Part shown: piece by piece, positions 1 through 64,000 of the stretch
Position numbering within the stretch: the stretch's first letter is position 1
Layout: every line of letters starts with the position of its first letter
From: Amphiura filiformis
Lineage: Eukaryota > Echinodermata > Ophiuroidea > Amphilepidida > Amphiuridae
Length of the DNA: 64,000 nt
Assembly (NCBI RefSeq): GCF_039555335.1
Contig: NC_092646.1
Span: 36,391,695 to 36,455,694, forward strand
Direction: 5' to 3'
Translations under genes and position numbers: made by a program
Notes under the pieces: model-generated
What the model was told of the DNA's origin: nothing
The model's database searches: none
Seen by the model: the letters and a program-made list of their open reading frames with translations, nothing else

Positions 1-242
1 AATTGTAAATATAGCATTACAAATTTTTGTGAGACAAAAATTATTTTCACTGGGCCAAAATTGAGACATACGGCCTCTGAGTAAACACCGACGCTCAGGT
101 GTGGCAACATTTTTCGCCAAGGTTGTAGATAGGTGGCATCTTCTAATCATCGGATTTTCACTGCCCCCTCCCTCCCCCACTGCACTATCACAGACGCGTT
201 ACAGAAATATTTAAAAGCTGCACAATGCAAGCCGCATAATAC

Positions 243-680
243 CTTCCATCATTGCTACTCTTTGAATGGTTAACAAGAACCCGTTATCAACTGTCTCATG
301 CTGGAATATACCATAGCGGTTCGATGCAATTACAAACGCTATCCACATGCTCTCACTGCTACCCGCTATACCAATACCAACTTCTTTTGGATAATCACCA
401 CGTATAGGTGTCCCTTTTTGTCCAGTAATACCGTAAACAGCTGTATTAAATGATGGTAATGTCCCATAACCTACTCCTATGGTGTCCTCGTAGGATATGT
501 TGGTTACTATTGGATGTACAGTAAACATTCCACCATCGTTTGAAGAAATAATTTGATAGCACAAAGGAAAGTTAATATCCTCCAAGTCATTGATGGAATA
601 AACATTTGGAAAGTTTGGTGATGACATGGAAAGCCTATCATCTTCGACCATTGTTAGTGACTCATATGATTGGCATATAT
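243..680 (-). CDS. Internal exon coding a divergent CUB domain
   Basis: 438 nt between TTATCCTCAG and a GTATTA donor, phase 1 at both ends, 145 full codons. The start ICQSYESLTMVEDDRLSMSS then PNFPNVYSIND matches the CUB opening (C...G/D-x-L-x-S-P-N-F/Y-P-x-x-Y), and the end GFLLTIQRV fits the last strand. Only two cysteines are present instead of four, so the domain is divergent. CUB domains bind proteins or glycans in secreted and membrane-attached extracellular proteins. The remaining exons were not found; the next ones lie beyond the left edge, and upstream exons within 0.7-13 kb were not recognised. It is a separate gene from the Calx-beta gene because that one ends in a membrane helix and stop. 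Confidence 0.62.
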
Positions 681-757
681 CTGAGGATAAGTAAGAGAGG
701 TCATACACATTTTTGTTAGGGATACAGGCTTGACTCTTGGCCTTGGGCCTTGGGCCA

Positions 758-1095
758 CAGTGGCATAACTAGGGTAGGTAGCGCCCGGGGCAAGAAACAA
801 AATTATCGCCCCTACACCGCCCCCCCCCCGCGAATATCTTAGACGCGGGCAATTCCAGAAACAATTGCGTGCGGAGCTCACAAAATTTTGGACAAATAAG
901 GCCTACCACTAATTAATTTTGGTTACTAGAAGTTGAATATCGGTCTTAAAAATGTTCTTTCAATTGATGTTGTGCTGAAATGCGTGCTAAGATTTTGACT
1001 TTTATCGCTCTGAATTGGTCAATTTGGCGCCCCCCTAAGGGTAGCGCCCGGGGCATGTTGCCCCCTCTACCCCCCTTCCTGTAGTTACGCCACTG
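758..1095. mobile_element. hAT-like MITE with perfect 8-bp target duplication
   Basis: Ends are CAGTGGCATAACTAGG and CCTGTAGTTACGCCACTG, and the element is flanked on both sides by TTGGGCCA (750-757 and 1096-1103). CAGTG-type termini with an 8-bp duplication are typical of the hAT superfamily. The interior carries GTAGCGCCCGGGGC-type GC blocks and no transposase. Confidence 0.8.
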
Positions 1096-1759
1096 TTGGG
1101 CCATTAAAATGTGATCGTGGATAATATTCGAATAAAGTATACAATATTTGGTAAATAAACAAATCCGTAGGGCCCGGTGTGCAATCTTGCCGACCATGTC
1201 AACGTCGTCTCGGAGCATTTGTGAATGGCTCTTCTGCGTCTTCATGTTTCTAGACGCAGCGCGAAATGTGCCCCGCGGAAACCTTTAATGCTCTACTTGC
1301 TAGCCATAGCCTTCAACATAATGACTCCAAGTTTTGATATGTTAATGAGAAAAACAGGGTCTTTCATTTAATATCAATATATTACATGATCATGATGATT
1401 ATCATTAATAAAAACACAGTAGACTAACAGAATCATGCTGTATAATTCAGTAATTCCATAAGGAATTAGTCACATGACAAGAAACAATATTAACGTATTC
1501 TTTTTGCATAAGTGGGTCCGGTGACAACCCACCGACATTCCACCTGTGCACTAAAACCCCCAAAATAGCCACCAAAAGACTAAGACTAATCATGGGACCA
1601 TTTTTGTTCACTATTTTCTTGTATTCTATCATGTCACATAACATTAGAAATATAAAGTACTCCCTATTCTAGAAAAATACAGCACTTTTGCAAAGTCATA
1701 GGCTGTAAGAAAACATGCAAATTTGACTTTTATTGCCAGACCTTGCCAGTTAGAACTAA

Positions 1760-2436
1760 CCCAGGAAACACAAAAACGTTTTAAAAACGTTTTAAATAAG
1801 TTATATTTTGGCTTTTGGTTTAGGTAAAAACGTTTTAATAACATTAAAATGTCGGGTTATATAAAGGTCATGATAACGTTTTAAAACGTTTTGTATGAAA
1901 ACACACTACAACAATATATTTAAATGTTTTCAAAAAATGTTATTGTAAACTAATTTTACAAACATTTTTGCCAAATATTGTGTCAATACTTAAATAACAT
2001 TATGTTAAAATGTTTGAACCCAGCAAACACAGAAATGTTCTTAAAATGTTTTTTTCAAAACCTTTTAATAACATTTAAATGTCGGGTTATAAAAGGTCAT
2101 AAAAACGTTTTTAAAACGTTATTGAAAATATTTTTCGCAAAATATTTTTTCAACCCCAAAATAACATTCTGTTTAGAATGTTTTGTATCAAGGTTTTAAG
2201 AATGTTTTTGGAATGTTATTAAAACGTTTTTATACCCTTTATATAACCCGACATTTAAACGTTTTCTGTAAAACATTTTTGTTTGCTGAGCAGTAGATTA
2301 TCAAAAATGTTTTTAAGGTTATGAAAACGTTTTATACTCTTAATATACCCTTTATATAACCCGACATTTAAACGTTTTCTGACAACCTTTTATAACCTTT
2401 TGCGAATGATGTCGAAAACGTTTTGTGTTTGCTGGG
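1760..2436. repeat. AACGTTTT fold-back element (nested copy inside)
   Basis: Terminal inverted CCCAGGAAACACAAAAACG / CGTTTTGTGTTTGCTGGG, with AAAACGTTTT and GTCGGGTTATA(T)AAAGG motifs repeated in both orientations. A second pair of ends (CCCAGCAAACACAGAA near 2019 and TTTGTTTGCTGAGC near 2290) shows a nested copy. A related copy lies at 61398-61756. Confidence 0.7.
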
Positions 2437-3832
2437 TATCTGTACAGTATATTATTAGCTCCGTGTGCTAGCCATAGGCTTCAACATAAAAAAGTCCAAG
2501 TTTTGAGATATCAAGAGCTATCTCAAAAACCGCTGAACCAATACTAGGCTTGATTCTACTCATTTTAATGCATTTTTCATGCTGATTCCAAATATAGTCA
2601 TGGAAATTAACAATATCGAATTGAAACTTGTCGTCTGCAGTTGACAAATAAATATGCAGTACAGCTTCAGAACAAATAATTGTATTCACAATATTTTAAC
2701 ATAGAAAGCTGTTTTCTGTCTCTTTGAGAGTTCACATAGAAAAACTGCCTACAAAAACTCATACATCACTGCAAGAGCCTTGCAGGCTTAGGTAATCGCA
2801 TCACACGGGAAGGGAAGATATTTTAACATGGTGGAGGCAGGTGTCGCACTTAGTCTTAAAAATGCTACATGATGCAGTCATGTCTACAGTAGAATTCATC
2901 TCGACCTTTACAGGACTTAAACCCCATTAAAAGCTATTAAACCAAGATAACACTCATTGAAACAGCTGAACTGATTAAATCGGATCTTCTCTGGTTGTGC
3001 ACAAGTGTCTGTTTTACATGTGCGACATCGCAATAAAGCTGGTATTATAGCTTCAGTTGGGTAACCGATTATAAAGGAAACGGAAGGAAACAATGGTATG
3101 TGGACCTTTGTTCACGAAATTAGACAATGGCCTGCTTTTTGTTAACCAGCATTCTTGAAAATGAGCAACATAATGATTGTTGACATAACACGGTTTGGAA
3201 ATAATTTCTTCATATTTTTGGTGTTATCTGTCGTTTACATATCCTTCCTAAAACACAAAAGTGCGACCCTCTCCAAACACCTAAATTAGCTAAAAATTTA
3301 GGACATGTTACAAAACTATATTTTCTAGAATTTCACAGAATATTTTAAATGTAGCTTGTACCGTTTTTTTGTGGCATCCTTCAGAACGGAGCGGTCCGTT
3401 ACCAATATAGCTCAATATTTTCGGTCAAATCTCCATTCAATTAACACGGGGAGTTGGCTAGCTATGAGCTAGCTATGCTTTGTCCTCACTCATATTCTAC
3501 GAAAGTGCGACCCCTTCTGAACATCTAACCTAGCTGTAATTTTAGGTCATGTTAGAGAAATATATTTGCTAGAAGTTTGGAGAATACTTAAAATATTGGC
3601 TGGTTATTTTTCACACAGTGATGTTAACTAGTCAATTAAGTGCCCATTCTTCCAACATATATCATTTGTAGAGGTCACGCGTCAATGGTGAGAGCACTGT
3701 GTATTGTGTATAGGAAAACGGACAGTAACTGCAGTATGACTCTAAATTACATGTTAAATAGTACAAGGCCCTAAGGGGTGATTTTTGGTTTGGGATCTTT
3801 TGTCCTATACTATTAAAACTAATATGTTTATG

Positions 3833-4745
3833 GCATCCTTACACCTCAAAGAATAAAACTGGAATTGCTTCAATACTTTTCTATGCCCCCTATGCTTCCC
3901 ACGAGGGGTCCAAGGTCATAATGGGGTCAAAAGTTAATATCTGTTCTATCATGCTGTAATATATCTCAAATTATTCCTTTCAAAGTCAATTGTCATATCG
4001 CACTAGAATGCTTAGTTCAGGAGTTATAGAGTAAGCCAAATTTTCAAAAATGCACCGATTAAATCACAATATGTGTCAACTTACTCCTCTTGGCAAACCA
4101 AATAGGAAAATAATTTAATAATTTATTTGAGAATCAAATGAAATCATGGGTCAAATGTGATGCGATCAAGCAAAATCAGTCGGAGCTCGGAAATATTGAT
4201 TTGGAGGTATAATAGCCAAGCAAAGGAAATATTTCCTTTTGTGTCCTGTTGTTTTGTAAACTCTTTAATTGCTCATATCTTTGTATATGGGTGTTCAATT
4301 TCAATGGGGTTTGCTTCAAAATCCCGCTTTGTAAATGCTTTTTACTATCCTATAAGAAACTGTAATTTTATTATTGCCGAGTTCCGACTGATTTTGCTTG
4401 ATCGCATCACAAATGTGTACATATTTCTATTGGACTTCAAATGGCTGCATGAACTATAAAGGGGACACGACAATACAAAACATGCACTTAAATTATAAAA
4501 TTACGTATAATGTTTGAAATTTCTAATGTTTAGTAATTTGAGACCAGCTTCAATGAAATCGGACTATTTTGTAATTGTGACCCCTGTTTATCTCTTGACC
4601 TATTTGAACTTATAACTCCTGAACTAAGCACCGTAGAAAGATATAACAATTGACATTTTTATTCCGTGTGATGACATGTGATAAACAATTTGAGTTACAT
4701 TACAACATGGTGGGACTATTTTAAAGTCCCCTCACAGTGACCTAC
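3833..4745. repeat. GGCATCCTT fold-back element, partial copy
   Basis: TTATGGCATCCTTACACCTC, CACGAGGGGTCCAAGGTCAT and TGCTTAGTTCAGGAGTTATA are mirrored in CTCCTGAACTAAGCACCGTA further right. It is related to 6668-7499 and split by the MITE at 4157-4410. The right end is degraded. Confidence 0.6.
4157..4410. mobile_element. MITE nested in the GGCATCCTT element
   Basis: Near-perfect terminal inverted repeats GTGATGCGATCAAGCAAAAT (left) and ATTTTGCTTGATCGCATCAC (right), about 34 bp with CAGTCGGA(A/G)CTCGG inside. No transposase. Confidence 0.75.
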
Positions 4746-4849
4746 CAGTAACGTTCGAAGTGCCTACGTTCTGCGTTCGAATGTCCAACGTTGAGCGTTC
4801 GACTCGATTCGTTCAACTATCGAGAAGGTCGTTCGTCAAACTACTAACA
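4746..4849. repeat. Degenerate CGTTCGA / TCGAATG repeats
   Basis: Repeated CGTTCGA, TTCGACTCGATTCGTTC words. The same kind of sequence returns at 5575-5995 (TCGAATGCTCGCTCGAACC, GCTAGTTAGACCCGTCG); the intervening DNA holds the mariner-type MITE. Confidence 0.5.
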
Positions 4850-5191
4850 TACCGTAAAACCTCGTCTACAAGCATACAGAGTGCCTTTGATGAAAGCTAA
4901 GTTAATCCAGGTGCCATCCATCGACATTATGGAGTTCGAGCAAATAAATTACCGATACAAGCATATTATCTATCTAAAAAAAATTAAATTTAGATGTTTT
5001 TTAACCATAATGTACCAAATGAGGGGTAGCCCATTAGAAAATCCGATTTTTTTTTAAAGATTCACCTAAAGCATAATACAAACGAGAACTATTGTAAGAT
5101 CAATCTATTAATATTGGCATATTTACGGTCGTTTCGCATTAATTTAGCTTTCTAAAACACTTTATATGCTTGTAGACGAGGTTTTACGGTA
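4850..5191. mobile_element. Mariner-type MITE with TA ends
   Basis: TACCGTAAAACCTCGTCTAC at the left is matched by GTAGACGAGGTTTTACGGTA at the right, 342 bp apart, consistent with insertion at TA. Interior AT-rich. Confidence 0.75.
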
Positions 5192-5574
5192 TAAAATTAT
5201 TGCACATAAATTGGAAAAATGAGGAGAAGTCATGAAGCCGATCATTTGAACGACGATAAAATGAACCAATTAGAAAGTCTAATTCTGACCACCAGAAAAC
5301 ACAATGATTATAAAAGTTTACTCGCGATCGATTGGTCACTCGAAAGGAAAACGTAATATCGGGCTTTAAAGCGTTGAGCGAAACTGTACCTCTCGACGGC
5401 AGAAATCCTTTCAAGTTTATCTTTTAAAGCATTCACGCTTTACGTTTATGCTAAGGACATGTGTCGATACAGACTTAAACACCAAGATGTGAAACGAGAA
5501 ATTATGAAAGTCGTGAAACAAACTATCGAATTATATAATGTCGACTGATGAACGTTCATGGAACTGTCGAAAGT

Positions 5575-5995
5575 TATACCCGTCGGATGGTAGCTCGACC
5601 CGTTGAATACTCGTTCGACCTCTCCAATGATCGCCCGACCCTTCGAATGCTCGCTCGAACTAGCTCTACCACAAGGCCTTTTTTAAACAAACTATAATAA
5701 CAAACTTCAAGACACCGTGCAAAATCATGAGAACTGCTAAAAACCCAGTGACCGCTCACCCCGAGAGGTAAGCGGTCACTGGTTTGTGAGCTTTTACTAG
5801 GTTTTCAGTTTTCAGGATGGTGTCTCGGAGTATATAGTGTGTTAAAAATGCCCTGTGGTAGGGCTAGCTCGAACAGTGGAATGCTATTTAGACCCCTCGA
5901 ATGCTCGCTCGAACCATTGAATGCTAGTTAGACACGTCGAATACTCGCTCGACTCGTCGGATGTTAGTTAGACCCGTCGAATACTCGTTGGAACG
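5575..5995. repeat. Degenerate short tandem repeat (TCGAATGCTCGCTCGAACC type)
   Basis: At least eight imperfect units of about 20 bp of the form CGAATGCTCGCTCGA / CGAATACTCGTTCGA in two blocks (5575-5665 and 5870-5995). A hairpin AGTGACCGCTCACC / GGTAAGCGGTCACT lies between them near 5750-5780. Confidence 0.55.
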
Positions 5996-6069
5996 TAAGA
6001 CTTTTTACATTAGAAACTTTTGAATAAGCGGGAAAATGAGCAAATGAACAGGATTGGGTCAAATTACGT

Positions 6070-6205
6070 GATTGCGCACATAAATGCGTACAAACGCGTA
6101 ACGAAATGCGTAAAAAAGCATCATTGCGCAAGTAATAATTGCGTAAGTGCGTAAAATGCGTTACGAAATGTGTCGATTGCGTAACAAAATGCGTCTAAAT
6201 GCGTC
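6070..6205. repeat. GCGTAA-type degenerate repeat
   Basis: The words ATTGCGCA, AATGCGTAA, AATGCGTTACGAAATG recur about ten times in 135 bp. Confidence 0.5.
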
Positions 6206-6667
6206 ATTTTCAACCTTTTGGTCATTTCGATCCTAAAGTTCAAAGCATCAACATGAATACATTTAAATCTTACGATTGTTCCCGGTGCGACAGGACGATC
6301 TTCGCTATTGATTCGCCTGAGTCCTCATCCTCTTCCTTCTCCTCCTCATCTCCTTCTTCTTCGGGGTGGACGTGTCGCTTGTGTCTCTGGAGATCGTACT
6401 TGCCAGGAGGTCATAGGTCTTCTTGTGGTCATATGGCCAGATCACATTCTTTGGCTTCCAAAATTGACCAGAAGAACCATTTTATATTAGAGTAATTATC
6501 AGTTATGCTATTTGAGGTCATAGGGCATCCAGAGGTCACCTGAATCATTTAGCTGCTGCCTGATAATCGTGTCTCTTCAATCACAGCAGTTGCTTATATC
6601 TTGTCTCTATATTTCGTTTTGTGAGCTGGTCAGTGGTTCAGTGAAGGGCCCTCCCGTGATAGAGTGC

Positions 6668-7499
6668 ATGGCGCTATTGGCAGATTTTAGTGGTAGCATC
6701 TAGCTTTCCTACATCACTGGAACCAATGTTTTTTGGCATCCTTACACCACAAAGGATAAAACTAAAATCGGTTCCATTTTTTCTATGCCTCCTATGCGTC
6801 CCACGAGGGGTCGAAGGTCATAATAGGACCAAATTTAAAATTTGTTCTGTCATGTTGTAATATACCTCAAATTGCTTCTCTCATTGCTAGGAATAACAAA
6901 GTCAATTGTCATATTGCACGAGGGTGCTTAGTTCAGGAGTTGTAGCGTAAATAAGGTCAAATGTCAAATGTCTCAATGCAAAGAAGCCACATTTTCAAAT
7001 TGAACCGATTCAATTGAAATTAGTCTTAAATTACTCCTCTCGGCAAACCAAATAGGGAAATATTTTATTGAGAAATGTATAACCAAGGAATCGGTTGAAA
7101 TCATGTACTAATATTGTAAAATATATAAAATATTTGAGATTTCTTATGTTAAGGGGAGTAATTTGAGACCAGTTTCGATGAAATCAGACCAATTCTTAAT
7201 TTGGACCTCTGTGTATAAAATTGTTGACATTTGACCTATTGGACCATAACTCCTGAACTAAGCACCGTTGAAAAATATGACAACTGACTTTCTTTATTGA
7301 TGAAAGGTACAATTTGAAATAACATGCAAAAAGCTGGGACTATTTTTACATTTTGACCCCACTGTGACCTCCGACCCCTAGTGGGAGGCATCAGACAAAA
7401 TGGATCAAATCAAATGTGTATCATTTCTGGTTAAAGGATGCCAAAAAACATTGGTTCCAATAATGTAGGAAAATAAAATCCAAAACCCATAGCGCCAAG
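6668..7499. repeat. GGCATCCTT fold-back element, full copy
   Basis: Left GGAACCAATGTTTTTTGGCA is the inverse of right TGCCAAAAAACATTGGTTCC, and the arms reach outward to ATGGCGCTATTGG / CATAGCGCCAAG. About 830 bp, imperfectly palindromic throughout. The 3833-4745 copy is a relative. Confidence 0.75.
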
Positions 7500-7989
7500 C
7501 ACTAATACCCTTGTTGTCTACTAACCGAATCGAGAAGTACCTTGACCAGTTTAAGAATTAGTGAACGTGATTCTTCGTAGAACTCTGTTTCAGCTTATTA
7601 TGGTATTGTATTGGTAAATCTGTTTGGTTTGCTTCTTTTGTTTTGGTGTTGTTTTTGTACTTTTGTTCGAAAAAGGCACAGAATAATCTTCTAGGTTAAT
7701 TATTTCGATATTTGCGCAGCAATAATTCACACAATTTTGTACAATGAAAAATCAATTATATAAGTTTTCAGATTTCCGTTTAGCCCTTGAAAGCAAAATT
7801 TTATTTATTCAACTACTTAATACAAGTATACAAAATTCATATATCCAAAGAGAGTATCAAAATGTTATTTTTCATAATAAATAAAAAAAACTGCCTTGAA
7901 AATAAAATAATAAAACAAATCAATAAAAAGGAAATAAATAAATATATGATTTTGTTAATTGTGTTTATCTTAATTGACTAAGACGATTA

Positions 7990-8160
7990 TTCGCCAGCAA
8001 AGTGGTTGCATAACTCCCTGGTAACTGGATCACGCACCTTTTGGAGTTAGTAGTACATGTCATAGACTTGCGATCATTTCGATCGTGGTGCAGAACTCGA
8101 ACGCGTGATCCAGTTGCCATAGTGATAACCAGTTTACACGTAACACTTCGCTGGCGAATT
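7990..8160. repeat. Short fold-back MITE (TTCGCCAGCRAAGTG ends)
   Basis: Arms TTCGCCAGCAAAGTGGTTGC / CACTTCGCTGGCGAATT and GTAACTGGATCACGC / GCGTGATCCAGTTGCC face each other over about 170 bp. Confidence 0.65.
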
Positions 8161-8164
8161 CTAA

Positions 8165-8345
8165 AAAATAGAACACACACTCACACCCACATACCTGTAC
8201 ATCCTACACATCCATACATTAGCACACCACCCTCCACCACATACATGTACATCGTCATAACATCCCTCCATACACAAACACCCCATCATATTCATTCACA
8301 ATGCGTCACACACGCACATCAACATGCAACTATATACACACGTAC
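8165..8345. repeat. CA-rich low-complexity tract
   Basis: Strongly C/A-biased sequence with ACACAC, CATACA and CACCC words (for example ACACACACTCACACCCAC). No gene signal. Confidence 0.6.
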
Positions 8346-8714
8346 AATCAAAAATAAGGTTTTCTTAAAATTTATATAGCCTATATATTACTAAGGCCTT
8401 CACAAAAAGTAACGAAGCCGTTATAGTCTATTAATAGTATTTACAACGGTAGCTTCCTCTATTAACATAAAAAGAACGATGGCCTATCTACGCACATTTT
8501 AATATGCCTCATTCATCTGATGCAGTTCATATTAACAACATAGTAGTGTTTTAAATACCCTAATGTAAAAGTTGCAGCAATTTGTATTGATTTGAATTTA
8601 GCGCGAGGTAAATGGAGTCACTGTGGCGTGTTTAACATGCTTGTGAAATAACCATTTATCTCTGTAAACTTTTAAATTCCAGGTTTTTTACCTTAAAAAC
8701 ATTACTGTGTTGTT

Positions 8715-9010
8715 AAGGCAACATTCTCTTTTTGGTGGAAATTTTTGGCGGGAAATAATCCCGCCAAAATGCTAATCTTTTTCAACTGGCAGCTTAGATC
8801 ATGACTTTTATATAATTAGTTGGAATTAACACATATAAATCTTGATTGGTTTACACAGTCGTTGAGGTTTTGGATAAAAAAGACATGTACTCGGTGTATT
8901 TTGAAACTCGAGGCCACAATTCTTCTCAAATTAGCCGCAAATCACAATTTATGGGAAAGGACGTTGTTTGCGGAGCCTAAATTGGATTTGATTTAATTTC
9001 ACAATATTTC
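8715..9010. repeat. Dispersed repeat, plus orientation
   Basis: TTGGCGGGAAATAATCCCGCC, GGTGTATTTTGAAACTCGAGG and GACGTTGTTTGCGGAGCC recur inverted at about 30000-30400. Function unknown; probably a non-autonomous element. Confidence 0.6.
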
Positions 9011-9401
9011 TAAGTTGGGAATTACGGCCTGTCAATACGCGATTTTTGAAGCCAATCAGATTCATAAATATGTGTTATTTTGAACAAATTTATCAATAGT
9101 TTTGAAGTTATAGGCTTATTTATAACGGCTGCGGGACTTTCTGTGAAGACAAAATTGCATAGTATATGAATTAGCATCTACTAAATATTATAACTCGTCC
9201 ACATGAAAATATACTTCACTCACACACATCCTAATCACTCCTTTGCACACCCACATTCATTAAAGTAAAATTCAAGTATTTTCTGAGTATTGCTCTAATA
9301 TTTTTAGCTACCGGTAGATATATTTTAAATTTATAAAGGTATGTATGTATGTATGTATGTAGGTCGCCTTTGTATCTAAAAATCTGTAAGATTTCTTTTT
9401 C

Positions 9402-10085
9402 AACACTGGTGTTGTTGTGATGACCTTCTGTTTAAATCACGTTGTTGCTTAGCAACGCGGCTGCCAGTTGGTTTTTCTTCAGTTAGGTTAGATTGTATTG
9501 CCCCTCGTCTTAGTTCATGGTGGTGCCTTGTTGCCTAATTATCACCGTTTCTTTGATCCATCACTTGCATTTATCTGCCTCTTCGCCTAGAATCTTAGCC
9601 TCCTCCCAGTCAATAATACGGTCTTTTTCAAGAACCTGTCTGTGATGGCCGATTTATTGATTGTTGATAGAGAAGCTTTTCTGTTCTCTCTTTTGCGAAT
9701 TTTACACACGCCGTATGCCTCTGCGCCCTATTTTCTTCAAGCCAATTGCTGAATTTTCTACCCGTCTCACCGACACCAGTCTCATTACAATTCTTGCATG
9801 GCATGGAATAAAAAACCTCGGTGGTGTTTTTTTAATCTTTAGGGTGCATGAGCATTTCACTTAAGGTGCATGAGGTTTCATAGCAGCGGATATATTGGCA
9901 CTCTTATGCGTTTTAGCAATACGCTCTGATACGCTCTCTAGCCTACATACGGGATGACGATTACGACAAGATATCACGTGTTTGACGATTTTCTAAAGAA
10001 GAAACCAACCTGGCAACCGCGTTGCTGAGCAACAACGTGTTGTAAACCGATGGTCACCACTTTGTCACAACAACATCAATCTGGC
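9402..10085. mobile_element. Penelope-like insertion with inverted flanking repeats
   Basis: The left flank GTTGTTGCTTAGCAACGCGGC (9440 region, inside a GGTGTTGTTGTGATGACC block) is repeated inverted at the right (GCCACCGCGTT-type CCGCGTTGCTGAGCAACAAC, 10018-10040, then GTCACAACAACATC to 10085). The GIY-YIG remnant lies between. Inverted terminal copies are known for Penelope-like elements. Confidence 0.6.
9485..9830 (-). pseudogene. Penelope-like element remnant: GIY-YIG endonuclease end
   Basis: On the minus strand the reading EVFYSMPCKNCNETGVGETG followed by RKFSNWLEENR matches the GIY-YIG region of Penelope-like retroelements (P-C-x-N-C-x-x-x-Y-x-G-E-T-G-R-x-x-x-x-R-L-x-E-H). Downstream, with stops and shifts, come the hallmarks of the C-terminus (DWEEAKIL, TMN-x-D-x-x-QYNL). 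The catalytic Tyr of Y-V/I-G is replaced by Gly, and frameshifts make it dead. Confidence 0.75.
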
Positions 10086-10094
10086 AGATTTTGA

Positions 10095-11040
10095 TATAAT
10101 ATTGAATGGCTGAGCATGATACCATAACATATCGGATGAGTCATAAAAATATCGGACGAGCCAACGGCGAGTTCGATATTTGTATGACGAATCCGATATG
10201 TTATGGTATCAAGCGAAATAAGCCATCCAATATTATCATTATTAGGCTTTCTTAACTCCTAATAACCCTGAAAACATAATAATGATATAATATTGGATGG
10301 CTGAGCATGATACCATAACATATCGGATGAGTCATAAAAATATCGGACGAGCCAACGGCGAGTTCGATATTTGTATGACGAATCCGATATGTTATGGTAT
10401 CATGCGAAATAAGCCATCCAATATTATCATTATTATGTTTTCTTAACTCCTAATAACCCTGAAAACATAATAATGATATAATATTGGATGGTTGAGCATG
10501 ATACCATAACATATCGGATGAGTCATAAAAATATCGGACGAGCCAACGGCGAGTTCGATATTTGTATGACGAATCCGATATGTTATGGTATCATGCGAAA
10601 TAAGCCATCCAATATTATCATTATGTTTTCTTAACTCCTAATAACCCTGAAAACATAATAATGATAGTTGATTGGTTATTGCGTTTTTAAAGTATCGGAT
10701 GAGTCATAAAAATATCGGACGAGCCAACGGCGAGTTCGATATTTGTATGACGAATCCGATATGTTATGGTATCATGCGAAATAAGCCATCCAATATTATC
10801 ATTATTAGGCTTTCTTAACTCCTAATAACCATGAAAACATAATAATGATATAATATTGGATGGCTGAGCATGATACCATAACATATCGGATGAGTCATAA
10901 AAATATCGGACGAGCCAACGGCGAGTTCGATATTTGTATGACTCATCCGATATGTTATGGTATCAAGCGAAATAAGCCATCCAATATTATCATTATTAGG
11001 TTTTCTTAACTCCTAATAACCCTGAAAACATAATAATGAT
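10095..11040. repeat. Tandem array of five palindromic ~190-bp units
   Basis: Each unit is a long imperfect palindrome: GATACCATAACATATCGGAT on one arm and ATCCGATATGTTATGGTATC on the other, around ATATCGGACGAGCCAACGGC. Centres repeat near 10141, 10332, 10523, 10694 and 10897 (191 bp spacing for the first three). The fourth unit has lost its left arm and carries GATAGTTGATTGGTTATTGC instead. Units are separated by GGTTTTCTTAACTCCTAATA. Confidence 0.85.
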
Positions 11041-11050
11041 TTTTATTGGA

Positions 11051-11170
11051 CTACTCCCCATTCCAGAAAAATACAGAACTATTTTTTTTAGATTACAAAT
11101 CTATCATCCTGTTTTGTTAAATGAACCATAGCTAAATCCTATTCCTTTAGTTTCTGGAATGGGGAGAAGA
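11051..11170. repeat. Short inverted repeat abutting the palindromic array
   Basis: CTACTCCCCATTCCAGAAA and TTTCTGGAATGGGGAGAAG face each other. A relative of one end occurs at 1668-1695 (ACTCCCTATTCTAGAAAAAT). Confidence 0.6.
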
Positions 11171-11265
11171 ACTATGAAATTCGTCTTTATTTTCAGCAAC
11201 AGTCCTAGTGAACATGTTCAGTAATTGTCTATATTGTAACTTATGTATGCATATGTACAGCAAAA

Positions 11266-11512
11266 CTGAGCGCAAGAAGACCGTAAGTCCACTTGGCCCC
11301 TCAACATGTATGCACTAAATTTGCGTATAGTTTCGTATAGTTTGGTACTGTTTAATACATGTCAGGGGCCAAAACAGATCCTTCACCCATGTTCCAGGAT
11401 TTTTGATCCTGGAACATGTATTACACATTATCAAACCCTAAGAAACTATACGTAACTTTAGTGTATACATGTTGAGGCGCCAAGTGGACTTATGGTCTTC
11501 TTGCGCTCAGGT
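11266..11512. mobile_element. GCGCAAGAAGACC fold-back MITE, copy 1
   Basis: TGAGCGCAAGAAGACCGTAA with GTCCACTTGGCCCCTCAACA at the left is mirrored by TTGAGGCGCCAAGTGGACTT and ATGGTCTTCTTGCGCTCA at the right. A central TGTTCCAGGATTTTTGATCCTGGAACA hairpin marks the axis. Copy 2 is at 24841-25099. Confidence 0.8.
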
Positions 11513-12258
11513 CGTCATATTACTTCCTATATCAACATATTAGGTCATGTCCTAATATTCATCCATAACTCTCTAAATCTTTCTTTCTCTCTCCCTCCTC
11601 ATTGTCTACAACCCTCCACCATATAAATGATAGGATAATGTAATATCCATTGGTGTAAAGGTGGTGTGTTCACATTCAGAACATAAGTGGTTGTGGTACC
11701 TGTAAGATAGAAAGGATCAAAGAAGATGAGTTTTTAGATGACTTATTTAATTAACCCTGCCATGCACGAATAATATTTACAAATATTTACATGCTACATT
11801 TACATAGAAAATCTTAAGTCATTTTCTGAAATAATAGAGAAATTGGGGTAAAATGTAAACGACTTGGGCTAAAAATTATTTAGAATATTATATTGGCCTT
11901 TACAAAATTAGGAATTCAGGCAAAAAACAGAAACAAGTGACATGTCTGCAACCATGTACATGCATAGAAATGAATTGAAGTTCACGAATTACAACTTGTA
12001 AATTAGAATTTAAATTCAACTAGATGTTATTCCTAGCCTAATTAGAGTTCAACAACTCCAGTTGAAATACATTAATTATTACATCCACTCTGCAGTGGGC
12101 CTATTTCATTCTATACGTATGTACTTTCCTATACCACCATGGTAAATGTTACATCTCTAATGCACAGTGTCCTCTTATGAGGACGTGAGGGCGCTATAGT
12201 AAGACACCACAATGGCGCAGTGTCCTCATTTGAGGACATATCTTTTTTTCACTATCTT

Positions 12259-12551
12259 CAGTGGCGTAGCTGCCGGCCTATTTGGGCCCCCGCCCCCTAC
12301 CCCCCTAGTGCAAGGAAAAAAGAGGAAAAAGGAGGGAAAAGAGGAAAAAGAGAGAGAGAGAGAGAGGAAGGGAGGAGAGATGGGGAATCCATACGATATG
12401 CAATACCATACGATTATTATCAATAAGCCTGGCAAAATTGTCTATTTGGGCCCCCGCCCTCTACCCCCCAAGTGCAGGAAAATTTGGTGGATTTGGGCCC
12501 CCGCCCCATACAGGCTTGCCCCCCCTGGAATAAATCCCAGCTACGCCGCTG
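12259..12551. mobile_element. hAT-like MITE with perfect 8-bp target duplication
   Basis: CAGTGGCGTAGCTGCCGG at the left and CAGCTACGCCGCTG at the right, flanked by ACTATCTT (12251-12258 and 12552-12559). The interior has TTTGGGCCCCCGCCC blocks and a purine-rich AGAGAGAGAG stretch. Same family as 758-1095. Confidence 0.82.
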
Positions 12552-12913
12552 ACTATCTTCAAGTATTCTAAAATATTTGTCACAATATAGTTGTTGCCAT
12601 TATGTTCTATAACATCTATAAATACTAATAAAAATTGTAGTCACTTTCCTACGTCATAAAACAAGAAAAAAATTTGGCTGAATCCAGGGATCATAAAAAA
12701 TAGCGCATTGCTGTGAAATCCCAATTGTAGAAATGTGCCTGGGGTAAATATAGCCTGTAGGCATTTATAAAAGCTCAGAGTGTATACTGCCCTCTTGTGA
12801 CATTGTAATGCTACATTGCACATTGATGAGGGGGTATTAATACATTTTTCATTTTGATTTATTATCCGTCCTCATATGAGGACACGGTGCGTGAAAGGTT
12901 TTTAATGTAACCT

Positions 12914-12916
12914 AAT

Positions 12917-12995
<79 letters not shown>

Positions 12996-13013
12996 TTCAT
13001 TTATTTATTTATA
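12914..13013 (-). repeat. (TTTA)n microsatellite = AATAAA ladder in the 3' flank
   Basis: About 25 TTTA units on the plus strand read as repeated AAAT on the gene strand, so each period contains AATAAA. It begins about 58 nt downstream of the stop codon of the Calx-beta gene and may act as the poly(A) signal cluster. Confidence 0.8.
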
Positions 13014-13070
13014 TATTCTTCCAATGTATCTATCTGCTTGTTAATTTATTCATATATTACATTTGTATAT

Positions 13071-13291
13071 TTATGTTATAATAATATCAATTACCCTCTG
13101 CGCATCGCCAGTAAACGGATACGGATTAACGCCGTTGTAGGGCATGAGTTGGAGCTGTGGCTGTGGCTGCAGTATGCCCTTCGGAGGATTGATAACATTG
13201 CGAAAACAGAAGAATGCAGCGAGAAACAACCCCACGATCACACCAGTTAGGGCAATTCCTCCAAGAATGATCCCGATAAGTCCTGCATTGT
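13071..13291 (-). CDS. Exon 14: transmembrane helix, short cytoplasmic tail, stop
   Basis: Acceptor TTTTTACAATAG; the frame runs to TAA at 13073-13071. AGLIGIILGGIALTGVIVG then LFLAAFFCF is a 28-residue hydrophobic helix stopped by Arg, holding two GxxxG spacings (G-IIL-G and G-VIV-G) typical of helix pairing. The 43-residue tail is rich in Pro, Gln and Asn (ILQPQPQLQLMPYNGVNPYPF). AATAAA lies 21 nt past the stop (13050-13045 on the minus strand), followed by a long AAAT repeat, which favours this as the last exon. A weak donor at GCGCAGAGG/GTAATT could instead extend the gene. Confidence 0.8.
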
Positions 13292-16200
13292 CTATTGTAA
13301 AAATGGATATAGTGACCGTGCAATTTAATCATAGACGGACCCTTGAAATCATACGGGCACATTTTAATCTTAAGACTCTGATACGTGAATTAGACAATAA
13401 TAACTGCGCACCATCTATTTTGAGGTCATTGTGTGAAATCGGAGGGTTTTGTTTTGGGCTGAGGTATAAAAGTACCGAGGCCTTAAACAAAACCCGACAA
13501 TTACCGTCGTATCTAATATTTTGAACAAATCAAAATGGCATTTTATGTTATTTTATGCCATAAAACGTTAAATATAACCAGTGTTAATCATTGTTGTAAC
13601 CTACCCTACAAAATAAATCAACCAGGCGAATAATTATAACATTCGCGCCGACAACAAGAGCTACCAATCACAGAAGCGGGCCGGCATCGCGTAGGCGTGT
13701 GCGTTGCCATAACTCGTAGCTTATACATGCACGTTCGCTCAGAAGTCATTGTTGCGCGTCCGGAGTTATTAATGACCTCGCAATTAGTGTGCGGTCAGGC
13801 AATCAATTTCTTTTGATTGGATTACAGGCTTCGCGTATATTAATGAGGTTATGAATGTCTATAATACGTCATCAAATTATAAATTTAGACCATTAATATT
13901 TTTCACACATATTTTTCCACTCATATTGACCCAAACTCGACCTGACATTTTAAGACTCGTGACTTAAATCGAGTCGAGTAGAATCATTGAAGTGTTGAGC
14001 CGAGTCATTTGGGATGTGAGACTCAAGAGTCCGAGTCATAGTGGATTGAATACGCGTGTCGACTTACGAGTCTTCGAGCCCTAAATGACTCGACTCGAGA
14101 CTCGACTTTGACGACTCAACTGGTCATAAAAAAGTAATTATTTGAAAGTGGAATATATGTAATTGAAGACCGAATTTAAAAGACTAGTTTGCGTCTGACG
14201 TCAGGGCAAAGGCGCAGCGTGATTGGATGCTAACCTGCGCAGTACGGCATTTTTGGTCTGGTTGACAGGACGTCATACGCAATCTAGTCTTTTAATTAGG
14301 TCTTTAATTATAAGAGGCCCGTGTACCTTCTTCATGTTCTTCGATGCAAATCGGTGGTTGAGGAGACCAGATAGCATAGTTGTCCGTAACAAGGTTACAC
14401 GTTAGTGTTGACATCCCTACTAATCGATAGCCAGACTTGCAACTGCAAGTTACCTGTGAACCGACGCCATGGATGTTTTTGAGTGGTACGTTACCGTTGG
14501 CTAATTGCAGGGAGGAACATGTGATTTCTGCAAAAACAAAAAATGGACCGTGACATAATTTTTTAACATTGTTAAAGATTTCTTACATTTAAAATAGAAT
14601 GGTTGACAGATAGCCTCATCCCCAGCTTTCTTTCCTCCATTAAAAGATAGATATCTACGTTGCATTGTAACTGTACTATGTATAATTATGCAGCTGAAAA
14701 AAAATAATTCGTTTCAATTTTACAAGCTAAAAGTGCTCAAAAAGGTAACCCTTTTTGTATTTTTGCTCTTCAAATGGACCTTTTTGTCTCTCAGGTGAGA
14801 ACTGGTTTGAAAACAACATCATGTGACTCCTTTTGAATACGACGTGTCTTTTACATTGAATAGTTAAGGGTAGGCGAGGTATTGTTGGTCGAAGCAGCCA
14901 AAAAAAAAATCGATTTTTATTAACTAAATTAATATATTACTAAAAAATACCACCTTGCTGTTTTGCAAAAGTTCATTCTACAAATCATATACTTTGAAAA
15001 CTTGCTTGATTTATTATTGTGAATGAGTTATGTACGTTTTACAAAAGTGTTGCTGTTTCAGCCCTCTTTACTACATAACTCAAGAACCACAGGACCTACA
15101 AAAGTATATCTGTGATATTTGAATTCTTCTACACATTCGCTTTGAAATGATCAATCCATTTTTTGCCAAGGCTCACTAACATTCGCAAGATGCTGTGAAC
15201 TACCAAATCGCATAAAATAGTTGCTAACCTTAAGTCACTTGAATATTCAGCGGCTCAGGGCTAAGGATAGATAATGCCCCCAAAGAATACACAATGACGC
15301 ACCTCCCCCAATTCGTAAAACAATTGCGCGCGGAGCGCACGACAATTTGCACAAATAGGGCCTACCACTTATTGATTTTGTTTATAATGAAGGTGAACAT
15401 TGAACTTTCAAATAATCTTGCGCGCAAAAATTTTGACTTTCATCGATTGGAGAGGGCGCAGAATCGATGCTAAATTGGTCAATTGGTGTCCCCCCTAAGG
15501 TGGCGCCCAGGGCACGTTCCCCCACGTTTCTCCCTCCCCGTAGCTACGTCACTGTGTATCTTGAAGTTGTCACCAGCACGTTTGAATTTACATTTGAGAT
15601 ACATCAATATACTATTGTCAATTGCAAAATTAAAAAGCAAAATATGATAACGAAATAACGTTACTTACGAGTTTGGCAACGGTAACCAGCATATCCTGTT
15701 TGGCAAACACAGTTGTTACCTTCAGCGCATACACCATTAACACAAACCGGATCACAGGATATTCCCTCTACTGTAACAGATATCATATACAAATAATACT
15801 ACCAGGAGAGGTAGAGGTTCTGGTGGAAACTATGGGTCCTTGGCGAGATCAATGGTATCATTTATAGTACAATGGATCTTACCAAGGGACCACAGTTTTA
15901 ACCAGAATCTCGAAAAAAGGCAGTATATATTTGTTTTATTTACTTCATTAATATATTCTCCGTTCACCGAAGGAGCCAATTTCTCGACCCTAAAAATATG
16001 GATATAGGCACCAAAATCAAACGTCTATGAGTTTCACAGACTGAGTTATGATCAAAAATAATATTATTTGATGTCAGATTTCAAAATGGCCGCCACCATA
16101 CAAAGATGTAAAATTATTTGATCATTATATGATTTACCGAATACAAAAAAATGTGGTTTGCAAGAATCTACCCAAAACGCGCACTCATCTTCATTTTTAC

Positions 16201-19200
16201 ACACAAGTATATTAAACAGTTCAAAAACAACTAGTTTTTTGACCTTAGCTTTCGGCTAGCGCTAAGCCTTCAACGGAGGTGCTAGGTGATAAAAAAACTA
16301 GAAAAACTACTGTGATGTGAGGAAATATTACTATACGTGCGGAAGTTTTTTTTTATGTTTAGGCCCAGTGGTTTGAACACAAGGGTATGTACTGCAAACA
16401 GGCTAACTGTTCCATCACAAAGAGAGCGGCCATATGGATGTCATCAAAAGTACTATTTACGACTTGGAGTTCCTACTTACGGCAAAATATTCTTTATGAC
16501 TTACAGGTACTATTGCTACTGATGGTAGAGATATTTGTGGTCATGTGATCCAGAAAGTGCAGTTTTCAAACCCAAAGTTTTACAAAATAACAAACAAACA
16601 CAAATTTCGACCGGCACACAACCCGACAAAAAGTAGTAAGGGAATGTCGAGGCGCTGTATTTGAACCTATGCCCTTCTAATCACGAGACTAATGTTAATT
16701 ATTAGAATGTAATATATGACTTACGATCATTAGATACAATCACAACTGTTACTCGATCAGGAAATCGAATTTGGCCATTATTGTTGATTCCGTCATTCGG
16801 TTGCAGAACCAGTGAGAATTTCTCATCCTTTTCATACAAGCTGTCATCAGTTGCACAGACTCGAAGTGTGTGTGAATCTTCATTGTTTTCAAACTGTATG
16901 GCGGGAGAAATGCCCTGAATTGCATAGTCGCTGGTATCGGCACTTGATGGTCCCGGGGTTGATGGTTCAGCAGTGACACCTGTGAAAAACCAAGACAAGT
17001 TGTAGTTTGCTTTAGTGAATCACCAAATACATGCGTACATACGAAATGCGTAACTGGATCTTTATGAGAAACATTATCCCCTGTGAGGATGGTTTGGACA
17101 GAGGTGCCATATTTTTAACAACCTCATCCCGCTGAGCTGAAAAGGAAGCACCAGACTTTTAATGTTTTGTTATATTCAGTAAGGTTACAGTTAGCCATAT
17201 CCTTTATACTGAATGCTACAAAACACCAGAGCCTGGGTGCCAGTGGCGTAGCCAAGTGGAGGAGGCAATGATTGGCAGCTTCCACCTGTGAGAAGTCATA
17301 CAACTTCGCATGATGACCCTGGCTTACTACCAGACTAACCCCTCAGTTGTCGCGTCAACGTACTGTGTTGACAGGTGAAAAAAATTTCGGGCACATTCTG
17401 TGTCAGTCTATCTAAGACTGCAGTTGGCTCTAATTTGACTGTGTTGTTTTTGATCTAGTACTCCCAACCCCGGGCTCCCAACGGGACTCCCAACAACTAC
17501 GCGGACGTTTGCTCCGATAGGAAGTCGCCAAGTCCCTCGCGAATATGAATCCAGCACGATACGAGAGGTAAGGTTTTGAAACCCCTGAGCACTACCTGCC
17601 GATCTAACATTGCCTCTGATTGGTTAATTACATGATATCATTACTTCAATCACCAATCAGAATGGAGCTTTGCAAGTATTTCACCCCACTATTTTTGCGT
17701 GGTGAAATTATTCTAACAATGTTGATGATTGGTCCAATTGATAATGAAAACTTTTTGGCCAATCGGCAGGTAGTTCTTATGGGTTAAGTCGTCACTGAAA
17801 GCTATGCGTTTTTTTAGTCGTTACTAGCTAGCATCGTCGAGCTGATTGAATTCAATTTAAAGATTAAATTCATAGTTCACAGATGTACTGTAAGCTGTTC
17901 TGTTTACCACTCGTTGCTCAGCAACGCGGCTCTCTTCTTCAGATTGTATTGCCTATCGTCTCTGTTCACGGTCGTGCTTGATTTTCTATGCTTCTTTAAT
18001 CCAAAGTTTTATATTTCGTTAATCTTCTGAGCAACGAGTGGCAAACTGGAGGTGGTCACAACAACATTAGTGTTAATAAATAAATCGATAGATTTCAAAA
18101 CGTCCACAGAAAGTGCTGTTTTATTGGACTAGAACTATGAAATTCGTTTTAATTTTAATAGTCCTGATGACCATGTTCAGTAATCTATTTACTGCGTGCA
18201 TGCCATGATGTAGATTAGAATGTGGTGATTACTTACGAACGGACGTGGCTTTATCCAGGTACCCACATCTGAGAATTTTTACTTCAGTGCATTGACCCTC
18301 CTCTACTCGGGCAAATATTCCTTCAAAATAGAACTGATCTATAAGTGCAAAGATAAAACTAGATCTGGTTACAGATCTGGACCTAGCCGGGGCCGGAAAT
18401 GCCAGTCTTAACTTAAAGTTTGACCTTTGACCGGCTATTATGGACATCTCACATAATGGTGCATCACTGTAGCATGTAGGGGCTTTATCCGTCTTCCACA
18501 GGCTGAGATACAGCTACTTTTCCGTAATTTTAAACTTTTTTTTGCAAATTTTTCGTTTTGAACTCCTTAATGACCTTTTACCCCAATATAAAAAAACCCT
18601 TATATACACCGAGAAAATGCATAGTTACAGTTTAAATAAAAAAAATCTACTATGCTTAGAAAAAAAAAAAAAAATTCTTGAAGTTATTTAGCTTAAAACC
18701 GGAAATGACGTCTAAATGACCTTTGACCAAAAAATAAAAATACCGTGCATACATCGGGTAACACTAATGCATATATGAAGTTTATATCACTCTGGTCTGG
18801 TCACGTTTTGAGATATAAAAAATGAACATATTTGATGATTTTGGTTTTGACCGGAAGCAACCCCTTAATGACCTTTGACCCCAAAACTGTAGACACCCTT
18901 AAGACCCTGGTTAGTAGCAATGCATGTGTGCTAATGACAACACTCTGCTATGTAATTTGTAAAGACAGTGATTTTTTGAATATTTTTAGCATTCTGACCG
19001 GAAATGACCCCTTAATGACCTTTGACCCCTTATATGTGAACACCCTATAGACACCAACCAAAGTCAAGTAACATGACCAAAGCATGTCACCATCACATGT
19101 AATTTGTGGAAGAAGAAGCATTTTGAAGATATTTGGTTTTATCCGGAAATGACCCCTTAATGACCTTTTGACCCCAAATCTGTGAACACCCTATAGACAC

Positions 19201-22200
19201 TGGATATAGACAATGCATATGTGCAAGTGACGTCATTGTACGATGTAACATGTAAGAGAAGAAGCATTTTGAAATTTGTTGCCAGAAAGAAGAAAGAACT
19301 AGATCTGGCTACAGATCTGGACCTAGCCGGGGCCGGAAATGCCAGTCTTAAAGTTTGACCTTTGACCGGCTATTATTTGATGTCAGTGATTGATATTATG
19401 GACATCTCACACCATTAATGGTGCATCACTGTAGCATGTAGGGGCTTCATCCGTCTTCCATAGGCTGAGATACAGCTACTTTTCCGTAATTTTAAACATT
19501 TTTTTGCAAATTTGATGTTTTGACCTTCTTAATGACCTTTGACCCCAATATAAAAAAAACCTCATATACACCGAGAAAATGCATTGTTACAGTTTAAAAA
19601 AAAAAAATCTACTATGCTTAGTTATGGAGATAAAAATTCTTGAAGTTATTTAGCTTCAAACCGGAAATGACGTCTAAATGACCTTTGACCAAAATAATAA
19701 AAATACCGTGCATACATCGAGTAACACTAATGCATATATGAAGTTTATGTCACTCTGGTCTGGTTACGTTTTGAGATAAAAAAAAAAGAACATATTTGAC
19801 GATTTTTTTTTTTTTATCGGAAGTGACCCCTTAATGACCTTTGACCTCAAAACTGTGGACACCCCAAAGACCCTGGTTAGTAGCAATGCATGTGTGCTAA
19901 TGACAACACTCTGCTATGTATTTTGTAAAAACAGTGATTTTTTGAATATTTTTAGCTTTCAGACCGGAAATGGCCCCTTTAATGACCTTTGACACCATAT
20001 CTGTGAACACCCTATAGACACCGTTCAAAGTCAAGTCACATGTCCTAAGCATGTTACCATCACATGTAATTTGTGGAAGAAGAAGCATTTTGAACATATT
20101 TGGTTTTATACCGGAAATGACCCCTTAATGACCTTTGCCCCCAAATCTGTGAACACCCTATAGACACTGGATATAGCCGATGCATATGTGCAAGTGACGT
20201 CATTGTAGGATGTAACATGTAAGAGAAGAAGCATTTTGAAATTTGTTGCCAGAAGAAGAAGAAAGAAGAAGAAAGAAGAAAGATCCGATAGCATCACAAG
20301 ACCTAGCCGGTGTCCCGGCTAGGTAAAGAAGAAAGAAAGATCCGGTAGCATTTCAAGACCTAGCCGGTGTCCCGGCTAGGTAACAATAAATACAATTTAT
20401 CATGTATTTTAAAGCAAAACATCAAAGGTATCGGCTTGCTTGTATTGTTGATACTACATGTACTAGGGCCTTTGAAATACCTCTTGTGAATCATTCTGTT
20501 GCTGTTTTATGCAATAAATTGTGAACACAGGCTACACTGTAAAAATCAACGCTACAACGCGTTGTAGTGTGTTTTTAAAACGATGGTGCTAAACCAGCAT
20601 TTACACTATTATTATTAACACAACGTAGTGTTAATATGAACGTTGATGTGTTAGAACTAAGAAAGAATTCTGACGGTTTGCCGTTATTTCACGTCATATA
20701 AACACAGTGTTCATAATATGAAATCTTTTAACACTATACAGGCTGAGTCAAAAGAAGTAAACTCATGTTTGAGGGGCTGTAACTCGAGATCTGAAGGGAA
20801 TCTGCTAGAAATAAATAATAAATACAAAAATGAATTGTTGCAATTGCTCACAGCAAACTCAAGTTATATTCATTTGAATACAACCACCCATTTTTGTAGC
20901 TGCACACGGTTTCACTTCCCAAGTAGGGGCCTACCTAATTATATGTATTGTATATGTATATGTATTATATGTATTCAAATGCAAATAAAGTTCTGTGGCA
21001 GGTGTGGTTTCGATCAATAATTCCTAAATGTTAAAGGGCTCTTTTTAATATGAATTTTACCTCATTGCACTACCTTATAATAAAACGGGCCAAATAACAA
21101 CATGGCACCACAATTTACCGCACGGGAGCGCACGTTTCTGTCGACGAAGTATCATGAAACTAAGAGTCTCAGCGTCTTTTTCATGTCCAATTTCCTATAG
21201 CTAACCGGGTTTCATGTAAGGGAGCTTTATATAAGAATGTGAACAAGCTCAATGTGCATGGGACACTAAGGAACAGACTGTCGGAAGCTTCAGACAGACC
21301 ACGAACTGCTAGATCACAAGTGAACATTACTAGAGTTAGACATGCGTTACAGCAAGACCAAAGATTAGCTCAATCCTTTACCCAACATTCCCCAATCAAG
21401 CTTCTGCCGGTTCGTTCGTAAAGACTTGAATTGGTATCCCTACAAACTATAGTACCGTCATGGACTTTGTTGAATATTAATTAAAAGCAAGAGTTGTCTT
21501 TTCAACAATAAATCCTGTTAGCACTTTGCTGATTCGTCGAAATTGAAATGGATGAAAATCAATCAGCCGTGTGCAGCTACAAAATGGGTGGTTGTATTCA
21601 AATGAGTATAACTTTAGTTTGCTGTGAGCAATTGCAACAATTCTTTTATTTATTTAGACGTGTAAAATTCGCTCTTTCCAGTGGTATTTTCATTTTTAGC
21701 AGATTCTTTGTAGACCTCGAGTTACAGCCCCTCAAACATGAGTTTACTTCTTTTTGACCATTGAATGTGGTACGGGAAACCCGTTCATAAAGGAATCGCC
21801 ATTTTGATATTTGTCTTTAAGCGAGCTGATCTGTCTGGATCGGACGGGTGAATTATATGTATTAAACGGTGATAAAATGTAAATTCATCTATGTTTGCAC
21901 GGCAGATAATGAATATATTAATCCAAAGATTTAGATGAATATTATTTTGTATCATGCATGTAGTACTGGCATGGTAAAAATGGGAAAGATCACGGTAATA
22001 TTATGTGTGTAGAGTAAGCTTATCATGACATAATAATAAGCTTATGTGTGTGAGAAGGCAAATGTTATTCAACTGCATCTCTGAATTATTATATCCATTT
22101 TCTATAATGAAATCACGGTTGTTTGATGTGATCATTTATTAGTTTTTTTTTTAACAAAACATCATGTACAACCCAATTTTTAGGCTTAAACAGCTTAAAG

Positions 22201-25200
22201 CGGTCAATATTAATGTATACAGATGCTTTTGAATCATTTTCAATTTTAATTTCCCCTTATTTACAACATTATTCACTTTCACAGCATTTTTTAAAGCTTT
22301 TTCGGATATTAAATGTATCTATGTATTTATGAAAAGATTGGTGGCGCTATTTAGATACTGGAAATTACTCTTTCAGGCTTTAAATAATAATAATTCCATG
22401 TATTTTTGATGAAATATGTTTACAAAATTTCTTTGGTGCTTGTTTCATCTATCCCACCTGTTTAAATGGCAGTATTGATTACCTACCCCTTGCAAATTAA
22501 GAAATATGATTTATAATAAATAGCGCCATCTATAGTTTGCATTTTCTTAATAATGAAGCCAATTCTATATACATCAAACAACCGTGAAATATAGATGGTT
22601 TACTTTCTATCACCATTTGGTACCTGTAGGCCTACATCGATCCGTCGGATCAGACTCATAAAATCTGAAAATGACGATCACGGAATGATGATGAAATTAT
22701 TAACATGTATATATGTTAATTAATATGAATGGCCAAGTGGACCAAAAAACGTGTAAGATTATACGTGTAACTTTTATTCGTGTAAGATTGTATCTTATAC
22801 GTGTAAGATTGCATCTTATACGTGTTAGATCTCATCTTATACGTCTTAGAATCTGGCGGGTTGCTTAAATTGACGAATCATACCATATTTAAACCCTAAA
22901 CAACCAATCATCTTACGCGTATTCATCTTCGACCAATGAAATCTCGCTATAGCATTTCTTACACGCGTAATATTTGCCTATTAGGGATGGACGGTATTCC
23001 AATTTGACTAGTACATTAGACGAGCATCGAATAATCTCAGCCTCCATATCAATATGTCCCACGGTAGATTTCGCAAACGTGATAATTTTACTTCCACCAC
23101 TTGAAATTATTCGATATTGAGTACAAATTGACTCCAGATAACTGAAAAAGGTAACCAGAAAGTGAGATAAATCGGACGGTTCAACAATCCGAACAATTCC
23201 TGACAGAGTTTCGGCATACAATACATGCCATTGTAGCACTCATAAAAATTTAGGAAATGCCTTGTTTACTATGTTTGCTACGAGCTCTACTTATCCTCGG
23301 TACGCCGCCACTAATATCGCGTAACGTCCATCACTAAATTCAAATTCTTACACGTATATGAAGTCGTGGGTGTTACAAATCTAAAAACGTCTTCAAATAT
23401 TATTGGTCGAAGTTTGCAACGCGTAAGATGATTGGTTGTTTGTGATTTCTTACTATGTGACTCGTCAATTTAAGAATCCCACTTCATTCTTACACTTGTA
23501 AGATGCAACCTTACACGTGTAAGATGCAATCTTATACGTATAAGATGCAACCTTACACGTGTAACCTTACACGTTTATCTTACACGTTTTTGGACCACTT
23601 GGCCATTCATAAATTAAGTGTTATCCATCGTGTTAAAAATGGCGTTGAAATATGAATGCCACAACGTGTTATAAACAATAAATATTAACACTTCAACGTG
23701 TTAAAAACAAGAGACATTATTAACACTTTAACATTATAAATGAAGTGTTATCCTAAACGTGTTAAAAATAAACTAATTACCTTGCGCTCAGCATGGGGAT
23801 GACCTGGCAAGATTTCTCACAGGTTGGCAGCTCTTCACCCTGTGACATCATAGTTGACTATGTGTCGACGCTGGCGGCAGCGTCATTTTTCTGCTAAACA
23901 TTATTCATGAGGTCCGCCATGTTTTTAAATGACGTCATCATAACTAAGTCTTTATAGCAATACGCTAAATGATGTATCCCCCTATGTGGCAGCGTCATTT
24001 TCTGCTTCAAATAACGTTTGACCTTTCAAATGCGCTTGCTGGCCCTGCGTTGTTACACAAAGTATGCATTACGCTGTCCACACATTTTTGTATTCAACAT
24101 TGTGTATGAGTTATAAGGGTCTCGTATTAGTAATTATAATTCAAACCATCGTTTACCGTCATCATCTTTGATAAACACTGTCGCATCCTTTGAACAAATG
24201 TCCACATTATCTACAGCATTCGACAGCTTGTTAAGACTCAATTGGAAGCATTCATCGGTCTCTTTGTTTTCGTCGTTGACGATCACAATGGGTACTGTGA
24301 CAGAGGTCTGACCTGATCCAAATGAAATTGGGTAGTTTTGTAACGCATTGTAATCCTGTCTTGATTTCGCATCTACATCAGCTGTGGTAAGACCTGTGAT
24401 AATAAAAGTATATTTTTGGTTGCATTTACTTTTCTTTAACAGTCTAAGAGATGCTCTGAGGAAGACGCCAGAAAACTCAACCGCAGGCGCCTTGCCAAAA
24501 TTGGCAATTTATCCGCCGGCTTAACAGCGGTATAATTTTGCTAAAAATAGAAACCAAGTCCAATCACCGGTTTTGCCAGGGACGAGGTAAGAGGCTTAAA
24601 AATACAATATTTGCCTGTTGTTTTTTTTGTCACTGAACACAGTCAAATACTATACAGGTGTCTTTGTTTTACTTATTTTACAACATGAAACTGTAAATTG
24701 TACTGTTATTTGGTCTTTATTTCGTCGAAATATAAATATATTTCAACTTAGACGAAATTTGTAAGTTTGAATGGCCTGTGGAAATGATAAATTTCTTGAC
24801 GAGTGAAATTGACATCAACGTATCATTTCGCTAGATACATGAAGACCTGAGCGCAAAGAAGACCGTAAGTCCACTTGGCCCCTCAACATGTATACACTAA
24901 AGTTGCGTATAGTTTCGTATAGTTTTGTAATGTTTTATACATGTTCAGGGGCCAAAACAAATCTTTCACAACATTTCATGATGTTTTCACCCTGGAACAT
25001 GTATTAAACATTATAAACCCCAAGAAACTATACGTAACTTTAGTGTATACATGTTGAGGGGCCAAGTGGACTTATGGTCTTCTTGCGCTCAGGTCTTCAA
25101 ATGAACTTTGTGGTGATAATTGATTTATGCTATTACATTTGGCATAAGAATAAGACAGACTTCATGAAGGTCGTTAATATTCACCAACCCTACCGTCCGT

Positions 25201-28200
25201 CATGCTCGTTATATGGACAATAGACGTTGGTTAAAGCAGACAGGAAAACACACACACAACCATAGTACACCCACCCGGCCCCCTCGCTCTCTCCATCTCT
25301 TGCTATCTCACTCTCGCTCTCTCACGCTCTCTATATCCCTATTGAAAAGACGTTGTATTACTATGCTTTCATCTAAACGATTTGGGATACAGAGCGAAAG
25401 AGATGAACATGGTTTCTTTATTATTAAATGATATTAATTTGCGGTTTTTGTTTAAACTGATATTTTTAAAATCCATAATACCCTGTCAGTTTGGTGAAAT
25501 AGGCAAGGTTTGGAAATCCAAAAAAAAACAAAAACACCAGAAACAAACACACTTACCAATTTGTGTAGCATCCATTACATTTCCCGATCGCCAGAGGGTG
25601 ACGCTCACTTCTGATGAAGACTCGAGGACAGAATCGACTGGTTTTGCAAACTCAATACAACTTCCTAATAATAAACAAAATTTTTCATACTAGATAATTT
25701 CTAACTTTAAATCGTGTAGTCACTTAACGTATACAACCAGTAATTGACAATATGTGTTAGCATGGAGCAGCCACCACAAATAATGGTTTCAGAGACCTAA
25801 TTTGCATATCTGGTGTTTCAAGTAGTGGCTTTGAAGTGACGTCATTTAACAATTGAATATATGAATACAAAACCCACCCAAGTCCATACGTTGGCCAAAT
25901 TGAGTCAAGCATGGGAAATTGTTGCAATACAGTATACATAGGCCTGTCATATGTATGAAAGAACAACTCAAATTCATCATCTGTGTCTATTGAACATGTG
26001 AGAAATAGCATGTATGAAAGAACCACCCAATTCCGTGATTTGAGTCTTGTAACACATTGATTGAAATCAAGTATATATAAAAGTCCACTTGTAACACATT
26101 CATTGCTGGAGAGAAAAAAAAAAAAAAAACATTGGGTTTAATAAAGGAACGTGTGTGGTTTATATTACATGGCAGAATGCTTATCAACATTACACATACA
26201 TGTGTGCTTTATTTTGTATTATCTTACTAGTGGTAATCTCATTCCAACGTTGTTGTCTTTGTATATGATTCAAAAAACCACCCAAGTCCAAAATTTAAAA
26301 TGAACCCTACAAAGTCCCTGAAATGCTAATCGTCATACTTTATACAGTTTAATCCACTCATTTGCATGTAAAACTTACCATATTGACCAGGTGAATCTAA
26401 CTTAAGGAATTAAAATGATACACAGGTTTTTCTCTCAAAATCACTTCCCATGGACTTGGGTGGGTTTTGTATTCATGTATTCAATTGCTCAAATACCGCA
26501 TAGCTATCGTTAACAAAATTAATGACAACTTACTTCTTTTACTACTATCGTGTATGGTAACAACAGTCGTGCAGGGTTTACCGATAACGCCGTTCTTGTC
26601 AGATACTTCATCAATGGATAATTCCAAAGTTTCAGGATCTTCTTCGGAAGCATCGGAGTTAATATCAATAGAGACATCTTTAGTGGTTTCATCTTGAACA
26701 AAGTTGAGTGACAAAGACGCTGGAGGTGTATAGTCACGGCCACTCTGAGTACTTATGTCTCGTAAGGAAAGCTCTAAAGAAAAGAAACGAATCACGATGG
26801 AAATAACTGAATGATAAATCGAAAAGCGTAACGGCTGGCATAGCTTGCAGAAATGATGAAAAATGTTGGCCATATTGGAGGTCGTTACGACCCCGAGGTT
26901 ACAAATGCTGGCGTGTAAGTCGCCTGGGTTAGTTCATTTTAGGTTGGCCTTATCAAGTGAAATTAGTAATATTTTATGAAGACATCTGTTTTCATTATCT
27001 TGGTACACTAAACATCTCAGCGAAACTTGGCTAACCCCCGGGGGGGGGGGGGTACTCAACTTAAATTTTGGTAGTGGTGTGCGGCGCGGAGCGCCGAACT
27101 TTGGGAACTAAGAACTGATTTTCGGGCAAAATAGGGGCTTGAAGAACTGAAATTAGGGCCAAATTATAGGCTGTTGAGCTAAAAATTTCTAAATTATTTC
27201 CAAATTTGAGCTTAAAGAGCTACAATTGTCAGAGTTTGAGGCGGAAAGAACTGGAGCAGATCCAAATGTGGGGCTCAAGGAACTGCCGGAGAGCCTGAAA
27301 AAGGGACCCTTGACCGCTGCACATACCCATACCACCTTAACATGTGAGTGCCCCCCCGGGGCCAACCGTTCCAAATATTGTACACATGGGGAGATGAGGG
27401 CAATGAATGGGTGCAATACAAAGAGATATCTTTTATTATGTAACAAAAGTCAATTTCGTGATGAAATTAGTTTCCATGATTGCATAATAAATGATAGCTT
27501 TGTACATTTCAGAATTCTATCCTCTTCACGGAGCTTCACGGTCAATTATATCGGTATTTGAGAAGCAAGGAAAACCACAGCTAACGATATTATCAACACC
27601 TAAGTACCCAAGGTGTTCCATACTCTCTTTAGGGATATTGATATGATGATAGCCCAGTTATAGAATTAAGCCAATATTTTCGCGAGCCTTGGCCTAAAAC
27701 CTTTGTGCGGCCTTACACATTTTTGCGGACCCGAATAAAACTTGAATTATTTTAATAGTTTTATTGAAAAGTTGTCACATTTTCGGGGATTTTGAAGTTA
27801 ATATTCGGAAGATTACAAGATTACAATATTGGCGACCGGCACAATATTATATAATTATATCATTTAATACGTTTTGCTGACTTACGGTAATGTTTCAGAG
27901 GGGCCCCGTGCAGCTTTTCGCTGGCATTTGGTCCGAAGGCCCGCCTTATATCTAGCGCTGGATGAACCTATGGGTATTCGTCCAGGGTATTCCTATGAAT
28001 CATCTAATAACGCATTGAGGGATTCATTTTCCGTCAAACCAAGCGTATTCGGGGGCTATCATTTTCCACGGCAGGGCGAGGGTCATACCAACCAAAAATG
28101 GAGGAGTCATATTTTTTACACCAAAAATAGAGGGGGTAATAAAATTATCAAGGGCTTGTGACTATCAAAATTTTTGCACATCCTTTGTACTTACAATGAA

Positions 28201-31200
28201 AATGTTCACGTGGTACGCCTATACGCGCGCATTTCTGTGACCTTTTTTGAATAATTTGGTTTTGGTATGTGTATGCGAAAGGGGTGGTTGGTCATAACAG
28301 TTTTCAATCATATGTAAGGAGGGGGGTCATCAAAGATTTCAATCCGTGATAAGGGGGTCATCATAATAAAATTTGACTCCGGACACCGACATACTCATGA
28401 CCCCCTTCCATCACGCAATTAAAGAATATATGTGACGTGTCATGTCAAAAGGAGACACGTTTGGGCAGGTTATCAATATTGAGGTTTTTACATATCTTAA
28501 ATATAGAGATATGTTGCTCTACAACGCCGTTTTCTCCAATGAAATCGCACATTCGTAAGCGAAGATATTGAGTTCGTAAGTTATGGTATCAAAAAATTTG
28601 AAATTATTTAAAAATAATATTGACAATGGTGAGAGTACGAATTACAATGAAAAATGTCTCCAAAAATATGGGATGCCAGTTATGTTCCGGGCTGAAACTA
28701 TCAGACAATATTTTAAACATTGATAACATAACAAATTCGCAACAAACCCAAATTGTGAAAAAATCACCCCCGGGCAGATTTTTGGCTATTTCTCCATTTA
28801 CGATCCTGCCCAAAAGTGTCTCCTTTTGACATGACGTCACATATCTTTAGAAAAACAATGGCATAGTGTAAATCAAAACTCAGGGTACTATCATGCATCA
28901 TGGTACCCCCATTGTGGCAAATTTGAAAGTAGCTTTAATGTCTTTAAAAGCTCATTAAAGGTAAAAAAGTGTTATAAATTAGTTACCGATTGTTGATTCT
29001 CTATCAATGTTTCCACGTCTTACTACAGTTAGAGTTACCGTTTCCGTATCCCCTTGTAGCGGCTCAGTTACAGCATAATCGTGATATTTGAAAGAGAACA
29101 GAGCTGTAAAAAACCAAAACCGTTGGCCATCGACGGTTAGAAGGTAAGTTATGTAACTGAAGCACCAATAGTGCCATGGCCATGTTAAGGGTACTTGCCC
29201 ATCAATTTCATTCAGGGGCGTGTTTGAAAAACGGCACAGCGCATTAGTAAAAAGAATAAAAAATACTAAAATTTTCACCGGGGTTCGAACCACTGCCAAC
29301 TCCACTATGCCTACTGTGCCACCACAGTGCTGTGCCATGGTGACTGTGGTTAACATTCGGCGATTTTAAAAGATATAGCCTACATATCAACACGTTTCTA
29401 GTGTAGGCCTATTGAAAATCAGATTTTGGTAGGAATACGGTCATAGAAAGACATAATGACTCTACTTGTCTGTTTGTTTTTCATTTAATACAAATTAATT
29501 TTGATGAATTGAACTGGTACGACTCTTAGGACTCGTGATAAACGACGATTAATTTAGTAATAATAAAATGAAAACGCTGGGTCATTCACGACGTGATTTG
29601 TAATTCATGTCAAAACCTGGGGAGGACCACACACATCCGTGTTGAATGTATACGTGCGCAATCGATACTCAATGATCCAGACAATAGCGTTTGAATATAC
29701 CGCCCTTATGTCACTTGCGGGAAGATATACTATAGGCCTACCCTAATAGCTTACAATAGATACCCCACCGTAAATAACTCTGTTCATTACCTCGCTGTCC
29801 CAGTATATACGCCTAGCGTACGCACTTTTGAACCATATTTTGTTCAAAAATGATAGGAAGGGACTGTTTTCAGCTAAAATGTTGGTTATCAGCAGATGCT
29901 TGATGATACCGGGAAGTGTTGCAGAAAGGTAAGCGTACTCTTTATTTATTCAAAATATCACATATCAATGAATTTAAATTGGAAATCCAAAACGGAAATG
30001 TCAGGTCAAAATTTTCACCTTAGAATTATTGTGAAATAAAATCAAACCAAATTTGGGCTCCGCAAACAACGTCCAATTATTCCCATTGGTGTTTGCTACA
30101 CGTGCATATAATAAATTATGATTTGGGGCTAATTTGAGAAGAGTTAATGCCTCGAGTTTCAAAATACACCGAGTGATGTTTTTGATCAAAAACATCGACA
30201 ATTCAAGACACTGTAAAAACAAATCAAGAATTTTCTGGGATAATTGCAACTAAGTATAATGAAAGTTATGATCTAAGCTACCAGATGCATCATTAATTTC
30301 CTGACTATGATATTTAGTTGTGGGAAAAGATTACTTTAATGTTTTGGCGGGATTATTTCCCGCCAAAAATTTCAACCAAAAAGAGCATGTAGCCTTAAGT
30401 CGTATGCAGACTCCGAGTATTAGACGTATAATATTGTATGTAACATATCTACGTTATTTAATCTATTGCCATTCTATTAATGTTTAAGTTCTAACGAACG
30501 TTTGATGACGAAAAAACGATAATATGTTACATATAATATCTAGCAGAAATATTTTATCGATTTTACGTTATCAAACATTCGTTAGAACTTAAACATTAAT
30601 AGATTAAATAACGTAGATAATGTTACATACAATATTTTACGTATAATAAAAAGTCTGCATACTGCTTTAGCAGCACAATAGGTTTGTGTTCATCCATTCG
30701 TTTATTTAATATCACCTGTATGCAAAGCGTCATTTTATAAAAGCATTTTGCCATCATTGTACTCTTTTACTCACACCACTCTTCTTCATACATAAATTGT
30801 CCCAGCCACATTTCCCTAACATAATAGGAAATTTAAAAAAAGGAAATTTAGTTCGGCAGAGGTGAGGCTCGCGCTGCTATCGTGTATACAGTATTGACAT
30901 ATTACCAGCGCCTTGCCGCTCGGCCACCTGACTTGTTGGTGCCATCTTGAAAATTTGAACATATAATCACAACTTCAACATACCACGTAACAAGCAAAGA
31001 CAGAAAACGTACCATATTTTGGAATTTTATTTGCTTATATATGATGTGCAATAAATATTCATATATTCTTTTATACATAGGATGCTTCAATTTTGAGACA
31101 AAAATATTTCATTGAAAACCCTCTTACTCGGCTATTTAAAAAAGATAACCACGCTTCCCTAGAATGTGCAATAAATTAGCATTAAAAATTGTCTTACTTT

Positions 31201-34200
31201 AGCAGCATTCCAGAAACACTTGGCGTTTCGCGAAAAGAGGAGTATCTTTTACTGTACTGGCATTAGTTTTGCATTGAATTGATGAGTCGAATTAGTAGTT
31301 GACAGAGGATGCAGGCCATCCTATTACGCCATTGTTAATTAAAACATAATTATCGTCATAGCAAATACTCAACTCACACTTTTGATGATCGTATATAGTT
31401 ACAAAGGCTCTTCCAGGACGACCGATTTTTCCAGTACATACAGATGGATCGGGATCAGTAGGATGGTAGAGATCAACAGCAAACATCTCCGGTCCTTCTA
31501 CTTCACCGTCACACTTAATGGTAATTTTCACAGTTTCCTGTAGGGACCCTAGACCGAAGACGATGTTACTGAGAGATACGGGAACGAAATCATCCGAATT
31601 CGCGGTTAACGGGATTGTTGAATATTCTGAAAAGTAACATGATGTTGTGAAAATACATAAATCAAATTCATCATAATAGTGTGGCAGGGTAAATTAATGT
31701 GACAGAGACGACAAAATTAAAAGATGGGTTATTAAACCTATTTTGCTAAAGAAAACTGTTTGTTTTTTTATTTATCTTTTTTATTAACGCAAATAGCCAA
31801 GTCATTATTTGCGATTCAATTTGAATTTCTATTATTTAATTTACATATTCAGTGTTTCTAAAGTTCAAACGTCAATTTTCATTAACGCAATGTCCAATTG
31901 CTTTGAAATCTGACACATACTTCATTGATATGTAGACCTATATATATTATACAGGCATAGAACAATGTTTTAAAAAAGTGCAGAATTAAACGAGTCTACC
32001 GCTAAATGTTTTATAAAAAAAAATCTGAACAGAATTCAACAAAAAGTTACGGACAAAAAATTGCGCGCAATTTTAACCAAAATATCCAATTATCCAAAAT
32101 ATCCGTTGCCATGACAACCGTGCATTTAACAGTCTTTTTTCGTTATCAGGGACACGATCTGACCAAATCTGAAGTGATTTGGATGATTCATTTGGAAAAA
32201 TCACCTTCAATTTTACCGTAACTGTTATACAGGGTATCAAAATAAAAACAGAACCCTCATTGGGCCCTCTTTTTTCTTGTTTCTGCAAAGTTGATCAAAT
32301 TGTATTTTGGTATGTAAAAAAACCTTAAATCGTTAGTTTTAATAAACCAAAACAATTATTTCAATCAGCTCACAATATTTGAAGATATGCCCTCTTTAAG
32401 AAATGTACCCGAAGTAAGAAGTAAGAAACATAATAAAACAAAAAGGCATAAATAACCAAGAAAAATAAGTTTAATTGCAAGTACCACAAGAGACGTCTCA
32501 TCCCACATCCATTTTGCCGACAAGTTAATGACTCTTAAGGGATGGGGTATGAACGTTTGGACAGTATTTATTTTGGGACATTAGAGCACATCAGACATAT
32601 CGAATTGCATTCTGAATACGAAGAATGTCATTCTGATATCAAATAATTTTGATTTTTGAAATTCGCAATTTAATACACATTTTATGGCAAATCATTAAAA
32701 TTGATATTTTTGATATTTAACAGTACTTGAAGTAAACTTTATAAATCTGATGATTTATACTTAAAGTGTATGTAGGTGGGATGAAAAGCCAACGATCAAT
32801 TGAAAATTTTGACCTTTCGTATTGAAGATATGGATTTTTTTCCCAAAACACCAAAAAAAATTAGGTCTTTTGGGGAAAAAATCCATATCTTCAATATGAA
32901 AGGTCAACATTTTCAATTGACCGTCGGCTTTTTCTCCCTGCTACATACACTTTAAGAATATATCATTAGATTTATATAATTTACTTCGAGGACTGTTATA
33001 TATCAAAATTTGAAAAATATCAAATTTTTATAATTTGTCATAAAATTTGTATTATATTGTGATTTTTAAAAAAGGAAAATTATTTGATATCAGAAAGACA
33101 TGCTTCGTATTCAGAATGCAATTTGATAGGTCTGAGGTGCTCTCATGTCCCACAAAAAATACTGTCGAAACGCAATAAACGCTCATTTTGGATCCCTTAA
33201 CACAATCCATAGCCCATATGCCCACCGGTAAAGCCCATTCCCTAAATAATGTTTGTTATTTTATAAATATCAATATCATTGAGGAACGCTTGATATTCAT
33301 GTATGGTACGTGTACTTTTTTTCAATCTTTGAAGTAGCCAAACTTCCTCCGTGGACAAAGTGAGAAACGGGTACATTTCTTTAAAAAGCATATCTTCAAA
33401 AGTTCTGAGCCGATTAGGGTTTCTTTCGGTTTATTAAAGCTAACGAATAAAGGTTTCTTTATATACCAAAATATATTTGATAAACTTTTAAGAAAAAGAA
33501 GGCGCAGTGAGGGTTCTGTTTTTATTTGGACACCCCTGTATATACAAATACATTTAAAAAACGTTTTCATGTTATATACATATCCCGCATTGAATGTTAT
33601 TTAAACATTGTGACCAAACCCAGTACACGCTTAAACCACTAATAAAATGCCGTGATCACACATTCTCGAGGGGGAGTGTAATCTGCGCTTAAAAAGGACG
33701 AGTTAAGAAACCTCCCCCAATAACATTGGTTCTACCAGAGACGAGTTAAAAAAGTTCTTCGTGGTGAGTAACTCGAATCTTTAACTAGTTTTGGCCTAAC
33801 TCGCCATCTTTTAACTAGCCAGTTGCCCACACACATTCTCGGGTTAGTCAACTGAAGTAGCCACCAAAATGCATGTTATAATAGAAAAACAGATAAATAG
33901 ATAGTACTGTAATCCAATACAAAAAACCTTGATATACTTATTTAATTTGTCAGTGGTCTTACGTATGGTTTTAGCGGCAAGAATACCGGTTCGTTTAACA
34001 GTCAATGACAGCTCTATGTCGTCAGCGCCCTCTACGACTTCATAAACTTCAGATTCAAAGCAAAATTCATCTGAAAGGTAATTGAACATAATAAGCTTAA
34101 CATTTTTACCCGTACACGTACTGTACGAATTTTATTTACATACATGCAGTACCGTATATAATTTGGCACTAGATTAAATAGGATTCACACTGAAATGATA

Positions 34201-34705
34201 AATTCATCCAAGTGGTTACGTAGTCCATACAACTTGCATAATATACTATGAAAACAAAACTCAGTATTTTAGTGGTTTTACTCTTATGTCTTTAAACACA
34301 CTAATATTATGTTAATTAACTTACCATCGTTATCCACGATAAGAACTTCAAACCCGTCTTGCGGGTCGGGAGTATCCAAGAAATCCAGGTTATTTTGAGG
34401 TCTTGATAAGACTGAAAAGACCTCGTCACCTTCCACGTCACAGTCATCAACGGTATCAATCGGGATGTAATCTAAATCGCCTTGACGGTCGTAGTCCCCA
34501 ACATCTAGTCTATAATTAATGTAAGTAAACCAGCCTGTGCCCCGGGCATCCTCCACAATCGAAGGCAGCCTTTGACCATCGTGTTCTATCACAAATTGTC
34601 CGTAGTCTTTACTAGAGGTTGCTTTCTTGTCGCAGTTAAGACCTGGGTCTCCAAAATTTAGTCCTTCATCTGCCAGACAACCATCCCTGGTGTAGAACAC
34701 TGTAT

Positions 34706-34801
<96 letters not shown>

Positions 34802-37800
34802 AAGAAGAAGAAGAAGAAGAAGAAGAAGAAGAAGAAGAAGAAGAAGAAGAAGAAGAAGAAGAAGAAGAAGAAGAAGAAGAAGAAGAAGAAGAAGAAGAAG
34901 AAGAAGAAGAAGAAGAAGAAGAAGAAGAAGAAGAAGAAGAAGAAGAAAAGAAAAGAAAAGAAAAAAAAGAAAAGAAAAGAAAAGAAAAGAAAAGAAAAGA
35001 AAAGAAAAGAAAAAGAAAAGAAAAGAAAAAAAGAAGAAGAAGAAGAAGAAGAAGATGATAATGCTAATAATAAAGGGGTAAAGGCTACAACAGCAAATAT
35101 TTTGGGGTCATGGGCCATCATTGTACCAAGTACCAAATTCTGCACATATTGACCCTTGTAGTCCTTGATCTTTAACTCCTGGGGTAGAGGCTACCATAAA
35201 AAAATATCTAGGGATAAAGCCAAAAAACATGTTTGTTTCCTGTAGCAGGTCCAAAAAGTCTAATGGGCCATCATTGAACTAAATATTTCGCATTTGACTT
35301 TTTGGATCTGCTACAGGAAACAAACAGCATAAACCTATCCACTCTATAGTGGCGTAGCCAGCACATTTTCAGAGTGAGGATGGCGGGGGGGGGGGGGCAA
35401 ACAAACGAAAATGATCAGAAATGAGCTACAAAATACAATAAAAGCATCTAACTGGGAGGTAAGAATGGGGACAAGACTTCTCACAGGGAGGCAGCTTCCC
35501 CACTTTCCCTGGCTACGCCACTGCCACTCTACACACAACACGCCCCTCAAACTATGTGTAGGTCACGCATTTGTTAAATTCTTACATCCAGTGGACGCAT
35601 CAAGATAGATACTGGAACCACCAATGTAATCCAATATATCAGTTGTCGCATGAATCCATACCGTCTCCCCTTCCTCATAAGAACACGCTGGTTGGAAATC
35701 ATTGACAACATCAAATGGGGCTGCCGCATCACAGGTCAACTGAGCTATAGAGGTGAGAAATTGGTAAAAGTGTACGGTATGTCATTGGGAATGTAAAATG
35801 AACAGAAAGGAGGGAAAAAGACCATCAGCATGCTGTTTGGTTATTATGAGTAAAGCGGTACTTATATTTAATGTTGGGTTAAAAGTATTAATCAAATGAT
35901 TTTCAATGTTCAGACGTTTTTACTTTGTCATCATTTGGAACTTTATATATATACGGTATATATACAAATTCAAAGTATAGACCTCTGTAAAAGGCAACCG
36001 TTACTACTAGTTTCACAGCATATATATATACGCCCCCACTATTTATAGTGGTTGAGCACTTTCGACTACATTTGGAGTAGAGACTGCTGGAGGTGGCTTT
36101 TGTCATGCTTCTGACACCACAGAATGTATATTCATGTATATGCATTACTGTTAAGTTAAAACCATGACAAATTATACGTCTGATGCTTAGTATACACAAT
36201 GATCGTAAGTGAGGGTATGCTGTGAAACTAGTAGTAACTGTTGCCCTTTCCAGAGATCTATACATTGAATTTGTTTCTACGCTCACCTGTAATGGGTTTG
36301 ACCACTTTTAATTCCAAAGTTAATCACCTGAAAAATAATACTTGTTATATTACGCCCCCACTATTTATAGTGAATTTGTTTCTACGCTCACCTGTAATGG
36401 GTCTGAGCACTTTTAATTCTAAAGTTTATAGTCACCTGAAAAAAGAGCTGGCAAAGTATTTGCTCGCGGGCAACTCAACCCAAACCTCCACGTGGTGTCG
36501 GATGGATAACGCGAACTTGGGCTCTGGGGAACAGGCTTGGATGCGAGGAAGTCAAGCTAGCGGAGGATCATGCAAAGTATTTTGACCACGTTTCAGTCCT
36601 TCCTCGGCTGACTCAGCCTGGTGTGGCTCTGAAGAGACACCGTTTGGTTTTTTACCACGTAGACAAAGAAACAAATTTGGATTCATCGTACGAGCATATA
36701 CAGCAAGAGATATACAACGAGCTAGGCATGAAGAAGATAGAAATAACTAAGATGCAGTGAAGCAGATAATTACGTATTGTGACTGAATGGAAATATATAG
36801 GTGCAACTTGACAAAGGAGTGAGTACTGGCGCAAATAACCTCAGTAGTTGAAAGCGCCATACAAATCAACCAAAAAAAAAAAAAGACAAATTATCCGTCT
36901 GATGATCGGTATACCCAATGATCGTAAGTGAGGGTATGTTGTGAAACTAGTAGTAACGGTTGCCTTTTCCAGAGGTCTATACTTTGAATTTGTTTCTACG
37001 CTCATCTGTAATGGGTTTGAGCACTTTTAATTCCAAAGTTGGTCACCTGAAAAATAATACTTGTTATATTAGCATGAAAATCACAAAAAATGAACTTTGC
37101 TGAGAGGAGGACTCGAAATAACGACCTCGGCATTACTAGTCGCCGCGCTCTACCACTGAGCTATGACAGCATCTAGTGGCGAGGATCGAGTTTTAGACCT
37201 ATGCAGCGTTCGTCTGTGACATGTCACAAACTTGAAGGCTTGCGGGTAACTGAATCACCGTTGTTGTTAAAAAACTGGCGATCGCCCTCAAGTTTGCGGC
37301 ATGCTTTGATGAGTAACACTACTAATTTAGTGCCAGTGTTAATAAAGGGTCAGCACACTTTTTAGAAGGACATTTAAAGAATCCAGGATCTTCCAAAACA
37401 CGTGGTGTAGGAAGTCTTGCTGACACCAAGAGGTCCTTGATTTAATATATGGTGTGTGTATGCAGGGATGTAGGTGTGGTGTTTGTATGTCTGTGCATCC
37501 AGCTAGGACACACACATAAAATCCACAGAACAAACATTAACATTGACAACAGCCGAAGAGGTTCTTGGTGGAATAATTCAGATTATAGGTATATACCTAT
37601 ATTCTGAATATACCGCAAAAACTTATTTCCAAAGGGGTCCTTATATTACAGAAAAAAGATAATAAAAGTTAAGACTGGTAAAAAAACACCAAAAACCAAA
37701 AACAAAGCATTGGAGCAAAACACAACAAACTAGACATTCATTTGATTTAAAAGGTGAGCTTTGACGTCTTTTTTAAACTGGTATTTCAGTGAAGCAGATT

Positions 37801-40254
37801 TAATATCTTCCGGCAAGCTATTCCAGTTTTTGATAGCATTAAAATGAAAAGAACCAGAACTAGATTTGAACAAAGACCTGATCCGTGGAACTTGAAAATT
37901 AAAGTCCTTGTGCTGTAATGATGCACACTTGATAGGCTAGTAAAATTCTCATTCATGTAATCAGGACAAGTATTGTAAAAAATATTAAAAACATGATTTA
38001 ACGGGGCTGCTCAGCTCTGTTATTTATATTTAAAATGCCAATATTTTGAAAATCAGAGCACTTCCCTGGTCAGAGTGACTGATGTGATACCAAAAATCCT
38101 TATTCAGGAGGAAACGAATGATTTTGTTTTGAGTACATTGAAGTCTTTGCGCGTGATATTTGGAGATGCCTCATGCCTGCATAACATGAAGAGATTGAAT
38201 AGTCAAAAAGGCAAAGAACAAGAGCTGAGCAGATCGGGTTTTTTATGCTATGATTAAAAAAAATTTGCTTGCCTCTAAAGGAATTCTAGGCGAGAGTTTA
38301 CTTTCTTAAATATATTAAAAACAATTTGTTCACCTTCAAGATATTGATTTAGTTCGAGCCCAAGATAAACTAGAGACTGTTTTGCGTTGATAATTTGACC
38401 GTCACATGTGATGGAAAAATCAGGATATTTGTTAACTTTACGCTTAGATCCAAAGAGAATTAGTTCATTTTTGCCCATATGAAGCGACAATTTGTTTTCA
38501 ATTAACCATTTATTACAACTTTGCAGAGTAGTGCTAAGTTTCTGGGTCTTTATCAGAGTACATCAGGGCACTATCATCAGCATATTGTAATAGTAAACAA
38601 TCAGCAGAGTTTGGCATATCATTCACATAACAAAGAAATAAAAGAGGCCCTAAGATACTGCCCTGAGGTACCCCGCGTGTTATGGTAAGGGGATCAGACT
38701 CAACCCTATTGATGTTAACAATCTGCTTTCTATCAGAAAGATAAGAATGAAACCAAAGGTGTTGATTTCACACCCATAGCCGACAACTTATTGCACAGAA
38801 TTTGGTGGTCTACACTGTCGAACGCCTTCTGGATGTCCAGTAAGATCATCGCAGTGTAGTAACCGGAGGCTGTCTGCTTCCTAATGTGATCTTGCAAATG
38901 AATGAGGCAGGTGTCCGTTGAGTATGATCCCCTAAAACCAGACTGAAATTGATAAAGAAGCTTGGTTTCAACCAAGGAATTGTTCAATTGAGTAAAAACA
39001 GCTTTCTCTAAAATCTTTGAAACAACAGAAAGAATACTCACTGGCCTGTAATTTCCGGCATATTATGATACGATAAATAATATAAATATACGCCTGGGTA
39101 TGTCCCTGTCAGACCCGTGACGGGCCCGGACTGTAAATTATATGTTTATCGTAGTGTGACCCCATGGTAAACTTACCTCTGTGTATTGTCAGTGGCAGGA
39201 ATACGAAAACATTAGCTCTTGTCAAAGTTATATTTAGAGAATGAATTTGATGCTTACGTATCAGCGCTTTGATTCCTCTAAGATCTGGAGAGAGGCGCTT
39301 TACAAATCCAAAATTAATTTCAATTAGTGGTGCTTTACAAGTTTTGTTGTTATGATTATAAATATGGTCGAAAGTTGGATGATATGTGTATATGACATAT
39401 TTTTGGTCCGAACGTGAAATTGTGGTAGAAATGAAACACTATGCATTTTGCTTGGTAGCGAAATTGCATGAGTTTGCAGATATGTTGCTTGAAGATCGAT
39501 AAGCCCCATTACAAAATCAAATCATGTCATGTCATGCATGTTGATATCATGTTAATAAAAATTCTTAAATAACAACAGGACGCTGGTCCGAAGACGATGT
39601 CGCCAATCGCGGTTAAGCCCCCCCCCCAAAAAAAAGAGAACAGAAAAGGGAGAAAAAGAGAGGGAAAAAGTTAAATTGCACGTAATTGAGTAGTCCCATA
39701 TGCCTAAAAAGCGCACGGTCGGGTTGATCATAATAATAGGCTTGGGATTATTTTAGCTATTGCTTGGAGGCGAGTCCTCGGCCAAAAACATGTGAAAATT
39801 ACTGCGGGCCCGTCACATTTTATCACCAAAATCAGTATTAAGACGGACTCAATGCTGACTTTAACAATCCATGCATACTTTAGTAATTCCGAGTCTCAAT
39901 CTCAGATAAAGTAGAGCAGTGTAACATTTAACATTTTACAAATTGAGTTCGGGCCCTTTTTTTGTTTAAAGTAATAATAATTAATATAGGCCTAAGTAGT
40001 TAAAAATGCACCAAATGGCTTTAATTGGACCTTTATTTTGCAAAAACTTCCTCAGACACCCCCTCAGTGTTGACCCGTATGATTGCAAATAACATAATTA
40101 GCCGGCAGTGGTATTGACTAGATATACCCAACAGCGGAAAACGGTTTTCGTAATTTAAATAAAAACTATACTTACTTTGCAAACTATTATCGTGTGAGGC
40201 CTCCACGTACTTCAAGAAAATGAAGAAAGCAAGCAACTGAAATTTATATCCCAT
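13071..40254 (-). CDS. Calx-beta x5 / EGF / Sushi single-pass membrane protein (14 exons, complete)
   Basis: Fourteen exons on the minus strand join into one open frame of 2,553 nt (850 residues): 40176-40254, 35586-35744, 34325-34699, 33963-34070, 31378-31626, 28987-29103, 26534-26773, 25557-25664, 24157-24393, 18237-18338, 16725-16979, 15669-15770, 14327-14527, 13071-13291. All introns are GT-AG and phase 1. Approximate layout: signal peptide 1-19; Calx-beta-like domains at 27-204, 205-323, 324-442, 443-557 and 558-676; EGF-like 677-710; Sushi/CCP 711-777; membrane helix 780-807; cytoplasmic tail 808-850. Calx-beta domains are known as calcium-binding beta-sandwiches in integrin beta-4, FRAS/FREM, ADGRV1 and sponge aggregation factors; EGF and CCP modules are typical of extracellular binding proteins. 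I infer a cell-surface adhesion or recognition protein. I know no named gene with exactly this order. The splice model is by eye; the last exon could have an alternative 3' end. Confidence 0.85.
13930..14115. repeat. GAGTC/GACTC-rich degenerate repeat (intron 13)
   Basis: Words such as GAGTCGAGTA, GAGCCGAGTCATTT, GACTCGACTCGAGACTCGAC recur in both orientations. No exon signal here. Confidence 0.5.
14327..14527 (-). CDS. Exon 13: Sushi/CCP domain
   Basis: 201 nt, TTTTTGCAG acceptor and GTACAC donor, phase 1-1. ITCSSLQLANGNV, VTCSCKSGYRLVG, STLTCNL and WSPQPPICIE keep the four CCP cysteines, the C-x-x-G-Y motif, the tryptophan and the P-x-C ending. One extra cysteine (VTC before SCKSGY) is unpaired in the usual scheme. 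The domain is membrane-proximal, ending in the acidic EEHEE just before the helix. Confidence 0.88.
15248..15554. mobile_element. Older hAT-like MITE in intron 12, upstream of the EGF exon's 3' side
   Basis: Ends CAGCGGCTCAGGGC and GTAGCTACGTCACTG with an imperfect flanking pair TGAATATT/TGTATCTT (6 of 8). It sits between exons 12 and 13. The GGTGGCGCCCAGGGCACGTT block is shared with the copy at 758-1095. Confidence 0.6.
15669..15770 (-). CDS. Exon 12: EGF-like domain
   Basis: 102 nt, GTTACAG acceptor and GTAAGT donor, phase 1-1, one domain per exon. Six cysteines in the order C-x3-C-x4-C-x5-C-x-C-x8-C (SCDPVCVNGVCAEGNNCVCQ, then TGYAGYRC) fit a compact EGF-like module with the G-Y/F-x-G-x-x-C ending. 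No calcium-binding EGF consensus is seen. It links the Calx-beta array to the membrane-proximal Sushi domain. Confidence 0.88.
15806..15915. repeat. Hairpin upstream of the EGF exon (intron 11)
   Basis: Imperfect arms GAGGTTCTGGTGGAAACTAT / CAGTTTTAACCAGAATCTC and GGGTCCTTGGCGAGATC / GGATCTTACCAAGGGACC around a TATCATTTATAGTAC loop. It lies 36-145 bp upstream of the exon 12 acceptor on the gene strand. Confidence 0.6.
16725..16979 (-). CDS. Exon 11: second half of Calx-beta domain 5
   Basis: 255 nt, TTTCACAG acceptor and GTAAGT donor, phase 1-1. SADTSDYAIQGISPAIQF, DSLYEKDEKFSLVLQP and VTVVIVSND give the D-Y, acidic and terminal strands. A Pro/Ser/Thr-rich start (TAEPSTPGPSSADTS) is longer than in the other domains and could be an O-glycosylated loop. 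Confidence 0.86.
17244..17290. mobile_element. Single end of the hAT-like MITE family
   Basis: CCAGTGGCGTAGCCAAGTGG followed by GGCAGCTTCCACCTGTGAGA matches one terminus of the family (compare the right side of 35347-35523, which has GGAGGCAGCTTCCCCAC). The other end is missing. Confidence 0.5.
17890..18075 (-). pseudogene. Penelope-like 3' end fragment (intron 10)
   Basis: CTCGTTGCTCAGCAACGCGGC and CAGATTGTATTGCC match the Penelope remnant at 9402-9520; on the minus strand a short reading VNRDDRQYNL corresponds to the C-terminal M-N-R-D-E-x-x-Y-N-L signature. A second GAGCAACGAGTGG block at 18024-18040 is the inverted terminal piece. Confidence 0.55.
18237..18338 (-). CDS. Exon 10: first half of Calx-beta domain 5
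   Basis: 102 nt, CTTATAG acceptor and GTAAGT donor, phase 1-1. QFYFEGIFARVEEGQCTEVK continues into ILRCGYLDKATSV, the first Calx-beta strands with two cysteines that could pair. The upstream 5.8-kb intron is the largest of the gene and is packed with repeats. Confidence 0.82.
18357..20390. repeat. Tandem duplication (~0.94 kb x2) rich in TGACCTTTGACC
   Basis: AACTAGATCTGG(T/C)TACAGATC at 18357 restarts at about 19294, and the order of words (ACCTAGCCGGGGCCGG, CATGTAGGGGCTT, ACCGTGCATACATCG) is the same in both halves. Inside each half the 30-bp phrase ACCGGAAATGACCCCTTAAT plus GACCTTTGACCCC recurs at about 150-bp spacing. It ends in two GACCTAGCCGGTGTCCCGGC units. The block lies in intron 9. 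Confidence 0.8.
20530..20715. repeat. GTGTTAA-type low-complexity repeat
   Basis: Words AACGCGTTGTAGTGTG, TTAACACAACGTAGTGTTAA, GATGTGTTAGAAC. Similar sequence resumes at 23612-23775 (GTGTTATCCATCGTGTTAA, TTCAACGTGTTAAAAAC), suggesting one repeat interrupted by later insertions. Confidence 0.45.
20741..21760 (+). mobile_element. Mariner/IS630-like transposon, internally deleted
   Basis: Long terminal inverted repeats of over 200 bp: GTCAAAAGAAGTAAACTCAT at the left and ATGAGTTTACTTCTTTTTGAC at the right, extending through GAGGGGCTGTAACTCGAG and CTACAAAATGGGTGGTTGTA. The interior keeps only the N-terminal part of a transposase. Confidence 0.8.
21102..21450 (+). pseudogene. Transposase N-terminal (helix-turn-helix) remnant
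   Basis: From ATG the reading MAPQFTARERTFLSTKYHET continues with stops and a shift into NKLNVHGTLRNRLSEASDRP, RTARSQVNITRVRHALQQDQ and, in another frame, SSFCRFVRKDLNWYP. This is the N-terminal DNA-binding region of a class of mariner/IS630-like transposases found in marine invertebrates. The catalytic DDE part is absent. Confidence 0.7.
22725..23610. mobile_element. Inverted-repeat element with CTTACACGTGTAAG subterminal repeats
   Basis: Ends ATGAATGGCCAAGTGGACCA and TGGTCCA...CCACTTGGCCATTCAT, followed inward by several TACGTGTAAGATTG / CTTACACGTGTAAGATGCAA units and by CAACCAATCATCTTACGCG / GCGTAAGATGATTGGTTGTT. Arms about 190 bp. The centre holds an uninterrupted 108-codon frame (22913-23239, minus). 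Confidence 0.75.
22913..23239 (-). CDS. Unrecognised 108-codon frame inside the inverted-repeat element
   Basis: Starts MLQWHVLYAETLSGIVRIVE and ends SLVEDEYA before a stop. Contains KYYACKKCYSE, a lone C-x-x-C. No family is recognised and no splice or promoter signal is clear. It may be a captured host fragment, a short protein of the element, or chance. Confidence 0.25.
   Translation of the reverse strand: MLQWHVLYAETLSGIVRIVEPSDLSHFLVTFFSYLESICTQYRIISSGGSKIITFAKSTVGHIDMEAEIIRCSSNVLVKLEYRPSLIGKYYACKKCYSEISLVEDEYA
24157..24393 (-). CDS. Exon 9: second half of Calx-beta domain 4
   Basis: 237 nt, TTATCACAG acceptor, GTAAAC donor, phase 1-1. AKSRQDYNALQNYPISFG, QTSVTVPIVIVNDENKETDE and DATVFIKDDD carry the D-Y, N-D-x-x-x-E-x-D-E calcium-site region and terminal acidic run expected of a Calx-beta domain. 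Confidence 0.87.
24841..25099. mobile_element. GCGCAAGAAGACC fold-back MITE, copy 2 (intron 8)
   Basis: GAAGACCTGAGCGCAAAGAA at the left and TTCTTGCGCTCAGGTCTTC at the right, with the same internal words as 11266-11512. It lies between exons 8 and 9. Confidence 0.8.
25557..25664 (-). CDS. Exon 8: first half of Calx-beta domain 4
   Basis: 108 nt, acceptor TTATTATTAG and donor GTAAGT, phase 1-1. SCIEFAKPVDSVLESSSE then VSVTLWRSGNVMDATQI keeps the two-strand pattern, with Ser-rich VLESSS replacing the usual V-x-E-G turn. Confidence 0.82.
25849..26489. mobile_element. Fold-back element in intron 7
   Basis: Left CAATTGAATATATGAATACA then AAACCCACCCAAGTCCATA; right ATGGACTTGGGTGGGTTTTG then TATTCATGTATTCAATTG. 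CCACCCAAGTCC-type words recur inside at least four times. Its right end is 44 bp from the end of exon 7. Confidence 0.7.
26534..26773 (-). CDS. Exon 7: second half of Calx-beta domain 3
   Basis: 240 nt, phase 1-1, acceptor TCTTTAG and donor GTAAGT. STQSGRDYTPPASLSLNFVQ, KDVSIDINSDASEEDPETL and TTVVTIHDSS match the conserved D-Y, acidic E-D-P-E-x-F/L and terminal strand of Calx-beta. This is the clearest of the five domains. Confidence 0.88.
27028..27365. mobile_element. G/C-run-ended repeat element (intron 6)
   Basis: TTGGCTAACCCCCGGGGGGG at the left and CCCCCCCGGGGCCAACC at the right, with GCGGCGCGGAGCGCCG and GGGCTTGAAGAACTGAAATT, GGGGCTCAAGGAACTG words between. No transposase. Confidence 0.6.
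28431..28850. mobile_element. Fold-back element in intron 6
   Basis: TGTCATGTCAAAAGGAGACA then CGTTTGGGCAGG at the left; CCTGCCCAAAAGTGTCTCCT then TTTGACATGACGTCACATA at the right. Arms about 40 bp over 420 bp. Confidence 0.7.
28987..29103 (-). CDS. Exon 6: first half of Calx-beta domain 3
   Basis: 117 nt with a TTTACAG acceptor and GTAACT donor, phase 1-1. LFSFKYHDYAVTEP followed by ETVTLTVVRRGNIDRESTI is a textbook Calx-beta N-terminal half. The tRNA-like SINE at about 29280-29340 sits 180 bp upstream in the same intron. Confidence 0.85.
29275..29345 (-). repeat. tRNA-like SINE fragment (A and B box words)
   Basis: On the minus strand TGGCACAGTAGG fits the RNA polymerase III A box and GGTTCGAACCCC the B box. 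Their spacing (18 nt) is too short for a folded tRNA, so this is a decayed tRNA-derived repeat, not a tRNA gene. Confidence 0.45.
30000..30400. repeat. Dispersed repeat, inverted copy (intron 5)
   Basis: GGGCTCCGCAAACAACGTCC, GCCTCGAGTTTCAAAATACACC and GGCGGGATTATTTCCCGCC correspond in reverse to 8715-9010. It lies between exons 5 and 6. Confidence 0.6.
30405..30668. repeat. Fold-back element in intron 5
   Basis: Arms CGTTATTTAATCTATTGCCA / AATAGATTAAATAACGTAG and AATGTTTAAGTTCTAACGAA / CGTTAGAACTTAAACATT, with ATGCAGACTCCGAGTATTAG and AGTCTGCATAC outermost. Confidence 0.7.
31378..31626 (-). CDS. Exon 5: second half of Calx-beta domain 2
   Basis: 249 nt, phase 1-1. Contains SDDFVPVSLSNIVFG (D-F where D-Y is usual), QETVKITIKCDGEVEGPEMF (acidic calcium-site strand) and AFVTIYDHQ (terminal strand ending in an aspartate). 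The Cys pair CDGE and VCTG may form a disulfide, unusual for this fold. Confidence 0.83.
32225..33541. mobile_element. Inverted-repeat element (outer) split by a second palindrome
   Basis: TACAGGGTATCAAAATAAAA then CAGAACCCTCATTG at the left; GTGAGGGTTCTGTTTTTATT then TGGACACCCCTGTA at the right, and AGATATGCCCTCTTTAAGAA / TTCTTTAAAAAGCATATCTT further in. The arms are about 190 bp; the element at 32527-33205 sits inside. Located in intron 4. Confidence 0.7.
32527..33205. mobile_element. Nested long palindromic MITE
   Basis: TTAAGGGATGGGGTATGAAC and GGACAGTATTTATTTTGGGA at the left; TGTCCCACAAAAAATACTGTC and TTTTGGATCCCTTAA at the right. Nearly the whole 680 bp is palindromic about 32,860 (CCATATCTTCAATATGAAAG / TTTCGTATTGAAGATATGG). 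The words AGAGCACATCAGACATATCG recall a widespread invertebrate MITE family. Confidence 0.75.
33963..34070 (-). CDS. Exon 4: first half of Calx-beta domain 2
   Basis: 108 nt between a TTTCAG acceptor and a GTAAGA donor, phase 1-1. The product EFCFESEVYEVVEGADD continues into ELSLTVKRTG, the canonical first two strands of a Calx-beta domain (F-x-x-x-x-Y-x-V-x-E-G, then L-T-V-x-R-T-G). It joins exon 5 in frame. Confidence 0.85.
34325..34699 (-). CDS. Exon 3: second half of Calx-beta domain 1, with insertion
   Basis: 375 nt, phase 1 at both ends. Calx-beta signatures are ATSSKDYGQF (the conserved D-Y), DVEGDEVFSVL (acidic E-G-D-E-F strand) and a terminal FEVLIVDND. Roughly 45 extra residues (around RLPSIVEDARGTGWFTYINY) sit between the D-Y motif and the acidic motif, so this domain is longer than the other four. 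Its splice acceptor lies 3 bp from a 350-bp microsatellite that takes the place of a normal polypyrimidine tract. Confidence 0.8.
34702..35058. repeat. Composite microsatellite (AAT)n(AAG)n(AAAAG)n
   Basis: About 22 AAT, then about 58 AAG, then AAAAG units and AAG again. On the gene strand it reads TTC/TTA and runs into the exon 3 splice acceptor at 34,700. Confidence 0.9.
35225..35330. repeat. Hairpin in intron 2 to intron 1 flank
   Basis: GTTTGTTTCCTGTAGCAGGT then CCAAAAAGTC is mirrored by GACTTTTTGGATCTGCTACA then GGAAACAAAC. It lies between exons 2 and 3. Confidence 0.6.
35347..35523. mobile_element. hAT-like MITE in intron 1 with 8-bp target duplication
   Basis: Ends TAGTGGCGTAGCCAG and CTGGCTACGCCACTG, flanked by CCACTCTA at 35339-35346 and 35524-35531. 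A G-run near the left end (about 13 G) and a short 177-bp length mark it as a young internal-deletion form of the family. Confidence 0.82.
35586..35744 (-). CDS. Exon 2: first half of divergent Calx-beta domain 1
   Basis: The exon is bounded by a CTATAG acceptor and a GTAAGA donor, phase 1 at both sides, 159 nt. It codes for about 53 residues containing CSYEEGETVWIHATTD, which fits the start of a Calx-beta domain (the S-V-x-E-G-E-T strand), but two cysteines and a longer tail make it atypical. It always precedes exon 3, which carries the more recognisable C-terminal half. Confidence 0.75.
35950..37080. repeat. Three copies of a ~150-bp unit in intron 1
   Basis: GATCGTAAGTGAGGGTATG, GAATTTGTTTCTACGCTCA and TAATGGGTTTGACCACTTTT occur at 36200-36355 and 36918-37073 in direct order, with an inverted piece (CAAATTCAAAGTATAGACCT, ACTAGTTTCACAGCATA) at 35965-36025. 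ACGCCCCCACTATTTATAGTG occurs twice (36030 and 36352). Confidence 0.65.
37098..37170 (-). repeat. tRNA-Thr(AGT)-like sequence, decayed
   Basis: Minus strand GCTGTCATAGCTCAGTGGTA then GAGCGCGGCGACTAGTAATG and TTCGAGTCC give a D arm, an anticodon region with AGT and a T loop. The T stem does not pair and the anticodon loop has eight bases, so it is a pseudogene or SINE head. Confidence 0.45.
37735..39058 (-). pseudogene. CR1/Jockey-like LINE, 5'-truncated reverse transcriptase
   Basis: Begins in the fingers region (RPVSILSVVSKILEKAVF), then FQSGFRGSYSTDTCLIHLQD and the catalytic-domain A motif ILLDIQKAFDSVDHQIL. The YADD region (LLQYADDSAL) and GxxQGSILGPLLF are present only with frameshifts. 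The C-terminal part reads LSLHMGKNELILFGSKRKVN and, at 37,740-37,900, FHFNAIKNWNSLPEDIKSAS. Stops and shifts make it dead. It sits in intron 1, same strand as the host gene. Confidence 0.85.
40176..40254 (-). CDS. Exon 1a: start codon and signal peptide
   Basis: The ATG at 40254-40252 opens a 26-residue frame beginning MGYKFQLLAFFIFLKYVEA, a hydrophobic core followed by a small-residue V-E-A cleavage site, so the mature protein probably starts at SHD. The exon ends TTGCAAA before a strong GTAAGT donor, one base into a codon (phase 1), which joins CT of exon 2 to give Thr. A near-identical exon with the same length and phase lies at 51402-51480. Confidence 0.8.
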
Positions 40255-40470
40255 TTTCGTTTCACGTTACATAAATTTCCAGATTTGTTGGAAAAGCAGA
40301 GTCAAATGGAATGGTGCATAACGTTGAGAGAAACATTCAAATAATGCCGCTGTAAGGAGGTCGCTGCTTTTCTTGTGACGTTTACTCTACTAGACATGCA
40401 ACAGGTTTATGGAATCATTATACCTCACGCATAATAAAAAACACCTAAATTCATATACTAGTATGTCACC
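40255..40470 (-). promoter_or_regulatory. 5' flank of exon 1a, conserved in the exon 1b copy
   Basis: The stretch just upstream of the ATG (TTCGTTTCACGTTACATAAA, TTTCCAGATTTGTTGGAA, CGCTGCTTTTCTTGT, TACTCTACTAGACA) recurs in the same order upstream of exon 1b, broken there by two insertions. It must include the 5' UTR and perhaps the core promoter. I see no clear TATA box; the transcription start cannot be placed. Confidence 0.45.
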
Positions 40471-40556
40471 GACGAATATGACATGTAAGGTCATTCAAAA
40501 GTTTCTCAACCGTATCTCTTCTTCTGTAAACGTACGCTTCTTGAAGCTGTACAAGC

Positions 40557-40792
40557 TGTATCAAAATGATTGGTACCCATCAGTTTTCATTGATAATGGA
40601 TGAGCCTGACACATTAAAATTCAACATAAGATCCATATAATTTGCAGATTAATTTTAAAACAAGTCATAAATTATACATTCTGGACATTTCAAGGGCATC
40701 CAGTGTTGTATTTGGAAGAGTCAGGCCTTTCAATAAACATCAAAATCGATGGGTACCAATCATTTTGATACACCCTGTACATGATAATGCAT
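40557..40792. mobile_element. MITE with TGTATCAAAATGATTGGTACCC ends
   Basis: TGTATCAAAATGATTGGTAC at the left and GTACCAATCATTTTGATACA at the right, about 235 bp. A related one-sided piece (CCAATGTTGTATTTGGAAGA ... GTCAATCATTTTACC) lies at 42825-42905. Confidence 0.7.
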
Positions 40793-41677
40793 TGTGCGGT
40801 TAAATATACTACTAAATCCTTTATAATATTACACAATTTCCATTTGAAAAACATTGTTATTTCAAATAATTTTCTAATATTCAGACCTCTTACAGTGAAG
40901 GAAGAAATGAAACATGAATACCCAAATGACCAAAATGTCAATGATGACCTGAGACTTTTCTTTATTTAAAAAAAAAAACAAACTCTTCTTTTAATAAATA
41001 TGTTAAATAAAGTGTTAAATAATAATAGCTGACCCATTCCATGTCAACTCCAGGGATGTGCACCGCAGCACCTCTTCATTTTTTTTTTCTTTTTTCTGTG
41101 TGGTGGTAGATATTGATGAGAAAGTAAAATCCCGAAAATTTGAGCTTCATACTCTATTTCGTTTTCCCGTGGCATCAATTTGAAATTTAGGGGGGTCAGC
41201 GTAAAAAAATGTGTCGCAATGCGAAAGACAACGTTTGGAGGTCCATAAATGTATAAAGGGAACCCTTTACAACTTTGAAAAGTATGTATCCTGGGGTACT
41301 TATTTGTGTAGAATTCAAATCTGGCATCAAAAAACTTGTAACTCCTTTACTTTAAAAGATATAAGGCCCTCAAAATGCAACTTCGTCCATCCAGGACAAA
41401 CTTTGGGGGTCAGAACTCCAAAAGTAAAAATAATTTTCTTGTCCATTTTTTTGCCAGTCAGAGCCCTTTGGTAGGACATTACTCTTATCCAATATTGAGC
41501 CTATTAGAATACATTTAGCTGAGATATTACCTATGCAAAACCCCAATTGTACATTTTTTGTACATTTTGACCCCCCTGAAAACCAATGTCAGACATTTTG
41601 ATCCACCATCAACTTCAGGTATGTTGAAGATATGTCCTTGGAGAACATTTCTGAGAGATATTGGCTTTGGGACTCGA

Positions 41678-41793
41678 TGGCTTCTGCACATCACTTAGGT
41701 TTGCATTCTCCATAGTTCTGATTTCGCATGTATAATGACTTACGTACAACTCGATGGAGAATGCAAACCTAAGTGATGTCCTGAAGCCATAGT
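41678..41793. repeat. Hairpin that truncates a LINE fragment
   Basis: ATGGCTTCTGCACATCACTT then AGGTTTGCATTCTCCAT; reversed as ATGGAGAATGCAAACCTAAG then TGATGTCCTGAAGCCAT. Arms about 40 bp. On the minus strand it begins exactly where the reverse transcriptase reading ends. Confidence 0.75.
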
Positions 41794-42025
41794 TGATATA
41801 CGGTAATATCAACGAACAATACAATGTATATAACGCCTCATGTGGGAGGAAGTTTTTTTAATTTATTAATGATACCGACATTTCTTGGACATGTTTTAAC
41901 AATATTATCAATATGTTCTCTCCAAGTGATATTCTGGTCAATTTGAAGACCTAGAAACTTAGTGCTTGGCACTCTTTCAAGCGGTGTGATCCAGTGAACC
42001 CTGAGTAAAATAAACCCAAGCAAGT
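41790..42025 (-). pseudogene. LINE reverse transcriptase C-terminal fragment
   Basis: Minus strand VPSTKFLGLQIDQNITWREH then IDNIVKTCPRNVGIINKLKK, followed after a frameshift by HEALYTLYCSLILPYINYGF. This is the conserved thumb/connection region of CR1/Jockey-type LINEs. It is a different insertion from 37735-39058, because the order of domains would not fit one element. Confidence 0.8.
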
Positions 42026-42534
42026 GACTAGTAAAGAAAATGTAAGGCTAATCCATGCCTGGTTATTAGTATACCATTCTGTTTACAAAAAAATTATACA
42101 GTACAGAGCTTGCATTAGGCAAGCTACACTATCACTTGGCAAGCTACATAAGTCACCAACCTGCACTTCCCTGTGTCACCAACAATAAGTAGGACCACTA
42201 TGCAGTATTACTGTCTACCCACAGATATTGGTCTAACCCACCCACCAACCGCTCAAGTCCACTCACCGATGCGCCTGGTCTTTACTATAGTGTCAGAGGG
42301 CATATGGCATGGTTTTTTCATTCTTTCTTTCAATTGGATAGAAAATATGTTGGCTTTGGAGCAAAGCTAATTACCAATTTGCCAACATGGCAAAAAACTA
42401 GAAAAATTTTCACCAAAATAGAACCCAATGGCATTAATGACGGCTTCGTGTAAATGAAAATATTGCAGCATAGCAAATTTGCTGACTTGTGATTCTAATA
42501 GTTTGTTTTGTTTTATTTCTTTTGCCTGGGTTAC

Positions 42535-42658
42535 TCATTCAGTGGATGTTTTAAGGTATCCTCTGTTCTTCCATGAGGCCCAAAGTTGTTCATGATGTTT
42601 AATGTACTTCATGAAATCAGAAATACACTTAATGGATTCTGAGGCAATATCGTTGCAC
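42535..42658 (-). CDS. Possible 3'-terminal exon, unknown protein
   Basis: A strong acceptor (TTTATTTTTACTTTTAG) is followed by one base and 40 codons to a TGA at 42537-42535, with AATAAA (42517-42512) 18 nt later. The product starts CNDIASESIKCISDFMKYIK and ends HHEQLWASWKNRGYLKTSTE, probably helical, with one C-x9-C spacing. I do not recognise the family; faint resemblance to the C-terminal helix of SNX-BAR sorting nexins or to CX9C proteins is not enough for a call. No compatible upstream exon was found. A chance frame is possible. Confidence 0.33.
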
Positions 42659-43417
42659 CTAAAAGTAAAAATAAATATCTAAACGTAAATACCAGAATAA
42701 ATAGATTGTTTTGATTTAAGAGAATATGTCGAAATGTATGGTATACATCCGTTAGTTATGGGCACAAGAAATATAAAATACACTCAACAGCAAAAGTGCA
42801 TAACCCTACAAAGTTATTTCAAAAGGACCCAATGTTGTATTTGGAAGAAGTTGGATTTTCAATAGGCAACAGAACTGGCTGGTGTCAATCATTTTACCAA
42901 TTACAGCCTGAATCTATATGTTTTGGAGTCAACCTTCTCCCAAAATAAAGTCAAAAACTGTCAGTAATTACCAAAGTAGATACCACGTTTTTTACATGGG
43001 GTTGATTCTTTTAAATTTCCACCATGCATGAATCCATGATCATGATCATGACCCTATATCAGTAGGAAACCAGTTTAAGCTCACTGGCATGTGTTAATAC
43101 CTATTGAAATCTAATGAAAACCGAGTCATCAGACTGGAAAGTGCAAACAAAACAAAAAACCCAGTTTTATATCACTCATATTCCACAACTTGTCAAGAAT
43201 ACACAACTCAGCCAAATTAAAGTATTAGACATTGACTGTTATGTTGTACTATCATGATTTACATTTTCTATTTTTTTTGTATTTATAGTACTGACCAAAT
43301 GACGTCTGATCCTTTAATTTGGCCGAGTAGTGTGAAAAAAATCTCGACAAAATTCATATCCAATTATTTACCCAAAATTAATTGGCGAGTCTAAGAGGTA
43401 ACGACATGCATGGAATA

Positions 43418-44515
43418 CCCCCGGTGTTGTCACTTAACATTCAAAGGCGTAACACATGATCGTTCCCTATAAGTAAAAAATACCCCCCCCCCTATTTTGC
43501 GCGGTTTCAAGAACATTTGCGTCATTTTTTACCCCTATTTTACATGAAAACGCGTACAAATTAGCCTTAAGAAATACCCCTATTTTTTGCATTTCAAGTA
43601 CACTTTTACAAAAGTATCCCTTTTTTAAAATTTCAAGAACACACACAAAAACACTTGTTCTGATTCATTGTTTTACTCCGTTGTCCTTTTAATATATAAA
43701 TGAGGAAAATAACAGAAAAATATATACAAATACATCCAATAGGATGCATCATGTGTTTTTATGATACAGTTATCAACAATGTAATCTTTCCTCCCGTTTT
43801 TTTTTTTTTTTTGCAAAATAAAGCTTGAATGTGACCAATACATCCAAAAATTACGAACTCTGGCATTTGCCACGAATTCCCTCACTCACACCACTATATC
43901 AGCACCATCTTTAGATATTTTCAAGAAAAACCTCTAGCTTGCCGGTCACCAAATAGTGAGCGATTTGCGGTTTTCGCCCTGCTGACTACAACTTCAAAAG
44001 GTTCAGAAGGAACAATTCCTTTATGATCAGGTGCCATTTTGAAGAGTTTGTGGCTCGGTTTGTGGGTACCCAGTTTGTCAAGGCTCCGGAGGCCGGGTGC
44101 GTCATTAATAAAGCCAATGAAAAAAGTCTCATGGAATCAGCGGCCAAACTGGGTAAGTCCCCAGTGACGTAATCGGTGTAAACAAACCATGAAACAAATA
44201 AAACCGAGTCGAGCGTGTTGCTGAATATTTAGGCCGGGATATTAGGAAGGCAAAAAAGTTTCACAAAAGTGAAATCGGGGAGTAAATTGAGCGAGAAATG
44301 GTAAGATTTCTTGGGATTTCAACATTATGATGATGATGATTCACAGAAATATGTACCCTATTTTTTAATTTCGACCGTCGTCAAAAACAACCCTATTTTT
44401 TAAATATCGCGAACATAAAATGTTCGCGAACATAGTTTAAAAATAACCCCTTTTTTCGCGAAATTGGGAACGATCATGCGTACACATAGTCAATGTTAAG
44501 TGACAACACCGGGGG
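43418..44515. mobile_element. 1.1-kb inverted-repeat element (CCCCCGGTGTTGTCACTTAAC ends)
   Basis: CCCCGGTGTTGTCACTTAAC at the left and GTTAAGTGACAACACCGGGG at the right, flanked by GAATAC on both sides. Inside lie GATCGTTCCC / GGGAACGATC and several ACCCCTATTTT words. It is absent from the paralogous position near 54,550. Confidence 0.75.
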
Positions 44516-45088
44516 AATACCTACATGAATTAAAATCCAATTACTTGGCTTTCATGCCTGGCTGTGTGTTTGTTAAGAATATATAAGAAGGTTAGTCTAT
44601 TGATGCCACTGATTATTAATCACGCAGATCATTTTGTCAGACACATTGTTGGGACGAAATGACTAACAATCATTGTAGTTCCAGGAAACTTCCTACGCAC
44701 TATGCACTCTGAACCATGTGAACGTGACACTGCCCACAATCACAATTCCCGGTCCCATTTATTATCGTGATAAGACCAGGTGGTATAGGGCAATATAGTG
44801 TTGGTTTTCATCTCAATTCAGCCTAATATCCCGGCCTAATATTCAGTGGACAAGTACCAATACGAATACGATAGTGTGTGTTTTGCTGCTTTAGACACTG
44901 ATTGGTCCAAAATCAGCCACTTAACGCTCGTCCACTAATTGTCCATTCTTTTTATAAGTACATAATTTTTAAATTCTACCGCTGTGAATGAGATTTGACT
45001 ATGATTATGACTAAAATACGTGTGAACTAATCAACTATTGTTTATACCTATGTCGACAAACGATTTGGGAACATTGTACTTATCAGAT

Positions 45089-45520
45089 TCTTATTATCTG
45101 TCACGACATGATCTATATTTTGCTAGCGTAAATGGTGAGGGTGAAAATTAATGAAGGCGATGTGGATGATGTATGTCACGTATACCACCATTGTTACACA
45201 ATAACAAAGAAATCTCAACATAAAATAGTGTAAAGCACACCGCCGCGGCACGTCTTCGCCAGCAAGATCTGTTTTCCACTTTTGTATTGAAATTAGTTTT
45301 TGCTGACCTAATTATCTGTCACGACATGATCTATATTTTGCTAGCGTAAATGGTGAAAATTAATGAAGGCGATGTGGATGATGTATGTCACGTATACCAC
45401 CATTGTTACACAATAACAAAGAAATCTGAACATAAAATAGTGTAAAGCACGCCGCCGCGGCACGTCGTCGCCAGCAAGATCTGTGTTCCACTTTTGTATT
45501 GAAATTATTTTTTGCCTACC
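45089..45520. repeat. ~220-bp tandem duplication
   Basis: ATTATCTGTCACGACATGAT to TGTATTGAAATTA occurs at 45095-45300 and again at 45311-45510 with few differences. Only one copy exists in the paralogous block (57180-57350), so the tandem event came later. Confidence 0.75.
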
Positions 45521-45599
45521 TTGACGGTAAATGTGTTTGGCGAAGATGTCTCTTTCACGAAGTGAGGCATTTTTTTTTCGTCTCACTAGTGGGTGAGGT

Positions 45600-46600
45600 T
45601 TTTTTTCTCTCTCATTAGTTTCAAAAATCTCCCTAGCCCCTCGATAATATTCAATTGTGCGTCCCTTATGCAGGAATCAAAGGGAATCTTTTGTTTTTAA
45701 GTTGCTTATGTACAATACATATTTGCTCAGTGAAATAATTGGAACGTTTCTGCATTTCTTATGGCATCTAGACTACCCCGTAGTCCACTTGCCCATTGTG
45801 CATACTCTGGATATTGTATTTAAGTTTAAAACTCTGATTTAATTAATGTGTGCACAATTGATAGATTTTCACATCTGATCAGTCACCCTACTCCCTCTGT
45901 TTGTTAGCTTCCCAAGTGGACTACTGACATTGCCTTGCGGTTAAGATTTTTAACACGGGACTCTATGGAGAGTTTAGGCCAATTTCTGGCCTAACTAAAA
46001 TTGGTCATGATGTAATGCATCTTTAAATGGATCTGCCTTGTGATTGATCGCCCATACCTCGCTATGGTTTAAATCGTCTGGGCCCGCGCCATTACCATTA
46101 ACTACACCGTAAAGCAACTGTTGCGGCGCTTTTGTGTTGACGCGAAAGTTAATCTCTCATCAAACATCTAGCGCGTACTTGTGGTTAATGGACTGATAAG
46201 CAAGTATGCTTGACAGTGTGTTTTTAGAGAGCAAAGTCCAGGGGGTAAAGTTCTGCTTACAATTCAAAGTTCATAGTCGAACTTTCGGGGTTCGCTATCA
46301 ATAAACTGGTAGATTCCAAAATCAGAATTGTTCAGTATTAAAATGAGCCGTTATAATTATGCAAGATAATGTTGCATTCAATTACTTTATTGTCACTAAT
46401 CGTCTGATATTTTTAACTCTTTATGACCATTTTACTATTGAATACTTTAATTTTAATAAACATCAGTATAATTTTGAGTTCAACGAAATGGGTTCACCAT
46501 GACTAATAATAACATATTTTTAATAAAATTCGACTATGGCATAGTCTATATGGCATCTTGATGATAGAATTATAGAAGAAAAAGGTTATTGGATATGCGA
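45600..46600. other. No feature recognised
   Basis: AT-rich unique-looking sequence. A C-run (CCCCCCCCCC) lies at 46603-46612. No exon, RNA or repeat could be supported. Confidence 0.5.
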
Positions 46601-46639
46601 CCCCCCCCCCAGTGCAAGTCGAATATTGAAAGTTATAAT

Positions 46640-46884
46640 TTGTGACCGTACAGCACGAATGAGCCGTAAATGTCCTCAATTGTATTCTGAGTTACAGTGT
46701 AAAATGGGCATGAAGGTCATATTCATAGGTATTTCAATTTGGTGCTACGTGTATCTCATTAAATGAGGTACACGTAGCACCAAATTGAGGTACCTATGAA
46801 TACGACCTTCATGCCCATTTTACACTGTAACTCAGAATACAATTGAGGACATTTACGGCTCATTCGTGCTGTACGGTCACATTT
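46640..46884. repeat. Near-perfect 245-bp hairpin
   Basis: GTGACCGTACAGCACGAATG through CATGAAGGTCATATTCATAG on the left is mirrored by CTATGAATACGACCTTCATG through CATTCGTGCTGTACGGTCAC on the right, with ACACGTAGCACCAAATTGA at the tip. Only about four mismatches are visible in about 115-bp arms. Confidence 0.85.
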
Positions 46885-46978
46885 TATATTACAGATTCCT
46901 GAATTTTGAACCAGTCCTATTTTAAAATATACACTTACATGTACACTGCCACAATGTATACCTTTATGGAACTAAGGG

Positions 46979-47890
46979 CGTACTACACCCCTGCCCAATT
47001 TTGTGCCTATTTTTGCATTTTTCTCAAACATTATAGCGCATTAGTGACAAGTAAGTTATGTGTCTCTATGACCTAAACCTGTGATTTTCCCGCAAATCTA
47101 ATTTGCATATTTGCATAATTAATTAGCCTTAAGTATAATGCTAATTAATTATGCAAATATGCAAATTAGATGGGCGGAAAAATCACATGGTAATATTTTA
47201 GGCCATAGAAACACATTGGCAAAGTTTCATGTCAAAATCATTTAAAATAAAAGTAGAATGAAGGTTTATTCATAAGATATTAGTATAATATTGGCAAACA
47301 TGACTATACATGAGCACATATTGCCAATTTTCCTCATTAACTTCATCAATATATTGGCAAAAACAATAGAATACAAAGAAACTAAAAACATGCATATCTT
47401 GACAACCGTATGTCCGATTTCCTTCAAACAAAAACTATTTTGCTCAGTGTATATAGCTTAACTTATTCAATCTATTCAAATGGTTCTAAATTCAGTTTCT
47501 GTTTTCCAGAAACAGAAACATCGTTTCGAACCCCCATAAGGGGGTACTACACCCCTGGCCAATTTTGTGCCTATTTTTGCATTTTTCTCAAAAATTATAA
47601 CGCATTGGTGAAAAGTAAGATATGTATATGATAGAAGCAAGGACTACAACTACTGCACTGAAAGTTCAGCAAGTCAAGGCAAGTAGTTATTGATTGATTT
47701 ATCAAATATTGGTTTTCCCTCATTTTTGACTGTAACTCCACAACTGTTGTCTGTGTTGAAATAAAATTTCCAGTGCAATAGTTGTAGTCCTTGCCCCCGA
47801 TAATATACATATCTTACTTGTCAACAATGCGCTATAATTTTTGAGAAAAATGCAAAAATAGACACAAAATTGGGCAGAGGTGCAGCTCTC
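46979..47890. repeat. Composite of fold-backs sharing ACCCCTGCCCAATTTTGTG
   Basis: TACTACACCCCTGCCCAATT then TTGTGCCTATTTTTGCATTT occurs at 46981 and 47542 (direct) and inverted at 47835-47885. A perfect-looking inner hairpin, ATCTAATTTGCATATTTGCA / TGCAAATATGCAAATTAGAT, lies at 47095-47172. A second pair, AAGGACTACAACTACTGCAC / GTGCAATAGTTGTAGTCCTT, lies at 47638-47794. Confidence 0.7.
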
Positions 47891-48989
47891 TTTTGTCCTT
47901 ATCTTTTCCTAAACAATCAGAGAATCAAGCTGATATTTTCCATATCGTGTAGATAATAATGCCCCAAGTGTTTATGTGGTGTGTGATCATATTTATTGTG
48001 TTGACGTACAGATGAGCTGACGTCAATGCCTGGCAGTATGCGCACGCATCATCACAATTTCCATTGTTTTTTGCCCGGCAGTATGCGCGCGCATCATATT
48101 TTGTTCAGGGTTCGTGTTTTTAAAACTCCCGCCACATCATAATAAGGCCATTGAACAGTGTAGTGGATGCATTGGGTTCACTCAAGCATATCGATTTACC
48201 AGTCCCTTGCCTTTGTTGATAAACATTGAGGTCAACTCATTTATAGACTAATAATTGAGTATTGCTTTATTGGTACTTCAAGACGTGAAATTTACTTTGG
48301 GACAGCTTCCAGAATGCAACCTACCCCATACCGTAAACTTCCTACATCAAGGATTAAAACGAATTAAAAGGTTAATGACATGGATAGATAATCGTATTGG
48401 GCTTTGGAACGCATTTACTATGAGCGAGGATCACCAGCTAGCCTCCAAGTACACACAAGGAGCGTAAGCAATGTCAGGGCACCGACACTACCTCATTTGC
48501 ATAGCAAAATGACCCGTCTCCTCCGCAGCCAATTTGGTTCCGCTCCATCGAAATCAAGCTGGTCACGGAGGAGACTATCTTCCTTTGTGATTGTTCATTT
48601 GTGTATGGAGAGCCCTTCTTGAAGTCCGTAATGACTTAGGCTGTGCTCTCAGCTAGAGCCCGACGCTGCATTATACTAGAAATACCTTTTCTGTTAAATC
48701 GCTATAGAGCCAACCGGGAACACGTATTCGTTTTGAAAATATAGCATTAAAATCAGTATCACCCTTGTGGCCCCGTGCTTTAAATTCTTTCATTAAAAAG
48801 AACTAAAAATTTAAAAAAAACACGGATCTACCTGTGCACCTATAAAATGGACACAGCAATTTGTCTCAAATATGAATGAATTTTAGAAACATACGGGATA
48901 TGATGAACATTGACCTGACGCCATGATAGTAGGATCTATTAGTCGTTTTATGTACAATATATATACCGTATTGTCATAATACCAATATT

Positions 48990-49205
48990 TGTCATTATTA
49001 TGTTTTGATGGATCCAAGTGTGTGAAAATATTGGATCCAAAACATAATAATGATAAAATTGATGCTTTACGCCAAAATTTATTGGTCTCGCTATGAGTTT
49101 TAAAATATTGGACTCGACTACGTCTCGTCCAATATTTTAAAACTCACAGCTCGACCAATAAATATGGGCTCAATCGATCCAATTTTATATCATAATATAT
49201 AATGA
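48990..49205. repeat. Two adjacent palindromes
   Basis: CATTATTATGTTTTGATGGATCC-type arm at 48993 pairs with GGATCCAAAACATAATAATG to 49053. The next arm pair is ATTTATTGGTCTCGCTATGA / CACAGCTCGACCAATAAAT with TTTTAAAATATTGGACTCGA / CGTCCAATATTTTAAAAC at its centre. Layout resembles the units of the 10095-11040 array but the sequence differs. Confidence 0.6.
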
Positions 49206-49880
49206 GTAATTTAGCAACGTAAATGTGCAGTTCATATGCACAAACGAATACCGATCTTTATGATATTCAGGTTTGTGTACATCACATATAACATGTCACA
49301 TAGGAGGTCATACGTGTTGACCTTCATCTATTGTATTTGTTCATCTGTGTATGGAGAGGAGAAACGCCATTAAACGCCATTAAAACTCCATCAGTATTAG
49401 GGCGTAGTTCAGTGAACTCACCGGATTGCTATTCCAAGTACTTTGGTAATACAGATGATATGTATTAATGGGTCGAGGCGATTGCATTGAAAAACCTAAT
49501 AAATTATTCATAACAGTTACGTAATCAATCGATAGTGCGGACACTTTTCAGGCAGCACAATAAACTCCCTTCCGAAGAATCAAGGAGCGTGTTTATAGTG
49601 AGCCAGATTATCCGGTATTTAGCGTATAGACGAATCCAAATACACGCATTCCTACACCTGACTAGCAGCCTTTAGTTGGGTAGCCGTCGGCTACAATGCA
49701 CTCAAAATGTGAAATGATTCGGCCTTGGCGGAAATTTTAAACTGCATTCCATCACCCGTTTTACACCTTCCGCGAAAACACAGGTAGACAAAACACACAT
49801 GCAGCATGGTCTATTCGTTGTTGAAGTGACATAATAATCGGATTAACTATACGCGGTATCTATGCATTGATGTACTTGCG

Positions 49881-50669
49881 AACAAAAGGACTATGTATAT
49901 GAATAGATGCGACGGGATTACCTGCGGAATTATCTCCATTATATTTATTATTAGCTATTATTCTATTAAACCTCCTCGTCCTTGCATCTTCTCTAGGTGT
50001 TAGGCGGCTTTTATTTGCACAATCGGACGCTCAAAACACCAGGTTGGTGCTAGCGGCTACCCAAAGATGTCCGACCAAATTCTGACCATGACTTGGCTAC
50101 TTGGATTCGTCTATAAGTACATCTTATACGGTATTGGTCGCCACTATAAACAGACCAATAGCGCTATTTGCCGCACATATTATACGGAACTGATATCCTT
50201 CGATATCGCAGTATATTTATTCCGTATACGGCCACTATACACCAATCCGAGAAGCGTTTAGTGTATTTGGCCCTATATTGACGGCAACACAGATGTACCA
50301 GAGCGGAGATTTAATTCGTAATTCAATACTCATGATTGTGTATTGAATATCACTGTTGTGTACAATTCCGGGTACAATTCTGTATAGCACACAATAAATA
50401 ATGGATAGAACCCCGACCTCAGGACACCGCAGTTTTACATCAGGGACACCGCAGTAATGGCGAAGTCGGATAGGTGTATAGACGACCAGGATTTGGTCGG
50501 CCATCTTTGGTTTCCCGCTAGCACCAACCTGAGGTATTGAGCTCCCGATTGTGCAAATAAAAGCCGCCTAACACCTGGAGAAGATGCAAAGACGAGGAGG
50601 GTTAATATAATAATATATACAATAGAGGTAATCCTGTCGCATCTATTCATACATATAGTCCTTTTGTTC
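49881..50669. mobile_element. Fold-back element with ~210-bp arms
   Basis: AACAAAAGGACTATGTATAT, CTTGCATCTTCTCTAGGTGT, GCACAATCGGACGCTC and CAAAGATGTCCGACCAAATT at the left are mirrored by AATTTGGTCGGCCATCTTTG-like sequence, GAGCTCCCGATTGTGC, ACACCTGGAGAAGATGCAAA and ATATAGTCCTTTTGTTC at the right. Confidence 0.75.
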
Positions 50670-51401
50670 ATCCATTTGTACATCTATAGTCGTGTTCACA
50701 CAGTCGGACTTAAATCACTTATTACCGGTCTTAAATTACGTCGGTAATAGTATCGGATATAAGTGGCAGTGTGAATTAGCGTCGGATATAACTATATCCG
50801 ACGTAATATAACTATATCCGACGTAAAACGCAGTCGTTGGATTGATTCTACATTGATTTCCTGAAAGCTGTGTATTCAAAGATTACCTGTTCAAATTTTC
50901 ATATATTTGTACATATTTGTGGATTTTTGTGATACTTTTTGAATGGTATTTTTTTTACATTACCTGCGAATACAATTTTTCAGTTCAGATCATGAGACAA
51001 GTCGTAGGAATCCTACAACAATCCGCAACCCCAACCAAAGAGCAGAGGAGGTACCCAGGAAAATTTGCCTACCGACGTCAGGAAGTAGGGTATAAAATGT
51101 TGTTTTAAAAAGGGGGGCCATTGGGTATAATATTTTGCAAAAAAGGGGTTCATTTTGTATATAAAATTGTAATGGTAATAAAATAGCATTTAAGCAAATT
51201 TATTATGCAACAATTTGCCGGCCGAATGAATAAAGAACTCCAAATGAAATTATGAAGTAGTCAAAATTAATTTAATGTACAGAATTTGTTCATGGTGATT
51301 AAATTCATATAAAATAATCATTCAGGTCAAAACTGGGCGGATTGGAATCTAATTGGATACAGCGAATCGTTCTTCGTAATTAAACTAAAATGAAGACTTA
51401 C

Positions 51402-51480
51402 TTTGCAAAGTGGGATCGTGTGAGGCCTCCACGCACTTCAAGAAAATGAAGCAAGTAATCAGCAGAAACGTACATTCCAT
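51402..51480 (-). CDS. Exon 1b: duplicated start codon and signal peptide exon
   Basis: A 79-nt exon with the same length, frame, phase-1 end and GTAAGT donor as exon 1a. The product begins MECTFLLITCFIFLKCVEA and 16 of 26 residues are identical to exon 1a, with VEASHD and the final LQ kept. The flank is also similar (ACATAAATTTCCAGATTTG at both). No Calx-beta exons lie between 40.3 and 51.4 kb, so it is either an alternative first exon of the same gene (splicing to exon 2 gives the same Thr codon) or a leftover of a partial duplication. Two MITEs sit in its 5' flank. Confidence 0.6.
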
Positions 51481-51571
51481 TTTTCGTTTGACTTCACATA
51501 AATTTCCAGATTTGTTGGAATTTCAGTCAAAAAAATTCAAAACAGGAATGGTGCCATTCAACTAATGTTGT

Positions 51572-51897
51572 AGTAATAAGCCCAATCGCCATTGTGACTT
51601 CCGGTTTTTGAGAGCACTTTTAGGACACTTTGACCTCTGACATTTCGGGAAAAATACTCTAATTATTATTTATTTTTTTATTATTCTAATAATGTTACAA
51701 TTAAAAATATTTAGATAATTAATTTATATAATAAATATATTTTTTGATTTGTTTTATTCAAGTAAAACTTTATTGATTATGCACAAAAACCAATTTTTCT
51801 GAATTTCCGTGAAAGGTCAAAGGACAAAGTGTCCTAAAAATGCAAAAACTGTCCCACAATGCATTGTAAACTTCTAATGCCGATTTGGCTTATTACT
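51572..51897. mobile_element. MITE in the 5' flank of exon 1b
   Basis: AGTAATAAGCCCAATCGCCA and CCGATTTGGCTTATTACT; inside TTAGGACACTTTGACC / GGACAAAGTGTCCTAA. Copy 1 of the duplication reads straight through this position, which proves insertion after the duplication (or loss in copy 1). Confidence 0.8.
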
Positions 51898-51949
51898 TCG
51901 CTGCTTTTCTTGTAGCGTCTACTCTACTAGACAATCAACCGAGTATATA

Positions 51950-52579
51950 AAGGTGGGTTTACACGATGAAATTTCCATTGCAAGGCCCATTACTTAGTGG
52001 GTGAGATTATGTGCTCACTAACCATGAAGCTGTGCAATTGATCGAAATACACGAAGCAATATGTGGCCATGCAATTCCATGAGCGTGGTCATAGATTTGG
52101 GATATACTCAAAACATATTTAGTGGTTAATTTTTTATAATCATATCAAAATGGCACCTGTGCTGTCCAGGGCTATAGTTCTTTTTTCTTATCGTGCTTCA
52201 TGTTCCTCGTACAGATCAAGGAATTTCCGTGCCATAGGTGTTGCTTTGGAATTGGCCATGATGTTTTATTTGACAGCAACAGCATAGGCCTACAATGTAG
52301 CCTACAATGTTGGTGAATCAAGTTGGTCCCTACATTTCCCAAATGAATGCAGCGACCAGCTGGTGTTCATTCAGCTGATTGGCTGAAGGAGATTAGATTG
52401 CATGCAACAACCTTGAAAGTAGAGCATGTCGCTACCTTTTTGCCTGTTGCTTGGGGGATTAATTTGCCTGATGCTTGGGGGATTAATTCCTTGCAAATCC
52501 AAAATACACGGTGCAATCTTTTTCCAAGGTCTGTGCAACAGGCAATTGCATGGAAAATTGCATCGTGTAAACCGGCCTT
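51950..52579. mobile_element. Second MITE in the 5' flank of exon 1b
   Basis: AAGGTGGGTTTACACGATGA and TGCATCGTGTAAACCGGCCTT, with AATTTCCATTGCA / GCATGGAAAATT inside. Absent from copy 1, where CTACTAGACA continues directly to ATACCTCACGCAT. Confidence 0.8.
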
Positions 52580-53154
52580 AACTTTTGATATACCTCATGC
52601 ATATCAAAAGTACTTTAATTCATATTCTTGTCACCGATATGTATAATGATATACAAGGTCATTTGAAAGTTTCTCAACCTTATCTTTTCTGTAAATGTAA
52701 TTTAAAGCTGTGCATGAACAATTTTGGATATATTTTCATCAATACTGAAATAGGGAAAACATATAATTCTAACACCGCGTCAGTCTGAAAGTGCTGATGA
52801 TTTTGAAAGCACCTTTTCCACATAGCATAAAAACAAATACACATTCATTTCATTTCATTGGTGGTACTCAACTATATATCCATGAAGACAGATGTGTATT
52901 TCCAGATTGTGTAGATGACTGCAGAACAGAACAAAACAAGATTCTGGAACATTAGATACGGTGTAAAACTCTTTTCATCAGAATTTGGGAGAATAGCTTA
53001 ATGTTTTAAATATTACAGATTGTTTTTACAAAACCAAAATATTTGTGGTGAAATGATGGTAAAAACTCACCAACTGATGTTTCATCCGTCTTGTTCAGTC
53101 GGATTTCTTCAGAGTTGTGAAGCTCTGCTACTGTACGACCAAGTGTTGCCAGTC

Positions 53155-53235
53155 CTTGAGTCGCTTTGCAGCAGAGGGTTATAGAGATTGCTCAGGTTGT
53201 AGGTGCCCTTGTCTCGGTTTATGGTGTCCATCTGC
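53155..53235 (-). pseudogene. Penelope-like C-terminal fragment
   Basis: Minus strand HTINRDKGTYNLSNLYNPLL, the conserved C-terminal M-N-R-D-x-G-x-Y-N-L-S-x-x-Y-x-x-L-L of Penelope-like elements. The following AGTTGTGAAG / GAAGAAATCCGACTGAACAA is the 3' region of the same element. Confidence 0.6.
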
Positions 53236-53293
53236 GGAGAGCCCAGGATCTCAGGTTTACGAGACCTATGCCTTAACCACTTGGCCACATGAG
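53236..53293 (-). repeat. tRNA-Thr(CGT)-like fragment fused to the Penelope piece
   Basis: GTGGCCAAGTGGTTAAGGCA then TAGGTCTCGTAAACCTGAGA is identical to the one at 58286-58358, but the T arm is broken (CCTGGGCTCTCC). Upstream both share GAGCTTCATGATTAGGCTGG. Confidence 0.5.
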
Positions 53294-54714
53294 CTTCATG
53301 ATTAGGCTGGTTGACTTCTTGAACTTATTTCACCCAAACCCTACTATATTTTGTTGACATGGTTTAACATTACTTAAGCAGTAGATCCATTTAGATCACG
53401 GTGAATCCCGAGTGGTGAATAAACTAAACATTTTTAAAGAAAATAGTGTGAGAGAGCGAAAAACCTGTCGTTTCTTTTCAGGATCTAGATCTTTTGTGCA
53501 CAAATCCATGTATTCTTCCGCTATGTGACTATGCGTGGTTTGGAAACAAAATAGTGGGGATTATGTTGTCAGTAATAGATACCTCAACAGGGAAGAAAAC
53601 TCTTACTGTATTAAAATAAAATTATTTTAACACAATCAACGGCAATTGGCTACACTCGCCAAAAAAGAAGTAAATATCGTATAATATGATCAACTTGGAA
53701 ATCTCGAAGGCGTTATTAAACGACTTCAAGAAAACTATAAAAAAAAGGAAACAAAGTTGATCATGAAATCTTAATATGGATGCTTTGAAAATGCCTTTAA
53801 AAAAACTCGTGAGCTTGAGACTCTACTCCCTGCCCTGCAAGGAGCTTTGACCCTGGACTCCACCAGAGGATCCCTGGGCCCCACCCGTTTGAGCTCACCA
53901 CATTGATAACTTGATGTAGCAGGTACATGTGGCAATATTGCAGCAACCACAGTAAACATACAAACAATAACAGATTGAGCGTTTTCATTTGAGCGGCTGC
54001 ATTAAAATGATTCATATTTTTATGGCCCTGTTTGTCACACCAAACAACAAAATGCGCTACGTAATAGTTACTAAATTTATATCTACGGCACATTTTAAAA
54101 GGTTCCGATTATGCAGTTTTTGCTTGTAAATAGATTTTCAATTTCCAAGATGACTCATGTCGATGTGACTTCTACCTTTAGTAAAGAAAACAAGGTACAG
54201 CCAACCTTAGTGTTAATAACTCGTCAACTCTGTTAACTTTACATTGAATTATTAAGTTCAAGTAAATTTAGACCGGAAAATACCGCCAACTGCACAAATT
54301 AATTTAAAGATAATGATACAAAATCGTAAACAGGGTGACATGTCTTCATATACGATAGCACGAACCCTCATTAACCCCTGCATGCCCACGCAATGCAATG
54401 GGAAGAAAGGATCGGAAGAAGGTTTGTGTGTTTTGCTGTTATTGTATTATTGTATTGTTGTATTTGAATGAAATAAAGATTGATTGATTGGTTGCTGTCA
54501 AATATTCCAAACAAACAGACAAATGAACGGATTAAATGGTCTCAACTGAAACTTTTAAAATCCAATTTACTTGGCTGCTGTATTTGTAAGGAATATATAA
54601 GATGCTTAAGGCACTGACGCCACATGCTAAACAGAATATTTTAATTGTTAGAAATTAGCAATCATTTTAGTTTACTAACATCCGACGCACCCTGCATGCT
54701 GAAGAGGATTCATC

Positions 54715-54845
54715 AACCGCTCAGTGCCAGAAGTGGGTAACTGCAATAGCTGCCCTGTGAACATTTGACAATTTACACACAGTATATTGTACTCATCTAC
54801 ATTATGGAAGCTATTGCACTTACCCACTTCTGGCACTGAACAGTC
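54715..54845. repeat. Hairpin
   Basis: CAGTGCCAGAAGTGGGTAAC then TGCAATAGCT / AGCTATTGCACTTACCCACT then TCTGGCACTG, about 33-bp arms. Confidence 0.7.
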
Positions 54846-55089
54846 GTCATGTGAGATTGTCACTCACCCACGAGCCTAATACTGATTATGTGTTCGACTC
54901 ATGCCTCAAATATAATCACTCATTGATTTATTGACCAATGCAATATTGCGCGTTTTGCTCCTATATACACTGATTGGTCCAAAATCAACCACTCGACGCT
55001 CGCCCACTGATTATCTGTTCATTTCATAAGATCGGAAAGTATATTTTTTTCTGGGGTGCGGACAGTAATATTTCCAACAACTTTACTCT

Positions 55090-57050
55090 GAAATGGGTCA
55101 TTCCATATGAAATCAAGGAGGCGTCCCACCTGACCCCTTCAGATTTGCTTTATATTGTAGTCATATGTTGTACCTGTAAAAATATTAAAAACCTGCAAAT
55201 TTGAGGTCTGTAGCTCTTACGGATTTTCTGTGGCAGCCATTTAAAGTTGGAGTAGGGGGTCTAAATTTGGACCCAAAAGTTGCCCTTTAAATAAATTTCA
55301 TCTTTGGGAGTCTGTGCCTTCTTTATAAAAAGAAAGAGAGGTCTGAAACTTTGTATACACACTAACTGCATGCCCAATTTGTCAAAAAATAATATAAAAA
55401 AAATTCTGTAATTGCGCGTTGTGTCACGGGGTCATTAAATATGCAAAAAAAAATGTTATGTTTTGTAAACTGGCAAGTTTAGCCCCCTAAATTCACATTT
55501 TTGTTGGATTAATTATTTTTGTTATCACTGATGCTATATATAGGATAAATACAATGCATATCCAAAAAATTGAGGTCACAGCTCATTTACATTTCGAACA
55601 GCGCCCTCACGAAGATGAAATTTATTGCAAATTCAACATTTTCAGGTGGCCCAAAGTCGATGTGGTCCACCTTCAAAATTTATAAAACATCACTTTTATA
55701 TAACTACTAGTCTTAAATTACAACTTTGGTAAGTCACAGTAATTGTATAGGTTGACTTCATATAAAATGACAAGCCCAAAGTTGACCATTTTCTTATGAT
55801 TGCATGTAGTGCAAATGTGCCGAATTCGGAAGGCTTGAAAGTCAAATTGGCTACAATATTAAAAATAAATGATAAGATGAGTAGTTATTGGTCCTATTTA
55901 CTTTTATTTCCATTTCATTTTCAATATATACAGATTTTCTATGGTAGCCATTTAAAAAGTGGGTGTAGATGAAAATTAATGCAAATTCACCATTTTCAGG
56001 GGGCCCAAAGTCGATGTGGTCAACCTACAAAATTGATAAAACATCACTTTTATATGACTACTAGTCTTAAATTACAACTTTGCTCAATCCCAGTAATTTT
56101 ATAGGTTGACTTCATATAAAACGACAAGCCCAAAGTTGACCATTTTCTTATGATTGCATGTACTGCAAATGTGCCGAATTCGGAAGGTTTAAAAGTCAAA
56201 ATGGCCACAATATTGAAAATAAATGACTAGATGCGTAGTTATTGGCCCTATTTACTTTTATTTTCATTTTATTTTCAATATTGGGGCCAATTTGACTTTC
56301 AAGCCTTCCGAATTCGGCACATTTGCACCACATGCAATCATAAGAAAATGGTCAACTTTGGGCTTGTTGATTTATATGAAGTCAACCTATACAATTACTG
56401 GGACTTAGCAAAGTTGTAATTTAAGACTAGTAGTTATATAAAAGTGATGTTTTATAAATTTTGAAGGTGGACCACATCGACTTTGGGCCCCCTGAAAATG
56501 TTGAATTTACAATAAATGTCATCTTCGTGAGGGCGCTGTTCGAAATGTAAATGAGTTGTGACCTCAATTTTTGGATACGCATTGTATTTATCCTATATAT
56601 AGCATCAGTGATAACAAAAAATAATTAATCTGACAAAAAATGTGAATTTAGGGGGGCTAAACTTGCCAGTTTACAAAACCTTACATTTTTTCTTCCATAT
56701 TTAATGACCCCGTGACACAACGCGCAATTACAGAAATTTTTTATTTTTTATTTTTTGACAAATTGGGCATGCAGTTACAAAGTCGCAGACCTCTTTTTCT
56801 TTTTATAAAGAAGGCACAGACTCCCAAAGATGACATTTATTTAAAGGGCAACTTTTGGGTCCAAATTTAGACCCCCATACTCCAACTTTAAATGGCTGCC
56901 ACAGAAAATCCGTAAGAGCTACAAACCTCAAATTTGCAGGTTTTTAATATTTTTACAGGTACAACATATGACTAAAATATAAAGCAAATCTGAGGGGGTC
57001 AGGTGGGGCGCCTCCTTGATTTCATATGGAGTAACCCAAATACATATGGT
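55090..57050. repeat. 1.95-kb palindrome with an internal direct repeat
   Basis: CCATATGAAATCAAGGAGGC at the left end is mirrored by GCCTCCTTGATTTCATATGG at the right; intermediate pairs include TGTGGCAGCCATTTAAAG / CTTTAAATGGCTGCCACA and TGATGCTATATATAGGATAA / TTATCCTATATATAGCATCA. The left arm carries the inner block (CAAAGTCGATGTGGTC ... GTGCCGAATTCGGAAGG) twice, at 55640-55870 and 55995-56225; the right arm has it once. Confidence 0.85.
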
Positions 57051-57419
57051 CTAACTTCTACTGCCGTGAATGAGATTTGACCATGATTATGACTAAAATA
57101 CGTGTAATCAATAATTATTGTTTATACAAACAATTAAAATTACTTGAGATCATTGTACTAATACTCAGATTCTACATGTAATTATCGGATGTATATTTTG
57201 CTAGCATAAATTGTCACAATTAATAAAGGCCAATGTAAGGGTGCGTCACCACCATTGTCACACGACAACAAAGAAATCGCAACACTCCATAGTGTAAAGC
57301 ACACCGCCGTCGCCGTCATTTGTTTGCCATTTTGTATTGAAATCAGCTGGAACAGATTTTGTGGTGCCAATGGGGTACTTAGTTTTATGTTTAAAATGAC
57401 TCTCAAAATTAATTATGAA

Positions 57420-58215
57420 CTTCTTAATTATTAAGAAAGTAACTAAACTACTCAAAATCCATCAGACTGATAAACAGTGTATAAATAAACTCATATCAAA
57501 ACGTCAAGCAGTATTTGAAGTTCATGAAACCTCAAAATGGTGCCAGTTGCGTAATGAGGTGAAAAGAGAAATTGGGAAAACTAAAGTTAAAAGTGAATTA
57601 TAATGCGGACAGAGTGAGAAAGTTGCGGACAGAATGAGAAAGCTGCAACAGACTGAACCAGATAAATGGTATCAACATATCATGTGTATGTGTATGTGCG
57701 GTGGGGGTGTATGGGGGTGTGTATGTGTATGTGTATGCTTAATTCCAGCAATTCTGATCTTGACATGCCCATCCCGGGAGTGAATTTAGCTAACCACAAG
57801 GCAATGGCTAATGGCATAAACTCCAAGTTTATGGGCGTATCCTTTCATGTTAGTCCTTTGGATCATTCTGAGTTTCCAACTGTTTGCCTGCTGTGAAACC
57901 TGCCCCCCTTTCTTTATCAATGTAATGTGTTTAGAGAGCTTAAAAGAGAGTTATAACCTGAAAAGTGGTCCGGATGAAATTCCAAAAATCACAAAGGAAT
58001 TTGCTTATGAACTAAGTGGCCTTTGTTAACAGATGTTTTGAATAGGAGTGTATTGTGCCACATCAATGGAAACTTGTTATTGTTGTCCCCATTAACAAGC
58101 AACACGCACCCAGCATTAATAAATTGAGGCTTATATAAATTATTGATATTTTTGCTAAGGTTGCTGAAGGGTTTGTGATCAAATGCATTGTGTACTGGAT
58201 ATTGAACCATGATAT
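57420..58215 (+). pseudogene. LINE remnant (linker to reverse transcriptase start)
   Basis: Plus strand KRQAVFEVHETSKWCQLRNE then VKREIGKTKVKSEL matches the region between endonuclease and RT. Later, LANHKAMANGINSKFMGVSF, SGPDEIPKITKEFAYELSG and, across shifts, VPHQWKLVIVVPINKQHAPS-like sequence with INKLRLI. Many stops. Opposite orientation to the LINE pieces at 37.7-42 kb. Confidence 0.7.
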
Positions 58216-58221
58216 AGATAT

Positions 58222-58585
58222 TAATAAACATTAATTTTCACCAGGTTCGCCGTCGCAAATAATAAAGGAGACAAGGAGAAAAAGTGATCCTGCCTGGGAA
58301 TCGAACCCAGGACCTCAGGTTTACGAGACCTATGCCTTAACCACTTGGCCACGGGAGCTTCATGATTAGGCTGGTTGAAATTCGAACCCATAAGCGGTCA
58401 CTTAAACTTATCACCTACCCGCAAATATCCCATAGTAGCTAGAGCCGTAAATGCGAGAAATAAATTGCCATCCTCCCTGTGAGGAAATATAACACGGAAA
58501 AACAGTGGCATGATCGACGGGAATTATATAAATAAACATTAATTTTCACCAGGTTCGCCGTCGCAAATAATAAAGGAGACAAGGT
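58222..58585. repeat. 52-bp direct repeats flanking a tRNA-like sequence
   Basis: TAAACATTAATTTTCACCAG then GTTCGCCGTCGCAAATAATA and AAGGAGACAAGG occur exactly at 58222-58275 and again at about 58532-58585. The tRNA-Thr-like sequence lies between them. Confidence 0.75.
58286..58358 (-). tRNA. tRNA-Thr(CGT)-like sequence, probably a pseudogene or SINE head
   Basis: 73 nt. D arm GCC-AAGTGGTTAA-GGC, anticodon arm TAGGT-CTCGTAA-ACCTG (anticodon CGT) and T arm CTGGG-TTCGATT-CCCAG are all intact and close to animal tRNA-Thr. The acceptor stem (GCTCCCG against GCAGGAT) does not pair, so it is unlikely to be a working tRNA. A damaged relative with the same 5' flank is at 53236-53293. Confidence 0.55.
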
Positions 58586-59129
58586 TACAATACATAGGAA
58601 AACACTAACAAAGTCATTTTTGCACACACGGCAATCATGGTTTAAACTATGAACCAAAGCAGTGGTTCAAGTACATTATTATACATCTCCTATTGTATAA
58701 AGAACTTATAGCCTACATATTAGCTTACCGCTTTAATGCTACAACTTTACAGCTTAGTTGGTGCAGACCATTTTCATGCTTTTCAAGCAGCCGGCTCGTA
58801 TAACGAAGAGACGACATGGTTTCATGCTTTTACTGAAGATCCAGACTGTATTGATATCAGTACAGTTTGTAACTATGTCTATAATAGATGTGAGTATTGT
58901 GTTGGTTACTCCGTATAATAAAATATAATGGCTATAAAAGGTTATTAATGCAATACTACAAGACTGACTAAGCAAAAAACAATGAAATAATTATGTAGTT
59001 TAATTAGGAATTTATTGTTGTTCTTAAAATGACATTAACATGATTATACAGTATGCCCGATGATACAGAACATGCCAGCACACGACTGTAAATATGCTGA
59101 AGCCCCCTTTATAAAACTAGTAAAGTCTT

Positions 59130-59165
59130 CCGGAAGATGGCGCCATAACGTTTTCAGGTGACTTA
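59130..59165. promoter_or_regulatory. ETS plus YY1-like motif cluster
   Basis: CTTCCGGAAGATGGCGCCAT contains a palindromic ETS site (CTTCCGGAAG) overlapping a YY1-like AAGATGGCG. In animals this pair is typical of housekeeping promoters. No exon could be tied to it in either direction. Confidence 0.35.
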
Positions 59166-59849
59166 GAAGTTAGATTATATCTTGATAGATACCACCGATG
59201 ATTTAGGAAGGATGATTGCCTTAATTCCATAAAGTATGTAGCGCATTGTTGTTCTACCCACCCTACATTCTGATTGGTACTCAGGTGTCTGATTCTTTTA
59301 AGAATATCTATGTGAATTTTGGTGACGCGTATGGCTAATTCTGAGATCCCCTTGTTTAGGAATTATGATGATGTTAAAGTTTATTCGGTTTACATAAAGC
59401 GGAAAGAATAAGACCAATAACACCGTGCATATAGAATGGGATGCACGCAGTTTGGTGCAATGCTTACGCTAGTTGTGCGTTGCGTAATGCGTGACTGTCG
59501 CACGCTTATGTGAATTTAGGCGAGCGTGAATTGGGACTTTTTTGACGCGCGCAGTAACAAAAGCCGGATAATTTCCGCCTTATATAATCCGAACAATTTT
59601 TAATGATGGGTCACTCGAGTGTCAACTTGTAATGTAATAATTATTCTCTTCGAATGGAGTTAAACTTGTTTTTGCAATAGATATGCCCTTTAAGCTATAA
59701 GAGCACATCAGATAGAGTGACACACATGATCATCTAGTTATCAAACCAACAGAACTGAGAATCATCTAGATATATATGCCAACCACAAGCTATAAAGACG
59801 ATGCAGTTGACGGCGTATAAAAAATCAATGGCTTTCTCAACCAAGACAA

Positions 59850-60060
59850 AGTAAGCCATACAATCATAATGGGAGATTTTAATGTCAAGGTAGGAATCCA
59901 TAGAGCTGGAGAGCAGGTAGTTGGCAAATTTGTCATTGGCAAAAGTACTGACCGAGGAGACAAACTTTTAGACTAGCTGTCAACAAAAGATTTAGAATCA
60001 TGAACACACGAGGAACAGTTTGCATCCATTTTTACGAAAATCGGAGCAACTTAAAATTTC
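59850..60060 (+). pseudogene. LINE endonuclease fragment
   Basis: Across stops the plus strand reads KVSHTIIMGDFNVKVGIHRA and GKFVIGKSTDRGDKLLD, the M-G-D-F-N-x-K-V-G motif of apurinic-type endonucleases of RTE/CR1-like LINEs. Confidence 0.7.
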
Positions 60061-60512
60061 ACCCCTATATAACATGCAAACTGACCTTGGACCTGATGAG
60101 CCTCGAAACCTGGTAACTATATTATCCTACGCGTATGTTACATTTTTGTTTTCCTTCAATACTTAATTCCCCCTTGCCTTGTATGATGGGTGAGGTGGGG
60201 GTGGGCGCTTTTTTAGGGTCACGAGGTTCAAATATAGCTTGGCAGACAAAATTTTTGAATTCAGCATACCCGAATTAACCAAAATATTTTGGTTGCCAGG
60301 TTTTACGCAAAATTGCCGCTTAAGCACATTTTTCCAAAATAGAACCAGACAATTATGATTGTGGCAATAGCGGTGTTCAATATTATACTATGGTTATAAT
60401 GCTTAAAATTCCACATTAATTGCTTTAATTTTGGAAGGTTCATGTTTTTATTATTTTGCATCCCGGTTGCATTATCCCTGGATAAAGGTGTCAAAACCCC
60501 ATACTATAGCAT

Positions 60513-60906
60513 AGATGAATACAATTTTTTATAATCGCCCTGCACTTCAAGCAGATTGTACTAATCACCTGTGTATGTCAGCACACATATATTGAAAACT
60601 TGATTGTTGGGAGTGGCCTTCTTTTCCTTGTTCTTTGTCTTCAAATCTGTTTCTCACTTCTCTTTCCATATAGGCCAGCATGCTTATATAGGTTTTTAGC
60701 CTGGCTTGAGCATTTTGTTTGAGCCTGGTCCCATCAGGACCCAAGCGTGTCTACACACGGAGCGACCGTTTAACCAAACAAACAAATACAATATCGCTCT
60801 TTTCAAAGATACTAATCTTACAGGTGCGAGTGATCAGCCTTTCTTTGACATCTATGGTTCAATACACGTGTAGTGCAGGGCGATATAGTCAAAATTGTAT
60901 TCATCT
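60513..60906. repeat. Fold-back element (GCCCTGCACT ends), copy 1
   Basis: GATGAATACAATTTTTTATA then ATCGCCCTGCACT at the left; AGTGCAGGGCGATATAGTCA then AAATTGTATTCATC at the right. Related to 62695-62945. Confidence 0.65.
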
Positions 60907-61074
60907 TTTGCTATGGTAGTTAATCCGATTAACAACGTCACTTCGACGGCAAATAGAGAAAGGCAACATCCGAAAGCGTGCGTGCCACATCCCTGTAGAA
61001 AATTTCGAAGACGACCCCGCCCGTCGCATTTGAGGCTTTTTGTAAAATCCAAAGAACTGGTGGGTTATTGGTAT

Positions 61075-61390
61075 ACTTCGTATCTCGTCATCTTGTATCC
61101 TGCCTGCATATCTCGCTATCGCATTTCATTTTCGTATCTCGCCGTCGTATCTCGCATCTCGTAACAACATAATTTTTCATATCGCCCAAACGAAACATGT
61201 TTGAGGCCTAAAATTCACTGGGGTCATGGGGAAAATATGAAATTTCACCTGATACCATAATCTGCATTTTAATGTGCGAGGTTCGAATGCAAGATACGAG
61301 ATATACGGGGGTGATAAGAAGGCTGCATATGAGATGCGAGGGCTAGATGCGAGATTGCCGAGATATAAGGAACAAGATACGAGAGAGACA
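61075..61390. repeat. ATCTCGTATCTCG-type degenerate repeat with inverted half
   Basis: TATCTCGCTATCGCATTTCA, CGTATCTCGCCGTCGTATCT on the left; GATACGAGATATACGGG, GATGCGAGGGCTAGATGCGA on the right. Short units, no coding signal. Confidence 0.45.
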
Positions 61391-61397
61391 TACGAAT

Positions 61398-61756
61398 CCA
61401 GCAAGCACAAATAGTTTTCAACAAGGTTGACAGAAAACGTCTACATGTCGGGTTATATATATCGGGTAAAAAACGTTTTCATAACATTCAAAAATAATTT
61501 TTGATAACCTACTGCAAATATTCTATTATAATGTTATTTAAGTGTTGACAAAATATTTGGCAAAAATGTTTGCAAAAATATTTTACAATAACATTTTGAA
61601 AACATTTTAAAAATATTGTTGTAGTGTGTTTTCATACAAAACATTTTAAAGCGTTTTCATGACCTTTATATAGCCCGACATTAAAACATTTTTATCTAAG
61701 CCAAAACCCAAAGTATAACATGTTTAAAACGCTTTAAAAACATTTGTGTTTGCTGG
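61398..61756. repeat. AACGTTTT fold-back element, second copy
   Basis: Ends CCAGCAAGCACAAATAG and CATTTGTGTTTGCTGG, with ATGTCGGGTTATATATA and TTTATATAGCCCGACATT as inverted inner motifs. Same family as 1760-2436. Confidence 0.7.
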
Positions 61757-62694
61757 CAAAGCGAGATCCGAGGACGAAATTATACTAAGGGACCGATCAA
61801 TATTTACGCCGGGGGGGGGGGTGAACTTGATTTGAGGGGAAATCCGAAAACTTTTGGGGGTCTGGAGGGGGCATCTGAAGTTTTATTTGAGCCATGAGGC
61901 AATTTTGATGGGAAAACAAGGGGGATCAGACATTTTGAACGGATGAATTGTTTTCGATTCTCCCATCCTCCAGAGGGAGGGGGGGGGGCTGGAAAATATG
62001 TACGGGGTATTGTAGGTATTGTATTGTGCTAAAAGTAGACTTCAGAATGTTAACCATCTCTATACCTGCGTAGTGAAAAAAAAAAAAAAAAAAAAAACCA
62101 CCCGATTACTATACCTCGCTTGTATCAGTTAACCAACCCACCTCTATACCATCTTTACTGAAATGGCGACCCATCATTATACCTGTTATTAAAGTGCGGC
62201 ATTGACAAAAAAGATTCACACAACATGATATACGTACTTTCAATTTTTCAATCAAGTACCTATTTATTTCAATGTAAGTACTGTCATCAAACAGTTTTGG
62301 CACACAAAAGGCTTTGGCACACAAGTCATCATTAATCCTACTTGCAAAAAATTGCTACTTAAACATTTTGAAAAACACAACACGTAAAGATACTTTAATA
62401 GAGAGTATACCGGAATCAAAAAGATAAACAATGAACACCTATCAGTATACATGTACACATTTTTTACAAACAAAAGTGCATAAAAGAAAAGAAAACAACA
62501 GCCCATCCCAATACCATCACAGAAATAAGGGGTCATTAAAATACCCGAAACAACCTCATTGGTATACCAAAAACGATGAAAATGCACCTCAAAACCATTG
62601 AGCATCCCCGTCCACCATTTCTTAGGAAGAACACCCGGGTATAGACCATAGCCTAATCAAGCTTCATTGCATGTTACAATAATAATCAAGATAG

Positions 62695-62945
62695 CAATGG
62701 GTTTACACTATTTTTGAATGTATTGCCCTGCACTAGACGTTACGCTTTACAGGAAAGACCTGGATCGTATATAATACTATAGAATTTTCACATCATGCTG
62801 ATCACCCGCACCTGTAAGGTAAGTTCTTTGAAAAGAGCGTTATCGTAGTCAATCTATCATTGCATACATACGCAGGTGATGAGTGTATTTTCCTTATAGT
62901 GCAGGGCAATTAATTCAAAAATAGCGTTAACCCATTGATATGGTA
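62695..62945. repeat. Fold-back element (GCCCTGCACT ends), copy 2
   Basis: CAATGGGTTTACACTATTTT then TGAATGTATTGCCCTGCACT at the left; AGTGCAGGGCAATTAATTCA then AAAATAGCGTTAACCCATTG at the right. Shares GATCACCCGCACCTGTAAG inverted with copy 1. Confidence 0.65.
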
Positions 62946-63916
62946 AATAATCCTATTACATCACTACTTCTACGGCGAATAGGCAACTGTTTATTCCAAA
63001 ACAGAGAGAGTTAAAGAAAGAATGTTAAAATACCACTCACGAGAAACTAAATTTTGGTACTGATTTTCCCAGCAGATCATCTGGATAAATTCTGTTTCGT
63101 GAGCATAATATAATATATCAAAAACAATGATACATATGTTTTTGTTTTGTCAACACAATCAGGCACCCCGGCAGCAATCATTATTTCGTACATCATTTTA
63201 ATAAAATCACTCGATTTGGAGATAAATTCTATTGGAAAGTAAATTTCACTTCATTCCGTTATACATTAGTAATAAGAGCGGTTACCGCACTATAGCTGAA
63301 CCATGGGGCTTCGACAGTAGGTTATGGTATATATCACTGTCACCCGAAATAGGAATAGGAATATGATGAGTGTCACTCCCGGGTTGGAAAATGTTTTTAT
63401 TATATTCTTTACCTTTTCCTCGGGGGTTTATACATTCGTGGCATTTTTAGATATGCCCATTCAGACCAAAAGGTTAGTCAGTAAGCATTGGTAAGTAACT
63501 TAGTAAGCTAGTAATAATTATACACTATTAAAGGTCGATACCATGCCATGGTTCAGTAAAAATGAAATAAAGCAAAATAAAACAAATTTTCGTTCGACCG
63601 TGAATTTACATGCCCGTGGGCAATTTTCATTTTGAAGGACGTTTTTTATTAAATGAATCTTTATCATGTTATCATTGGTGTTGTACGTATTTGCACCTCA
63701 AACTTGGTTTAACCTGAAGAGAAAAGACTACAACAAAAAAGGAGAGAGAGAAAAATAAACAGACCGCGAGATTAAAATATTTTTTGTTTGTCTCTTATGT
63801 TACTTCAAACAAACATAATTTGCCCAAATAGTTATAGCTGATGTTAGCTTTAATACCAATCGAGTTATATTTTCTTAACTACATATAAATGTATCCAAAC
63901 CTGTGCCTTAAATGAT

Positions 63917-64000
63917 TTACAAGAGTTTTTCTTCAACATTATCCCACATTTGGACTAGCTTCTTAACCAGACTTGTGTCGGTAATAGACGGACTGATGCC
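63917..64000 (-). CDS. Possible 3' end of a gene entering from the right edge
   Basis: The last 84 nt read on the minus strand as 28 open codons, GISPSITDTSLVKKLVQMWD then NVEEKLL and a TAA stop at 63919-63917. The residue mix looks like coding sequence (amphipathic helix). AATAAA occurs on the same strand at 63650-63645. The piece is too short to name or to be sure of. Confidence 0.3.
   Translation of the reverse strand, partial: GISPSITDTSLVKKLVQMWDNVEEKLL

Follow-up and report, generated by a model that had tools for sequence, protein, structure and literature searches.

A window of 64,000 nucleotides from the genome of the ophiuroid Amphiura filiformis (contig NC_092646.1, positions 36,391,695 to 36,455,694 of the forward strand) very probably holds, on its minus strand, a real gene of 14 exons in which a series of Calx-beta repeats is followed by an EGF-like module, a single Sushi module and a membrane helix. 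Our preferred reading is that this is one functional animal gene, that its product is a single-pass type I membrane protein, and that the Calx-beta repeats build a rod with a role in adhesion or recognition; to this reading as a whole we assign a probability of about one half. Calx-beta domains are common in bacteria, and are best known from exchangers, where they act as calcium sensors, and from very large matrix and hearing proteins, where they occur as repeats. As judged from the sequence, the domain order described here is an unusual mix, yet one of common parts carried on phase-1 exons.

Gene model and splice sites

Exons joined by script along the minus strand, from 40254 down to 13071, give a single open frame with a coding sequence of 2553 nt (850 amino acids), in which the one stop codon lies at the end. 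All 13 introns of the joined gene model are GT-AG and all 13 are in phase 1. A preliminary description of this DNA had claimed a full frame closing with consistent phases over 14 exons, and the joined model bears it out. It had also run that frame from a signal peptide to a stop: the stop and the frame stand, while the signal peptide is an assignment by eye, the N-terminal hydrophobic stretch staying under 1.6 in a 19-residue window. The exons are as follows.

Exon 1, 40176..40254, minus strand: start codon and, in aa 1-26, a hydrophobic N-terminal segment that is probably a signal peptide; donor GTAAGT in phase 1
Exon 2, 35586..35744, minus strand: first half of the divergent N-terminal module, without a Pfam match
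Exon 3, 34325..34699, minus strand: second half of the N-terminal module, the end of which (aa 157-204) weakly resembles Calx-beta
Exon 4, 33963..34070, minus strand: first half of Calx-beta repeat 1
Exon 5, 31378..31626, minus strand: second half of Calx-beta repeat 1
Exon 6, 28987..29103, minus strand: first half of Calx-beta repeat 2
Exon 7, 26534..26773, minus strand: second half of Calx-beta repeat 2
Exon 8, 25557..25664, minus strand: first half of Calx-beta repeat 3
Exon 9, 24157..24393, minus strand: second half of Calx-beta repeat 3, with a terminal KDDD
Exon 10, 18237..18338, minus strand: first half of Calx-beta repeat 4
Exon 11, 16725..16979, minus strand: second half of Calx-beta repeat 4
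Exon 12, 15669..15770, minus strand: EGF-like module with six cysteines, sub-threshold in Pfam
Exon 13, 14327..14527, minus strand: Sushi/CCP module with five cysteines
Exon 14, 13071..13291, minus strand: transmembrane helix, short cytoplasmic tail and stop

As a control on the splice sites, every AG and GT inside the open frame around each exon core was scored with phase ignored, using generic weights and taking each exon's frame and core as given. The chosen site came out on top at 12 of the 13 acceptors and at 11 of the 13 donors; moreover, the top-scoring site was in phase 1 in 12/13 cases for acceptors and 12/13 for donors. The chance of at least 12 of 13 sites falling in one phase is 27/3^13, or about 2e-5 per set, if the three phases are equally likely (real phase frequencies are unequal). 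The sites that did not rank first were the exon 3 acceptor (fourth of 15 candidates), the exon 6 donor (second of four, in a tie with a phase-0 site) and the exon 10 donor (second of six, the top-ranked rival donor being likewise in phase 1). Since all introns are in phase 1, the frame would survive the skipping or shuffling of exons.

Three local features are weak points of the model. A microsatellite, (TTA)n/(TTC)n on the coding strand and about 350 bp long (34707-35055), abuts the exon 3 acceptor, and changes in its length could influence the splicing of that exon. Exons 1 and 2 are separated by 4.4 kb, with reverse-transcriptase fragments in between. Close to the end of exon 14, an AGG/GTAATT donor was noticed by reading, and onward splicing from it could yield a different tail.

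Long introns rich in repeats and the weak exon 3 acceptor lend something to the idea that two neighbouring genes or transcripts were misjoined here, one for a Calx-beta protein and one for an EGF-Sushi-transmembrane protein, or that exon 1 belongs elsewhere. We regard this as improbable, given phase 1 at every junction and sites that rank first or second everywhere save at the exon 3 acceptor. The repeat-rich surroundings would also suit a decaying pseudogene, an explanation that hardly deserves credence and that we rejected, as 850 codons run without an internal stop and the splice sites are consensus-like.

Four Calx-beta repeats

Searched as a whole, the protein matches the Pfam Calx-beta family (PF03160) in four stretches (169.8 bits against a cut-off of 27, E 2.7e-50). 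Each repeat also passes singly, with 39 to 60.2 bits against the same cut-off of 27 and E values from 9e-10 to 2.6e-16, and all four domains are split across two exons by a phase-1 intron. In a profile built from the four repeats, their identity to repeat 2 is 21-32%. This profile, compared with PDB, recovered the calcium-binding domains of NCX1 (E 3.3e-19) and CALX (E 1.4e-18), and matched integrin beta-4 weakly (E 0.052). At the DNA level, blastn (E 1e-3) linked none of the four first-half exons to one another, and none of the four second-half exons. Such divergence in DNA, together with the Calx-beta match in protein, would fit old repeats held by selection on the protein.

By eye, on the profile alignments, all four repeats carry an acidic residue at each of the positions of NCX1 CBD1 D447, E451 and E454, and the module that precedes them shows this acidic pattern as well (DDCDVEGDE). 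We take D447 and E451 to be Ca2+ ligands of CBD1. Repeat 3 is the only one with a full set of the C-terminal DDD ligands (NCX1 498-500). Passages of PMC4746289 give D499 and D500 of NCX1 as Ca2+ ligands, and E454 as the CBD1 counterpart of K585 in CBD2.

A divergent first module

The preliminary description counted five Calx-beta domains. Four of these pass Pfam, as seen above; the fifth, a first module of 178 aa (aa 27-204, exons 2 and 3), stays unmatched in Pfam even when E values up to 10 are allowed, and profiles pick up no more than a weak signal, in its second half. There, HHalign against the four-repeat profile returned an E value of 0.0027, yet a probability of 11% over 24 columns. When the four-repeat profile was run on 2179 open reading frames (ORFs) of the window, the ORF of the first module scored 8.7 bits (E 0.21), under the inclusion threshold. 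A wider profile, which adds four NCX1/CALX domains to the four repeats, gave the first module 8.2 bits, a score that 2 of 3000 shuffles also attained. When the whole protein was scored, aa 157-204 received only 4.2 bits, and the stretch stops at the exon 3 boundary. Exon 3 alone, modelled with AlphaFold, had a mean pLDDT of 32, which is uninformative. This region may be a Calx-beta-like module that has diverged and carries an insertion.

EGF-like, Sushi and membrane-spanning modules

Exon 12 encodes six cysteines (682, 686, 691, 697, 699 and 708). Taken alone, it reaches at best 21.4 bits with EGF-family models, under the Pfam cut-off of 24.3, so that the EGF-like module is supported but sub-threshold. 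The next exon is firmer: Pfam finds one Sushi stretch (PF00084) in the whole protein, at aa 714-771 (29.8 bits against 20.7), and the exon by itself scores 35.5 bits. This module (14327-14527) has five cysteines, at 714, 738, 740, 754 and 771; the usual number in Sushi modules is four. Hydrophobicity exceeds 1.6 in a 19-residue window over a single stretch, aa 778-813, which corresponds to the exon 14 helix, and it is followed by a tail of 43 residues in which Pfam finds no signalling domain. The one EGF, the one membrane-proximal Sushi and the membrane helix with a short tail that had been proposed at the outset are all supported. A separate observation, made post hoc, is that the ectodomain (aa 21-777) contains zero N-glycosylation sequons, against an average of 5.8 in 5000 shuffles, 0.18% of which had zero.

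The Sushi module raises the question of a receptor or regulator of the innate immune or complement type, in which it would bind complement-like proteins or microbes. Indeed, among the best 60 of 67 PDB matches to the Sushi module, most are complement receptors and regulators (CR1, Crry, CD55, CD46, C4b-binding protein) and viral complement-control proteins. Complement regulators, however, carry several tandem Sushi modules, and Pfam finds one such stretch only in this protein; moreover, the PDB matches would mostly mirror which Sushi proteins have been solved. We therefore hold a complement-type role to be quite unlikely, and retain adhesion or recognition through a Calx-beta rod as the preferred reading.

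A second copy of the promoter and exon 1

Upstream of the gene, the window contains a further copy of its 5' end.

Second copy of exon 1, MECTFLLITCFIFLKCVEASHDPTLQ, 51402..51480, minus strand: donor GTAAGT, phase 1
Stretch homologous to 40131..40534 (promoter region, 5' flank, exon 1 and start of intron 1), 51359..52699, minus strand: three segments

The three segments lie in the same order as in 40131..40534, to which they are 82% (51359-51520), 88% (51898-51939) and 76% (52589-52699) identical. The exon 1 copy, 11.2 kb upstream, retains the start codon, the frame, the 79-nt length and the donor; tblastn with aa 1-28 matches it at 51480 (57% identity, E 0.002), and local alignment over the exon region reaches a score of 180, none of 500 shuffles exceeding 33. 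The two exon copies are identical at 64/78 nucleotides and differ in 11 of 26 codons, the residue being altered in 10 of these 11; selection on the second copy cannot be claimed from these codon changes. This copy may be an alternative promoter and first exon of the same gene, or else the truncated remnant of a tandem copy.

Because the second copy includes the donor and the 5' flank, exon 1, its donor and its 5' flank appear to form one unit. That they were duplicated together also speaks against an exon 1 misjoined from elsewhere. A complete second gene in tandem upstream was considered within the window and rejected, the copy being limited to promoter and exon 1: beyond 41 kb, the next tblastn match to the whole protein has an E value of 0.27, and the repeat profile yields only matches with E values of 5 or worse.

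Surroundings within the window

Pfam searches of the longest 144 of 436 minus-strand ORFs lying between the exons, which exons in short ORFs could escape, revealed no further extracellular domains; they returned two members of the reverse-transcriptase family (RVT_1) and one lone match (E 0.0073). In the flanks, the longest 127 of 1255 ORFs of at least 20 aa, a set that short-ORF exons could likewise escape, gave two matches, each isolated and weak (E 0.0035 and 0.0048), which we take as chance.

Repeated and mobile sequences are found at several places. Intron 1 holds, at 38278-39062, minus-strand ORFs that by eye resemble a broken LINE-type reverse transcriptase. Reverse-transcriptase fragments and microsatellites, along with the long introns and the EGF and Sushi modules, suggest the DNA of an animal. 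A segment of intron 4 (32554-33172) matches its own reverse complement, with 84% identity over 629 columns, and is perhaps the remnant of a mobile element. In intron 9, a sequence of about 980 bp occurs twice in direct orientation, with 90% identity between the copies, which occupy 18350-20267 and end close to exon 10. Downstream of the gene, at 10092-11040, lies a tandem array of five copies of a 191-bp unit with strong inverted repeats. On the other side, a tRNA-Thr gene (cgt) is found at 58284-58358 on the minus strand; the segment 53239-53314 is 95% identical to 58303-58378 and has a weaker tRNA match inside.

Comparison with known families

The preliminary description held that the protein belongs to no named family. 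Sequence searches of Pfam, NCBIfam and PDB, and the literature, this last partly from the top of long lists, are consistent with this; the claim extends to those sources, and homologues labelled 'uncharacterised' elsewhere may well exist. Its narrower point, that FRAS/FREM, ADGRV1, integrin beta-4 and SLC8 differ in their partner domains, held: none of the domains that define FRAS/FREM, ADGRV1, NCX or integrin beta-4 turned up, and we have therefore filed the gene in none of these families.

A notable parallel is that of FRAS1 and FREM2, in which a Calx-beta array (five in FRAS1) is likewise followed by a transmembrane helix. The gene could be a truncated or derived relative, with five Calx-beta domains and a transmembrane end but without CSPG repeats, serving as an epithelium-matrix anchor that is possibly shed. 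Five Calx-beta domains are described for a Fras homologue of a sea star (passages of PMC5460417), and repeat number and place agree if the divergent first module is counted. However, CSPG, VWC and furin domains were not matched by Pfam in the protein, in the 127 longest flank ORFs or in the 144 longest intron ORFs (short exons may escape such a search), and a start exon precedes the array. EGF and Sushi, present here, are absent from the FRAS1/FREM architecture as outlined in the portions of the sources consulted, and the protein has 850 aa, against about 4000 for Fras1 in an extract of PMC10095167. Such a relationship thus seems unlikely to us, and an adhesion or recognition receptor outside this family remains our favored reading.

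The remaining families share the Calx-beta domain. The likeness to the calcium-binding domains of SLC8/NCX and CALX lies in the Calx-beta sequence; here there is one membrane helix and the exchanger membrane domains were not found, the NCBIfam exchanger model reaching 77.4 bits against a cut-off of 679.85. The Calx-beta repeats of ADGRV1 sit in its ectodomain. Unlike ADGRV1, the present protein has no Pfam match to GAIN/GPS or to the seven-helix domain, and a single hydrophobic stretch above 1.6. Integrin beta-4 also has a Calx-beta domain, which is cytoplasmic, whereas integrin domains, including the beta head, have no Pfam match here. Exon boundaries can cut Calx-beta domains in ADGRV1 too: passages of PMC12481715 state that exons 40-42 of the human gene encode parts of them, so that boundaries inside Calx-beta are not peculiar to our gene. 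Calx-beta and Sushi domains are assigned to different genes in the relevant part of PMC6208332. The C-terminal 293 aa, used as query against viral contigs, gave one pattern match and no relative.

Sponge aggregation factors contain an extracellular Calx-beta domain and take part in adhesion and allorecognition (extracts of PMC10815962). The preliminary description invoked them for a possible role in cell adhesion or self-recognition, which stays a hypothesis. Compared by description, they differ in being proteoglycans, whereas the product predicted here sits in the membrane and carries EGF and Sushi modules; the likeness lies solely in Calx-beta, a domain common to many otherwise unrelated proteins.

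Proposed function

In the preferred reading, the series of Calx-beta domains would form a rod stabilized by Ca2+, and the EGF-like and Sushi modules a disulphide-rich stalk. The rod would hold the divergent first module off the membrane, as the likely ligand-contacting tip. By analogy with other proteins that carry these domains, we propose that the protein may mediate adhesion or recognition, between cells or between cell and matrix; any signalling would pass via partners.

A bolder version would see in this gene a new invertebrate family of recognition receptors with Calx-beta rods, whose modules, on symmetrical phase-1 exons, would diversify by exon skipping and by duplication of the promoter and signal exon, and would serve polymorphic cell recognition like sponge aggregation factors. 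This version is highly speculative, and we give it very little weight. Were the gene found to be polymorphic between individuals, it would be relevant to self-recognition outside sponges. As a compact receptor with four or five Calx-beta domains, an EGF and a Sushi module, the protein would be a tractable model for extracellular Calx-beta repeats.
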